Made by a program: the position numbers and the translations under genes
The notes under the pieces: model-generated
What the model was told of the DNA's origin: nothing
Seen by the model: the letters and a program-made list of their open reading frames with translations, nothing else
The model's database searches: none
NCBI GenBank assembly: GCA_027603945.1
Contig: JADIIU010000022.1
Coordinates: 62,001 to 126,000 of the forward strand
DNA length: 64,000 nucleotides
Direction of reading: 5' to 3'
Origin: Terramyces sp. JEL0728
Taxonomy: Eukaryota; Chytridiomycota; Chytridiomycetes; Rhizophydiales; Terramycetaceae
In this document: positions 1-64,000 of the stretch, one piece after another
Layout: each line of letters opens with the position of its first letter
How positions within the stretch are numbered: the stretch's first letter is position 1

Positions 1-475
1 ATCCAAACTTTTCTTTAATCTTCAACAAATCTAAAACAGTGTTGGTTGGACCCAAGCAAACTGGATCACTGATGAACCCATTTTCGAATTTCTAAATCAG
101 AAAAGGATGTACCTTTACTTTGCGAACCATTTCCGCTTGGTCTGTGACTGGGCAATTGTGGTGAATTACACCCAATCCACCGTTTAATGCCATGTGAATA
201 GCCATTTCAGATTCGGTGACAGTGTCCATAGGAGATGACAATAACGGGGTTTTAATCCTGAATCTTTTTGTAATTTGGGTTTCCAAGTTGACAATTGAAG
301 CTGGAAAATCAATGTAGCCAGGGAGGATTAGGAAATCGTTATATGTCAATCCACCAGATATTTGCGCATCAAATAGTTGAGCACCGGTGAGGCCGTCACT
401 GGTTGGTTTCTGGAGCAGCGCCAACAGCTCCTTGTTCTTTTGAGGGTCGCTAGATAAAATCAATTCAGCAGACAT
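1..475 (-). CDS. IMP dehydrogenase, N-terminal part (runs off the left edge)
   Basis: Inosine-5'-monophosphate dehydrogenase makes XMP from IMP, the rate-limiting step of GTP synthesis in the cytosol. The first 121 residues carry the family N-terminus, including [32 protein letters not shown] and [15 protein letters not shown]. Exons are 475-113 and 91-1. Removing the 21-nt intron 92-112 joins VRKVK to [10 protein letters not shown], the conserved continuation into the CBS region. The catalytic Cys loop lies outside the window. The start at 475 is the first in-frame ATG and gives a normal N-terminus. Family assignment is firm. Confidence 0.95.
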
Positions 476-578
476 TGCAATAATTTAAACCAAAAAAAAT
501 TTTCACTATTTTTCCCCTGTCCGCATGTGGCGCAGGAACGAGAACCTTAATAAGGGAATTTTCAGACAAAACCCCAAT

Positions 579-1843
579 TTATTCTTCAAAGTCATCACCA
601 ATAAATTCACCCAATCGCTCGTGAATGTCAATCCACTCGCTCTTGTCAACCCCATGTTGCCCTTGCTCAAAATCTCGTCTCAATGCAGGATCAAAGTACA
701 GCACATTGAAATCATGGATTTGCCGGGCATAATCCAAGCAACTGCCCAGCCCCGCATGCACTTCTTTGATTCCAAATTTCGGAAACCCTTTAAAATCTTG
801 GAAGGGGTCAAACAATATCGATTTGGTCTTTGGCTGTGTCCCGCGATAAAGCGCGTAGCTATCATACTCCCCTTTCTTATCCAATGCCAAATCCCAGTTA
901 TTAAATTCCATTCCCAATAGCTTTCCGATTCCCCCATAATAATTCAAGTCGATGCGTCTTGAATCGTTGAGCCTAGTTGGAAGACTAAGAGATTCGATTC
1001 CTAAAGCTACAATAGCGCTTTGTTGGTACAAGAAAGAAAAGTCTGCTTCTATTTCCCAATGATTAACTGTCGGTAGCTGTATAGGAATATATGTAGCTTG
1101 CTCTAATAGATTATCTAAAGCTAAAATCTTGTTCATATCTGTAATTGACTTTTGTTTCAGTGAATTATTCTTGTTTTGCTGCGATAAATTCATTATTACC
1201 GAAACGCCATAAACAAGGATACTCTTGCCGTACTCTTCTGCCAAAAGCGTTACTGTGCGGGACATTAAGCCGGAAAAGCCGTCATCCAAATCACTAAAAA
1301 TTTGAAACCCTTGAGAGGCATCACACTCTTCCATTTGTTTTCTAATGCAATCTTCTATTTCCAATTCCTACAGTCAACATGATTTACATGCTCTTGATCC
1401 ACCTCCTGATTAAAGTACTGAAATTTGTTTAATTCATCGCCAAGTGTAAATTGATGCAGTTGGTAAACGCTGTCTCTATCATAATACACCGTATTGAAAT
1501 CTGAAGCATATTCCGCACCATTTAACGATTTTGTATAATCTTTTTGTTCAGTTTCTTCTGAATCCAAATCACGAATGAATTCCGAAGTTGGATTCTCTTC
1601 TTGTTTAATTACTTGAACTTTTCCATCCCAGTTCACTTGTTGATCGCCAGATGGAGCATTGCCCACGGATTTGTTGTAGTCAATCATTAGTAATCGAGGA
1701 TAAAATTGATCTTTGAATTGCCTGTACAAAACCGAATCGTTGAATAAAGTCTGCTGCGTATAGTAATTCCCAATAATATTAAAGTAGTGAGTTGTAGCGA
1801 ATGAACTTTTATGTCCAAATGATAATGTAACAATTTCCCTCAT
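579..1843 (-). CDS. DML1: Misato/DML1 tubulin-like protein
   Basis: Misato/DML1 proteins are divergent tubulin/FtsZ-like factors linked to mitochondrial DNA partitioning, morphology and chromosome segregation. The start reads MREIVTLSFGHKSSF then THYFNIIGNYY, like the family N-terminus. After the splice comes EECDASQGFQIFSDLDDGFSG, the tubulin-like segment typical of Misato. Exons are 1843-1388 and 1367-579, giving 414 aa. The 20-nt intron 1368-1387 joins EVDQEH to ELEIEDCIRKQ in frame. Length is slightly below the usual 450-500 aa. It lies 28 bp upstream of the next minus-strand gene's end. Confidence 0.85.
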
Positions 1844-1871
1844 TTTCAGAGATCAGAAAAATGTTTATTCT

Positions 1872-2697
1872 TCACAATTTGGAATAGGTAGCCTTGGATT
1901 TGGATAGAGCAGCAGCACCAGCAGTCAGTGTATCAGGTGAATTCAACATGACACTGTTCCATATTGCTACATATTTCAATCCATCTTCAACAGAGTGATC
2001 TCGTGAATGCAACAGAATCTCTTTGATGGACCGAACAGCAATTGGAGGCTTGTCACCAATTTCAACTGCCAATTTGAATCCTTCGGCAATCATTTCTTTA
2101 CGATCTTCATATAATCTGCTTACTAATCCAAAATTCAAGGCTTCTTTAGCATCAAAAACTCTGCCAGTGAAACAAATATCATTGATCTATGGTTAGGCAA
2201 GCGTACCCAGCTGCGATTGCCAACTACTTTTGGTAGTCGCTGTAAGGTCCCTAGATCGGCAGCTAACCCAACATCAACTTCTTTTACAGTGAACTTTGCA
2301 TCATTACTGCATAATCTGATATCGCAGGCAGTAATTAAATCAATACCTCCACCAATACACAAACAATAACAGGTTTCTTGCATTGTTCGATAGCAGTGAT
2401 TGAATCCTGCATCAGCCCTAAATCATTCATGAATGAAAATGCAGCTCTTGCCGGATCTAAATCAGTTGTTCCTGGAAATGCTGTAGCTTCCTTCAAATCT
2501 AATCCAGCAGAAAAATGTTGAAATGCAGATAATAATAAAATTGAGCGAACTGAAGAGTCATGTTTGAGTTGAGTGAAACAGGCGAGCAGATCTTTGAAAA
2601 ACTGTACGTTCATTGCATTTAGTTTAGGACGATTCAAGTATACGATTGCGACATGGTTTTTTAGTTCGACTTTAATTGTTTTCAAATTGTTGGACAT
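1872..2697 (-). CDS. Peroxisomal delta3,5-delta2,4-dienoyl-CoA isomerase (ECH1-like), with a local frame break
   Basis: A crotonase-fold enzyme for beta-oxidation of unsaturated fatty acids. Visible ECH1 signatures are SAGLDLKEA, CIGGGIDLITACDIRL, EVDVGLAADLGTLQRLPKVVGN and SRDHSVEDGLKYVA. The protein ends in SKL, a type-1 peroxisomal targeting signal. A 20-nt intron (about 2184-2203) joins GNRSW to INDICFTGRVFDAKEAL. Near 2360-2366 the frame shifts between KKPVIV and CIGGG: two extra bases are present and the usual A-x-HG oxyanion-loop residues are missing, a net loss of about 13 nt. No intron explains this, so it is an assembly deletion or a real lesion. The chosen start is MSNNLKTIKVEL at 2697; the open frame extends further upstream without similarity. 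Confidence 0.85.
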
Positions 2698-2962
2698 TTG
2701 GAAAGTTTCGTGCGGGTGAACCGATAACACTTCCCGTGACCAGGCAATAGCTGTACATTGCTGATTCTTAGTGTTAATCATTGTGGGATGGCATGATCGT
2801 GCGAGAACATCCAGCTGCCGTGGGAAGTGAAATAGATAGCTATTATATTGCCAACTAGTAGATTGCTGTACTCGCAAAGAAACATCTGGTATTCACTACG
2901 CTCAATCGACTAAACGACGTGCGGCCAAATCGAACCAAAGAAAACCTAAAAGTTTCACAAAA

Positions 2963-3703
2963 ATGAGTGAACTGGAAAATGGTACAAGCCTGATTCAAGA
3001 CGATATAGTCAACCTCTCACCAAAGCAAAAGACTTTTAAATCACTAATATTATCCAGTAACACGCTCACAGCCATATTGTTCTTTGGAGTTTATCTCATT
3101 TGTAAATACACGGAACCGTTCAATAGACCCTTTGACCCAACAGATAAATCGATTTCGCATCCGCATTTGCCCGATATAGTCAAAATCTACCAAGTATATA
3201 TTGTAGTGCTCATTCTGCCAATCATTGTATTTTCATTGACAGGCAAGGTGCTGAAAGTTTTAGAATTTTACTTGGTTTACTTGGTTGGACTCTCAATGAA
3301 TATTGCTAGCAATGAGTTTTTCAAGATTGTTGCTGGAAGATTACGACCAGACTTTTTAGATAGATGCAAGCCAGATGGCAATGTTTGCACTGGCGACTAT
3401 GCTACTGTGTTAGACGGTAGAAAATCCTTTTATTCCGGGCATTCTTCTGGCTCATTTTATGCGTATGCATTTATTATGCTATTCATGCTCCACAAAGGAA
3501 ATATGCTGCTGGGTGTTCTCATCACAAGAAGAATCAGTGTCTCGTTCAGTTTATTCGCAGCAGTAATTTTGTCTTTCTTGCCCTTTTACGTAGCCATCTC
3601 TCGTACTGAACAGTATGTTCATTTCCCTACTGATGTTTTGACTGGATCGTTGGCAGGGATCGCTATTGCATCCCTGGTATATTTTACTATGGTGATGAAA
3701 TAA
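2963..3703 (+). CDS. PAP2-type lipid phosphate phosphatase
   Basis: An integral membrane phosphatase of the LPP/DPP1 family, which dephosphorylates phosphatidate, diacylglycerol pyrophosphate or related lipids. All three catalytic motifs are present: KIVAGRLRP (residues about 117-125), YSGHSSGS (about 152-159) and SRTEQYVHFPTD (about 212-223). About six hydrophobic segments alternate with them. It is a single exon of 246 aa with a normal length for the family. It is transcribed away from the isomerase gene, with 265 bp between the starts. Confidence 0.93.
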   Translation: MSELENGTSLIQDDIVNLSPKQKTFKSLILSSNTLTAILFFGVYLICKYTEPFNRPFDPTDKSISHPHLPDIVKIYQVYIVVLILPIIVFSLTGKVLKVLEFYLVYLVGLSMNIASNEFFKIVAGRLRPDFLDRCKPDGNVCTGDYATVLDGRKSFYSGHSSGSFYAYAFIMLFMLHKGNMLLGVLITRRISVSFSLFAAVILSFLPFYVAISRTEQYVHFPTDVLTGSLAGIAIASLVYFTMVMK

Positions 3704-3726
3704 AGAATTAATGCGCAAGAGAGGAT

Positions 3727-4221
3727 TTATTGTTTCAATAATCTTGAGGAAATGGCACCAGAAATTTGTCTGAAGGAATCATAAAAATAGCCAATGATTG
3801 GTACAGGCCGAATCATATCCGCGATTGACCAGAGATCTTCATGATTCCGGATTAATCCACTGCTGGCAAACTCAAATCTACTGACTGTTCGCACATGCAA
3901 CCAGATTGACCAGAAGAGATTGTAGGAAATTGTCGCATCAACAAGCACAATCTTGGCGTCATTAGCACCACTAGTGGTAGCGGAATGCTTTATAATCTTG
4001 ATATCCTTGAAAAAAGTGAGGAAACGGAATTGGGCTTTGATATCACCAACGCCTTTGACTTTTACCAATGGATCTGCAAAGGACGCTGCAGGAAGATAGT
4101 GTTCACCAATGGTTTTTTGTTGGTATAGTCGGTTTGTGCTGGGATTAGAGTAATACTACCAGAAAAGAGCTGAATGGACAGTTTCCGCGATTTCAATTCT
4201 TGACATTGGAAATTCAAGCAT
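3727..4221 (-). CDS. NTF2/SnoaL-like small protein (possible)
   Basis: A 157-aa protein of two exons, 4221-4160 and 4138-3727, separated by a 21-nt intron (4139-4159) with a CTAAT branch motif. The N-terminus MLEFPMSRIEIAETVHSALF joins CTNRLYQQKTIGEHYLP. The pattern of an N-terminal helix, a YLPAASFADPLVKVKG segment and a run of beta-prone strands (WSIWLHVRTVSRFEF) resembles NTF2-like fungal proteins annotated as SigF-like. There are no catalytic residues I can point to. The gene structure is solid; the fold call is tentative. Confidence 0.6.
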
Positions 4222-4282
4222 TAATTTCACATGAAAAACATGGATAATTCCAGCAACGCGAATAACAGTTTCAAACGTTTAT

Positions 4283-5459
4283 TCAACAACAATGCTCTTT
4301 CTCTGGTTTAAAAATCAACCGCGCACTGAATGCTGGCCCGCTAAATACAAAATTACCGACAGCTAAACCGAATATTACCGAAAAGAACAATCCAACATTG
4401 AATGACATTACCAACAGCATGCAAACATATGCAGCACCAATAGTAACAAATCTCATTCCCGCTCTACATAATCTGATGCTGAATGGAGACCAATAAGATT
4501 TTTGAGTCTGATCTGGATAAACATTCATTAGCGGAGAATCTTCTTCCATGACTGGATGCGAAGGAGTATTTGGTGCACTCGAGCTTTGCAATGATATGGT
4601 ATCCGGCTGTGGTAGTTTAATTTCCTCTTCCTTGTGCCTCCACTTTGCCTCGAGTGTCAGATTGAAATAAAGCAGGTATTCGTATCCTACACCGGCAAAG
4701 AGACAGAATAAACATGCCATGAAATAGCTGAAAGACGAGAATGGAACCCAAGTTTGGAATAGGACATAATCGCGAATACCCCAGTGGAAATACATTTTCA
4801 TTGCTGGTCCGTTAGTAGAGAGTTCAGAATCGCAGAACGGTAAAGTAGGATCCCAAGAGCACATTGTTCTGTAATCACGACACTGGGACATGTATGGCAT
4901 CTACAATTAAGCTTCACATACAGCAATGCACAGATCAGTATACACTTTGAATACCTCACACTTGTTCATTTTGCTTCCTTCACATTTTTCACAACCGTCC
5001 ATATCCATTTCATCACAGATATCTGCTGTTACAAATGAAAAACCTTTTACAAGCTCTTTTGCTCGCTTCGTAGTTGGCAGTGATGGGATTGGTTTCTCTT
5101 CACTACATTGACGGACCATGGTATCTCTCGGACAAACCTACATGAGCATTGTTTTACAGAAATATACGGTTTGCAACCCTTCATTTTCGGCATATCCTCT
5201 GCGCAAATATCCGCCAGTACTGAAAATGAAGTGCAGAATGGTCGATGAGATATTCTTTCATCAGCACAATAATTTTTAACTGTACATCCTAAATTATATT
5301 TTGTATACCAGGCATTAATGGCATTTGTGTGCATAAATCAGTGATTGAATCCTGGACTATTTTCGCATCCAGTCTAAAGTCTTTACAGCCTGACTGTTTT
5401 GGGTCGGTGGTGCAATCAGTTGCATATGCAAATGGTATTACTGCAAACAAAAGCTTCAT
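4283..5459 (-). CDS. Ctr-type copper transporter with a long Cys-rich ectodomain
   Basis: A predicted high-affinity Cu(I) uptake channel. Exons 5459-5309, 5288-5158, 5137-4922 and 4900-4283 encode 371 aa; the three introns are 20, 20 and 21 nt. The start MKLLFAVIPFAYA is a signal peptide. Residues about 15-190 form a Cys-rich extracellular region with many paired Cys. The C-terminal half is the Ctr domain: MKMYFHWGIRDYVLF with TM1, a cytosolic loop, TM2 with MLLVM (MxxxM selectivity motif), TM3 with GLAVG (GxxxG), and a terminal HCC metal-binding tail. The ectodomain is much longer than in yeast Ctr1, and disulfide or metal-binding roles are possible. It is divergent from the capping-enzyme gene, with 145 bp between starts. 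Confidence 0.85.
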
Positions 5460-5604
5460 TTTTGGTGAAAATTTCCAGGGGCAAAAAAAGCTCAAAGTAC
5501 TTTTGAACAACTGGATTTCCTATACGCTGTCGCAGATGCATTGCGATCAATATTTGCAGCCTGTATTGTACCGTAAGATTTTTCATTTTTCTTTCCAAAT
5601 CAAA

Positions 5605-6773
5605 ATGCTGCCAGAAATACCGTACCTGAAATTAATTCTAGCGGACAACTAGTTACAGAGAGAAACAAATTATTCGAGTTAAGGGAATGTGTAGTGAGGC
5701 TATTCAATCAGACCCTTTCTGCAAGGAGATTTCCTGGAGCTCAGCCAGTTTCATTTGGATCAGCACATTTGACAGAACTACAGCAAGAAAACTATTTCGT
5801 ATCTGAAAAAGCAGACGGGATCCGGTTGTTGCTGTACACCAGAACATTGCCGGACAAGAAAGTTGAATCGTATCTTATTGATCGCAAAAATAATTATTAT
5901 TACCACCACTTTGGATTACCTTTACCCGGACTTGAAAAATCACACCAGAATACTGTACTTGATGGAGAGCTGGTTATCGATGGAGGAAAAGTTGTTATTT
6001 TTAATGCAGATGTTGTTTATGGCGTTTGATGCACTGTACGTTCACGACAAGGACCTAACTGGGAAACCGTATACAAAAAGATTAGGGGTACTAGTTGCTA
6101 TTAACAATAGTATCTCAGGGAATTTGTGATTAAACCATTCATAAAGAGCAAGGAAAAGAACCCAGGCTATCTGAAAAAGTTTCCGTTTGAAATCGTTCAA
6201 AAACGCATAGAATTCTCCTACAATCTCCATTGCGTATTCAGGGATATGGAAAAGTACAAGCACGAAACGGATGGGATTATTTTCACCAGCGCTGTCGCAC
6301 CTTATGCCTTTGCTACGTGTGACAAGATGTAATTTCGTGGTTGATCAAGGCTCAAATGGAAGCCAGCAGAGGAGAATACAGTGGATTTCAAGATACTAAA
6401 TAACAATGGGGTATATCATTTGGGAATATTAGTCCAAGATACCGATTATGAAGACTTTGGGGAATTGACTTTGGATGATAAAACCAGAGAGGCGTGAGTG
6501 AAATTAACATAGATGGAATGAAACAAAACCCTTTGGGAGGATAATTGAGTGTCGATACGACCCGGATTGGCCAAATAACTGGAAATTCTCGCGATTTAGG
6601 GATGATAAGCTTACATCCAACCATATATCCACCTACCACAAGATTTTAGAATCTATCCATGATAATGTTACCAAAGACCAGGTATTCATCTGCTAATGTA
6701 GTTGCTTGCAATCAGGCAGGATATATATGAACACTGGAAGAGTAGAGACCCGCAGATTACAGAGCCCCGATAA
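5605..6773 (+). CDS. CEG1: mRNA capping enzyme, guanylyltransferase
   Basis: Transfers GMP to the 5' diphosphate end of nascent mRNA in the nucleus. Seven exons (5605-5621, 5642-5990, 6010-6087, 6111-6328, 6350-6493, 6513-6681, 6702-6773) encode 348 aa. The six introns are 20, 19, 23, 21, 19 and 20 nt. Conserved pieces are FPGAQPVSF, motif I EKADGIR (Lys62 nucleophile), TVLDGELVID (motif III region), FDALYVHDKDLTG, HETDGIIFTS, LKWKPAEENTVDF and IIECRYDPDWPNNWKFSRFRDDK. Several motifs exist only after intron removal, which makes this gene the best single proof of the tiny introns. The first exon is only 17 nt. Confidence 0.96.
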
Positions 6774-6831
6774 TAAAATAAATTTGTATTAATTTTAATC
6801 TAGAGTGTTTTCTTTTTTCAATCCAAATCAC

Positions 6832-7454
6832 ATGGCAGACGAATGGCATTCACCGATTCCATCGCAGGCAAGCCAAAACAAAATAGCTGCGGAAGCATTT
6901 GCAGAGTCGTTTGTAACAGATTTAACCTCGCAATCATCCTTTGTACAAAAAGTAAAAGGAAAGTCACTATTGTTGGATACCATGCCCGCCAAATCACAAC
7001 AGAAACGAAAAGTAAAACGGAATGTGTTATCAAGAAAGAAACGAAAAGAAATGAAACTGGATGAGATTACCGACACGCAGTATTCAACTTACGAGCCTCT
7101 GCATGAACTGTGGAAAGGATATATCGCCAAAGTACTCGAAGATAAATCGGATATACCAACCAAGTTGCTCAAGTGCGACTACCACGGATCAATAATAACT
7201 GTCATTGAATCCAAAGTACCAACAAATATCCACACGACTGGAATTGTAATCAAAGATACCGAAAATATGTTTTATATTGCAACCAAAGATAACCAATTAA
7301 AGAGTATTCCAGTGCTAATCTAGAAATACCAAAGCAGAATCATATTTTCAAAGTTGGCTTCGTTGATGCGGTTATATATGGGAATTTCTTTCGAGTGAGG
7401 CCGCAAGATCGAGCCAGTAAGAAATTCAAACCGAAACCATCCATTGAACTTTAA
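6832..7454 (+). CDS. POP4: RNase P/MRP subunit POP4 (Rpp29)
   Basis: A protein subunit of RNase P and RNase MRP, acting in nuclear tRNA 5' processing and rRNA processing. Exons 6832-7303 and 7324-7454 give 200 aa; the intron is 20 nt. A basic N-terminal stretch (KSQQKRKVKRNVLSRKKRKE) precedes the Sm-like Rpp29 domain: LHELWKGYI, LLKCDYHGSIITVIESK, TGIVIKDTENMFYIATKDN. Splicing adds KIPKQNHIFKVGF, then IYGNFFRVRPQDRASKKFKPK, which match the C-terminal family motifs. Without the splice the ORF ends early. It lies 58 bp after the capping enzyme on the same strand. Confidence 0.92.
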
Positions 7455-7599
7455 TAAACATTCCCACCAGCCTGTCTCCCAATGATATGGTCAAGTTTAG
7501 ACGCAGTAGCTTGCGGTCGTAGGTATCTGCCAGCAGATTGGCCATTTGTGAATTTGTTGAAGCTAAAAAAGTTTCACCGCTCCTCATAAACAAAATAAA

Positions 7600-8746
7600 A
7601 TGGACTACCTTGAAACGGTAAAAAACGCATTCGATTTCACTAAAGAAAAGGCAAAGCAAGGATACGAAATCTTTCTCGCCAAAATCACTTCTAGAGAATC
7701 GCAGAAAGTAATGGTATCCTCGGTTGTGTTGGGAAGTACAGTTGCGGTACTTTTGATCTCTTCCATATTCTTTTATATCTTGATTTACATTATATCAATG
7801 CCTGTAGTTTCCAAACAGGTTCCGATTTACCTGGACTACAATGGAACTCCCTCCGGAACTCTGGATTTAACTACACAAACAGAGATTTATGGGTTGTTGA
7901 TGAAGCCGAATCAAAGGTACAACATTGCTGTCGATTTGACAGTGCCAGAAACGGATTATAATTTGAATCTGGGGAATTTTATGGTTACAATGCAGCTCAC
8001 TGGAAAGCACAACCAAACGCTGATTCAATCTACTCGGCCAGTAATTTCAATTAATCTAGGCGCATGTTTATTATAAATCACTGCAATTGCGATTGCTCTC
8101 CACCGTTTACAACTCGTTTTCCTTACTAACTGGACGATCGTTGGAATCCCAAAACATTAGGGTAGACCTGATTGAGAATTTCCAAGAGATCTCTTCCAAT
8201 CCAGTTAGATTCGCTCATTTGGAACTATCTACTGCAGTACAAACATACGCCACTCACTTGGTAATTAACACGCATTTCCAAGGATTGGCTTACTTTATGC
8301 ACCACTGGTGGTTGACCACAGCCGTATTCTTTATCACTAGCATCATGGTATCTGAAATACTCGTTGCTTCATATATATGGAATATCATATTGGCCTACTA
8401 TGAAAAGATGGTTTATCCTCCTCAAATAGAAAACTCGAACGACACTCTCTCGGAAAACCGGACTGCTACAGCACTGGAAGAAATCGAAAACACAGCAGAG
8501 CGTCAAAGCAACACTTCCTATTCCGAATATAGACCTCATAGCACTGGGAATTTCTCATATCCATACAAGACGGAAAATCAGCAAAAGAGAGAGACTGTAT
8601 TTTTACCAAGTAGACCCGACGATCAAATCGTACCTGGAGAGCCAGATACACAAGATTCATTCTCAATAGGTACCGGCGTATCCATCCAAGAAGAATTCGA
8701 AATGGACGGGCTGTTGGATCAAGAAGACAAGATGATTTTGGAATAA
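7600..8746 (+). CDS. Seipin (adipose-regulatory protein)
   Basis: An ER protein at ER-lipid droplet contacts that controls droplet biogenesis. Exons 7600-8040 and 8060-8746 give 375 aa; the intron is 19 nt. There is a first TM at about residues 45-70, then the conserved lumenal domain with VPIYLDYNGTPSGTLDL, MKPNQRYNIAVDLTVPETDYN, NLGNFMVTMQL and, after the splice, RPAHVYYKSLQLRLLSTVYN. A second TM lies near HHWWLTTAVFFITSIMVSEI. The C-terminal tail of about 120 aa is polar and acidic. Both ends face the cytosol as expected for seipin. Confidence 0.93.
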
Positions 8747-8795
8747 TATATTTAAATTGCAGATTTATAATATCTATAATTTATTCTAGTTTACA

Positions 8796-10706
8796 TTAAT
8801 ATGCAGTAGTAACTACCAGTGAATTAGATGCAACGAATACATTGTTATCACCAGCTTGCCAATTTGGAGTTGCGCAAGTAGTCTGAGAATGTGCGCCATA
8901 CGAAACAGCTTTCCATTGATAAGAGTTGCCAGTAACTAGAGATGCTGGATTGCTTACCCAGATATTACCCGCACTCCAAGTCAGTCTGAGTCCAGTGCAC
9001 GGGTCCCAGCTATTGAATGAACCAACTGCATAGACTTGGTCGCCTAGTCCAGCTTCGTGTGTTACCTTGAATGTAACTGAAGCAGATGAAGAAGGGATGG
9101 AGGTCACTGTAGGAACATTGGTAGCAGTTACAGTAGGTGTTGATGTAATGAATCCATCTTGACCAGCGTACAGTGCAACTACTGGAGATTTGTCGCTGGG
9201 ATCGATATTCAGGTTTGTGTTTCCATTTTTGTCAATGGTGTAAATTAGTGGTTCGCCGTTTGAAAGTACAACACCAGGCCAAAGATTGCACTGGCCATTA
9301 GCTGCGTAACCATAAACCATATTACAGTATTGTCCAGGGGCTAATCCAGTACGGACTGTTCCAGACATTACAGTAGTATCAGAGTTGATTGCAGCAAAAG
9401 CTTTGCCAGTTACTGCCCAGTATATTTGGTTAGTGCCCAAGCTCTTGATTTGAGGAGTTTGGTTTTTGCCAATCAAGTTGCGAACACGAACGAGTGGAAA
9501 TATTTCACTCCATCGGTGCTGGCATTTCCAACTTTCAGGGCAAACGTTGTCAGTGATTGGTGCAATCGCATTGATCTTGCCTGTGTTGTCGTAAGGAGCA
9601 GAAACGGGAGACTCCCTTACGGCTTCTCCGTTATATTGAATGGCATACCCAGAGTGAACTTGAGGCAGCCCCCACGGATACAAAATATTGAATGCCATGG
9701 CTTGCTTGTATTGGGCATCGTTTTTGCGAGATAGTGCGTAGTTGGCATCTCCATCAGAGTTGCGCTCCAAATCATGGTTTTCAATAAAGACTGTAGAATG
9801 AGCCGATGAGATTTGTAAACCATTCAAGATTGTTTGCAATTGGTTGGTAGAGCCAGACAAGTGTCTAAACACCCTTCCAACAGCCGGTCCATATTCAAAC
9901 GAGAGGATTCTCCCATTAGTAGAGTACGCGGGAGCAGCAGTATTTGGAAGCGGTTGATCAATTTGTCCGTTGGGGAAAGGATTGTAGATTTCCTGAGTCA
10001 CATACGGTTCAAGTCCTCTATAATTCTTTTTCAGCTTTGACAGGAACCCGGCAATATCTGCTGAAGGCATTTCTTTGGCTGCATCAAGTCGGAAACCAGC
10101 GGCTCCATAGTCCAACAATTTGTTTAAAAAGTTGGAAACGCTTTGCTGAACAAACTCATTTGCTGTATCGAGATCGGCCAAGGTAGACAGTTGACAGTTG
10201 TAAATAGAGTTGATGTCGTCCCAATTGATTGGGCCATTACATTCCTTGTCATGAAAATGAGTAGAATTGTAGCCAGCGTCAGGAAAGTTTTCGTTGAAAG
10301 CATGCGAGTTCCACGCAGCAGTAGATCCATAACCGCCATTGTCGTTTTCATTGATATATGCAAAGTGGTTCAACACAACATCAACGACAATGTCTACGCC
10401 AACACTTTTACAGACATGTGTCATATTTTTGAAATCTGCCACTGTGCCTAATCTGTTTCCAATCTTATAGCCGAGCGGCTGATATATCAAATACCATGGA
10501 TTCGCATAACCGTCAAACGAGCTTCTAGCATGTTCTTGGACTGGAGATGTTTGGACAAACGAGTATCCATTTGGGCCCAAGAAATCGACACACTCTTGGG
10601 CGATAGAGGCAAAAGGCCATTGGAATAGCTGCACACCAACTTGCTTGTCGTTTACAGTGTATTGCGCTCTTGCTGCGGAAGTCAAAAGGCAGACTAAAGA
10701 TATCAT
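8796..10706 (-). CDS. Secreted GH13 alpha-amylase with C-terminal CBM20
   Basis: Hydrolyses alpha-1,4-glucan in starch. Single exon, 636 aa. Signal peptide MISLVCLLTSAARA precedes QYTVNDKQVGVQLFQWPF. The GH13 conserved regions are DVVLNH (about 108), GFRLDAAKEM (Asp nucleophile, about 205), QEIYNP (Glu acid/base, about 239) and FIENHD (about 310). A Thr/Ser-rich linker leads to a CBM20 starch-binding domain from about residue 540 (VTFKVTHEAGLGDQVYAVGS, FNSWDP). This is the downstream copy of a tandem pair. Unlike its paralogue it has no intron. Confidence 0.95.
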   Translation of the reverse strand: MISLVCLLTSAARAQYTVNDKQVGVQLFQWPFASIAQECVDFLGPNGYSFVQTSPVQEHARSSFDGYANPWYLIYQPLGYKIGNRLGTVADFKNMTHVCKSVGVDIVVDVVLNHFAYINENDNGGYGSTAAWNSHAFNENFPDAGYNSTHFHDKECNGPINWDDINSIYNCQLSTLADLDTANEFVQQSVSNFLNKLLDYGAAGFRLDAAKEMPSADIAGFLSKLKKNYRGLEPYVTQEIYNPFPNGQIDQPLPNTAAPAYSTNGRILSFEYGPAVGRVFRHLSGSTNQLQTILNGLQISSAHSTVFIENHDLERNSDGDANYALSRKNDAQYKQAMAFNILYPWGLPQVHSGYAIQYNGEAVRESPVSAPYDNTGKINAIAPITDNVCPESWKCQHRWSEIFPLVRVRNLIGKNQTPQIKSLGTNQIYWAVTGKAFAAINSDTTVMSGTVRTGLAPGQYCNMVYGYAANGQCNLWPGVVLSNGEPLIYTIDKNGNTNLNIDPSDKSPVVALYAGQDGFITSTPTVTATNVPTVTSIPSSSASVTFKVTHEAGLGDQVYAVGSFNSWDPCTGLRLTWSAGNIWVSNPASLVTGNSYQWKAVSYGAHSQTTCATPNWQAGDNNVFVASNSLVVTTAY

Positions 10707-11453
10707 TAATCAACAGACAGGAAGGGAATCCGTTTTATATTTTCTTTCCATTGATCAAATGACTTGGGCATCATGAGACCACGTCTAAAAGACTACCGAC
10801 CCTTTTTGGAAAGGGGATTCCAATAAAAGTCCGGCTCAATGCCAGACTGCTGCTACAGAAATTTACCTCGCTGTCGATTCCCTTGTTTGCCCAACTCCTA
10901 CCATCCTGCTGGTGTTTTTCACTGTTTAACCATTTACTATGATCATTCAACAAATTGTTCTAAAAACGGACGTTTGTGAGCATCATGTGGTCTCACGAAT
11001 TCCGCCTAAACATTTTGATCGGGAACTTGGTTATGAGAGCAACAAAGAGAGCGGATTTATAAAGCATTCAGTAAATACATCACACTATAGTTGAATCTAA
11101 ACTGAGGTGGAGGGGCTGTCCGCCTGCTGTCTGTTCAGCGTCTTTCCTGTCTTGCACAACATTCCTGTATATATTTCAATACACTTACCGTACAAAATAC
11201 AATTGAGCGTATTAAACAAACCTATTTTCTTTATCCAGTTGATGTCAGATGATAGACTCATGGCGAGAATGTTCTGGGAACTATTCTGGGACATGAACAA
11301 GGGATAAGCGCCTCAGCCATCCGTTCAATGCGTGTTCCTCCGAAGCGAACAGAATATTTCAAGGATGGCTAAATGTAGACTGCTCGCTGGAGTAATAATC
11401 CCCAAATATTATGAATAGTCCAAGACCAAAATCACAAAATAACAAACAGTCGT
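10707..11453. other. Intergenic region between tandem amylase genes
   Basis: About 750 bp with no convincing gene on either strand. It must hold the 3' end of the upstream amylase gene and the promoter of the downstream copy, whose start is at 10706. The 9-mer TGAGACCAC occurs once in each orientation about 205 bp apart (near 10774 and 10995), so it is a candidate regulatory site. A loose GAAnnTTC array occurs near 11267-11280. Neither is more than suggestive. Confidence 0.4.
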
Positions 11454-13426
11454 TTAGTAAGATAATGTTTCAGTTTGAGCACCAGCAACTGCAGTAAAGA
11501 CTTGGTTGCTGCCTGAATACCATTGTGGACTGGAGCAAGTTGTCTTGGTGGCAGTGCCATACACAATTGGTTTCCATTGTACTGAAATACCAGGTGCAAT
11601 AGTTTGGATATTGCACAACCAGATATTTCCAGTGGACCAAGTACATGCCACGCCAGTGCAAGTGTTCCAACTGTTGAATGTGCCAACGACATACAGACTA
11701 TCTCCATATTGCGTTTGATGAGTCACTTTAAAGTTGATATTTGCAACAGAAGTGGAAGTTGGGCTTGGATTGGCAGCTGTAGTAACTGTTACAACAGGAG
11801 TGGGTGCGTCTGTAGTTGCTTGTGGAACAGTAGTTGCTGGTTGAACAGTAGTTGCTTGTGGAGCAGCAGATATAACTCCGTCTGAACCACTGTAAAGTGC
11901 CAAGACTCTTGACTGATCTGCACTTCCAAGGTTAATTTGGACATTTCCGTTTTGGTCAACAGTGTAAAGAACCTGCTCTGCAGTTAATGACACTCCGGGC
12001 CACAATACACATTTGCCATTGGATGCATACCCATATACAAAGTTACAATACTTTCCTGGTGCCAGGCCAGATTGAACAGTATTGGTCATTTGCTGATTTG
12101 TGGCAGTTCCTTGAGCAGAGTTAATTGCGACAAATGCCTTGCCCTGTACAGACCAATAAATTTGATTAGTAGCAGCAACTTGGATCTGAGGAGCAGAGCT
12201 GGAAGCAATATAGTTTCTGATCCGGACAAGCGGATAAACATCAGTCATTCTGTGTTGCAAACTCCATTGCGAAAGAGTTTGAGAAAGAGGCAGGACATAA
12301 CCACTGGAGTCAGACGGAGGAGACAACGGGACTTCATCTTGACTGTTTCCAACGTACTTGAAGTTGTATCCAGAGTGCACAATGGGAATGCCAAAAGGAT
12401 ACAAGATGTTAAATGCAACTGCTTGCTTGTACCACCATGCATTGTTAATTCTATGCAAAGCATAGTTGCTATTGCCGTCATTGTTTCGTTCGGTATCGTG
12501 ATTCTCAATGAATGTAACTGACAGCTGAGAGTTCAATTGCAAATTGGAAATCTGAGTAGCCAACTGGTCGGTAGAAGAGCCAAGGTTTCTAAATGCCTTT
12601 CCAACAGCTTGACTATAATCAAAATTCAAAATCTTTCCAGTGGATTGATAGTTCTTGTACGTTCCATCTGGGAATGAATACATTATTTCATGTACAAAGA
12701 ATGCGTTTTCGCCTCTATAATTCTTGTTGACGCCAGATGTGAACGCTTTGAAATCGTCAAGCGGGATACTTTTGGTTGCATCTGATTTAATGTAAAATTA
12801 CCTGCTCTAAAGCCAGCAACCCCCAACGATAAAAGGTAATTCAAGTGTTCAGTGTGTTTTTGCCGAACATACGGATGTTCAGTCGCCAAGTCAACGAGAG
12901 TTGCCAATCTACAATTGTAAATACTCCATTGATTGGTCCAGTCGATATTGGCATTGCAGACACTGTCATGATAGTGCTCTGAAGTAAACCCAGGGTCTGG
13001 ATAGGATTCGCTGAGTGCCTTTGCAGTCCAAGCCTGTGAGTTGGTGTATCCAAACCCAGATGAAGAACCACCGCCAACACCAGTGTTGTGATTCAATACA
13101 ACGTCAACAATCACATCAACACCAACACTGGTACAAACAGCAGTCATGTTCTTAAAGTCTTCTAGCGTACCCATTCTATTGCCAACATTGTATCCCAGTA
13201 CCTGGTAGTTCAAGAACCAGCCAAAAGGTGCTCCAGTAGCAATAGAATTGATGTGTTCAACCACTGGAGCAGTCATTACGAAGGAATAACCATTGGGGGC
13301 CAAGAAATTCACACACTCGTCAGCGATATCTTTGAATCTCCACAAAAAGAGAGTAGCCCCGACGGATTTATCATTGATTGTATACTGAGAGACAGCTGCA
13401 CCGAGTAGTAGCGTTATAGGAAGCAT
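11454..13426 (-). CDS. Secreted GH13 alpha-amylase with C-terminal CBM20 (paralogue)
   Basis: Second secreted amylase, 650 aa, exons 13426-12802 and 12781-11454. Signal peptide MLPITLLLGAAVS precedes QYTINDKSVGATLFLWRF. GH13 motifs are DVVLNHN, GFRADATKSI (catalytic Asp, about 209), VHEIMYSF (catalytic Glu) and FIENHDTERN. A Thr/Pro/Ala-rich linker precedes the CBM20 domain (INFKVTHQTQYGDSLYVVGT, FNSWNTC). The 20-nt intron 12782-12801 interrupts the codon of the catalytic Asp (G|AT), and the frame is lost without splicing. The neighbouring paralogue lacks the intron. Order and strand suggest tandem duplication. Confidence 0.95.
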
Positions 13427-13854
13427 ACAGAATATTGTCCCCTGCCCTTTTATGTTTTCCTTTTGTTCTCATGATGTCCGTTTCCCTGGCGAAGACGGTC
13501 GTCACAAGGGGAGCAGATCCGTATGCTATCAGCTGATGAGATGCACCATCAATTCTGAGCTCTTTACAACAGAAATATTTGGGGTACTTTGACTAGGAAT
13601 AGTTGTAACACACAGATGTAGGTGGATTCTACCACAGCAAAAACAATCAACTACTTTGAATAGAATGAGTCAAAAGGACTCCTAAGCAATCCAATTGTGC
13701 AGCTGTAATCTTGAAGCGCTAGTAAGTAGCATATTTGATGATTTCAAGGTGAACTGTGCCACAACAAATAATTTGGAAAGGGTTTATATTTCGGTGTTGA
13801 ATAGACTAACTCTGAAAGTGTTGCCTCGCTCAGCAAGAATTTTTTGTCCGAATC
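13427..13854. other. Intergenic region, divergent promoters
   Basis: About 430 bp between the start of the amylase gene (minus) and the SNM1-like nuclease (plus). A short plus-strand open stretch around 13695-13949 overlaps the nuclease start in another frame and matches nothing I recognise. No RNA gene or repeat was seen. Confidence 0.5.
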
Positions 13855-15297
13855 ATGAAGCGAACATTCCAATCTCGTTTCAACAAAAAACTAAAGAGGA
13901 GCAACATTTGCCCAGTATGTGCATTCGATTTTATTGGATCATTTATTGAATTTGAAGTTCATGTTGATGAATGTTTGAGCAGGAAAGAGGACTTGGTTCC
14001 CGATGATTTAATAGCCATTGAAGATGATAGTACCGCACACACTTTAGTGGAGCAGGAAATGGAGGAGATGATCGAACAAGAATTAGAAGCAACAGTCGAA
14101 CTATGGGATGAGGATGTTGAGAATAAACAAGGTAATGAAACTACGGAAAAGGCAGTCGTTGGAACAAAGAAAGGCAAACCAAAGAGGCAGTACAAGTGTC
14201 CGTGGTACAAACATATTCCCGATACGAATTTCACGATGGACGCCTTCAACTATGGGGTTATAGAGAACTGCTCAATCTATTTTCTATCGCATTTCCATTC
14301 AGATCATTATGGAGGACTAACTTTAAAATTTGAAGGAAAGATTTATTGTTCAGAAGTCACCGCAGAACTTGTCAAAATGCAACTCAAAGTTCGACCAGAT
14401 TTAATAACAGTCTTGCCATTAAATAAACGAATAGAAGTTGAAGGCCACCATGTTACGCTGTTTGACGCAAATCAGTAAACAATTATTAATGGTAGCTGTC
14501 CTGGAGCTGCGATATTCCTTTTTGAAATTAATGTTGAAAGCACTATTAAAAGGATTCTGCATACAGGAGATTTCAGAGCTTGCCCGGCTATGTGGAATAG
14601 AACGGAATTAAAAACAAGGATTGATGCATGCTATTTGGACACCACCTATTGCAATCCCACATATGTATTCCCCTCCCAATCGGATGTATTGGATATGCTG
14701 ACTGATATTGTTAAAAAAGTGAATTCGCAAGCAACAATTCAATCCATTGTCGCTAGGAATTCAATTTTAAATTATTTCAAACCAAAAATGCCTAGAAAGT
14801 CAAAATGCTTATTTGTAGTTGGGACATACTTGATTGGCAAAGAAAAGGTAATCAAAACCGTATCAAAAGCCATCAATTCCAAAATCTATGTAGATGCCCG
14901 GAAACTCGCCATATACAAATGTCAAAAGGATGATTATCTTTTGGAAAACCTAACTACAGACCCAAGCAAGTCTGATGTACATGTAACGTCAATGATGAGC
15001 TTGGACAAAAAGAACTTGGAAGCTTTACTGGAGAAAAACAAGAAATACACCAACATTCTAGCTATACGACCTACAGGATGGACTTTTTCCAAAAAGAAAG
15101 ATTTCAGTATCCATTCCCTCCAAATTAAAAAGATTTCACCGAATATTGATCTGCTGCCAATCCCGTATTCCGAACATTCATCATACTCTGAATTGAAGGA
15201 GTTTATTGGCCAACTAGATATCCTTAAAATTGTGCCGACTGTAAATGTAGCCAAGGCGAAAGAAATGGTAGCAATGCTGGCTGGTGTACGCGATTGA
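13855..15297 (+). CDS. PSO2: SNM1/PSO2-type DNA crosslink-repair nuclease
   Basis: A nuclear 5' exonuclease of the metallo-beta-lactamase/beta-CASP family that acts in interstrand crosslink repair. Exons 13855-14474 and 14496-15297 give 473 aa. A UBZ4-like zinc finger is near residue 22 (CPVCAFDF then HVDEC). The catalytic domain has YFLSHFHSDHYGGL (HxHxDH) and, across the 21-nt intron, LFDANHCPGAAIFLFE; the intron falls within the His codon (CA|C). HTGDFRACPAM and DTTYCNPTYVFPSQ follow, with the beta-CASP region RPTGWTF and YSEHSSYSELKEF. This is the typical order of SNM1A/PSO2. Confidence 0.94.
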
Positions 15298-15485
15298 ATC
15301 ATCACCCAGCCAGTTGTATTCGAATTCAAAGAAAAAGATTTCTGTACTATAATTTGATTAAATAAAGACTCGCTTGTATCCACCACTTGTTGGGCTAATC
15401 GAAAGCCTCATTCAGTCCAGCATTGTTCCAAGTTCAAATTAGACGCCGCGAGCTATAAAAGGAGAGAACACTGATTCCCAAGTAA

Positions 15486-16214
15486 ATGAAAATTATCGCC
15501 GTCGCAGCATCGTTAGTATTGGTTAGCGCACAATCGTCATCCCAAAGTGTCTTCAATTCCAACTTACCGCCAGCGTGTCAAACACCTCTCAGTCAATATG
15601 GTCCAGCAGTAATCACATCTTGCTTTGGAAATAACATGTCTCCTGCTGCTCTTTTAGATATTCAATCTGTTCTTGCTGCTGTTCCTACAGCATTAAATTC
15701 GCTGTGTGGAAGTGGTTGTACTTCAGCAATCTCAAGTTTCCAATCAAACGTTGTAACCCAATGTGGTTCTAGTGCCATTTTCAGTGGAGATACTAGTGGC
15801 CAGACTGCTGCTCAAGCCATCTCAGAACTGCAAATTGTCGCAGGGCTGGGATGTATCAAAGCATCTGACGGGACTTACTGTATCGTTAATCAGCTCCAAC
15901 AGGTATCTGCAGCCGGATTAAACTTTACTTCACCATCAATTGCTACTGATTTGCTTTCATTTGCAAGCAATTCCTCCAATGCAAAAATCATTTGCAGCAG
16001 CTGTGTTGGTAACGAATTGAAAGCTCTTACAGGGATTACTGGGCTGGACTCCACTACCCAAGGAATAATTGGTTCCGTCAACACTCTATTACAAAAAACT
16101 TGCAATGGAACCTTTAGCGATACTGCTGGAAGTAACGTCCAAAAGAGCAACGCAATGCAAATCCTTGGTACTTTAGGCTTGACGTTGCCGTTTATCTTTG
16201 GATTCGCAATCTAA
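15486..16214 (+). CDS. Secreted Cys-rich, probably GPI-anchored protein
   Basis: A single exon of 242 aa. Signal peptide MKIIAVAASLVLVSA, a Ser/Ala/Thr-rich body with about ten Cys, several N-glycosylation sequons (NFTS, NGTF), and a hydrophobic C-terminus (GTLGLTLPFIFGFAI) with no charged tail. This suggests a GPI-anchored wall or surface protein. It is clearly paralogous to the gene at 21748-22427: PACQTPLSQYGPAVITSCF versus PTCQSAFTKYSTAFEKSCF, with matched Cys spacing. No function can be assigned. It sits 71 bp before the peroxiredoxin-repeat gene. Confidence 0.75.
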   Translation: MKIIAVAASLVLVSAQSSSQSVFNSNLPPACQTPLSQYGPAVITSCFGNNMSPAALLDIQSVLAAVPTALNSLCGSGCTSAISSFQSNVVTQCGSSAIFSGDTSGQTAAQAISELQIVAGLGCIKASDGTYCIVNQLQQVSAAGLNFTSPSIATDLLSFASNSSNAKIICSSCVGNELKALTGITGLDSTTQGIIGSVNTLLQKTCNGTFSDTAGSNVQKSNAMQILGTLGLTLPFIFGFAI

Positions 16215-16285
16215 TAAAGCTCGAATTTACCTCGATTGTCACCTCACCATTGTTCTTTCAATCCTTTTTTATTTTGTAAGGAGAC

Positions 16286-19200
16286 ATGGGAAGGAATAAA
16301 TCCATATCATCTCTATTCAACAGAGGTGAGCTGCCACTAATATTAGGAGAGGAATACAGGAAGGATGGCTCGCCTGGACTTCGAAAAGGAATGTCGATGA
16401 CAAAGGAAAACTCAATCAACACAGATATCACAGACAAATTAACAGAGCTGGCTCCATCTTTTGACATCATATGTACCTCTAATCAAAAGTTTGATCTGGA
16501 TTCAGTAATCGAGCGCAAAAATGCAATCTTAATATTCAATTTTGGAGCATGGAGAACTGATTTTAAGAATTTTCTAAAATCCCTTCATAAATCACTGTCT
16601 ATTTTTAACGATGACGAGCCAGAAATACTTATTATTTCCTCCATTGACAGCGATGAATTGTTTGACGTGTCAAAAGAGGAATGCGGTAAATTTAAAATTG
16701 CGTCTGACGAGAAGAATAAGATCGCTACCCAATACAAAATATCACTATCCAACAATATTTACATGTCTGTATTTGTTATCCAGAAAAAGACGAAACAGTA
16801 CATTTACTGCAATTTTGTTGATCTGGATACAATGATGCAGGGCACCGGAGAATTGATACACGCGATTGTAAATTCATTATCACCGGCTGTCAGTCCTGGC
16901 GGTGTCATGAAACACAAAGCGTCTAACCTGTTGACAAAGCTGCACACCAAAACCGCCAGCACTGCTGCAAATGGTAATTATATTGTAATTTAGATACTGA
17001 ATCAAAAAGTAGCCAAACAAGTTTAGTTGGCAACGATCAAAAGCTCAAAGTTAATGTTGACGACCAAACCCCTTTGTTTGCAACACAAAACCTGAATTCT
17101 GCGCCAATAGACATTCAAAAAGTGCTGCTTACGAAAAATTTGGTATTAATATTCTACAGAGGGTCGTGGAACTCTTTTTTTGCAAATCACTTGCGATCTG
17201 TTTTGAAAGCAGTTTCCATGTTTAATGACAAGGATGTGGAGTTGGTAGCAATATCCAGTGAAAAAATTGAAAATCTTTTAGAGCAGGTGGAGGATGCAAA
17301 GTTGAAAAACAAAATATGTTCTGATGCCGACAATAATATTGCGAAATTGTATGGATTAACAATTAACTGGAAACCTGATGATATGGCTGCCATGGAAGAC
17401 CTTCTAGGGAAAAATTGGGAGCAAATTTATGGAACTGGGACTACCTTAGCAGCTCCTGCCACTTATGTTGTGCAAAAGTATTCTGCAAAAGTTGTCTTTG
17501 TGGATGTGACTTCAGACTTTGCACGAACTGCTGGCCCAAAAGAAGTAATTGACGCATTAGTTACTGCCAATAAGACTGCAACCAAACAGTGTGCATTTAT
17601 CCCTACGGTGAATGAAAAGCAAATGAGAGACTTGCAAAATGTTGAAAATGAACAGAAAACCACAATTAAAGCGATTTTGGATTCCTTCAGACAAAATTTG
17701 TCTGCAGGCTCTGCCAGATCGGAAAGCACTGAAATTTACAAAAGTGTGAATGAGGGGGCAGCAAAGAAAATCGACGAATCAACGCACTTTACCGTTGGTG
17801 ATTCTGTACCAATGTTCAAGGCGAAAACGATTAGAAACCAGATGATTGACTTGGAAAGCGTTGTAGCTTCAAAATATGTAATATTGATCTTCTTTCGCGG
17901 AGGATGGTGTCCATTTTCTACTGCCCATCTGCGCTCAGTCCAGAAAGCCATGGAAATTTTGGACAATGATGACGTGCAAATTATTGCAGTTTCTGGAGAA
18001 AAAAGTGAAAAGTTGAATGAAATGACAGAACTGCAAAATTTCAAATTTAGTATTATTTGCGATGGGGATTACCAAATCACGAAGCAGTACGGATTAAATT
18101 ATGAGTGGAAAGAAGAGGAAATAAAAGCTTTAGAAGACCTAGTGGGATTAGATTGGAAAGATACATATGGAAAATCATGCATGTTGTCTTTGCCAGCGTC
18201 CTTTGTCATTCAGAAAAAAACCCAGAAATTAATATTTGCAGAAGTTAGCGCAGATTATACAAAATGGGCAGGGCCAATGGAAATAATGAGCGCAATTTCT
18301 GCTTCTAAAACCACACAACAGAAACTAGTGCCAGGCCAAAACTTGAAGGGTATCAGTCGAAGCAGTTCTGTTGAGAGCAGTAAGTTGTTATTGATTTTAG
18401 TGACCAATTTCACAAATTCTGAAACCAGCGCATCGAGTATATTGTAACTAACTCAGACATTAAAATTATTGATATGGAGCAGAAAAGTGGAATGATATCA
18501 GTGTTGGAAGGGCTAAAGAACCTTGTCACAAGAAAGGATCAGGCGGAACTACTTAAGAGGGCAGATGAACGAGCAGCACAGCAACTAGAGAAGAGGACGG
18601 TGAATGTTGGAGAAATAGTGCCAAATATAAAGATAGATTCTGTTGACGGCGAATTTGTCGATGTGTGGAAACTCTCTGCGAAAAAATACATAATCCTCTT
18701 ATTCTTTAGAGGAGCATGGTGCCAATTCTCAATGGTAAATATTATTCATTACAGACGCATTTGAAATCCATACAGAAAGCGCTGGATATCCTTAATGAAG
18801 GAGACGTTGAGATCGTCGCAATCTCTGGCGAAACAAAAGAAAAGTTGCAGGCACTGACGATCGAACAAAAACTAAAGTTTAAATTATGTTCCGATGAGGA
18901 ATATGAAGTAACAAAAATGTTTGGATTAGAGTATTCTTGGAAGCCGGAAGAGATCAAAGCGTTAGAAGAAATCCTTGGTATGAATTGGCAAGACTCGTAC
19001 GGTGAAAGTTGCTCTTTAGCAGTACCAGCTGCATTCGTGGTGCAAAAGAAAACTTGCAAAATTATTTTTGCAGATATTAACCCTGATTATTCCAAGCTAG
19101 CAGGGCCGAAAGACATTATTGAGGCTATTTGGAAGTCGAAAAATTCACAGAAAGACGAAAATTTCGCAGGAAGGATTTCGCCGAGCATTTCTTCACTCAA

Positions 19201-21510
19201 ACGGGATGATAGTTTTTCAAGTTTGCTGAATTTCGATGTTGGTATGGCGGAGTCTAACCTAGATATCCAGATGATCGAGAGTGATTTTAGACAGAAAGTT
19301 GCGAATTTATCCGATCAGTTCAACAAAACGCTGATAAAATATCCAAATTATAACCAAATGATAGGAAATATGAAAACTTTTATGAAAAACGCTATGCACA
19401 ACAATAGAGTGCCAAATCTTGGAGATCAAGCTGCATTTTTCGTGTCTACCACCGTAGACGATGAATTTGTTGATATAGAACAGGTACTGCAAAGCAAATA
19501 TGTTATTCTGATTTTCATCTTTGGTTCATGGGCTCCATTCACACTTTTGCAACTAAAATCGATAAACAAAATGATTGAAATATCAGGAAACGATGACATT
19601 GAGGTGGTTGTAGTTTGCAACGAGAACCATGCGTCGTTGCAGACAATGGTGGAAGACAATAATTTAACAATCAAAGTAGTTAGCGACAGTTCAAATCAGA
19701 TAATCAACCAGTATGGATTAAAATATGAATGGAATAGCTCTGAAATCGAAACCATTAATGAGATTTATAATATTGATTGGTACAGATACTATCACAATTC
19801 CAATATCACGACAATACCAGCCTTATATGTAATCCAGAAGAAAACCTTCCGAATAGTATTTTGTAGGTTTTTTGATCCAGCCAAGATCCCCGGGCCAAAA
19901 GAATTGCTAGACGTCGTAAACTCAAAGAAAATATCCGTTACGACTCCTGGCCTGACAAAAAGGAACAGAGGCGCATCAAACCTCAGTTTATCGAAACTTG
20001 GACTTACTACAAAAGACGCATGTATTTACTTTTTAAAATAGCCATGATTGAAATTGACAGAGATCATAAATATTTGTTGACTGCAGTGCTGGAAAAATAC
20101 CGAATACTCATTTCAAACGACAATTCGAAAAAGAAAAGCAACGAAGTTATCGTGAGTGCAAACAAAAGGATCGAAAAGAATATTGACAGTCACAAGTCGG
20201 TATGTGTAGGAGATTTTCTCCCTCCGTTTAGTTTCAACTACAACTCACAAAAGATTAACATTGCATCCTTAAATCAGAACAAGAATCTGGTTCTCTTATT
20301 CTTTCGTGGAACGTTCTGTCAATATTCGATGGTTCAACTAAACTCGTTTCAGAAAGCGCTGAATGTGTTTGACGAAAGTGATGATATTGAAATAATTGCT
20401 CTAACAAGTGAAAAGAAAGAAAAATTCGAAGAGGAGGTAGAAAAACAAAAAATACCATTTAAAGTCGTCCATGACTCGGCATTTGAAATATCCAAATTGT
20501 TTGGAATATCTCACGATTACACGGACGATGAAAAAAGAGCGCTTGAAGATTTGATTGGGATAAACTGGCAAGACAGATATGGATCCGCGAAAGCAAACTC
20601 TGTAAATGCGTCCTTCATGGTCCAAAAGAAAACCGGAAGAATTCTGTTTGCTCAAATAAATGCTGATTACGGAAAACTTCCAGGGCCAAAAGAAATGCTG
20701 GATGTGCTGGCTAAATCTAAAGCAAAGGAATCGGCTATCAGCAATTTTATCCCCCTTCGCCAGTCGACCCTTATAGGAATACCTGCTATAGATAAAAGTA
20801 AATACCAATTAATGATAGAACTGCAAGCGATCGAGTCTGATCTAAAACTCGCGTTCAAATCAATTTCGCTAGGGTTCTCGCATATTGTCATTGGAAGTCC
20901 AAGCGATGAAGAAAGTTTAAATACCATTGAACAATCAAAAGCAAAAGCTGCAGCGGCATTGGCAGAAAAAAGGAAATACAAAGTGGGAGAAGTTGCTCCT
21001 ATGTTTAAAGTTGTTACAATCGCAAATGAAAATATTGACCTTGACAAGTTGGTAAAAACGAAAACAATAGTGCTAGTTTTCTTTAGAGGAACCTGGTGTG
21101 CGTATTGCTCGAATTATTTGAAATCGTTGCACAAAGTAGTCGACATATTCACAGACAACGATATCGAAATTATTGCTGTTTCAAGCGAGTCGTCGCAAAA
21201 ACTAAAAAATTTCGCTAGTGAATTCAAAATCAATTACATAGTAGCGCATGATATCAATTTTAAAATCGCAAAGCTTTATGGGCTCGATTTTGAATTCCGA
21301 GATTCCGATGTAAAAGCACTGGAAGAACTTGTTGGAATGAATTGGAAACAGGCATACGGGGATTCACTAATCTTGAGCACTCCGGCAACATTTGTCATAC
21401 AGAAAAGCACTGGGATTCTGATATATGCCAGCGAGAGCCCAGATTACACGGTGAGGCCAGGGCCAAGGGAAATAGTTGAAGCTATCCTAAATTCAAGAAA
21501 GCGTAAATAA
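16286..21510 (+). CDS. Giant protein of seven tandem peroxiredoxin-like (AhpC/TSA) domains
   Basis: Six exons (16286-16973, 16994-18379, 18401-18436, 18457-18734, 18755-20021, 20042-21510) encode 1707 aa; introns are 20, 21, 20, 20 and 20 nt. Seven thioredoxin-fold repeats of about 170 aa follow each other. Each has a strand ending in a RGxWC-like active-site turn, an LKSIQKA helix, a VISG-like strand, a YGLxYEW segment, a LPASFVIQKK strand and an AGPxE end. Active-site turns in order are GAWRTDF, GSWNSFF, GGWCPFS, GAWCQFS, GSWAPFT, GTFCQYS and GTWCAYC. Cys is thus missing in repeats 1, 2 and 5, single in 3, 4 and 6, and CxxC in 7. Single-domain bacterial relatives have RGGWCPYC. No signal peptide or TM was seen. 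The role is unknown; thiol redox or peroxide chemistry is likely only for repeats that keep Cys. Confidence 0.88.
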
Positions 21511-21747
21511 AAATCATTAATTGAAATTATTATTGTTCAATTAAATGGATCATAGGAGTGGCAACTGTCTGCAACAAGCCTCTGATAGTCCATCCATCGT
21601 GGAGCAAGTAAACGTGAATCGGCAATTCACTCAAGCTATCAAGTTTGATGAATTTAATAAAGATGATTAATTTGGATAATGATTTTTAATATTAAGCGCG
21701 CACAGACAGGAATATATATTAAAAAACTACAATTTGATCCGGCTTAC

Positions 21748-22427
21748 ATGGTGACCATTGCACTATTATTTGGCTTGGCAATCGCTGCTATCAAACGCGC
21801 AACTGGGAGCAGCTCAGGTTCTCTCACCCCAACCTGTCAAAGTGCTTTTACGAAATATTCAACAGCATTTGAAAAATCCTGTTTCAACAGCCAAACTTCC
21901 TCAATTTCGCAACTTTCGACACTATTAAACAACAACAATATCATATGCTCTTCAGCGTGCTCTGCCGCACTTGCGAATTTCAAGCAGTACGTTATACCAG
22001 CCTGCGGAACGCAAATAGTGTATGCACCATCAACGAGCGCACAGGCAGCATACTCATGGTATTGCGTTGCTAATCTAGGATTGAAATATTTAACTCTGTC
22101 GCTTGTGTAAAGGATTCTACTGGAGCTTACTGCCTAAACAATGAAATTTCCATTTTGCAAAAGAACGGGATAAATATTGACGCACCCAATGTCGGCCCTC
22201 AAATCATTGCTTTTGCAGAAAAGAATCCGAATTATGTCTGTATTCCCTGTATCGGAATGCAAATTAACGCTCTTGGAGCTTTGCAAGATCTGGATTCAGG
22301 TGTCAGCACCCAGGTCACATCATTTGTAGGCAGCTTGAATAATATCTGTCCTTCTGGATTTAACAAGAGCAGCGCTCTAACACTTGGCTATATGTTGGGA
22401 TTGGTTTTACCATTGCTTTTACTTTGA
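21748..22427 (+). CDS. Secreted Cys-rich, probably GPI-anchored protein (paralogue)
   Basis: Exons 21748-22058 and 22079-22427 (20-nt intron) give 219 aa. The start MVTIALLFGLAIAAIKRATG is a signal peptide. Paired Cys segments (CQSAFTKYSTAFEKSC, CSSACSAALANFKQYVIPAC, ACVKDSTGAYC, CIPCIG) match the spacing of the protein at 15486-16214. The end LGYMLGLVLPLLLL is a GPI-type hydrophobic tail. The splice joins AYSW to IEIFNSVACVKD; unspliced, the ORF stops. The function is unknown. The two paralogues bracket the peroxiredoxin-repeat gene, suggesting a local duplication. Confidence 0.75.
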
Positions 22428-22441
22428 ATATATTTTCTTTA

Positions 22442-23222
22442 TTAGAAATACAGTCCAGATATCCAATAAGAGCGCGGAGTTGATTGTTCGTCAACCCAGC
22501 ATATTCCTTCATTTACCAGTGTGTTCAAGTTATTTTCAGCGCGATCTACCGTCCATCGCAATTCATTTACCAGCATATCTACATCCGCGTATCCATTATT
22601 TTCCGCAATCCCTAGCACCAATATATTATCATTATTGAGTTCTGAATTAATAAGAAATACCATCAGGTACTGATCTGATCAAAGTCCTGTTGCCCATTTT
22701 CATAACAGAGAACCCATCTCCCAATGGTTTTAGGCACTTTAAACTCTGCAGTACATCATCTCTCCTATTAGCAAAATGTACTCGCTTATTGTCAGAGAAT
22801 TCTTTCCCCTCATTTTTTCAACTTGCTTAATAAGCTCTCCAACCTCAATCAATCCTCCATTCTGTTCTCTCGTCACAATACACACTTGAGCAATCTGTAC
22901 AGATAGTTGGTAGTAAAAATCTCCAAACCCGAGCATTTCGGTCCAGAAACTCTTGTTGGATACCAGCGGATCTACTCCAACTTGTGCACACATATTTTGA
23001 AACTGCGTTCGGAATACTGGATCCTTTTTAATTTCATTTGAATGCTTCTGAGCAAATATTTCCAAATTGTTCTTTAATGCTTCCAGCGCAATTTTCATCT
23101 GTATTACATTCAATTACCTGTTCAAGTTGCTGGACTGCTATTTCTTCTCCTGCCTTCTGAAATTGCTCCCTAGTCCTACGTTGCTGTTGCAATCCCCGCA
23201 CACCAGCTTTTCTGTGGGACAT
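22442..23222 (-). CDS. SNF8: ESCRT-II subunit SNF8/VPS22
   Basis: Endosomal sorting subunit that helps form multivesicular bodies. Exons 23222-23118, 23098-22782, 22761-22661 and 22641-22442 give 240 aa. Conserved stretches are GVRGLQQQRRTREQF, ALEALKNNLEIFAQKHSNEI, FRTQFQNMCAQVGVDPLVS, FWTEMLGFGDFYYQLSVQI, DDVLQSLKCLKPLGDGFSV and RWTVDRAENNLNTLVNEGI (winged helices). Introns are 19, 20 and 19 nt. The second (22762-22781) has two in-frame acceptors. The farther AG gives ISEDDVLQSL, closest to the family, so the nearer AG at 17 nt is probably skipped. The end lies 14 bp from the end of the convergent Cys-rich gene. Confidence 0.95.
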
Positions 23223-23250
23223 TAAGATTTGAACTTTCTTTTTCAGTGAA

Positions 23251-24475
23251 ATGGCAATTGATGTTGATGAAATTATATCTCAATGCTACAATAAGCAACT
23301 GATACCTGCACCGGTTATAAAGGAGCTGTGCGAAAAAGTAAAAGAGTTGTTGGTCCAGGAGAGTAATGTTCGCTCCGTAAAATCACCTTGCACAGTAGTC
23401 GGAGACGTACATGGGTAAATATTGCTGATAAAAGACAGTTTTTTGATCTACTGGAAATATTTAGGATCGGCGGATATGCACCAAATACCAATTATGTATT
23501 TCTCGGAGATTATGTAGATAGAGGACATCACTCAATTGAAGTTATTACCCTCCTTACTTGCTTGAAGCTTCGATATCCGTCAAGAATTACACTAGTTAGA
23601 GGAAATCATGAGTCGAGAGCAGTTACAACCACATATGGGTTTTATACTGAATGCATGAGGAAATATGGCGATCCACAAGGTAGAACAACTCTAACCAGTG
23701 TGGAACTATTTTACAGAATTATTTGATTACCTTGTGCTGGCGGTAGTTATAGACGATACAATAATAGCCATCCATGGGGGGCTTAGTCCTTCTATTCACA
23801 CTGTTGATCAGATAAAAGTTATAGGTACGCTGCACTAACATCAAGATCGGTTTAAAGAAATTCCACATGAAGGACCAATGGCAGACTTAGTATGGTCAGA
23901 TCCGGTGCCAGCCGAATTATTGGAAACAAACGGGCACTTTGCAGTGTCGCCAAGAGGTGCTGGCTACGTTTTTGGAAAAGAAGTAACTAGAAAGTTCCTT
24001 GAAATGAATCAACTTGGACATATTTGTAGGGCACATCAATTATGCATGGAAGGATACCAAGTTGGTTGATTTAATCTAGATTTTATTTGATGACATGTTG
24101 TCAACTGTTTGGTCAGCACCAAACTATTGTTATCGTGCGGGTAATCTCGCCTCTATTTTGGAAATCAGCCCATCCCTAGAAAGATATTTCAATGTCTTTG
24201 GTCCCTGCCCAGTCCAAGACAGGGAAGCAAACGTACCATTGCAGCATGATCGACTGAAGGATTTGTTTGATACAGATGGCTTGATTAAGAAGATGAACCA
24301 GATGAAAACAGTCGGGCAGGGGAGTGGACACTCCTTGTTGGGTGAAGAACCTGTAGATTCTAATGCGGTAATAGATTCTAACTGTAGACCATTGATCGAT
24401 ATTTTACGTAATAAAGATTCTGCACTGAAAGGAAATTTCTTTGGTAACTTTTTGCCCCTTGCAATCAATTGTTAG
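23251..24475 (+). CDS. PPG1: PPG1-type Ser/Thr protein phosphatase (PP2A-like)
   Basis: A catalytic subunit of the PP2A-like group. Exons 23251-23414, 23435-23679, 23699-23824, 23846-24060 and 24080-24475 give 381 aa; introns are 20, 19, 21 and 19 nt. Metal and catalytic motifs are GDVHGQ (the first intron splits this Gly codon), GDYVDRG and RGNHE, then [53 protein letters not shown] and [27 protein letters not shown] and [10 protein letters not shown] fit PPG1 better than PP2A or PP4. The C-terminus extends about 85 aa past the core and does not end in the usual YFL methylation tail. Confidence 0.92.
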
Positions 24476-24856
24476 TTTATGCTTTGCATTCCTCACCTTT
24501 GGAAATGCAATCGCTGTACTTGTACGATTTGTCAGTGGTGAGAAACCTTTGCTGAATTATTCGTCCAACTGTTCACTTGGTCCAGAACAAAAGAGACAAG
24601 CTACTTAAACAAGTGTTAGAATACCGGTTGTGGACCAGTTTTTACTTGATTTTCCTTGCGATCTCAAATCAAAAACACGTTGATAACAGCTTCCCTAGTT
24701 CCACGCGAAATATAACGTCTTTGATTGCCGTCGTGAATTACTCTCAATACTTTGCAAAGTATTGAGAGCAGATGAACTTGGAGTAGCAGAAAATCGCAAT
24801 GAATTAATGGATACTGTTTTGGCTGATGAGTTTTCCGCAATTTCTTTGTGGTGTGA
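24476..24856 (+). other. Possible upstream exons of the Sec7-PH gene
   Basis: Contains plus-strand coding-like pieces that I could not join with confidence. One open stretch (about 24577-24675) reads LLKQVLEYRLWTSFYL. Another (about 24696-24836) reads FDCRRELLSILCKVLRADEL and then NRNELMDTVLADEFSAIS. A 20-nt GT-AG segment (24676-24695) and a 23-nt one near 24836-24858 would keep frame into the Sec7-PH ORF. If so, the real start is upstream of 24857. The 28-bp palindrome at 24741-24768 lies inside this stretch. Confidence 0.35.
24741..24768. repeat. Perfect 28-bp palindrome
   Basis: The 14-base arm CTCTCAATACTTTG is followed immediately by its exact reverse complement, with no spacer. In RNA it would form a strong hairpin. 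It lies 266 bp after the PPG1 stop, in a stretch that may be coding for the next gene. Confidence 0.95.
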
Positions 24857-27583
24857 ATGTTTAACATGCTGAGCAATATCCTCTCCAATATTAAGAAATT
24901 CATATCTCTGCGATATTATCAAGGAAAGATTGATGTTTGTCTCGGTATAGAAACCCCAGCAATGTTGTCTAATATATTAAATCTTAATGGAATTGCAGCA
25001 TTATATTTCAACTGCGAATCTGTTCAAATTTACGAGAGTGTAAACTTGACTCGCCAAATGCAATCTCCAACCAAGCCATTACGCCCAAATTTCGCAAACG
25101 AGGATAATACAAATTATGCATTAACAAGAAGACACACCGATACAGATATACATGATAGCAACTCAGAGAAAAATATAATGGATGTGGCAGGAAAGCAGGC
25201 AACTCAAGCATCTGGAAACAGTCTTGACTCCCGCTCGAGCGTTCCAGATTTTCAAAAAGATATAAACCGTAAAAGCGAGCGAGTAGAGAGGATTGCTTCG
25301 ATTATACGGCAGCATAAAGAAGAGAATACAGATAAGGATACTGGATTAGTATCCATACCCCGCAGAAATACTTCAACATTCAAAATCCCACAGTCAAAGG
25401 AGAGTGCAAAAGAAACAATATTGGCAATGAAGACGATAGCACTACCCCAAATAAAAAAAGAGAAACCGATTGAAACTGGCGCGATTTACTCTGTTCTGGA
25501 AGGATTAAAAGTTGAAGATTCTGGAGATATGAATAAACCTCTTCCCGATTTGGTGGATGAAGGATGCAACCCTGCTGCGATATCTTATGGAGAAAGCTTG
25601 TATCACGGTACCGCGGAAAACTTTGAAATGGACAAAGTATCGGGAATAATAGGGAAAGGGTATCTTTTACTGATTCAAGTGGTGATTATAATAACTCTGT
25701 ACTTATTGGTTATATGAAATGCTTTGATTTCAATGGGGTTACGATTGACAGCGCTTTTAGGTACAATACTGCTAACAAGAAAACTATGTGAACACCTGGA
25801 TTTGAATGGAGAAACTCAAGCGATAGATAGGATTCTGTACCAAGTGTCAAAACGATACTGGAAATGCAATCCGGAATTTCATCAAGTGTACCGCAGTATA
25901 GGTAACTAGAGTCTCACAGCAGATATTGTATATGGCACGCTTTTTTCGGCAGTCCTTTTGAATACAGACTTGAATACCGTCAACGTATCCTCCAAAAACC
26001 ACAAGAAAATGACTTCAAAAACGTTCCTTAAAAACACCTCGGATTTAATACTGGACATGATTGAAAAAGACGAAGAGATAAAGAGCGAGGTATCTTTCAA
26101 TCCAGAATCATTCAAAAAATGGAAAAAGGAACTGGAAAATCTGCTTAAAGTATACTATTTTAATCCTAGGATATATACAACTCAGTCAAAGAAAATCCAA
26201 TTGTCAGAAATACTTCAATGCCGCCAATGATTAAAACCAGAATTTCGGAAGATGAGAAAAGCGGTGAAATCGTCCGTTCCAACTCCTCTTGGAGTGTGTC
26301 AACATCACTTTCTTCTGCGCTGGGTAATACACTCGAGAGAAATCAATCAAAGAAAGGAATGGGAAAGTCCCACTCTAATATCCTGGGAAAAGGGAATACC
26401 CAGCAAAAAGTATTGCTGGAAGGCGTGCTGATTCGAAAACATTTGCTAGAGTCGCATTTCGAAAGAGCTAGGAACAGAAAGTGGTGTAAATATTGGTGTG
26501 TTATTAAATTACATAAAACAGAAGGGGTAGAACTGCATATGTACAGACTAAATCATATGCATACGATAGATAAAGAGTATTTGGATATGGAACTGAACCC
26601 ACAGCTCGCGTTTGGAGAAGAATCAGAAGCACCGATTTGTACTCCCAAAGAGTTTATTTTGCCCGAAAGTGCTAGCAGGCCGGCAGATTCACCGTTGAAT
26701 ATCGGGGAACCGTACAATACATTTGATGAGAGTGTCCCTTCCCCCAACCATCCAATTTTTTCTTCTCACGATGTTGAATATAAAATCGCAAATGGAGAAC
26801 CAAATCTACAGTCATTGATACATTCATTCGCTGCAACACATGAATATGGAGCCGCCAGGCCATATTGCTTTTCAGTTCACTTTGCAGACAACAATGTGTT
26901 TCTTTTTGAAGCGCCATCGAAATATTCTTGCGAAGCTTGGATAAATACCATAAATTACTGGGCCGCAAGGAAGAGTAAAGAGCCATTGGGGGGAGGACTG
27001 GGGAATACAGACTATGGCTGGTCGCAATTAGAAGCAGATATTAAAGCAGGACTAATCGTCGTATCTCCACCAGACTATATCGAAGAATACAAGCCAATAG
27101 AAGAAAAAGGATCGTTTGAGCACGGTAGAAATCTCTCTGCAAACATGACATCGATACTAACAAAACATACCAGCTCAAGGAGTATGCTTAGCGATGCTGG
27201 ATCTATTTCGCCAAATAAATCTGGAGCAAAGAAAAAATTTGCGAAATGGACGGAACAGAATATATCAGTGCGGCTAATCTCTATCAAAGAGCAAGTAATA
27301 TTTACTAAAGCTAGGCGCAACAGCTGGATAGCATGATTAAACAACTTGATTTGATACGACAGGACATCTATGATCATGAAGCACTCCACCAGCCTTTAAA
27401 GCAGCTGGTAATTAGCACTAATAGTAGTTTGGTGATAGCCATTCAACGTCTCAATTGGTATTTTCCAACTGGAGCCGGAAACACCATGCTCTAAAAATCG
27501 AACTTCAAAAGTACACTATATATACCAATGCATTACTCTCTCCAGATGTGTTTTTGTCTCCGCTGATGTCGCCAGGTTTGTAG
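24857..27583 (+). CDS. Sec7-PH ARF guanine-nucleotide exchange factor (EFA6/PSD-like)
   Basis: Activates ARF GTPases at membranes. Exons 24857-25659, 25680-25760, 25780-25901, 25923-26184, 26208-27304, 27325-27407 and 27428-27583 give about 867 aa. The N-terminal 230 aa are low-complexity and polar. The Sec7 core is YMKCFDFNGVTIDSAFRKLC, LDLNGETQAIDRILYQVSKR, YWKCNP, DIVYGTLFSAVLLNTDLN. The PH domain is LEGVLIRKHLLES, KWCKYWCVIKL and YCFSVHFADNNVFLFEAPS, CEAWINTINYWAA. A coiled coil and an EFA6-type NWSRKHHALKIELQKYTIYT follow. In 25902-25922 an alternative acceptor three bases earlier is also in frame. For the last intron (27408-27427) the nearer AG would create a stop, so the farther one must be used. 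The start is uncertain. Confidence 0.85.
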
Positions 27584-27707
27584 GATCTCCCGGCAAGTAA
27601 TTTGCTACTATAATATTAATTTATCATTGACCATTATCTTTGAAATTGGAATTAGTGCTGAAATATAGTACAGGATTACAATTATATTTATTGTTTCATG
27701 CACAGTA

Positions 27708-28002
27708 TTATCCAGGACCGACTCTGGGGATATCATGGTGTTCTGAAAGCGAAGACAAGTACTTGTTGAAATCTGCTACTCGTTCTTTATGGCTCTTTTC
27801 TGCAGCCTTCTCAATCTTGTCTTCTAATCGCATCTTCTTGATCTTTTCATGTTTCAGCTCGGTTGCAGTCTTGTAAGGCACATACGGTTCACTTTCAATC
27901 TGTACCTCTTTTTCTTTCGCTTTGTCCTTCTTTTTCCTACATTAATCTGAATTACTTTTTGACTTTATCTCCCTTCAACTTTAGCCCACCACCAGTAAAC
28001 AT
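27708..28002 (-). CDS. FAM32A-like nuclear protein
   Basis: A 91-aa protein, exons 28002-27956 and 27936-27708, with a 19-nt intron. It reads MFTGGGLKLKGDK, then a Lys-rich run, then ATELKHEKIKKMRLEDKIEK, AAEKSHKERVADFNKYLSSL and SEHHDIPRVGPG. The order KLKG start, Lys tract, and THK-RVxxFNxxLxxLxEHxDIPxV end is that of FAM32A, a small nuclear protein found at the active site of late human spliceosomes (established knowledge). It is easily missed because neither exon alone makes a long ORF. Its start is only 35 bp from the divergent uL22m start. Confidence 0.88.
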
Positions 28003-28037
28003 TTGAATAGATTAAAATTTTTTTTCCACAAATCAGA

Positions 28038-28652
28038 ATGTTGTCCAAATATTTCAGAATACCAATAAGGTTCAACAGTACAGGTACTTCGTCGTTATTC
28101 GACGCAGCAATTAAAGAGGCCAAGCCGCTAAAATCCTCCAAACCGATTCCAATTTTCACAACAGGGAACATGCGCACTTCACCACAAAAACTAAATCACT
28201 TGGCCCGATTAATCAGAAATATGTCTTTGGAAGAAGCAGAAATACAAATGCGAAATGTTTTGAAAAAGAGGGGTTTAAATGTCGCACAAATGATCAAGAG
28301 GGTAGGACACGTCCTCAACCATAATTATAGCCAAGAGAAAAAAGATTACTATATTAAACAAGCATGGGTCGGCAAAGGCGCTTATTTGAAGCGTATGAAG
28401 ATCATGGGAAGAGGTAGACATGGAGTAATGCACCGTCCACACTCTCACTTGAAAATCAAAATCGAAAAAATTCAACCAAAGACTGATATTGATGGACTGC
28501 TAAAGAGATTCAAGAAGGACTTGTTTGTGCAGGTTAAAGATACAAAGCCGGTTTATCCTATCCATCCAGTTTGGAGCTCGAAGCCTTGGAAATACATTAC
28601 CAGCGACAAATGGGTTGACCCAAAAAACGCATTGATCAGAAGACGAGATTAA
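28038..28652 (+). CDS. Mitochondrial large-subunit ribosomal protein uL22m
   Basis: A single exon of 204 aa. The N-terminus MLSKYFRIPIRFNSTG is a basic mitochondrial presequence. The uL22 body follows: NMRTSPQKLNHLARLIRNMS, EEAEIQMRNVLKKRG, then the hallmark KRMKIMGRGRHGVMHRPHSH loop that lines the peptide exit tunnel, and HLKIKIEKIQPK. The fungal/mitochondrial C-terminal extension (about 50 aa) is present. It shares a very short bidirectional promoter with the FAM32A-like gene. Confidence 0.93.
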   Translation: MLSKYFRIPIRFNSTGTSSLFDAAIKEAKPLKSSKPIPIFTTGNMRTSPQKLNHLARLIRNMSLEEAEIQMRNVLKKRGLNVAQMIKRVGHVLNHNYSQEKKDYYIKQAWVGKGAYLKRMKIMGRGRHGVMHRPHSHLKIKIEKIQPKTDIDGLLKRFKKDLFVQVKDTKPVYPIHPVWSSKPWKYITSDKWVDPKNALIRRRD

Positions 28653-28768
28653 TAAATATATAAAAATACTTTTTTTTATTTAAAAAAGAAAATTAGTAGA
28701 ATTAACGATGATGGGATGTAGCAATGGGACTATACAGTGCAAAAATCTGCGTTAGAGATTAAATACGA

Positions 28769-30282
28769 TTATTGCGTGTGCTCTACGGCAGCTTCAGGGG
28801 ATTCATTAATAGGATTATAAGAGGTAAGAGTATTGGGGGAAGTTGTAGGTCTTACACCAAGTGGATTCTTGGAGTAAGACAGTCTAATTCCTCCTTTTGT
28901 AGAATTTGAGAGGTGGTTTCCAGATAGCTGAAATAGCGCTTGCGTAGCGTAGTGGACATTATCAAACTTGGTTAAAATAGCATTACTTCTACAAAGCACA
29001 TTGGGCCGTTAACTCTGGATTTGTAACTTAGTCTTTTGTATCCTGCGCAACATTGGAATAGCTGCCGCAATTCTTCTTCGCAGTTTTCATTTGGCAAGTT
29101 CCCAACGTAAAGTGTGTTACATGGCGGGTTCTGATCAGCACCAGGATGCAAAAATGGCGAGTACGAATATGATACACTCTTGCTGAAGGCTTCTGGCGCA
29201 TGGAAATCGTTTATCCCCATTGAGCTGAGGCTTTTTGACAGTAGCGCATCACTGTTATATAGAACTGAGCTGAATCCTCTAGAGCTTTTCGCAGATCCAA
29301 ACAGAGACATTTTTGGATCTGTTTCTTCTGTTGGTGAAAGACAATTATCTCCATAGTAATCGTTGTTCATTTCCATTTCTATAGGGTTTGAAGGGCCAAA
29401 TGGATCAAAAATGTCAGAATAGTTTGATGCGTTGTCCAGATGAGGATAGGAGGCGTTGTAATAATCGTTTCCAAAGGACATTGCTGGGTCGTACGAGTGA
29501 GAATAGTCTCCAGACATTCCTCTGTAAAAATTGGTTTCTATGTGCATTGTTTCTGGTGCAGATCGTCGACGGATTCCTTGTCCGTTTATATAAGTTGCTT
29601 TCGCAGCGTCTACGTTGTTTGACAGTCCTCTCTTTGTATGCAGGTTCTTTTTTGCCATTTCCGCTTTCAAGACGCATCCTTTTTCGGAATCAACCTTACG
29701 TCCGCTCAGGATATCTCTTGCTCTAATTGCTTCTTCAATAGATCTGAATTTAGCAAATCCAATCTAGATTAATTATAGCTACAATTTGCTTTTTGGCTGG
29801 CTGAGTCTCTTCATTCTCTGTTGGGATTTTAAGAGCTGCAGCTTCAAATCCTGGACAGAATGTAAACATATTTTGGAACTCTCGTTCATTCATGTCATCA
29901 GGGAAACCTACAACGAATATCGTTGTGATCTCGTCCTAAGATTAATCCAGATCTAGCGTACCTGGAACGGTAATGGTGGTGGTACGCCTGGCATCATTTT
30001 TTGCAATTGGTTTAATTCTTCCTTGTTCTTGGTTAAGGCTTGTTTTTGTCCAGAAACTAACCGTCCTGTTTGAAAAAGTTTAAGTTTTAAGGCGAGGCTT
30101 TTAGGAGCAAGAGGGGACTCGATGTCACCTGAATATCGCGTGTTCTTTCTGACGGGGGTGAAATCATTTATCTCGCGACACTTTGAGGTGAAATGATCTG
30201 AGCAATCAGCAATTAACTAGCTTAATTAAATTGATCTTGGCGTCATGTTGACAGATCTAGTACCCATCTCAAGTATACTCAT
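28769..30282 (-). CDS. WHI3: Whi3-like RNA-binding protein, two RRMs
   Basis: Related to yeast Whi3, which binds mRNAs and controls cell-size and cell-fate decisions. Proposed exons 30282-30253, 30216-29962, 29935-29783, 29763-28987 and 28966-28769 give 470 aa. RRM1 is [52 protein letters not shown]. The C-terminal RRM2 is [40 protein letters not shown] and [16 protein letters not shown], the Whi3 signature. Introns are 26, 19 and 20 nt. The 5'-most intron (36 nt, 30217-30252) and the start at 30282 are my least certain choices. Coding signal is clear back to about 30216 ([20 protein letters not shown]). Confidence 0.87.
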
Positions 30283-31431
30283 TGATTACTTTTTGACGCC
30301 GCCAGCAGTTGCTCAAGTTTAGATCAAGTGTCCAATGATCATCTGAACCTATTGGCATTGTATTCGGACATGGCCAACTGAAAATTAGAGTTTCTACATT
30401 CTGGCTTGGACGCGCACTCGAGTTTCTTCCCGGTTATTCTTTATTGGGATTATCGAATGCGGTTTCTTATTATTCAGCTGAGAGTACCATAAGAATTTGT
30501 CCTTTTGATTTTAGTTCAACCTTGTTTTGGATGTAGCCGCAATGCAATTTGAATTACCTGGTTCCTTATCACGCTTTGTATTTACGTTCTGCGATCTCTG
30601 TGCTGGTGCAATTACCGCGGGTAAAATAAATGTACTTTAGCAACTCCTGGCTTATAGATTATTTAAAGACAAATTCTTTGCGGTACCACTAGTAAGTATG
30701 GGTTTCCAGCCAGCCAAAGCGATGTTGGAATTGGTAGATCATGGAAAGGGTCAAACCACAAGATGCAAAACTGACACGGCCGTAATATCTCTGGAATGGC
30801 CAATATTACGTCGGACACTCGCATAGGTAATCAATTATTGTGTAGTTTAAAATACCATACCTTCAATTTGATAAGCAGGCAAGCCCATGTGGAAACGAAT
30901 ACCTTGGATCTCAACATTATGTGCTTGAGCTATCGCTTCGAATTTTAAGTTGCCAAATCCAAGTATTCAGTCAAATTCATTCTGGCGGGTTTCAGTTTTC
31001 CATTCGTTTGACCATATTTGATGATGGTATAGAACAATCTTTGAAGCGCATTGACGCTTGTGTTCAATCGCAAGAAAAGCTAAATTTCCAGAAAGATCTT
31101 ACTAGCTGGTATTCCGGAAACCAGTGGGCCGAACTCGTCTTGGTTTAGCTGCCTCGCACCGGTTGCTGCTTGGTATATGAGATCATATCGTATTGATTGA
31201 GCTAAATTTAGCAATCCAAAAAAGGAAACCGAAACTAGATTTTGAAAAAGATACAACTGCCAGATACGCTGAGAAACGAGTCTGTCCGCTTGGGGTATTC
31301 GAAGCGAAGCTAAATTAATGGTACTTTAATCTGCTTAATTACAAACTCAGATGGAATGTGACATGTCTATTTCATCAAAAACAACTTGTGGCTGAAAATT
31401 TCAACTTTCAAACAAACAACAGCAAAAACCA
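30283..31431. other. Unresolved 1.1-kb region with broken coding-like stretches
   Basis: No complete gene could be built on either strand. Plus-strand fragments include FGHGQLKIRVSTFWLGRALE (about 30367-30430), FFAVPLVSMGFQPAKAMLEL (about 30677-30736) and NGQYYVGHSH (about 30797-30825). The minus strand has FGNLKFEAIAQAHNVEIQGI with FHMGLPAYQIEG (about 30960-30862), faintly like the VxGVxFHxG strand of ornithine-decarboxylase-type enzymes. In each frame stops interrupt, several being TGA where Trp would fit. It may be a decayed gene, a gene with unusual splicing, or the Whi3/APSES promoters with chance ORFs. Confidence 0.35.
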
Positions 31432-33780
31432 ATGGCTGATTATTCTAAAGCTCATGGTTTTGCTCCTCCACATCAACAACCTCCAGTTGGAATTGACCCA
31501 CAAAATATTTACCGCCAACCACTCCAACACTACTACCAAGAACCTTATCAAATGGAGCAAATGGAGAAACGCCAAAATAAGCAACCCCAGCAGCTTGCAA
31601 GATCCAAGAGCAGTATCAGCTGCAACAGCGAAGCTCAAGGGACTGTATATGGCGCTGTATATTCTGGCGTACCAGTATACGAAATGATGTGTAGAGATAT
31701 AGCTGTTATGCGACGTCAAAAAGATTCTTTCCTCAACGCTACCCAAGTTTTGAAGGTAGCAAACATCGATAAGGGCAAACGAACCAAGATTTTAGAAAAG
31801 GAAATACAAAACGGAGATCATGAAAAAGTTCAAGGTGGATACGGCAAGTATCAAGGCACCTGGTAAGCAGAGGTTAATTCTAGGATTCCATTCGAAAGAG
31901 GTGTCCAACTGGCTGAACACTACAATGTTGATGGCCTTTTAAGCCCGCTTTTAAACTATTCCCCTCCTAATGGAAGAAGTGATCGCACCCCAACCAAAGA
32001 GCAAGTAATGGGCAATCAACGCCTAAATAATGGCTCGAATTATGGTTCAAAAAAAACCTCGCAATATGGTTACACAGAGAAACGAGTAAAATTGGATAGA
32101 CAGCAATCTCCCCAAGAAAACGAAAGGGAGATGCATATGCCTCAATATCACCCTGCTGAAAGCCCTATGTGTGAAAACTTTTTCGAATTCCAAGATCCAA
32201 AGCACCAATACGTAAACCCATATGCCGCCCCTTTCATGTACGATTACATGCACTACCATATGCCGTTGGAGCCTATTCAAAACAGCCCTATCGCAGTTGC
32301 TGCTAGCGAACCGTCTGCCGAAAGACATAGATCTTCTCTTATGGCATTATTCATCAATGGAGGTGGCGCACAACAACATGACATGCTTTTGCCTCATGCA
32401 ATCCTACCTCCAGATTTCGATCTAGATATTTGCCTGGACGACCAAGGACACTCTGCAATTCATTGGGCAGCTGCTTTGGCGAATATACCACTATTAACTT
32501 TATTGATCCAAAAAGGTGCCCAAGTTGATAAAACTAACTACGCTGGTGAATCTGCCCTTGTGCGTGCTGTAATGGTGACCCATAATCACGAAAGACAGGT
32601 GTTTTTGGAGCTATTGTCCCTTTTGAAAGATAATATTTTCATTGTAGACCATAAAGGAAGAACGATTTTCCACCACATCTGTCTTTCTGCTTCAATTAAA
32701 GGCAGACCATCGACTTGTATGTACTATATGCAATGCTTGTTGGAGTTCATGGCTAAAATGGCGGGTGAAGAGGCCATGTCTAGTGATTTTGTACATTCTG
32801 ACTCCAGCAATTCCCTGTCTTGTAGAATTTTGACGCTCCTCAACTCTGTTGATATGTGTGGCGATACTGCTATCAACACTGCGGCCAGACTTGGATGCGT
32901 CCCACTTTATGAACTTTTGTTAGAGGCTGGCGCCGATAAAACAATTGCCAATTACGCCGCTATTCGTCCAGACGATTTTTTGTTTGAACTTGGCAAATCA
33001 CCTAGCATGCCACCTGTAATCGATTCATTAATATTAGGGTTACAATCCCCACAATAGATCTGATACAGAAACAACCGTCATTGCTACTAATCCAAAGTTC
33101 AACTCGACTAGTACTGTAACTTTCCCAGGAATATTAACTGAAAACGATACTCGTAACCTTATATTAAATTAGCTTTTATTCCTCCAACCGAAGAGATGTC
33201 TGCTGGGCAGCTGCAAAACCAAGTAAATGAGCTTCGAAACCAAGTTTATTTGATGTCCAGAGAATTGGCTCAATCCAGGGCCGAAATCAAGCCTTTGAAA
33301 TCTGAAAATTCTGTAATTCCAGATCTTCAAAATCAAATAGCCGGCCTACAAAAAGCTCTTTCAGAAAAGGTTTATGTTTCGCAGCAGAATTCGAATGTGG
33401 CAACAGTTCCTACTAGTAATGGAAACGAATCGGATGCGTTGCAAGCGGCTCAAGAAGAAATACATAAATTGAAAGCATTCCAAGAAAATCAAAAAAATGT
33501 ACAGGCTCAGTTGTGCGAGGAATTGCGAACTTTAAGAAGCGTTGCCGGCCCTCATGAAATATCTTGTAAAAAGATTATCGCAGCATGTTGCAATGTTCCA
33601 TTAGAACATGTCGATGAACTGTTGCAACCCTTGTTAGATGCTGTGGAAGCGGATCAATTCCACTTGGATATGCGCCTGGTTGTCGGGTTCATGTCGCGAA
33701 TTCGTCATGACACCGTGGCTGCTGTTCCTCCTTCGGATGTTAATTCAGAGTCTGAAGCTTCAGGAAATTTTTTAATGTAA
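31432..33780 (+). CDS. APSES (KilA-N)/ankyrin cell-cycle transcription factor, Mbp1/Swi4-like
   Basis: A DNA-binding subunit of an SBF/MBF-type G1/S regulator. Exons 31432-31862, 31884-33015, 33038-33152 and 33173-33780 give 761 aa; introns are 21, 22 and 20 nt. The KilA-N domain (about residues 80-165) reads [50 protein letters not shown] and, after splice, [13 protein letters not shown]. Ankyrin repeats are at about 315-500 ([40 protein letters not shown]). A coiled coil follows, ending near residue 761. The APSES family is essentially fungal. Upstream, a GT-AG 30-mer ending at about 31350 could be a 5'-UTR intron. Confidence 0.94.
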
Positions 33781-33814
33781 ATAAAAATTAATTGCCTTGG
33801 ATTTGACGCGTTGA

Positions 33815-34775
33815 ATGCTGAAGGGGAGTGCGAAATCCAGGAGTATTACTAAGCAGCAAAAAGTAGAATTAAAAAAGCAACAACAAGTAAAATGGATGGC
33901 AGAACTGCGCTCGGAAAAGAATACCCCGACTTTAAACATTTCAGCTCCGCAAACACCGATTGTTGACGAAAGAAACCAGACGCCATCTATATTAGCTGAT
34001 AATTGGTACCAAGTTGCAAGTAATGTTGGAGCTAGACCTGTGACTGGACAAAATTCCAAAGTGCTATGTCGATTGTGCTTTGGCATTCTGAAAAAACCAA
34101 TGTTGGCAGTCCCGTGCGGACATAGTTTCTGCGAAACAGTAAAAACTACTAATGTAGTGTCTGAATGCTGAAATTCAAAGCAAAGGTATGAATTTGCCTT
34201 GTGCAGCGTGCAGCCAGCCAATTGTATATCACGTTCACAATTTGGCACTTGAAGAATTGCTAAAGAATGAGGAGCTGACGACAAATACACGGAAATTAAG
34301 TTTGGACGAACCCAAAGGCTTAGCTTTGAACCAGCCCGATTACGATGAAGATCCCACGCAGTTAGCGCATAGGTAAGGAGCGGTTCATTTAGATATAAAC
34401 AGCAATTGGATCAACTAAATAATCGAATAACCATACTTGATGATGAGCTACTGATGATCAAAAAGGTTTTTGTTTCTAACATAGACAAAGAATGCCAAAT
34501 CTACTGAGCTGCTCGAAAAATCCACAGCTGTGGCAAACTGTACAAAGGAAATGAAGCAGCTGAGTCAGGAATTAGAAAGAATACAAGGCAGAATAATAGA
34601 ATTGAATTCAATTGCCGAAGAATCCCAAACATTGATCCCTAGCCTAAAATCAGATGTAGAGGAATTGAGTGATAAAGAATCTGTCGTAGAAACCACGCTT
34701 GAATCTTTGAAAGAGAGAAAAGAGAAGGTTTCCATTATTTGGACTGGCATATCGCAGTCTTTGAACCTGAAATAA
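33815..34775 (+). CDS. RING-finger protein with coiled coil
   Basis: A probable ubiquitin ligase. Exons 33815-34138, 34158-34372, 34393-34465 and 34485-34775 give 300 aa; introns are 19, 20 and 19 nt. The RING is CRLCFGILKKPMLAVPCGHS, FCETCLN and CAACSQPI (about residues 88-137); its second Cys pair is assembled only after the first splice. The C-terminal 150 aa are strongly coiled coil. The N-terminus is basic and Gln/Lys-rich. No close named relative was recognised. It lies 34 bp after the APSES gene and 24 bp before CCDC39, all on the plus strand. Confidence 0.85.
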
Positions 34776-34799
34776 ATTTGTATTTTATAACGCGTCTCA

Positions 34800-37700
34800 A
34801 TGCTGTCAGAGCCAATTGGAGGAGAAGACGATAATAACTATATCCATTCACTGCCTGCCTTTGCGAATGAAACCAACAAACAGCTGAGCAAGCATGTACG
34901 TGAATTTGACTGTAGATAAAAGAATTGGAATTTAACCTGAATGGACTATCAGCGACTGTAGAAGACAATCAAGGCCGTACAGAAGCGATAATTCAGCATA
35001 TGAAGAATATACGGTCTGAATCTACACATACTCAAGGGCTGTATGATGCCAAGAACAGGCACATTGAAACCGAAGAACATTTGAAACAACTAGCAGAAAG
35101 AGAAGCAGGCAGAATGAAACTTGACATGAAGAGGATGGGAAATGAAGTTTCAATAATTAGTGACCATGTAGAACAGCATTAACTTAGCTAAATGTACTGC
35201 AGACAAATATCTATCGAGGCAATGAGCGGATTGAAGCTGTCCGGGCAGAATTCAAGCTGGAAACTGAAGAATTGAATGAATGGCTGCGCGTCCAGGCAGA
35301 AAAGCAGGATGATAACCAGGCACTTTTGAAATACACCAAAGAGGACGAAGCCAAAGCCAAAGAACTTGGATTGGCAATTGAGAAGCTTATGAGCCAAGTA
35401 AATAAGAGAAAGGCCACGCTGGATGCAGAGGTGAGCTAAACTGATTATAGGTGACTGAAACTCAAGTTGCGCAAATTGAACTGGAAAATACAACAGAAGA
35501 ATTCAAACGATTACATCAAGAGAGACAAGAGCTCATTAACCAGTGGGAGATTGCAGTTAGCTCTATGAAGCAGCGTGATGACGATATCAACAATGCTCAA
35601 ACCAACTATAGAAACCAAAAGGAGGAAATTCGAAGCATACAAGAAAAAATACGCGAACGGCAAGAGCTATATCAGCACCAACTGAATCACAATGTAGAAA
35701 CTGAAAAAACCATTTCCTTGGCAGAGAGAAAGGTTGCGAAATTCAGAGAGGAGGAAACGGAAACCAATGTAAACCTTCAACAATTCAAAGGTTACAGTGA
35801 CTAATATTAGACGAAGTAGAAGTCCTCAAGAACACTTTGAATAAATGTAACCACTACTAATCGTAGCCGCAACGGATTTGGTGAATCGCAGATCAGAACT
35901 GAACAATTTAAAGGCAAACTTGAAAGAAAGACAAGAAAAATTGGATAAAGGGGAAAAGAACTATGCTGATATGCTTAAAAGAATGGCCAACTTGGATGAC
36001 GAAACCGTCTCTTTAGGAACACGAGCCGAACAGGTACGAGCTTGCTAATCAAAAGTTACAAGAAATCTTGAACAGAGAAAAAGCAAAAGATAAAGAACTG
36101 GATAAACAAATCAAAGTATTGCGCGAAACCCAGTTCAAACAATCTCAGAATCTGTTCAAACTTCGCCAGGAGGAGAAAAACTTGCAGGCTGAAATTGTCG
36201 GCGGAGAAGCTGCTAGCAGAAATTTAAAGTCAAAAATCCATAAATTGGACCATGATACACTTAAACAGCGCGCAATGTTGTATTCTATGGAATTTGGTAT
36301 CCAACAACTGGAAAGGAAAATTAGAAGGCTGGAAGGAGATAGAACCGATGAAGAAAAGAATGAATTGCTTTCAAAGATTCAAACCTTAAATAATAAACTG
36401 GAAGAAGAGACCAACAAATACAACATGCTCAATGTGCAGTTGAAGAAATCACAAGAAGACTTAAGGCACAGCAGAAGACAACTGGAAATATTAGAAAAAA
36501 CAAGAAATGATATTGCAACAAATATTAGAGAACTAAATCTTTATAACGAAAGCGCATCGCATCAACTCGCATCTAAAGTCAAGGAAAAAGAAAATTTGAT
36601 GGTCGAGGAAAATATTTTAAGATTGGAACTTCGCCGTCTTAGAAGTTATTTACATGCTAGATCCGATGAAGTCTTCACTTTGGAGTCGAGACAGGTCCAG
36701 CTGCGCTTGGCTTTAGAAGAAAGAGGCAAAGAAATCGACATTCACAAGGATATGGTCAGAGTTCAGCTTAAAAATGCGGAAGAAGAAAGACACTCTGCTG
36801 CTGCAGAGCTGCGAGACAGAGTTGGAAAAGTTGAAAAATTAAAGAAGCGTTACGAAATACTAATGACACAATTTGCACCCGAAGAAGGGGAGGAAGAGCA
36901 CTCTCAAGCATTTTATGTAATAAAGGCAGCACAAAGACGAGAAGAATTGCAAAGAGAAGGTGATGAGCTGGATGCAAATATTAGAAGAGCCGAGAAAGAA
37001 ATCAAGGCTCTAGAAAACACACTTAAAATGATGAACAATCGAAATGAAGAGTATCGAAATAAGTAAGGAATGGTTGACCTAGCCTTTTCAAAGCAGAGCT
37101 GGATGGAAAAGATGTGCAACATAAAGAAATGCTTGACGCGGTAACTAACCATTGATTGTAGGAATACAGCCAAGTCATGGACAGTTTCAAAAAGAAGCGT
37201 GCCGAAATCCAGGAATTGCAATTGGCACTGCAGGAGGTAGAACGAAAATACAATATGAATACTCAACAGGAAGCAAGCAAACTGCAAGAAGTCCAAGTTA
37301 TGGAAGCAAAATGTGACGCAGTACAAGCAGAAATCGAAGAGCAAGGCAAAAAGAGAAATAGAGCGGTACAGTTTATTCGAAAGGCATCAAAATTGCTTCG
37401 AAAAGAGCAACAAAGAAGTACAACCTCGCACGAAGAGCAAGATTTTTTGATCAGAGCATTGAAAGATATAGGAACCATTGCATTAAATGATCTAAAACGA
37501 CTCGCTGAAAAGCAACCAGACATTGCTGAAAAATTGCAGAGCTTGATGGCAATTCACAGTCTACAGCCGCCATCTAGGACTGTTTCTCGTGTCAGTTCAA
37601 GAGCATCAAGCGTTGCTGGCGAAACCCCTAATAGCATTTCGAGAGTGAGCTCACGATCAAACTCCAGAAATCAATCGGTGGTAAATTCTCGAAGCAATTC

Positions 37701-38084
37701 AAGAAGCACCTCACGGCAAGAACTTCCTGTAGTATCGAACCAGTAAATTTTATTAATATGTAGAAATACTTGGGAACAACCAGTAATAAGCAACGCGCCG
37801 TCCAGGGATGGATCTCAAGCTGATCCTTCAGAAAAACCCCCTCTGATGTCAACAACGAATTTGAATGGTATTGTGCGATTAACCAAGCCTCTATTGATTT
37901 TGCTAATGCAGGGGAGCGAGGCGGCACTTTCTCAAGAACCACTCCAGCTAAAGGTAGCAAACCTGCATCAAAGGAGAAACAGGAGAGAGGTCCAATCACT
38001 GGATCTGGCCGTATTAAGCAAAGCACAAGGCCAAGTTCTGCGGGAAGCAACAGTTCTAAAGGGAGTAGACAGTCTGCGAAATAA
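34800..38084 (+). CDS. CCDC39: CCDC39/FAP59 axonemal ruler protein
   Basis: With CCDC40 it forms the 96-nm molecular ruler of motile cilia and flagella that positions inner dynein arms and radial spokes. Eleven exons (34800-34895, 34916-35167, 35188-35430, 35451-35790, 35811-35846, 35867-36033, 36056-37062, 37083-37140, 37162-37742, 37764-37867, 37888-38084) give 1026 aa; all ten introns are 20-22 nt. The protein is almost wholly coiled coil. Diagnostic matches to animal CCDC39 include LHQERQELINQWEIAVSSMK, YSMEFGIQQLERKIRRLEGD, IEKLKKRYEI-like KVEKLKKRYEILMTQF, PEEGEEEHSQAFYVIKAAQ and ELQREGDELDANIRRAEKEI, then a Ser/Arg-rich tail. It implies a flagellated life stage. Confidence 0.95.
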
Positions 38085-38093
38085 AATATTCTT

Positions 38094-38469
38094 TTATTTA
38101 AATAGACTGCACTTTTTCAATAAAGGTCTGATGTCATCTGGTTCATACGGCTTGGTTACCAGACATGAGAGTGTGTTCTCTGGCATTTCTACCCATCTTA
38201 CAAAATCAATCTTGTTTTCCTGCAGCGATGTAGACAGCGTTTCAAGCTGGCTGGCATTTTTCAGCTCCAGCACGACTTTGTGCATGTTATCCATGTCTTC
38301 CATGTATCTGATCACTGCTTCATCGTTCCTTTTTTCCCAGAGCATCTTTGAAACTCCATGGCATGCTTGTCCGATCATACTACCCTGTGACCATCCAGCC
38401 ATCTGAATAAGTCCGCCTGCTTACCTTCAACAAGTCCTTCCGTAGTATAATGTACACTGTCAGAGCCAT
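38094..38469 (-). CDS. PTRHD1: PTRHD1-like peptidyl-tRNA hydrolase 2 family protein
   Basis: A small PTH2-fold protein. Exons 38469-38425 and 38402-38094 (22-nt intron) give 117 aa. The first exon is MALTVYIILRKDLLK, joined to MAGWSQGSMIGQACHG (the Pth2 GxxxAQxxH strand-helix). DNMHKVVLELKNASQLETL, then WVEMPENTLSCLVTKPYEPD and the end LLKKCSLFK follow the PTRHD1 pattern rather than bacterial-type Pth. Human PTRHD1 activity is debated, so hydrolase function is inferred. Its stop is 9 bp from the convergent CCDC39 stop. Confidence 0.88.
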
Positions 38470-38537
38470 TCTTACTTTTTTTGTTTGTGTTTCAAAAAGG
38501 CGCCGATATTTTCTGGGACAATTTCTTTATTTTTTCA

Positions 38538-40777
38538 ATGTCCTCCACAATTCAGACAGTAATATTTCACTCACCTAGTTGCTGAAACAAAAGAATATCG
38601 GGTTTTTTGCTGGAGTATGCTTTTTATTCAATGCCGCTAGCGGACCTGCTGTGTATTTTGCAACTAACATAGACCATACACAGCCTCAAATTTCCAATCA
38701 CCTGGCTGGTTAGTTACCATCATTTCATATGTATTCGGACGACTAATATCAGGTCATATTCACTGTGCTGGCAGCGTTTTGCAACCTTTTTCTGATAGAA
38801 TCGATGCAGGCTATACCCGGCAACAAACACTTCCAAGTACAAATTTTTAATGAAGGGAAATGTCGAATTCAGCACTCTGGTCAACTTTTACTTTGGTAAG
38901 AACTCTCATATGATTGCCCAGCTGATACTCTATGCTGCACTTCAATCAAACGCCATCCAGTGTCTGGTTTTGTGCTCACAGGTACAAATTCGATAACGCT
39001 AGTCCATCGATCAATTTATATTAAACTTATTTGGGAAAACTTGTGGCTCGACGATAGACTTTCAATGGGTATGTGTGACTTCTCCCAACTACGCTGTGTC
39101 TCCATCCCCTTTTGGCGATCTGCTGATGCTGTTTACCCTCGGATTGCTTGCAACTCTACTTTTGTGTATACCACTAGCATTTGTAGATTTAGACAGCAGC
39201 GTTACAGTTACTATTGGGGCAGCAATTTTGACTTTGTTGGTTTTGGCTCAGTGGGTGCAAGCATCGATAGTAAACGGCTTGGATGGCAGTAGAATGCCGA
39301 TATACAATGAGCTGGATATATCATATGGGCAGACAATGGGAACTATCATGATGAATCTGGGCTGCGCGACTGTCATTCCTTCGTGGGTCAACATCAAAGC
39401 CATGCATGTCAACACCCAGACGGTGATGTGGCTCACAATGTCTATTACAGCTGTGTTTTACGTAGTTATCGGGATATTTTTTGCTCTTGGATTTGATATC
39501 AATAGTTCCAACAACTCGTTATCATCGCTACTTAGTACTGGCACTCCAGCGATCCTTTGTAAGTTCAGTGTTGCGCTATATTCACTGACTATGTTGCTTC
39601 CCTCAGTACCGGTGAATTTTATTGTTTCTTACAAAAACTTGGTTCAGAATGCGGTGTGTGGCAGAAAGGTAGCAACCTTTCTATCTATTGTTCTCCCGTG
39701 TCTGGTTGCTATTCCATTGCAAACTAGGAACTACCTTTTCTTGTTTCTCACATGGACGTCGTTAATCTTTGTTGCTGCTGCAAACTTTATTCTGCCGTTT
39801 TTTATCTATTTGAAATGTGTAAGTTTCAGGGAAGAATTCAATAACAGCAGAGGTAACTATTTCTAATGGCAGTATTATCGCTTCGTCAATTGAAACTCCT
39901 CAGTATTATTCACGACAATGCTCCAGAAATGAGAAAAGTAATTGAATCCAAAACAGTTGCGTTGCTACAGCCGCCGGTGCCACCAATGATTGTCCTAACA
40001 CCACCTATGTCTTCAGATCCGGATAACAATCACGAAATAGATATCATTCCTGACGATTCTGTGCCCCCTGAAATCCAGCAGTTGCTTGGAGCGCATTCTA
40101 GAAAGTTGAAAAGAGGATCGGTTTCCTCACAGGGCGAATTTCAAGCAAGGGATAGTTCCGGGTTCCCCTTTCTGGACGAGTATGCAAAGGTTACTCTAAT
40201 GCGAACAAGTACCGACTACCCCTCCCTCCATCCAAAAATGTTTGTAGACCCAAAGTCAGAAGTGGGGGAGAGCGTGGCAACGATCAACAATGACCTCCAA
40301 ATGAAAAGACAGCTTACTCTTCAATCTGTTGAAGATTATTCAAAGGTAACAGTTAGAGCCCGTCGTAAATCTGATGATGTCCAATATCCTAAACTTAAGG
40401 ATGTCCAGTATTTGGATGCAACACAGGATTGGATAAACACCGATTGGTTTCAGGAAGACGTTCCCGACCCGGAAACAAAAGATGTTCGCCCTGCTGAAGA
40501 AGATCTAGATATACCTCTGGAAGTTGTAAACGTGCAAACAAACGAACTTTCTGTGCCAAGTATTATCAGTTTGCGGAGAAGTTCATCTGTTAGTGGCAGA
40601 AGCAAGCTGTCAGAATGTTCATCTTCTTTGCCAAGAGATCCAAGATTCAAAACACCTCCATTTAGAGCAGTTCCACTATGGTCACCCATCCCACCAAAGG
40701 TGATCGCATATACCTTATTATCTACTACTGTTGTAATTAGTTTTGCCAACTTAGTTTTCCAAATTGTATTCCTGTAA
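38538..40777 (+). CDS. AAAP-family amino acid transporter
   Basis: A predicted amino acid/H+ symporter. Exons 38538-38558, 38579-38652, 38673-38730, 38753-38836, 38856-38981, 39003-39852 and 39873-40777 give 705 aa; introns are 20, 20, 22, 19, 21 and 20 nt. After splicing the N-terminus reads LKQKNIGFFAGVCFLFNAAS, GPAVPYTASNFQSPGWL, FCNLFLIESMQAIPGNKHFQ, GNVEFSTLVNFYFG, the conserved fungal pattern. About ten TMs follow (IPSWVNIKAMHV, SLTMLLPSVPVNFIVSYKNL). A polar loop of about 270 aa separates the penultimate TM from a final TM (VIAYTLLSTTVVISFANLVF). That loop is unusually long and may be regulatory. Confidence 0.9.
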
Positions 40778-40904
40778 AATCAGTACCAAACCACCAATAA
40801 ATATTTTAAAAGGCACTTTTCTCTTGAATCCAAGTAAGCGACTGCAATTATACTTAAAATTTCAAGTACTAACGCAGAGATACATACTAACCGAGCCTTA
40901 TTTA

Positions 40905-41777
40905 TTAGCAAGATTTCAGATGGCCATACAGCTCTTCTCCACTGGAAAACTCCTTACTGCAGCTGATACATGTCCATTGACTGTTAATTTGTGCAGAAAT
41001 GCTGATAGAAGCCAATTTATCATTCAAATGTCTTGGAAGAGAGGGGTATTCGGGTTGAATGGTATCTTCTAACGGACGGTCTTCGTGTATTTCTGTATCT
41101 GCAGAGTTGAATCTGTTAATCAACGGTTTCTCTACAGCTTCAACGCCGAATCTGTTAATCAACGGTTTCTCTACAGCTTCAACGCCGAATCTGCCAGAAT
41201 TAAAATGTCGAAGGCCAGCAGTAGCAATACCTTGAATCTACGAGTTAGCTTAATTTACTCTGTGAGCCAATTCGGTCCACTTTTCAAATAAATGCCTAGA
41301 ATTTCTTTCGACACTATCATTCTTTTGAATTTCATACCGGACTGGCAATGTCGTTGAGAGTTCTTTCAGCTCTTGTTCATTCTTCTTGTATTGCGGATAT
41401 TTTTCTTGATCCTTTGCAGCTTGGAGTAATTTAAACGTGTTTTCATAGTCTAGAACTACATTTTGTACTTTGGTATTTGAATGAATCAGGTTTTCCACTG
41501 TAGCAGCACGGTCATGGTAGGTATCGGCCAAGAGCATAAACGAATCTCGTAATTCAGCACTTAATGAGTTAATCCAAGTTGAATGTTCCTGATTAAGCAA
41601 GAAATTACGCTTCCTTTGTTGCAATCGCTATCAACCCAATGAGAATAGCATTTTGCTTCTAATTCAGGACATGTTCATACCCTCGATGAGTAGATTCCCT
41701 GCTTCCTCCAAAGCTTTTGCAACCTGGATTTCTTTCGATTGCAACTCTTGTAATTTAGATTCTGGACGTTTGAACAT
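40905..41777 (-). CDS. Coiled-coil (BAR-like) protein with C-terminal C2HC zinc finger
   Basis: Exons 41777-41681, 41658-41609, 41588-41259 and 41237-40905 give 269 aa; introns are 22, 20 and 21 nt. It is helical and charged from MFKRPESKLQELQSKEIQVA through SAELRDSFMLLADTYHDRAA to LSTTLPVRYEIQ, reminiscent of a BAR domain or sorting nexin C-half. A 13-residue unit FGVEAVEKPLINR is repeated twice exactly (39-bp tandem duplication). The C-terminus has a single finger, CISCSKEF with HLKSC. No PX domain was found upstream because SEH1 ends only 46 bp away. Function is unassigned; splicing fits whole codons. Confidence 0.7.
41109..41186. repeat. 39-bp perfect tandem duplication inside a gene
   Basis: Two identical 39-bp units (41109-41147 and 41148-41186) plus 7 bases of a third. 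They are in frame in the minus-strand coiled-coil/zinc gene and duplicate 13 residues. The lack of any mismatch suggests a recent event or an assembly artefact. Confidence 0.95.
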
Positions 41778-41823
41778 AAACGCGAAAATCAGATATGGTA
41801 TAATTTTGGGACGAGGTAAATTT

Positions 41824-42940
41824 TTATTTTTCGTTTCCAACAACAGCATGCGATTTCCATTCGTTACCAACAGCTAGATTTAACTTGGCATATTACCTTT
41901 CCACAATCGTAGAGTACCATCGTCGCCTGTTGAAGACAGTATGGTCCCTGTAACGTTCCAATCTACTCTCCAAACATCCGATTGATGGTCATTAAAGTCT
42001 CCAACTAGTTCAACATTAAACATATTCTTTTGCTAAATTAATTCGCCCGTACATTCTGCCTTTTGATTGGCGTTAATTGGAATATCCTGACATGGCCATC
42101 GCTACAAGCGGTTGCAATAAGCTGAAAACTTCTACTTTTAGGACAGGCTACCTCCCCATATGTGGTGCCCAAGCAACGTCTCTAATAATTCCGCCATGTC
42201 CTGGTAAAGTTTCATATGATTGCCAATGGTTGTTTGCATCAACTCTGAAAACCTTGGCTATATTATCTCTTCCGCATCCAATAACCAACATTGCCGGGAG
42301 ATATTTTGATGGACACCACGCTAAACAGAATTGCTCCTCTCCCTCCTTTGTACTGGAGTTTGTGATTTCAAAATCGTCCTGCATAAAGAATAATTACTGT
42401 TAAAACCCAGTTTTGTACATTCATTGGATCCTGCGCTTCATATATTCTCAATACAGCATCAGCAGAACTTGCAGCCTGCATTAATTTCAAAATACAATTT
42501 TCAAGCCCAAATGGTTTGGTGCAAACTGAACATCCTGGACTGTTCCTTTACTGTGTCCAAGTTTCGCTCTGTCTGTCCATCGTCTCCCGCTATTTCGCTG
42601 TTCTGAATAAAATCAGCAGTACCACTTTCCAGCTCTTCCCAAATCTTTATTGTACGATCAAACGAACAACTGCAAATCAATTGGCCATATTCAGGATGTG
42701 CCCAATCTAACTTTAGTATTACTGAATCATGCGCTTTCCAGGTATCTATCAACTGCCATTTCCCATCCAGCAAATCCCAAACTTTGATTTTTTGATCAGA
42801 CGAGAGTTAGTGATTTATTACTGAACAAGACTACATTAATATCAACTTACTGCCATTCTGGTTCCGTAAAAATTGTACGATAAATCATGGATTAAATCTT
42901 CATGTCCTGCTTCAAATTCTGACAAAACTTCGAGCACCAT
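41824..42940 (-). CDS. SEH1: Nucleoporin/SEACAT WD40 protein SEH1
   Basis: A WD40 propeller of the Nup84/Nup107-160 nuclear pore subcomplex and of the TORC1-regulating SEA/GATOR2 complex. Nine exons (42940-42851, 42830-42822, 42800-42626, 42602-42496, 42475-42398, 42378-42152, 42131-42053, 42032-41897, 41873-41824) give 316 aa. Conserved pieces are HEDLIHDLSYNFYGTRMA, SDQKIKVWD, CSFDRTIKIWEE, FAPNHLGLKIAASSADAVLR, WCPSKYLPAMLVIGCGRDN, HGGIIRDVAWAPHMGRSFQL and DVWRVDWNVTGTILSSTGDD. Eight introns of 19-23 nt. One exon is only 9 nt (SCS), and the intron after it (42801-42821) ends in CG, not AG. Total length is still whole codons. Confidence 0.93.
42801..42821 (-). other. Candidate non-canonical GT-CG intron in SEH1
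   Basis: This 21-nt segment begins GTAATAAATC, has a CTAAC branch-like motif and ends CTCG. Removing it joins the 9-nt exon to SDQKIKVWD, giving the expected RMASCSSDQ. Any other boundary breaks the frame or the motif. It may instead be a base error at the acceptor. Confidence 0.6.
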
Positions 42941-42967
42941 TCAGATTTTGAAAAAAACAATTTTAAT

Positions 42968-43516
42968 TTATTGATATAGATGATCAAACGTTATTCCTCG
43001 TTGCTGCCAGAACCCTTTACCATAAGTAACAGTCAATTCCTTGCCCTTGGGGATCTTGGCTATGGACCAAATGCCCATATTCACTCTTCCCCTTTTATTT
43101 TTGTGCAGTTGGAACTTTACGTTTGGCTTGTCGCTTATTCCTCTAAAATCATTCACATACCTTCCTTCGTTGCCTGCGAATTCTGCGTCGACAGAATAAT
43201 CTCCATCAAAATGCAATATATAGTCACTGGTTTGCGATGCTTCATCTCCCGCCCTTACCACCCCGATGTAATTCAATATAAGAGTTTTGGGAGGGATTGC
43301 ACTAGTAGAAAACAGTCCAAATGCTGGGTATGCCGGATGAGATTCATCAGCAATTTGTGTTATTTTTACCAATTTGCATGGGCCAGATATTGTCGAATCA
43401 TGCAATGTTATATCCTTGTCGGTTACCGAAGGACTGGTATATAATAACGGCGGATTATCCCATTCATTCTCTGTCAGGTATTTGATATCCGCGGGCCAGC
43501 ATTTTGGTTTTGACAT
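42968..43516 (-). CDS. SET-domain protein (lysine methyltransferase-like)
   Basis: A single exon, 182 aa from MSKPKCWP (the open frame extends 21 residues further upstream, with no similarity). A compact SET fold is seen: YPAFGLFSTSAIPPKTLILN (SET-N), then YILHFDGDYSVDAEFAGNEG, RYVNDFRG (the NxxxYxxD/NHxC equivalent), GRVNMGIWSIAKIPKGKELT and VTYGKGFW (the ELxxxYG catalytic end). There are no pre- or post-SET Cys. The substrate is unknown. It lies 27 bp downstream-of-start from SEH1 on the same strand. Confidence 0.82.
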   Translation of the reverse strand: MSKPKCWPADIKYLTENEWDNPPLLYTSPSVTDKDITLHDSTISGPCKLVKITQIADESHPAYPAFGLFSTSAIPPKTLILNYIGVVRAGDEASQTSDYILHFDGDYSVDAEFAGNEGRYVNDFRGISDKPNVKFQLHKNKRGRVNMGIWSIAKIPKGKELTVTYGKGFWQQRGITFDHLYQ

Positions 43517-43866
43517 GCTTTTTTCAAAATAATATTGGACGATAATCTGGATTTCTTTACGTTCTTTATGCCGTCTCATTGAAATACGCTTTCAGATTTG
43601 TCTTTCCAGCGAGCCAACTAATACTCCGCTACTGCTTTGTCTCGTCTCATGTAAGCCTTGTTTCACAACAATATTGGATGCTAGATTATATCGGGCCAGG
43701 GCTAGGAGAATACACATGCGTTGCAAGCAGCTAGTTTGAAAGTATTCTTTCATAGCAAGACCCAAATTCAAAGTGGGTTGTCAAACATTCCAAACTTGAT
43801 TGGCTGTGACGCACCTCCCATTCCGCCAGCAATTCCGATAAACTTTCCGCATATTTTTTTTCTACT
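43517..43866. other. Intergenic region, divergent promoters
   Basis: About 350 bp between the SET gene (minus) and the Zn2Cys6 regulator (plus). No ORF, repeat or RNA gene seen. Confidence 0.5.
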
Positions 43867-45016
43867 ATGAGTGGACAGTACCAGGATATCCCTTGGATAA
43901 ACGACTTGGAATCACTCTTGGAGAATTCAGGAATGGAAATAAATTCACCACCCCCAACTAAAGCGAAACGACGAAAAGTGTCCAGAGCATGTGTTTCCTG
44001 TCGTAATGGTCATGTTTCTTGTGATGATACTAGACCTTGCACCCGATGTGTTAATAAAGGAATGGCTGATCAGTGTCGGGATGAACCAAGGACCAAACCG
44101 CCTGATTCTAGGTTAAACAAGAATATGCCAATTGCACCAAAAATGGACAAGGATATGAATTTCTTTGAAATGTTTTCTCAAATGCAATCGCTCCCGATGG
44201 ATAGTCCGAGTGATATTTTCAATAGTTTATCGTTAAATCCGGCAAACAGGGACCCGAATGCAGTGGTAGCGATGCCTAACTGCTTTTCAAATCCAACATC
44301 CGCAATATCTTCTCCAATGCTATCAATGCAAGATTTGGAGCATATATTCCCAACTAGTATTTATTGTTAATGTAGCTGATCACTTATGTTCATCAAAAGG
44401 ATATGCCGCGTGCGAGGATTGCACTTTTAATGCCACAAATACACTTCCTCAGCCAAAACCAGTACCAAACTTTTCGCAAAACGCTTTTCAAATAGGATAT
44501 TCCACTTCGCCAACCGTAAAATCCACCCAGATAACTGCAGTTCCAAATCAGACCGAGCAGCGTGATTATATGAACACCTCACATTTAGAACCGATTTTAA
44601 AAACTTTGTCGATTGAAGTTCCAATAATATCTCACATTTCGTTCCTAGTTCAAAAACTGAATAAGCAAGATACCAAGATTGAAAGCATAGATCACTACTC
44701 GCAGTTATTCACAACATCCTTCTTGGCAACCCCATCTTGCATCTTTTCGCCTTCCGGATTGATATTCAATTGCAACGAGTCTTTTCTCAAACTAATTCAA
44801 AGAGAAAAGCAGGAAATGATTGGTGCCTGTATCTACTCTTACATGGACATGTCGAGCATCCTCTCTATCCTGGACATTTGCACAAAGACTGGCCACTCTG
44901 GATTTGGCAAGTGCAACTTTTCGAAAAAGAATGTACACAAGACTTGTACGAGTAGCATCTCCATATTCAAAGATCGAGATATCGTTTGGGTTCTTTCCCA
45001 ATTTATACCTATTTAA
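43867..45016 (+). CDS. Zn2Cys6 + PAS transcription factor, ERT1/AcuK-like
   Basis: Exons 43867-44356 and 44376-45016 (19-nt intron) give 376 aa. The N-terminal binuclear cluster is KRRKVSRACVSCRNGHVSCD with RPCTRCVNKGMADQCRDEP (six Cys, residues about 42-74), preceded by a basic stretch. A low-complexity middle is followed by a PAS-like domain: ATPSCIFSPSGLIFNCNESF and REKQEMIGACIYSYMDM. This architecture and the RRKVSRACxxCRxxHxxC motif match ERT1/AcuK/RDS2 regulators of gluconeogenesis and nonfermentable carbon use. The spliced join carries YC into TDHLCSSKGY. The function transfers by family only. Confidence 0.85.
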
Positions 45017-45119
45017 CTATTGTATAAACAAATTTAATAATTGTACCATACAAATAAAAAGTGGTTCAAAAAGTTGAAAATTCATAAATATATATGAAAT
45101 AAAATAACAGAAAAAACTC

Positions 45120-48100
45120 CTACAATTCTCCTTTAAGGATACCGTCAATACAAGAATGAATGTACTCTTTGCGTGGAGTAACGTCCACGCCAAATAACTG
45201 GGAAAGCCGATCGCGTACTGACTTCTTTGTGACTTTCATCAAATCTGTGGTAGACAAGATATGTTTAATTTCCATTAGCAGCTCTTCATCGGACGGGAAG
45301 TTGGCTATATTAACTGTATCCACTCTGCTTCCGCCATATTGCGATTGGTCCTCAGAGTATACAGATGGCGGACCGCTAGTTCCGAAACTGTTGGAGTATC
45401 CATATCCTGTAGATTCTTTAGATTTTGTACCAGAACTGTGTGATTCTTCAATTTTCTTGGATTCATAATCAGACCATTTAACCAACGGAACAGAGTCAGG
45501 GTCAAAGTATTCTTCTTCCACGATATGAGCAGCAGCCTTTTCGTCTTCAATGACTTTACGAGTATTACCCCATGAGAAATCATCAAAGTGCCAGAAAGAA
45601 TAAAGCGGAATGTAGAACCCAAAGAGAGGAATGCCCAACATATACTACAATTAAACAATAACTTACGAAAATCATCCAGCCAATGTGTTGCCACTGCATT
45701 TTCAAAATAAAGATAATAATTTGGAAGCCATATACACAACCCAACATGATCAATGAAATCAGTGGAACATTTGTTAGAGAGTTAGTGGCAACCATGTAGA
45801 CCAAATACACAATATAAACCAACGACGCAGGCTGAATAAAAGTAGCTAGCAAATCAATGAATACAACAAAACGAAGCGAGATACAGCAGAATCCACAAAG
45901 TTCCCCAAGTCTAAGCAATTCAAACAAGTTGTGAACGGTGGAGTTAATCCATCTACGTCTTTGGGAAAGCAAGACATTCCAAGTATCAGGCGCAACAGTT
46001 TTACAGTGAGCATCAGGGCAGAAGGTAGTGCGCATCCCTGGGAAATGCTTCATCATCAGAGTAGTCAAGTAACGATCTTCACCCAAATGCAACAAGTTCT
46101 TCAAGTGTAGGGTATCTACTTGATTTTCAGAATAATCGGCAACCAATCCAGGGTTAACTAGAACTGGCACGCCTCTAGGAGTGCGGATACGATACATACA
46201 GAAACAACCAGGCAAACAAGTAACAGACCCAAAGATAGATTCGAAAGATTTTGCCAAATGGTGGGAAATGAAATATTCGTAAACTTGGATCATGGAAGTG
46301 AAAGATTTCTTGTCGTTGGAAATCTCTGTCTCACCACAAGTACCAGCAATTCTACCATCTCTGGTAAAGTGGGATACCAGGTGATTAAGGGAATCTTCTT
46401 GTGCCTCAGTATCAGCATCAACCATAAATACGTATTCATAGAAAGAAGGATCTACACCAATGACGTTCTTCATGTGGTGATACATTTCCAGTTCCAAAGG
46501 AGACATGGCTTGGTTGAAGTGGACCCTCATCAAGAATCTCATCAACACAAGTTGAGAATCACGTTTACCTCTAGATGTTAGGCTTCGCAATTACCTGTTA
46601 CCAGGACGGTTTCGTTCAGAAGGCTTACCAACTTTAACAACAACGATATATGGAACTACGTGGCCCTGCAACTCATATAAACCAGAGTAGACTTTTGCAT
46701 AGTTCAGTTGGTTGTTGTTGTCACCGAGCGACTGGAATGCAACAGGTTCTGGGTCAACAGAAGAGTCGACGCCTAGAATATCCAACACGATACGAGGAGT
46801 GGGTCTGTCATTGCCTGAACCAATAATCATACCATCGCAAACAATAAAGAGGAGCTTGTGCTTGTCGTCATATCGCAAGTTGGCAAGTGAGTCAATTGTA
46901 CGGTGCAACGAAGCGTCACCCTAGTGGTCAACTAAAACTTACTTCAGTATAACAAGGAACTTGACAGATTACAAACTTGTCATGATCTTCTGGTGTTTTC
47001 TTTCCAGGGAATTGCAGAGCAGCCAAGAATTTGAAACCAATAACCGATACTAGAATGATGGATGCAGCCAACAAAATGTAATTAGGAATAATACAAATCA
47101 AATCATTTCGGTGATCTACCCATCCATAAATAAAGAGGTTGTCCATGCAAGTCATAATTTGTTGATACTGGGTTGGGTTGCTGGCCTTCAAGAGATTAAA
47201 TTGAGAAGTGGCATCTCCAACAAAGGACTGTTTGACATAGTAGTTTGTCGCATTCGTGAAAAAGTCGCCCAAGAAATAGCCTTTGGTTTGAGAAGGGTTT
47301 CTGGCCAAATCTGTGAACGCTGAAACATCATATACTTTGTCATTAATAATCATATAGTTATTTTGGGCACCAGATGCGATCTGGCTGTTCAAAATTGGAA
47401 CACTAACGACAACTCTTCCGCCATAATACTTTTTCAATTGAGGGAAAAAGTCTGTTCCAACCTTTTCAGTATTTTGGCCATGTTGCACCCAGTAGGTCCT
47501 TTGCAGATCAGGCTTGATTTTAAAACCAGTTGGAATAGGAATCTGGCAATATGAAGTAGCCCAGTCTTCTTTAGGAAACATATAGGTAACGTCTTGGCCC
47601 AAAATAGATGATTCCCAATACTGAACTGCAGCAACAGCTTGAGGCAAGTAGTTAGTGTCGTGATTAGTAATAATACCGTTGATCAAGTAGTAACCTCCAA
47701 ACAAAAACACAGCAGCACGCTTGTCAGCGTTATTACGGGAGGAAATTTCACCAGGTGACTGATCCTTATTAGGTGGACAGATAATGTAACCAATACCAAT
47801 AATGACAAATAACACAAAGGCATTCATAAGAGCAACGATTATGCAAAGTGCAACTTTTTCACGCCATGCGATTTGACGTTCCTTTTGTTTAAATCCACAG
47901 CAGCTCAGACAGAATGGGAAGCAGCAGAACGTAGTGGACCAAGTGAAGCACAGCCACTTTTTTCTGAGAGAAGTTGGCTCACGCAAAATAGGTGGTGGGA
48001 TGATTTTTTTAGGTTTCTCGGCAGCTTCCTTGGATTTAGTCTTGGCCATTTCAATATCGCCGCCTTTCCCAGAGAATTCGAATTCAGAATCAAAGTGACT

Positions 48101-50511
48101 GGCATTGTCATCGTCAGACATTTCCGTACCATCCATGGATTCGGCATAGCCAGCCTTGCGAGGAGCAAATGCGTCATTAATCATATTTTCTGCATCCGCT
48201 CTTGCACTTTGGAATGATGATCTAGACTGGGATTCAGCGGATGGTCTTGGTGGATTTTTAGCAGCTTCTTCTGCATCTTCCCTTTCTTTTAATTTAAGCT
48301 CCAAGTCTTTCCAGTGTCTTTCCGCCAAGAAAATTGCGGTGGTTCCAACAATACAATCGGTTGGCTTCCAGTTCTTGTATCTGATCATTGCCTCGCAAGC
48401 CAATTTAGGATCTCTGTCGTATAACGAAAGAACCGGTTTGTATCGGTTAACAAATGATGCAAACGAATAAGTTGAGGTGTATAGAGTGGAAGGATTTCCA
48501 TGAAGAGCTCCTAAATCATAAGCTGTCACTTGTCTCTTGATAGTTTCGGTGTTTACCTTTCCATTCAACCCTTCAAATGGCTTGATACAGTAAATAAACC
48601 AAGGCTGAGAGCCACTTAATGTGTCGAGCAAGCTAGAGTACGCTACACGGAACATGTGTCCAACCGTTGCCGAAGGATCCAAACCAACTTCTTCATCTCT
48701 TGCTTTTGGATTTTTGCGTCTAAGGGACGGAGTTCTGGTCTTTGTAGTAGCGGTGACTACTGTCGAAGAGTTGACAGCAGTCCTTGTAGCAATAAGCTGA
48801 TCAGAGAACAGGTTTCTCAAAAATGGGTTTGAAGTTCCAGGGTTCTCTGGATTGCCTCTTACAAGAGTGACAAAATCACTTTGAAGAATGTCGGAATCTA
48901 ATTGGCCAAATCCGTGGGAATCATAATCGACGATCCCTGCATAATGGTGGATTCCAAAGGAATGTGACATGTTCTTTGAGCTGGCGGAAATGATTATTCC
49001 CGATTCCAAATGTTCTTCGTAAATCTTTGATGTAATATTTAAATCCGACCCAAAGTTTGCTGTTTCAGTGTCAATCAACGGCAAAACACCATTTCTAGGT
49101 CCGGATAGCACCGCAAGGATTTCGTTATTGGAGCTATAAGTGGAAGATTCTGGGAATGAAATTTCTTGGGCGATGAAAGCTTCTTTTGGAGATTCAAATA
49201 ATTCGACCATGGTGTGTTGATACAGTCTTTCGTTTGCATAGTTAACCAACAGTCTGTGGAAATCATTTCCGGACACTCCAAGGCCAGCAAAGCCAGGAGT
49301 TTCCAAAATCGATACAAAATTAGACCAGTCGGCATCTGGAGCACATAATTTTTGATTAATCTGTTCAACTATCCATCCAAAGCATACTGCATAAAGTGAA
49401 CGTGCAAAGTAATCTCTTTGAGTGGCTGCATCGTTGGCATTCAAGAAAGTTGAAACATTGTCTCTTCCGACAGTCTTTGTTCTTGAAGTCAAAATGGCGG
49501 CTAATGCACTTGGGTGCACTCCCAGCATTTCCGCAACCATTTGCATTTGCGGGTAGTTTCTAATAGAGCAGGCTTCGTTGCTACTCTTGGCATCTTGGAA
49601 TTGAATATTACCAAGATGGAGGATAGCGGCTAATAACTGCCAGATTTGGGCTTGTTGACGGTGTCCGATACCCAAAGATTTTAGGTTTTCTCTTATTGAA
49701 GCCATTGCGTTGACTCCTTTCCCTTGAGCAAAACCTGCCATCTTGGAACCATTCAAGAAAGCAAAGTGGGCTGGGTCAGACAGATGCCATTGCACTCTTT
49801 CCTCGTGAGTAGCTCCTTCAAGAAGATAGTAGAAAATGTGAAAGGTCTTTCCTCTATCCAAAGGGCCAGTAACTCTGGATTTTTCAAGTAAATATTCAAT
49901 AAGCTTTACTCCAACCATCTTTCCTTTTGAATCGAACTGCATTTCAGTGTATTTTGTATAGCAGGAAGCATCCAGATTGTTTGGAGTAGTGGCATTACCA
50001 AATGCCGACATTACAGTGTCAATTTTCAACAAATTTGAATGGATTTTAGACTTTTTCTTTGAGGATTTCGACAGATCACAGAGATTTCTAGTCAACATTT
50101 TGTAAATTTCTGTTTTCCCCGAAGCGGCTTCACCCCTAATGTTAGAAACGGTTACAATAAAATAATACTTTGATCCATTTTAGCTCTAAGGGCGTGCAAG
50201 TACGCAGAGGCGGAGATCTCAAAGGCGTGCGGTGCAAGCTGCTGTGCAAGTTGATTATAACTAGCTGGTTTTGCCGGAGTCTTGGCGTCTTCGGCATATT
50301 CCTTTGAAGTTGCGTCAGAGAAGATTGGGAGGCCTCTTGCCGGACGCACAGCAACTAAACATCTGCTGCCAATTCTTGTGAACACTTTGTCCTGAGACAA
50401 TCTGCTTTGTAAAAATGAAGTGATCGTATTAACATCGTTGTCAGGGATTTCTTCCCCTTCAAATTCGCCAGTTGCTGAGGAATACATATTCTGTCTCCCT
50501 GGGCTGGCCAT
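45120..50511 (-). CDS. Chitin synthase with N-terminal myosin motor-like domain (class V/VII)
   Basis: A plasma-membrane enzyme polymerising GlcNAc from UDP-GlcNAc. Exons 50511-50156, 50135-46943, 46920-46595, 46570-45667 and 45644-45120 give 1767 aa; introns are 20, 22, 24 and 22 nt. The motor-like region (about 20-700) has the P-loop variant GEAASGKT, formed across the first splice. Two TMs (about 830-890) precede a cytochrome b5-like segment ([15 protein letters not shown]). The catalytic domain has [40 protein letters not shown] and [19 protein letters not shown], with several C-terminal TMs. It ends in a DEK_C domain ([20 protein letters not shown]). All hallmarks of the fungal motor-CHS group are present. 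Confidence 0.96.
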
Positions 50512-50754
50512 ATTTTAAGTTGTGAAAAAACAAGTGAATCTCGAACTATAAGAAAAAGCCACACGCCGTTAGGCCACATTATTTGAGATTTGTTTTATTT
50601 ACATTGTATTTGCAGGTCCACATGAATACACCCATTCTAATTTGTTCTTGATCTGTGAATTAAAAAGCCGGTAACGGTGTATGTGATCTCTACTGCAGTG
50701 TCAGAGACGATCGCTAGATTCGAGGCTGCGTTTTCTTCCTTTTTCATTGCGTGA

Positions 50755-51368
50755 ATGGGAACTCAGATATTTATCATCCGCCATGCTGAAAAATTGGAGT
50801 GGAAAAATGGACGAGAGCCTGCTGTAGGAGCAAAGGAAGTGTATGTTGATAACCACTTGCTGTCTCCCAAAGGTAAGATGGCGCCTTTAATATAGGGTAC
50901 GAACGAGCCCATGCCCTTGCTGGCTATTTTCAAAACAGAGGAGAAATTGTTGAAATATTAAAAAGCAATCCTTTATCGCTATTGATTGCCCAAGATGTAG
51001 ACATTGGGGATGCTGCGTGGGGCAAAAGCGAAAGACCCAGGGAAACGATTTGGCCATTGTTACAATCTGACGCGCAAAAAGACTACATTCAAACTCCAAT
51101 GGAATTCATGTTATTTACAAAGAAGCAAGTTTCCAGCGTTGTAGAATTAATTCAGTCTGGAAAATATGACGGGAAAAGTGTTTTATTATCCTGGAGTCAC
51201 CAGCAAATACCAGAAATTGTATCGCAATTGGGAGTAGACTGCCATCCTAAAAAGTGGGACAAGAAGCGTTTTGATGTTACATGGCTCGTTACTTTGGAAG
51301 AAGGACGCGTCCAATTTACACAATTCCCACAGCTGTTATTGTTTGGTGATTTGCCAAAAGTCATTTAA
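50755..51368 (+). CDS. Histidine phosphatase superfamily protein
   Basis: Exons 50755-50872 and 50896-51368 (23-nt intron) give 196 aa. The catalytic RHxxK-type motif is at the N-terminus (MGTQIFIIRHAEKLEW). The splice joins LSPKG to YERAHALAGYFQN, the usual LTxxGxxRAxxLxxxF element. The second catalytic His is in VLLSWSHQQIPEIV. This is a phosphoglycerate-mutase-like fold of unknown substrate, similar in size to small uncharacterised fungal and bacterial members. No signal peptide. Confidence 0.87.
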
Positions 51369-51373
51369 TATAA

Positions 51374-51554
51374 TCATTTGCATCTCATTTTGATCAGTTG
51401 TGATGGTGCACGAAATTTTGGTTGGGAAGGAAATTCGACGGCAAAATTGGCTGGCTGAAATTGATTAAATGGATTCTTGGGTGCGTTTAATTTTCCATCC
51501 TGCCATTTATCCCATGCTTTTGATGCATCTTTGCTCGCCACTTTTACTTTTCAT
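51374..51554 (-). CDS. Small protein of unknown function (two exons)
   Basis: Spliced reading gives MKNASKAWDKWQDGKLNAPK, then NPFNQFQPANFAVEFPSQPK, then FRAPSQLIKMRCK. The 19-nt GT-AG intron is 51529-51547. If translation begins at the upstream ATG (51593) 13 more residues are added, but that would overlap the first exons of the TMCO4-like gene. The composition looks coding (Trp, Phe, Pro and Asn spacing) but I recognise no family. It ends 5 bp from the convergent histidine phosphatase. The ATG at 51554 and the plus-strand ATG at 51553 share the bases CATG. Confidence 0.5.
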
Positions 51555-54449
51555 GGAGGCAAATTCAAAAATAACCATAGGATCACAGCCCATTTTCCGA
51601 TCCAGACAGCTATGACCCTTGGAAATCAGTAATATTTCGTTAATAGAGACAAATGAAGACTCGCCCATCAAGTTTGATATTTCCCTTGACGATGGATGGA
51701 AGAAAGCCGACAGTCAAACTGTTACAGAAAAGATTGAGTTGAATACTGATTTTTGGAATAACACTGCCGTTGATAATTCGTTCGATACCCAGGAAATGTC
51801 AAATATTAAGGATGTGAGTGCGACCAAAGTCCATCGAGCATTGGAAAACGAAGCAGAAACTACAGTTCCCCCAAAAGAGATTGAATTCAAATTAGAGGAA
51901 ACTCAAGTGGTAAATGCTGATATGAAGACGCCGACCCAAATTAAACAGAAAACAAAGAGTGTAAAAATTAATGAAAATATAAACCAGACAGACTCACCAC
52001 TTGCGGAATCTACTCCTAGGACTGCGACGAGCAGAAAGAAATCCAATACACCTGTAGTTATCTTTAATATCCAGCAGTCAAAATCTCAATCCCTGAATGA
52101 AATTCAACGAGTATTCACCGATTCGCAGAAAATAGCGTACGTTGGGTTATGCTATCTTTCAATTTACAATTACAAGAGACAGAGATTAGAAGGATTCAAG
52201 AAAGCAAAAAGCTCGTATGATAAATGGTCGGAAAAGTTTATGGAAAAGCTTTACATTTACTTGGAGCTGGTGCCTGAAGGTAGACTGTTGATTAATGCAG
52301 AACGATTGATGATTGAAAGTTTGGCGGCTCATGGTTTGCAAGTTGAAGATTTATCAAAAGGATTATTAGACGACACAAAGCAAGCTGCAACATTGATGGA
52401 GAAACAAGTCGCAGAAAAATCAAGCAAGAAAGAATCTATACCATCAGATATCAGATACACCATTTTAACTCACATGTTCTTATTAGCAATTTCTGACGGA
52501 TTTTACGATTCAAGGACAAGAACTTTACTGCGAGAAGTAGCAAAAGATTTAGAAATACCGTATCAAGACGTAGTATTTATTGAACAATACATTGGCGATG
52601 AATTGCGGCTGTATGATGAATCGGCACAGGTTAAGCATGACGATTCGGTTGTTGGCGAAAGAAATAAAGTAGAAGCTCATGGGAGATGGCTATATGCTGG
52701 TGTCGCAACAGTCTGCGGCGGGGCAATCGTTGGCCTGACCGCTGGGTTGGCAGCACCTTTTATTGGTGCAGGTATTGGCGCTGCATTAACCACCTTTGGG
52801 GCAAACGCTGCTATAGGTACTGGTGTTGGAGCCTTCATGGCCAGCACCGGTGGTGTTGCTCTGATTACTTCTGGAGGTGTTTTAACTGGTGGAGGTAGAT
52901 TTCCTTTAATTCAGGCATGTCTGGAATCAAAATGATGAAGAGGACAAAGGGGATTGAAGAATTCGAATTCCTAGGATTTGGCGATGCGCTTGCTCAAATT
53001 GAAGAACATCGAGCAATTCGCGCTGCCGAAAGGCACAAAGCTCAAAAAGTAGATGACCAACAGAAACGGGAGGCGAGAAAACAATCGCCAAAGAGCAAAA
53101 GTCCCCAAACTGAAAAAGATGTGGAAACCCTATGGGAGTTAGACTCTTTGTCTTCAGAGGGAAACAGCCTGGATATTCAACGAGGAGAAAATTCTGTGGA
53201 AATTGCAACCAAAGAAAACGACAGTCCAGTGTTATCACCAGCGACCACAACTGACGACGAGGTAAATCGGGGAAGACAGACCAATGTCCTGATTACTGTT
53301 GCAGGGTGGGTTCCATACGACAGAGATGATCATTCAATACCATACTCCACGCTTGTCCCTGGTGAGAATGGGGATCAGTATGCTGTGATATGGGAAACCA
53401 AGGCTTTACAAGAACTGGGCTCTCTTTTGACTATTCTTATCAGTGAAATTGCTTCATTTATCTTCCAACAGGGATTGCAAGCGACAATCTTACCAATCTT
53501 GATGTCGGCACTGACCGGTCCGATGTGGTTGATTAAACTTACTTACTTGGTAGACAATCCTTGGGGCAATGCGTTAACAAAAGCGGAAAAGGCAGGTCGG
53601 TTGCTGGCTGACACACTTATTGGGCAAGTGCAGAACAATAGACCAGTTACCTTGGTTGGCTTCTCGCTAGGCGCAAGATTGATCTACTTTTGCTTGCTGG
53701 AACTGGCCAAGAAAGAGGCTTTTGGCATTATTGAAAATGTATATCTATTTGGTACCCCGTGCGTAGCGAATAACAAGGAATGGCTGCAAATCTCCTCTGT
53801 GGTATCTGGGAAAATTGTAAATGGATATACAACCAACGATATGCTTCTTGGTGTGTTATACCGAGCATCCACTGCTCTTTACAAAGATGTACCTGGCCTT
53901 TCAAAGGTACTAAATGTTCCTGGAGTCGAAAATGTGGATTTAACGGAATTGGTTAATGGCCACATGGAATACCGCTCAAACCTACCAAAGATTCTCAATC
54001 ACGTCGGCTTCACCATCTCGTCAGAGACATACGTAGATCAAGACAAAGAACTTGCAGATTTCAAGGAGGAGGTAGAATTGGTAAAGAAACAAAGAATTGA
54101 ACGCAGAAAGACAGAGTATGAACAAGAGCAAAAAGAAAAGCAAGTACAACAAGAAAAGAAGAAGCAAGAAATACAAGAGAAAAAGCTATTTAAACCACAG
54201 AAAGCTGCTGCTGTCATGACCAAAGACGAATTGGTTGGTGATGAATTGGCCCAAATGAAAGCAGTGGAAACAATGATGTCAGAGTATTGGCAGCCAAGGG
54301 AAATCACCAGCACTTTACCGCCATTAGTAATTGATTTGAAGCTAAAGAAAAAGCCCACAGCAGAAATTACAGAGGAAGTTAAAGGTGACGAGGGGCAAAA
54401 AATTGACGTAGGGTTTGAGTCAGATATAGCTGAATTATCTGACTTTTAA
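51553..54449 (+). CDS. TMCO4/DUF726-type alpha/beta hydrolase
   Basis: A membrane-associated hydrolase-fold protein of unknown substrate. Exons 51553-51558, 51581-51628, 51649-52894 and 52915-54449 give 944 aa. The first intron (51559-51580) is GC-AG. The second (51629-51648) must use the farther of two AGs. The spliced N-terminus is MEDHSPFSDPDSYDPWKS, then TNEDSPIKFDISLDDGW. The core is a Gly/Ala-rich membrane stretch (VGLTAGLAAPFIGAGIGAAL), NVLITVAGWVPYD, the nucleophile elbow LVGFSLGARLIYFCLLELAK, VYLFGTPCVA and NGYTTNDMLLGVLYR. A Lys/Gln/Glu-rich coiled tail follows. The GFSLGAR elbow and membrane hairpin define the family. Confidence 0.9.
51559..51580 (+). other. GC-AG intron, 22 nt
   Basis: Begins GCAAATTC and ends AACCATAG, directly after ATG GAG. 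Removing it (and the next 20-nt intron) links Met-Glu to DHSPFSDPDSYDPWKS in frame. It is the only GC donor I found among about 100 introns. Confidence 0.65.
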
Positions 54450-54462
54450 TATAATTCATTTA

Positions 54463-55449
54463 TTATTGTCCTGGTTGCATCGCTGAATCCGACATCAGCT
54501 TGTGAATTATGCCGTAGAAGCCTTTAAAATGAGCTATATAGTAATCAACTGCGGGTTTGTTTCCCAGTGGGAACCTGATTGTGTCTCCATCAATAGCGGT
54601 GCCTTCTTGACTCCCCCATCGCAGAACCCCTTCAAACTGGCCACCATCTAATTCATAAACATTCAAAATTGAATAAATACGGTCTAGATTAGCAAAAAGT
54701 ACTTTTTTCGGAATGCGATTCAAACCGCAGTGTTCTTACAATCTTTCTATTCAAATTATACTGCAATACTTTTCTTGCTAAGGTTAAACTAAAGTACTTG
54801 ATATTCCTTGAACATTGATTTTGATTTTGTTTTTGTCTCCCAGACCAATCAATTGCTCCTCGCAGGCCATTTTCTGCTTTTGTCTCCAATCTTCAACAAA
54901 TGCCAATTGTGAAAATCGAGGGTAGAAATCCACGTCTTTAGATTTATCCATTAGCAACATCAATTTTGCGCTCTCTTTGCGTTTAGTTTCTTCAACTTGT
55001 TTGTCATCAAAGTTTGAAATTCGCTTTCGTTTAAGGTTGTATTTTCTTTTGTTGTACTCTTTCTGGGTATTTACGACTGATATACTTGGCGATGAATTCA
55101 AATTGAGCTGGAATGTATTTACAAGGATTTGCGATTCTATAAAGTTTTTAAAATCAAGCGACCATTCTCCAGTCTTTAATTGCTCGACATCTGCCAAGAC
55201 GCTTTCAGAGGTTGGTTTTAAATATAATTTCTCGGTTATTGACGGCTCGTATCTGTAATCTGTGACTTGCACTTTCAAGCGACCGGTTTCGAAATGATCT
55301 CCAAGATATTGTGATAATTCAGGTGGTATTTCTAGGCTATTAATCCCATCAATTAGACATTTCAGAGGACCATGGTATTGGTGTGTAGTCTCGTTGTCCT
55401 GAATGGTAAAATGCGATTTATACAAATTTACTTTGAAAGCTTCCACCAT
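54463..55449 (-). CDS. SPT20: SAGA complex subunit SPT20
   Basis: A structural subunit of the SAGA histone acetyltransferase complex. Exons 55449-54798, 54777-54703 and 54683-54463 (introns 20 and 19 nt) give 315 aa. Conserved elements are SLEIPPELSQYLGD, RLKVQVTDYR, EKLYLKPTSESVLADVEQL and, after splicing, RKIVRTLRFESHSEKNRIYS, ILNVYELDGGQFEGVLRWGS and GDTIRFPLGNK. The conserved phytochelatin-like end HFKGFYGIIHKLMSDS is complete. Both splices are needed to reach the C-terminal block. It ends 13 bp from the convergent TMCO4-like gene. Confidence 0.87.
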
Positions 55450-55567
55450 TGAGATTGAATTTTTTGGCGAAAAAATGTCAGCCCTGTCAATTCTGGTAAG
55501 AGAAATCTACAAAGTAGGGCAGTCGAGAGATTTACATTAAATTGGATTTATTTGTATAATTTACCAC

Positions 55568-56260
55568 TCAGTCAGTGATAGAGTCATAAGTAGCAAGTAA
55601 CTCTTGTTCAACTCCCTTAACAAGCTCGATACAAGTAACTAGAGCCATCCCATGAATAGCCGACGTCTCTGGCGTGTAAGGTACGTTTGGAATGTATTCC
55701 CTCCATTCCTTCTTCCAGTTTTCCTCGATTACAAATTCATTATATACAACATTGTTGTATTCATTTCCGTTATTGATTAGCTGCCCGACATTCCACGAAG
55801 CAACTGGTCCAGGTTCTCGTAATACCATCCAACTCCTATCATATTTAACCCTGTACCACGTCCACTCTCTGTTCCAGCTACTCTTGTACATATATGCGGA
55901 TAGCCCGCAATGTTTTCCGTCTATAAACTGTCCATTTTTCCGCCTAATGATATAGCGGTTGTTGATAGATGCGAAAAAGATTGGGTCCATTTGGTCATAG
56001 ATTAATCCTGGATATAGCGCAACGACGGTTCCCGAAGGGATATCTTTAACTGGTTTGATGAATAGTCCCAATCCAGCATTCGGCAAAGTGCTCGGTTTAA
56101 CAAACAGTTCAAATGGAGGTTGGACTTTAATGTATTGTTCAATCTGCTCGACCACTTGCTCCGGCTTTATTCCTCTGTAATTTGATTGATTTGATTTTGT
56201 TGGAAATAGCGCCATCTGTACCCTTTTCATTGCATAAAATCGATCCCAAAAAGATGCCAT
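55568..56260 (-). CDS. SETD9-like SET-domain protein
   Basis: A single exon of 230 aa. It matches animal SETD9 in order: PSTLPNAGLGLFIKP, IPSGTVVALYPGLIYDQMDP, IFFASINNRYIIRR, GQFIDGKHCGLS, VGQLINNGNEYNNVVYNEF, YIPNVPYT and GMALVTCIELVKGVEQELLA. The SET pseudoknot NxxN (INNGNEYNNV) is recognisable, but the final catalytic Tyr context (ATYDSI) is divergent. No methyltransferase activity should be assumed. SETD9 is uncommon in fungi, consistent with an early-diverging lineage. Confidence 0.82.
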   Translation of the reverse strand: MASFWDRFYAMKRVQMALFPTKSNQSNYRGIKPEQVVEQIEQYIKVQPPFELFVKPSTLPNAGLGLFIKPVKDIPSGTVVALYPGLIYDQMDPIFFASINNRYIIRRKNGQFIDGKHCGLSAYMYKSSWNREWTWYRVKYDRSWMVLREPGPVASWNVGQLINNGNEYNNVVYNEFVIEENWKKEWREYIPNVPYTPETSAIHGMALVTCIELVKGVEQELLATYDSITD

Positions 56261-56660
56261 TTGGAAAAAAAATTAAGCTTTCCCAAAGAATAACCTCAGA
56301 TTATATATTACTCATCCAGGGCAATGAAATACACTAGGAATTGGTAGTGAACATAGCACGGTTACTAAATCTGCTGCCAACCAAAAATCCTTCTTCCAAG
56401 TCTTAATTGACCCTTAAGTGTAAAGAGATAGAAAATTAGGTGTGGAAACCTGTTTCGAATCTTTGGAAGAGTCGGTTCATTTGGCCACTTGCAAACCAAA
56501 GCTTCTTCCTCAGTGGTATTTAAAGAATATCTCAACTCCAATGTGTTTTTCATCCAGCTTTTTTTAGGGGAAAGAAAATTATTTACGTGGCTCTAGGGTT
56601 AGGGCTAATTTTTTTTTCTTCAAGATTTTCAGTGTTGGTTCTTTACCTTTCATCAACCAC
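56261..56660. other. Intergenic region with one small unexplained ORF
   Basis: About 400 bp between the SETD9-like start (minus) and RPL35 (plus). A minus-strand ORF at 56365-56553 encodes 62 aa beginning MKNTLELRYSLNTTEEEALV and containing CKWPNEPTLPKIRNRFPHL. It looks partly coding and may continue through a short intron, but I could not complete it and recognise no family. The plus strand holds the T-rich RPL35 promoter. Confidence 0.35.
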
Positions 56661-57118
56661 ATGGTAAATATACAGCAGAAAGATGAATTCAATTGACAGG
56701 ATTCATGTTCATAGAGACTAACCACTAGACCCACGTCAAAGCTTTCGAACTCAGAGAAAAGACCAAGGCTGAACTTACCCAACAATTGGAAGACTTGAAA
56801 AAGGAATTAGTATCTCTCAGAGTTAAAAGATCTGTTGGAGGAGCTGCACCAAAGTTTGCAAAAATGTAAATATTCATTAATCATAGTGGAATTGTTCGCA
56901 AATCCATTGCCCGTGTTTTGACTGTTATGTCCCACAACCAAAGAGAACAATTACGCTTGTTTTATAAGGGTAAAAAGTATGTTCCACTTGACTTGCGTGT
57001 CAAAAAGACCCGTGCTATCCGTCGTCGTTTGACCGCTGATGAAGCTGGAAAGAAGACATTGAAACAAATCAAAAAGGAAACTCACTTCCCACAACGCAAA
57101 TACGCTATTAAGGCTTAA
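56661..57118 (+). CDS. RPL35: Cytosolic ribosomal protein uL29 (RPL35)
   Basis: A 60S subunit protein near the peptide exit tunnel. Exons 56661-56663, 56729-56865 and 56887-57118 give 123 aa, the usual eukaryotic length. After a one-codon first exon (ATG) it reads [80 protein letters not shown] and [14 protein letters not shown]. The first intron is 65 nt and directly follows the ATG, a pattern common in ribosomal protein genes. The second is 21 nt and ends in TCATAG. Confidence 0.95.
56664..56728 (+). other. 65-nt first intron of RPL35
   Basis: Starts GTAAATATAC and ends GACTAACCACTAG, so it has ordinary ends and a CTAAC branch site. It is three times longer than nearly all other introns in the window. 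Confidence 0.8.
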
Positions 57119-57211
57119 TTGTTTTTATATAAAAGGTTTGGGATTACAAGTTTTAGACACCAATATTTTGGAGGTGTGAACAGTCGAGCTGAATTTTTGA
57201 GATTTGTGCTT

Positions 57212-57269
57212 GATTCTAGTTACTGAGAGGTTGCCTGCCAGATTCTATTTACTGAGAGGTTGCCTGCCA
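57212..57269. repeat. 29-bp tandem duplication downstream of RPL35
   Basis: Two adjacent 29-bp copies (57212-57240 and 57241-57269) differing at one base, with the shared core TACTGAGAGGTTGCCTGCCA, plus a few bases of a third. It lies in the gap between the convergent ends of RPL35 and the acyl-CoA dehydrogenase. Confidence 0.95.
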
Positions 57270-57319
57270 GATTCGCCCAGTAAGATAAAAAAGACACAAA
57301 ACATTGGAAATGCATATAT

Positions 57320-58661
57320 TCAAAGTTTGGCACGACGTTCATAGTGCGCTCTGAGGCCATTTGCACGTTTCATTTCACTCCTCGCAATTTGTCTTCGATG
57401 AACTTCGTCTGGACCATCAGCGATACGCAAAGTTCTCATCATCCCATACATGTATGCTAGGGGGAAATCTTGGGAAACTCCAGCGCCTCCGTGAACTTGG
57501 ATAGCCCTGTCAATTACATTCAAAGTCATTTGTGGGATAATTACTTTGGCCATTGCAATTTCCTTCATTGCTTTCTTTGGTCCTTCCTTGTCCATTCTTG
57601 CTGCAGCAGTAAGGACGAGCAAACGAGCTTATGTTAGGACAATATTACCTTGGTCGATTTCCAATCTAGATTGGCAAACAGTGTCCATAGCAGTGCCGTG
57701 TTCACCTAACAATTTACCAAATGCCCTTTTTTTGGGATCAGTCAGACGAAGAATATGGTATTCCAAAGCACGTTCGGCCATACCAATCGATCTCATACAG
57801 TGATGAATTCTTCCTGGGCCCAATCTTCCTTGCATGATTTCAAAACCGCGTCCTTCACCAAGAACAATATTCCTTGCTGGTACACGTACGTTGTCAAAAT
57901 CAATTTCCATATGTCCATGAGGTCTATGTTAGCACAAGATTACGCATCGTCATATCCAAATATCATCATTGGTCTTACTATTGTTATGCCTTTGGTGTTG
58001 GACGGTACGAGGATAATACTTTGTTGCTTGTGTATGAGCTTGTTTTTAGGGTCAGTCTTTCCCATAACTATGTAGACAGCACATCTGGGGTCGCCGGCAC
58101 CACTACATTAGCAAAACTCACCTAATCCACCATTTACGACCGTTCAAAACGTATTCATCGCCATCTCTAACAATACTCAATTCGATATTGGTTGCATCTG
58201 ATGAGGCGACAGCAGGTTCAGTCATTGCAAATGCAGATCGAATCTTTCCTTCCATCAACGGTTTCAACCACTTTTCCTTTTGTTCTTCGTTCCCATACTT
58301 GGCCAACACTTCCATATTACCGGTGTCTATATTAACATTGAGTACCGGGAGCTGCAGTATTTGTAGCTTCAGGAGCCAAGTGAGATCTTCCAATAATTTC
58401 ACATAAAACAGCGTATTCAAGGTTGGTAAATCCTGGCCCTTCCTTGTAATACTTTGGAAGGAAGAAATTCCATAATCCCAACTTCTTTGCTTTGACTTTG
58501 AGCTCTTCAACCACTGGGGGAACGTAATTCCAGCGATCCTTGCCGATTTTGATTTGTGCATGATACGTTTGCTCAGCAGGGATACATTCAAATTCAACAA
58601 AATCAGTCAAGATCTTTTTGATTTCTTGGACTTTAGGACTAAGCTCGAATAACGAATTCAT
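57320..58661 (-). CDS. Acyl-CoA dehydrogenase (ACAD10/11-like), probably peroxisomal
   Basis: A flavoenzyme for the first step of fatty-acid beta-oxidation. Exons 58661-58346, 58326-58122, 58102-57944, 57923-57649 and 57627-57320 give 420 aa; introns are 19, 19, 20 and 21 nt. Motifs are [91 protein letters not shown] and [18 protein letters not shown], then [10 protein letters not shown]. The C-terminal AKL is a PTS1 variant. ACAD10/11-type enzymes in fungi are often peroxisomal or mitochondrial, so location is inferred from the tail. The open frame extends upstream to 58820; [12 protein letters not shown] at 58661 is the better start. Confidence 0.93.
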
Positions 58662-58888
58662 GTTTGGGAAAGAAATATGCGGCCGTGTAAGTAGTCTTGT
58701 GGTGTTGCCCATCGCCCGAAAATCGGTTTCAATCAAATACACATCTCGCGCTTTAGAAGATACACCTGCATTGCCTTCTTTTTCATCAGATATATGTCCC
58801 AGCATTAAGCTAGTTGCCACTCGCGACTTGGAATGAGAACACTTGCCTCGCTCCTGTCAAATAAAATCTTTTGAAATATTTTTATTCC

Positions 58889-59778
58889 TTAAATCTTATT
58901 CAACTTTTCAGCAATTCCTAATTGTATTTTCGTCAATTCTGCCAAGTAAGAAACCATAATCAAATCACCGTTATGCACATTAAACACTTTTTCAAAGACT
59001 TGCGGATCTAATCTTGGTACGAGTGATATAGTGTCCAACAGGTATCTACCAACATTTCCATTAGCTTCAATCCCACCTGCCTACGGTTAATTTTACGTAC
59101 CAAGACTTGAGCAACGTAGCCATCAATTGTGCTCAAAGTGGAGCCAATATCCTTCAATATTATTTCCAGGCGTTCAATTTGAGTGTGATTAGCACTTTCA
59201 GCTGCTGTAATCGACTTTACCAGGTTCACTAAATTAAAAAATCCTTTACATCCTTCAATTTCTTGCTTATTGGCTTCAGTGAAACATGGGATTTCCAAAA
59301 ACATTGTTCCTTGGTTGCTTAATCCGATCGGAGAACTAACAAATGCTTTGATTGGGAATTCTAACGAATTTGCCAATGAATCAACATCAACGTTCAAGTA
59401 AACTGCTTGATTGGATCCTGTTTCATCACTAATATCCCTATGAATATCTTGTGCGCTGTTGATAATTCCACTTCCGACAGTGTACCATCCAACAATTACT
59501 TGCTGTGGGTTGACCTGCAAGTGCAAGAGATATAAACGGGCCAATTCTTCATGATCAATTGGAACAGTCTCAGAGTATTTTAACGGAAAACTGTTTTCTA
59601 TTCTAATGTGATGCTGATTGGAGTGTCTGTATCCTAATAGAACACCGATAATTTGTTCTCCTGCTGCTTGTCTGGTGCAGCTATCGATAATTGAAAGCAA
59701 TACTACTGGCGAGACATGAACTGCTTGGGTGGTAGTTGTAGACAATTGGTTATGTGGAAATTCCAGGTTCAAAACCAT
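58889..59778 (-). CDS. Translation initiation factor eIF3 subunit f
   Basis: The non-catalytic MPN subunit of eIF3. Exons 59778-59085 and 59064-58889 (20-nt intron) give 289 aa. The MPN domain is AVHVSPVVLLSIIDSCTRQA, QIIGVLLGYR, FPLKYSETVPIDHEE and VIVGWYTVGSGIIN; the JAMM metal ligands are not intact, as usual for eIF3f. Splicing joins VRKIN to PNGNVGRYLLDTISLVPRLD, then FEKVFNVHNGDLIMVSYLAE and IAEKLNKI, the conserved C-terminal tail. The start MVLNLEFPHN at 59778 follows a T/A-rich leader; the open frame begins earlier but overlaps nothing conserved. Confidence 0.93.
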
Positions 59779-59860
59779 TTTTTCTTTTTTTGTAGAAAAA
59801 AATGAGTGTAACAACCAAACTAAAAACAGTCGATAAAAGCGAAATAAGACACGAGAGTAT

Positions 59861-60550
59861 TTATTGGCGATACCACATGACGGTAGCTCTTTCACGTCTG
59901 ATTTTCTTTTGTAATTGTAGCACACCGTACAACAATGCTTCTGAATATAAAATCCTATTTACCTGCAGTTGGTGGGCATCCTGGCACATAGATATCCACT
60001 GGAACGATACGATCGCAACCTCTCACAACAGCATAGGAATAATGGTAATAACCACCGCCATTAGCGCACGAACCCATAGAAATTACCCACCTTGGATCTG
60101 GCATCTGATCGTATCTATTTTTAATAGCCAATTACACTTTTCTTAATGCTGGTGCCATTTTGTTTGTCAAAGTTCCAGCTACAATCATAACATCAGCCTG
60201 ACGCGGTGTTGCTCTAAACACAATACCAATTCTGTCCTGGTCATATCTCGCTGCAGCCATGTGCATCATTTCTACTGCACAGCAGGCCAACCCAAAGGTT
60301 AATGGCCACATTGATGAAGTACGAACATAATTTACTATACTGTCAATAGTTGTCAGAGCAAATTCTGAAATTAGTTTCGAGTACCTGCTGCATTGTTTAT
60401 TGGCTTTGGAAGATTGAATGGGTTGACTGGTTGTGGTTTCGCATCTCGGGTGTCAAATGACGAAAGTTCCTTGTCATTTTTTATAAGTCTCATCATTGAA
60501 CGACATTGGTATTGTGGTTTTATCAACTGAAATGGAACTCTTCTAATCAT
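59861..60550 (-). CDS. NDUFS7: NADH:ubiquinone oxidoreductase PSST/20-kDa subunit (NDUFS7)
   Basis: The mitochondrial complex I subunit carrying iron-sulfur cluster N2. Exons 60550-60385, 60364-60136, 60114-59963 and 59940-59861 give 208 aa; introns are 20, 21 and 22 nt. The start [20 protein letters not shown] is a mitochondrial presequence. The core is [20 protein letters not shown] (two N2 Cys), [58 protein letters not shown] and [15 protein letters not shown] (the remaining Cys). The end is MWYRQ. All cluster ligands are present, so complex I is likely functional. Confidence 0.96.
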
Positions 60551-60718
60551 TTTTGATTGCAAAAATTGAAAAATTTCAATCAGGAAAATTTTGATGTCAT
60601 TAGGTCCAGCGTTCTAATCTTGAATGAAATATGATTTAAAGTCATCCTCCCGAATAATATCGAATTGCAAAGACTGCTGAAAATAGCCCAGATAAAGTAT
60701 TATAGACAATTTCCTTTA

Positions 60719-62197
60719 TTAGAGAGCAAACAGGCAGTCAACGCAGCAGGAGGTACATTCAGGGTCGAACAAGCATTGTGGAATTGGGCACTCTCCTTCA
60801 GTTGGCGGTTCTTCTGGCTCATCTGGTTGTGGGAGAGGTTCCTTTGGTTCCTTATCTGGGAATCCGCCGCCAAGAACGTTATTGTACAAAAAGTTATTTG
60901 GAGCACCCTTCAAAGCACCAGAAATCTTGTCTTTTGAAGATACTTGCTTGATATAGTCGTGAACTTCCTTGACAGTATCAAACTCGCCTTCAGCAAGAGC
61001 CAGAGCGACAACTCCAACAACGTGTGGAGTAGCCATGGAAGTACCTGAAATAGTGTTGGTTTTTCCGTTATTCCAAGTAGAAAGGATATCTACACCAGGA
61101 GCAATAATATCTACACATTTCCCTTTTTCAGAAAAAGAGGCAAGTTGATCGTTAATGTCAGAAGCTGCAACAGTGATAGCTTCAGGAACCCTAGCAGGAG
61201 ACAATTTGCAAGCATCTCTTCCAGAGTTACCGGCGGCAACACCAAAGACCAAACCGACATCAGTTGCAGCTTTAACAGCGCGATCTAATGCAGCAGAAGC
61301 ACCGCCGCCGAGCGACATGTTTGCGACAGACTTGCGTTTACCGGTTCCGTCTCTGGAAGATGAGTCTTTTGCGGCCCAGTCAATACCGGCAATGACGTTG
61401 GAAGTAGATCCAGACCCCTGGTTGTCCAACACTTTAACAGCGACAAGTGAAACGTTCTTGGCAACACCATAAGTTTTTGATCCGATTGTTCCGGCAACGC
61501 TAGCATTAAATAGTGATTACTGAGTACCATGTCCATTGCCATCCTTAGTACCGTCGCTAGTGAACGTCTTGCCAACTCTAGCACGGCCTTCAAATTCAGG
61601 ATGACCAACAAATACACCAGTATCAATAATGTATGCGGTTACACCAGCTAAAGTTAAAAACAAAATTACTTCCTGCAGAGTCAGGATAAGTATAGGCTTT
61701 ATCGGCTTTGGCAGGGTGATCTCGAACACTGATACGCTACAGATCAGTTAAAACTTACAGTTAACCCCCAGGCAGGTGACTTGGATTGAGTTTCAGAGAT
61801 GGTCATGATTTTGTCTTGTTCAATAAAGGCAATATCTTGATGTTTTTGCAAGAGCTTTACAATAAACGAGGGGATTCTGATACTGTAGCCTTTAAAATCA
61901 GGCAAATGATATTTGTGGATAATTCCAAAAGAGTCCCAGAAACCGTTCATCGACATGTAGCCTTCGGTCCTAGAGTCTTCTTGGACTGAAAAGAAGCTTG
62001 ATTTTGGCATAATCGGTTCCATTACGTTTTCAAGCCATTTAAAGTGACTTTTGACTAGGGTAAGAAACAATATTACGTGTAGTTGGCTGGATGTCTGGCT
62101 TAAATACCACGATATATTGATCAGGGAGCAACTTGCCGGCCAAGTTGTGGAGAGGAGTAGTGAGCGCGGTTCCGACCAAGAGTAAATTAACAAGCAT
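60719..62197 (-). CDS. Secreted subtilisin-like serine protease (proteinase K group)
   Basis: An extracellular peptidase S8. Exons 62197-62077, 62054-61759, 61736-61670, 61647-61521 and 61499-60719 give 463 aa; introns are 22, 22, 22 and 21 nt. Signal peptide MLVNLLLVGTALTTP is followed by an I9 propeptide (LPDQYIVVFKPDIQPTTLKS, then YSIRIPSFIVKLLQKHQDIA). The catalytic Asp is in TGVTAYIIDTGV. The catalytic His is in GHGTHVAGTIGS, whose codon is split by the last intron. The Ser is in TISGTSMATPHVVGVVAL. A Pro/Glu-rich hinge leads to a Cys-rich tail (CPIPQCLFDPECTSCCVDC) that is unusual for this group. Confidence 0.95.
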
Positions 62198-62470
62198 GGT
62201 TGAAAAAAGATAAACTTACCACAATTTATATGAGTCAATGTGTGGCTTGCACATTGATGCTGTTTTAAGCCCCTCATACACATGATATAACAGCCCTTTA
62301 CTGGGCTATAGATTAATATAGGGGGATTCCGGAGTCGGATTGCATTCGGATTGCCTTATATTCCGCAGGTATTTCCTCTAGCTCCTCGCAAGGGGATTTT
62401 AAAAAGTCCATGTTCGCGATTTAGAATGCAAAAACGGCCACAAATGTTATCAGTTGATTTATTAAGCCAG

Positions 62471-62908
62471 TTAGTTGAAAAATTGGTCGTACTTTGAATT
62501 AAATTTTTCCCTGTTGGAATCAAATTCCTCCATTTTTGATCTCAATTTCGCAGAGTGGTCGTGCATTTCCTGTTTCAAATTGTCAACGCCTTTCTTGTAG
62601 TTCTCAAAGACGGTTTGAATTTGCAGTGCTACATCCATAATTTTCTTTAAAGTGTCTGCAGGAGTTGGGAGATCTTTGAATTCGTCAATGGCGATTTCGT
62701 TGTCAAGGGGATCAGTGGGGTCTGTTGGAGGATCATGATTGAATCCAAAGTCGTGATCGCTAGATAATTCGCGGATGGGACTTGATTGCTTCTCGTAAGG
62801 ATGGTAAATGGGAGCATACTCCTCCCCATCTTCAAGGTCATTTGGAATGCTGTTTACAGCCATTTCGTCAGCCGAGCAGATGGATTCGCACTCCCAGTTT
62901 TGAGACAT
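62471..62908 (-). CDS. Small acidic protein with C-terminal coiled coil, unknown function
   Basis: A single exon of 145 aa. The N-terminal half is acidic and disordered (MSQNWECESICSADEM, DPPTDPTDPLDNEIAIDEF). The last 60 aa form a heptad-like coiled coil (LKKIMDVALQIQTVFENYKK, SKMEEFDSNREKFNSKYDQF). No family was recognised. It starts near a T/A-rich promoter shared with nothing obvious. Codon use resembles that of neighbouring genes, so it is likely real. Confidence 0.6.
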   Translation of the reverse strand: MSQNWECESICSADEMAVNSIPNDLEDGEEYAPIYHPYEKQSSPIRELSSDHDFGFNHDPPTDPTDPLDNEIAIDEFKDLPTPADTLKKIMDVALQIQTVFENYKKGVDNLKQEMHDHSAKLRSKMEEFDSNREKFNSKYDQFFN

Positions 62909-62997
62909 AAAGAATTTTCATCCATCACATGATTGATAATCTTAACCTTATTTCTATCCTGCATACAACCGTATTACACATGACTAAATACCCTTTA

Positions 62998-63192
62998 TTA
63001 CTGATATATTGACGGTTGAATTCTGCCAGCGAATCCCACTTTACTACCGCTGATTTTCTGAATGGCGTACAGCATTTCCACTATCGTAACTCCTACACGC
63101 AAAAACATAAACACTTGTAGAACCAGCAATTCAGTGAAACAATCCTCGTCCTCAAAATATTCTTCAAAGTATTTGTAAATTTTAGTAAACAT
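62998..63192 (-). CDS. Small protein with hydrophobic segment, unknown function
   Basis: A single-exon ORF of 64 aa: MFTKIYKYFEEYFEDEDCFT, a hydrophobic stretch ELLVLQVFMFLRVGVTIVEM, and a basic end GRIQPSIYQ. It could be a small membrane protein. No family was recognised, and it may be one exon of something larger. Confidence 0.4.
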   Translation of the reverse strand: MFTKIYKYFEEYFEDEDCFTELLVLQVFMFLRVGVTIVEMLYAIQKISGSKVGFAGRIQPSIYQ

Positions 63193-63454
63193 TAAAGGCT
63201 AATCATTCGATGGGCTTTTATTCTTTTTATTTGTTGTCTTGTAAATATTTGCAAAAGTGACGAATGGCAATCAACTAAAGGAGCTTGGCGATTGGCTGCT
63301 TCGCGAAATAATTGACAATGATTGGCCACAAAAGTTGTTTACAGTAAATAAGATTTGGTAAATATTTGTGTCTAGCAATGGAATGAATGATTAAACAATC
63401 TTGATAGGGTTTATTTACAAATAATTTCAAGTAGTCTGTTTTACATAAAGAGAA

Positions 63455-63997
63455 TTACTTTTCGTCGTCGTCATCATCGCTGGATGCTTCCTTTGGTTCC
63501 ACTTCCAAGCTCTTATCATACAGCTCATCTTCATTCATTATAGAGTTTTGTTCTTCCCATCCAACCGGGGCTCCTCTAGTATCTCCCAGCTTCCTCATGA
63601 ATTCTTGTATCTGAGGAACTTGAGCGAAATTGAATGGCGTCTGTTGGAATTTCTGAATTTCTTTGATCAAGAAATACACCTTTCTCCGTTTATCAAAGTT
63701 GATAAAGTGCGAATCAGGCAAGAAATCCGGGTTGCCCAGTTCGCAGAAAGTCAGATCAGTCAAAAAGACTCCCAAGAATGGAATAGCCGGTGGTACCATT
63801 TCTTTCAAGCACTTTCTGTAGTTTGCATATTGATACTTTGGCGACACCACTTCTTGTAGTGCTTTGTATTCTTCGCTAAGTTTTGGGAATTTATCCTCAA
63901 GCGCTCCCCAAGTCTTGTGCAATCTCCCTACTGGTCCCATGGTTAAGCCAGCAACGATTGTTGTGACAGCCGTAAGGTTTTTCAGCTCAAGGCATTG
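63455..63997 (-). CDS. Ras guanine-nucleotide exchange factor, C-terminal part (runs off the right edge)
   Basis: The end of a CDC25-type RasGEF catalytic domain that loads GTP on Ras. From 63997 (just after a probable acceptor TAG) it reads CLELKNLTAVTTIVAGLTMG, PVGRLHKTWGALEDKF, PKYQYANYRKCLKEMVPPAI, PFLGVFLTDLTFCELGNPDF and LIKEIQKFQQTPFNFA, the standard helical-hairpin end. A short acidic tail (Asp/Glu-rich) follows. Upstream REM and other domains are outside the window. Confidence 0.93.
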   Translation of the reverse strand, partial: QCLELKNLTAVTTIVAGLTMGPVGRLHKTWGALEDKFPKLSEEYKALQEVVSPKYQYANYRKCLKEMVPPAIPFLGVFLTDLTFCELGNPDFLPDSHFINFDKRRKVYFLIKEIQKFQQTPFNFAQVPQIQEFMRKLGDTRGAPVGWEEQNSIMNEDELYDKSLEVEPKEASSDDDDDEK

Positions 63998-64000
63998 CTA

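Follow-up and report, generated by a model that had tools for sequence, protein, structure and literature searches.

Results

The window studied here, a 64,000-nucleotide stretch of DNA from Terramyces sp. JEL0728, encodes a CCDC39 protein that is 98% identical to the public protein of the same strain. Genes were called with a two-strand gene finder that began with a flat intron-length prior (12-150 nt) and no motifs and was then self-trained. All introns reported here are gene-model predictions from DNA sequence, and their removal is inferred. The finder tends to merge adjacent genes (e.g., NDUFS7 and eIF3f) and disfavours introns that lack a stop codon and whose length is a multiple of three. 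In the window it placed 113 introns in 37 models, in line with the roughly 100 introns in about 35 genes of a preliminary description. The lengths described there (nearly all 19-23 nt, with a mode of 20) were also recovered: 97 of the 113 are 19-23 nt long, 103 fall within 17-26 nt and the mode is 20 (n=44). The other 10 measure 51-128 nt, and some of these are finder artefacts.

Table 1. Gene models of the window and their introns (positions within the 64,000-nt stretch).
Feature	Position	Strand	Introns	Remarks
mRNA capping enzyme (guanylyltransferase)	5605..6773	+	6, 19-23 nt: 5622-5641, 5991-6009, 6088-6110, 6329-6349, 6494-6512, 6682-6701	
Alpha-amylase-like gene	11454..13426	-	1, 20 nt: 12782-12801	Named by inspection; GFRADATK in spliced model
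Metallo-beta-lactamase nuclease-like gene	13855..15297	+	1, 21 nt: 14475-14495	Named by inspection; LFDANHCPG in spliced model
Multi-domain peroxiredoxin gene	16281..21510	+	9, 18-21 nt	Start approximate; 7 AhpC-TSA stretches
SNF8/VPS22	22442..23222	-	3, 19-20 nt: 22642-22660, 22762-22781, 23099-23117	
PP2A-type phosphatase	23251..24411	+	5, 19-21 nt: 23415-23434, 23680-23698, 23825-23845, 24061-24079, 24368-24387	
CCDC39	34800..38084	+	10, 20-22 nt: 34896-34915, 35168-35187, 35431-35450, 35791-35810, 35847-35866, 36034-36055, 37063-37082, 37141-37161, 37743-37763, 37868-37887	
CCDC39 intron pair	35791..35866	+	20 nt + 20 nt	Flanks 36-nt exon (12 aa); compared with public models
Ribosomal L29/L35-type gene	56661..57118	+	65 nt after ATG: 56664-56728; 21 nt: 56866-56886	Pfam Ribosomal_L29
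Acyl-CoA dehydrogenase	57320..58805	-	4, 19-21 nt: 57628-57648, 57924-57943, 58103-58121, 58327-58345	
NDUFS7	59896..60550	-	3, 20-22 nt: 59941-59962, 60115-60135, 60365-60384	Gene end approximate
Subtilisin-family protease	60719..62197	-	4, 21-22 nt: 61500-61520, 61648-61669, 61737-61758, 62055-62076	GHGTHVAG in spliced model

Conserved proteins are rebuilt across the tiny junctions. The spliced capping enzyme carries unbroken Pfam mRNA_cap_enzyme and mRNA_cap_C domains and is 81-86% identical to Boothiomyces proteins, and CCDC39, a ruler protein of motile cilia, matches Pfam CCDC39 over residues 9-885 (profile 16-894), crossing eight junctions. The protease matches Peptidase_S8 and Inhibitor_I9, and the acyl-CoA dehydrogenase matches Acyl-CoA_dh_1, M and N along its length. 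In the best-scoring alignments to solved structures, all 18 displayed junctions (17 tiny and one of 62 nt) were free of gaps; alignments were ungapped at the four covered junctions of the PP2A-type phosphatase (3p71_C), at all three of SNF8/VPS22 (2zme_A) and, within residues 52-204, at all three of NDUFS7 (6g2j_B). The motifs whose restoration had been described (LFDANHCPG, GFRADATK, GHGTHVAG and FCETCLN) are all present in spliced models. The intron numbers given for the capping enzyme (six) and CCDC39 (ten) were reproduced, whereas those for SEH1 (eight) and the peroxiredoxin gene (five) differ from the finder's models. The finder's peroxiredoxin model starts farther upstream, over a doubtful 113-nt intron.

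A 112-nt "intron" at 59784-59895 was rejected as an artefact fusing NDUFS7 with eIF3f, and the links joining SET to SEH1 (69 or 114 nt) and APSES to RING (64 nt) are probably fused neighbours. The 65-nt intron of the ribosomal gene is a candidate for a rare longer class.

Indels in relatives' proteins were flush with tiny-intron junctions in 7 of 19 cases among kin (1.5 expected), 4 of 22 among other Rhizophydiales (1.6 expected) and 2 of 63 among distant chytrids (4.1 expected). The proteins of kin suggest that the tiny-intron state is common to Boothiomyces at least.

Intron lengths across the genome

Sampling was extended to 39 loci, comprising 323 kb of the 15 Mb genome. Unsupervised, the finder settled on GT-AG introns of 19-22 nt: of 562 introns called, 490 were of this size, 513 measured 17-26 nt and 49 measured 30-150 nt, so that introns shorter than 30 nt dominate, as in other ultrashort-intron genomes. 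Counts at 17, 18, 19, 20, 21, 22 and 23 nt were 3, 6, 128, 217, 100, 45 and 8, respectively; the untrained, flat-prior pass had given 1, 0, 15, 23, 7 and 6 at 17 through 22 nt. The finder's bias against stopless introns of this kind of length may account for part of the scarcity at 18 nt, which is a multiple of three. Introns occur in 159 of 217 models, at about 2 per kb of coding sequence. Tiny introns were found in 19 of 20 sampled 10-kb stretches, where they made up 317 of 347 introns; the exception holds nine gene models and no introns.

It could be argued that the true introns are longer, with single introns of 70-76 nt, as in some public models, where the finder places two or three introns near 20 nt. 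The 12 residues encoded by the short CCDC39 exon are missing from the public Terramyces JEL0728 (P0241) and Boothiomyces macroporosus (P0242) proteins, as though the 76 nt were a single intron; the Isy1 N-terminus of Boothiomyces JEL0838 is three residues shorter, which would fit a single 70-nt intron, provided the DNA there is similar; and a 62-nt intron in Isy1 is probably real. However, Globomyces CCDC39 proteins (P0243, P0245) show no gap at this exon, and P0241 agrees with our model at the remaining tiny junctions, differing from it at 6 of 987 aligned residues. Donor and acceptor signals are also weaker in calls of at least 30 nt (scores 0.0 and 0.5) than in tiny introns (1.6 and 1.8). 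Because the former still exceed random GT and AG (-2.1 and -2.4), some of the 49 longer calls may be real. As a general account of the tiny introns, longer true introns appear very unlikely.

Splice signals

Most of the tiny introns share a motif at a fixed place. A branch A is located at nt 14-15 in 401 of 512 introns and 5-6 nt from the intron end in 412 of 512. YTNAY occurs at the branch place in 366 introns, compared with 45 in shuffles, and YTAAY is found in 313 of 513 tiny introns versus 11% of shuffled interiors, which bears out the acceptor-proximal motif of the preliminary description, as the decoy controls below do its GT-AG ends. Counts of GT..CTAAY..AG by spacing in 271 kb reach 63 at 19 nt and 77 at 20 nt; the rest average about 30, with a maximum of 46. 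The donor signal scarcely extends beyond GTA. Only three or four bases separate the branch A and the AG, which leaves too little room for a polypyrimidine tract.

The genome contains a U2 snRNA (GTGTAGTATCTGTTC) that keeps the branch-pairing sequence GUAGUA, with which the branch site can pair; Y at -3 and +1 of the branch is compatible with canonical GUAGUA, in which G accepts C or U. By these signals, the introns of about 20 nt look to be U2-type spliceosomal introns genome-wide.

Spliceosome components

Of six spliceosomal protein families searched, five were matched: Prp8, Cwc25, Isy1, the U2AF large subunit and U1-C. SF3A3 is also present. The U2AF large subunit scored 251.7 bits in the six-frame search, under the 310.3 cut-off, but the spliced model then confirmed it. 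The RRMs of U2AF65 are retained, and an N-terminal stretch of the protein matches the part of fission-yeast U2AF59 that binds U2AF35. The N-terminal MGGG glycine plug of Cwc25 is intact (MGGGDLNLKKSWHP). The N-terminus of Isy1 is divergent and lacks the MARN start, as it does in Globomyces, Kappamyces and Gorgonomyces models. Genes for spliceosomal proteins themselves contain tiny introns.

In searches run without a control genome known to hold the target, no match was obtained for U1-70K. Likewise without a control genome, U1 snRNA was found neither by Rfam at two thresholds nor by a pattern of its 5' end and stem-loop, and U6 snRNA was not found. An 11-mer of U1 snRNA sequence (ATACTTACCTG) occurs at 4 loci, compared with 12 for its backward control, and none of these matches U1 (Rfam, E<=10) or folds U1-like by eye. 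Two sub-threshold U6 matches were rejected, as both lie within a protein-coding gene model.

The preliminary description held that such short introns imply a modified spliceosome. This is not supported so far: with the U2 branch-pairing sequence and U2AF65 RRMs kept, and Prp8, Cwc25, U1-C and SF3A3 present, the parts that can be checked look ordinary. Since U1, U6 and U1-70K were not found, a change in one of these is possible.

Against a second alternative, still less likely than longer true introns, stand the strand-specific GT-AG ends, the fixed-place branch motif matched to canonical U2 snRNA, and the spliceosomal proteins, which are present and have such introns in their own genes.

Decoys, shuffles and near-identical contigs

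With the flat prior and no motif, GT-AG gave 51 of 107 introns at 19-22 nt, whereas eleven decoy pairs gave 1-11 of 83-118. One untrained decoy, CA-TT, yielded more introns (118) and a slightly higher total score (5073 versus 5068 for GT-AG), with only 4 at 19-22 nt; it was left out of the training comparison. After training, GT-AG gave 417 of 488 introns at 19-22 nt with a score of 12,601, and five decoys gave 6/450, 9/488, 44/383, 20/493 and 27/388, with scores of 8,567-9,981. The concentration at 19-22 nt is thus seen with GT-AG and is absent with decoys. The 44/383 decoy is CT-AC, the opposite-strand appearance of GT-AG introns.

When synonymous codons were shuffled in 435 kb of coding sequence, the finder made 69 tiny calls (0.16 per kb), a rate twelve-fold below the observed 1.99 per kb, which suggests that about 8% of tiny-intron calls are false. 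Near-identical contigs differed by two one-base indels across 415 tiny-intron sites, each giving 21 nt in one copy and 20 nt in the other; indels numbered none in 10,809 coding sites and six in 2,698 intergenic sites. Two substitutions were seen in the 415 intron sites, a number too small for judging constraint.

In Paramecium, introns that lack a stop codon and have a length divisible by three are depleted. Here, 56 of 82 introns of 21 nt have an in-frame stop, compared with a 61% any-frame rate at other lengths, a comparison made with a finder biased against the stopless class.

That the apparent frame breaks are assembly indel errors or products of an over-fitted finder is the least probable account, close to negligible: false calls and fused neighbours do occur and one untrained decoy scored level with GT-AG, but the low shuffle rate, the trained decoys, the conserved proteins rebuilt across junctions and the confinement of contig indels to intronic and intergenic sites all argue against it.

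Discussion

Together, these observations suggest a chytrid nuclear genome, rich in introns, in which intron length has converged on about 20 nt and an essentially ordinary U2-type spliceosome carries out their removal; we assign this reading a probability of about 0.94. At 19-22 nt, most of the introns called approach the shortest known from any organism. Branching at nt 14-15 would create a lariat loop of 14-15 nt and a tail of 5-6 nt. The 5' splice site would be recognised chiefly through its GUA, with U2 recognising the branch, and U2AF65, if active, would use either no tract or a T-rich stretch upstream of the branch. Deletion pressure in a gene-dense genome may have shrunk introns down to about 19 nt, a functional floor that would reflect the tightest spacing of donor, branch and acceptor that the spliceosome can accommodate.

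Introns of the heterotrich ciliate Stentor coeruleus are 15-16 nt long and occur in 18% of genes, and its Cwc25 has lost the plug (PMC9505925). Terramyces resembles Stentor in its uniform, tiny, AT-rich GT-AG introns with a GUA start, fixed branch A, 5-nt tail and canonical U2 branch-pairing sequence; unlike Stentor, it is a fungus with introns of 19-22 nt, a clear YTAAY, introns in 159 of 217 models, a retained Cwc25 plug and a loop of 14-15 rather than 10-11 nt (PMC9505925). The Stentor-type non-conservation of the Isy1 N-terminus is shared by Terramyces, yet also by Globomyces, Kappamyces and Gorgonomyces models.

Paramecium introns have a median of 24-25 nt (PMC12862383, PMC5014332); they are likewise mostly under 40 nt, with the 5' splice site cut down to GT(A) (PMC2483917). 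Terramyces introns are shorter and narrower in range, and have a strong, position-locked branch motif, whereas no branch-point signature is reported in P. tetraurelia (PMC2483917). The nucleomorph of Bigelowiella natans, with introns of 18-21 nt, offers an equal length range and GT(A) donors (PMC10245619, PMC2483917), but Terramyces has an independent 15 Mb nuclear genome and a branch motif, of which none is reported in the nucleomorph (PMC2483917). The strong motif at nt 14-15 sets Terramyces apart from this signature-free class. Mikrocytids have a similarly narrow, extreme range (16-17 nt), and in Mikrocytos 224 introns are predicted and 17-19 spliceosomal proteins have been identified (PMC10245619); Terramyces differs in its approximately 2 introns per kb of coding sequence and in its U1-C, U2AF65, SF3A3, Cwc25 and Isy1.

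Terramyces is intron-rich like other chytrids (mean of 3.93 introns per kb in two species), and its introns are about one-third the length of other fungal introns, such as those of Cryptococcus neoformans (mean 63 nt) (PMC8476143). No report of fungal introns of comparable length was found in the literature searched. The preliminary description was aware of no other fungus-like nuclear genome of this build; the lack of a fungal precedent holds within that literature, but the organism is a true fungus (Chytridiomycota, Rhizophydiales).

The tiny-intron hosts known earlier were ciliates, a nucleomorph and mikrocytid parasites, in which short introns could be put down to reduction, odd nuclei or changes in splicing factors. 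With U2AF65 and Cwc25 intact, a fungus such as this would decouple intron length from those causes. We lean slightly towards the view that Terramycetaceae, perhaps together with Globomyces and Kappamyces, arrived independently at near-minimal introns in a genome that is rich in introns and whose spliceosome is essentially complete and unaltered. If so, the physical minimum for canonical splicing would be set solely by the spacing from donor to branch (14-15 nt) and from branch to acceptor (5-6 nt), with a floor of about 19 nt, and the Cwc25 change proposed for Stentor would be unnecessary. JEL strains are isolates kept in a culture collection, and Terramyces would be a tractable system for the minimal donor-to-branch-point distance. 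Some of the few public gene models of the group that were compared skip an exon, retain introns or fuse genes at these sites.

Source organism

The assembly comprises 231 contigs and 15,016,339 bases in all; the window occupies positions 62001–126000 of contig C22. Our CCDC39 model is 98% identical to the public CCDC39 of Terramyces sp. JEL0728 across 98% of the model, and the capping enzyme shares 81–86% identity with proteins from a pair of Boothiomyces isolates, and 64% with that of Globomyces. Boothiomyces is placed by the NCBI taxonomy in the Terramycetaceae (Rhizophydiales, Chytridiomycota); the source organism is therefore a true fungus, and its genome carries a cilium gene. The assembly also includes two pairs of near-identical contigs (C30/C33 and C111/C199; about 99% identity where compared, with no difference across one 4-kb piece), most simply explained as retained haplotypes or overlapping contig ends.

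A predominant class of introns of 19–22 nt

A two-strand hidden-Markov gene finder was trained on long open reading frames; its prior on intron length was flat between 12 and 150 nt, and its starting splice motif consisted of the two end dinucleotides only. Before self-training, it placed 51 of 107 GT-AG introns at 19–22 nt, and for each of eleven decoy pairs between 1 and 11 introns had these lengths; one decoy, CA-TT, equaled GT-AG in total score before training and was left out of later training. After self-training, 417 of 488 GT-AG introns were 19–22 nt long. The corresponding counts for the trained decoys were 6/450 (GA-AG), 9/488 (TG-AG), 44/383 (CT-AC), 20/493 (GT-CA) and 27/388 (AT-AC), and the total scores of all five were clearly below that of GT-AG.

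The main set consists of 39 loci (322,675 bases; 6 of 45 sources were excluded as overlapping or near-identical), of which 80% of the sequence is coding. It yielded 562 introns in 217 models, 159 of them intron-bearing; 513 introns measured 17–26 nt (tiny introns) and 49 measured 30–150 nt. Tiny introns were present in 19 of 20 sampled 10-kb stretches, the remaining stretch containing nine gene models and no intron. In the window, where the preliminary description had counted about 100 introns, nearly all of 19–23 nt, and taken them to imply a modified spliceosome, 97 of 113 introns fall in that range.

Lengths of the tiny introns in the 39 loci
Length (nt)	17	18	19	20	21	22	23	24	25	26
Count	3	6	128	217	100	45	8	4	1	1

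The distribution has a sharp lower edge: 18-nt introns number 6 and 19-nt introns 128, and the same edge is present in the untrained pass (0 and 15), although stopless 18-nt introns would be difficult for the finder to detect. Two rounds of synonymous-codon shuffling of complete models gave 69 tiny introns in 435 kb of shuffled coding sequence, so that the tiny calls may include about 8% false ones.

The same lengths emerged independently of any gene model. Across 271 kb, made up of the window, twenty 10-kb stretches of contigs C1–C20 and two small loci, we counted GT...AG pairs with CTAAY immediately ahead of AG at each spacing from 12 to 120. There were 63 at 19 and 77 at 20, the rest averaging about 30 with single maxima to 46. 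With TTAAY, the counts were 124, 137 and 82 at 19, 20 and 21 against about 57, yet 85 at 28 nt. No peak at 19–21 was found with GC, GA or AT-AC controls in this sample.

Agreement of the junctions with proteins and with variation between contigs

Seven spliced models were aligned to solved structures, and junctions lying within the displayed top-scoring alignments were scored. All 18 were free of gaps: four in the PP2A-like phosphatase, three in NDUFS7, three in SNF8, two in U1-C, four in Isy1 and two in U2AF65. One of the four Isy1 junctions belongs to a 62-nt intron, and a lower-ranked Isy1 alignment has small gaps a few residues past it. The sole junction of the seventh model, Cwc25 (residue 108), lies where the alignment is weak and gapped, and was excluded from the count. 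Junctions that fell outside the structure alignments, or in alignments without display, were likewise left unscored: those of eIF3f, the first and last in U2AF65, the last in both U1-C and the phosphatase, and the first three in Isy1. Residues 9–885 of CCDC39 match profile positions 16–894 across 8 tiny introns, and the start of the U1-C zinc finger, MPKYYCDYCDIYLTHDSP, is rebuilt from a 9-nt and a 10-nt exon that precede introns of 21 and 22 nt, respectively.

The near-identical contigs were compared over about 14.2 kb in four alignments, one of them free of differences. Codon differences affect 48 of 3,604 third-position sites and 14 of 7,205 first- and second-position sites, an excess from which we conclude that the reading frames of the models are correct. 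Indels occur at 2 of 415 tiny-intron sites, both being a 21-nt versus a 20-nt intron, at 0 of 10,809 coding, 6 of 2,698 intergenic and 0 of 245 longer-intron sites; substitutions in tiny introns number 2 in 415 sites.

Public proteins were also compared, counting indels of at least three residues flush with junctions, with CCDC39 restricted to positions 27–885. Flush indels numbered 7 of 19 among close relatives (13 proteins of three families, chosen from hit lists; 1.5 expected), 4 of 22 among other Rhizophydiales (10 proteins; 1.6 expected) and 2 of 63 among other chytrids (28 proteins; 4.1 expected). Of these seven, an insertion in Kappamyces close to residue 121 of the capping enzyme falls in a loop that is variable among several other chytrids as well, and may be natural variation. 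The capping enzyme of Boothiomyces JEL0866 carries seven additional residues readable as a retained intron, and that of JEL0838 terminates at the start of the fourth intron of our model. Together with the flush indels, these protein sequences suggest that tiny introns are probably common to Boothiomyces. A nine-residue Kappamyces insertion at the place of this fourth intron hints at sharing beyond that genus. The public JEL0728 CCDC39 concurs with the remaining tiny introns of our model in the aligned part; it omits a 36-nt exon and is joined to the neighboring gene upstream.

Intron anatomy and splicing machinery

Among the 513 tiny introns, the donor is GTA in 466, with weak preference beyond it and no +5 G preference found; the acceptor is YAG in 439, and YTAAY is present in 313. 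Interiors have a GC content of 26%. Branch sites were called by resemblance to TACTAAC, the yeast branch sequence, and a plain YTNAY count concurs. The branch A falls at nucleotide 14–15 in 401 of 512 introns and 5–6 nt before the intron end in 412 of 512. Only three or four bases separate it from AG, leaving no room for a polypyrimidine tract.

The genome contains U2 snRNA (140 bits, with GTAGTA), Prp8, Isy1, U1-C, SF3A3, Cwc25 and a U2AF65 with RRM1-2, a C-terminal UHM and an N-terminal stretch resembling the U2AF35-binding part of U2AF59. U1 snRNA, U6 snRNA and U1-70K were not found in searches run without a positive-control genome, and this failure therefore does not equate to absence. In PMC9505925, the Cwc25 plug and Isy1 N-terminus of Stentor, both unusual, are conjectured to help avert a clash with a small lariat; in JEL0728 the MGGG plug of Cwc25 is intact. 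JEL0728 Isy1 begins MAPKTLAQKQEDKL, not MARN-, and the models of Globomyces, Kappamyces and Gorgonomyces likewise deviate from that start.

The intron ends, branch motif, spacing and lower edge, and the presence of these factors, are evident in the genomic sequence and predicted models. In the mechanism that we propose, GUA would be read by U1 and then U6, the branch site would pair with U2, the acceptor would be the first YAG downstream of the branch, and the lariat would measure 14–15 nt. The introns may have been shortened by deletion down to a floor.

Short introns were looked for in the open-access literature on aphelids, Rozella, chytrids, Boothiomyces, Terramyces and fungi generally, subscription papers being mostly outside this coverage; among the matches listed, no title or abstract opening reported fungal introns of such length. 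PMC2483917 associates locked positions of the branch site with lineages poor in introns, and reports no branch signature for the short introns of Paramecium or of the B. natans nucleomorph. In the JEL0728 genome, abundant introns, tiny intron size and a locked branch site occur together.

Other genes and annotations

The Isy1 protein of Boothiomyces JEL0838 would instead suit a single 70-nt intron at the Isy1 intron trio tabulated below. Public Isy1 proteins P0125 (Batrachochytrium salamandrivorans) and P0124 (Geranomyces michiganensis) start MLYRF, without the first dozen residues of Spizellomyces, which suggests that 5' exons were missed in annotation.

Locations of individual genes and introns (L, loci from the JEL0728 assembly, G000)
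Location	Strand	Feature	Observation
Window 16281-21510		Peroxiredoxin gene	Single gene; about 1,700 residues; seven tandem AhpC/TSA domains
Window 31432-34775		APSES (KilA-N) and ankyrin protein gene adjoining RING-finger coiled-coil gene	Probably two genes; joined across 64 nt by the gene finder; public model joins RING gene to CCDC39
Window 45120-50511		Chitin synthase with myosin-like motor domain (by inspection)	A single intron close to the 5' end, no intron over the next 3.2 kb or so, five tiny introns toward 3' end
L019 (G000:C17:30001-40000)		Intronless stretch	Nine fungal-looking models, including several short proteins of secreted type that contain repeated motifs; APSES-like protein (by inspection)
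L026:1963-2027 (G000:C35)	-	Three successive perfect-looking Isy1 introns	20, 20 and 21 nt; exons between them 1 and 3 nt; removal restores E-D-K stretch aligned with conserved Isy1 N-terminus
L043:1907-2753		Divergent histone H3/H4 pair (by inspection)	Intronless; adjoins intron-bearing U1-C gene
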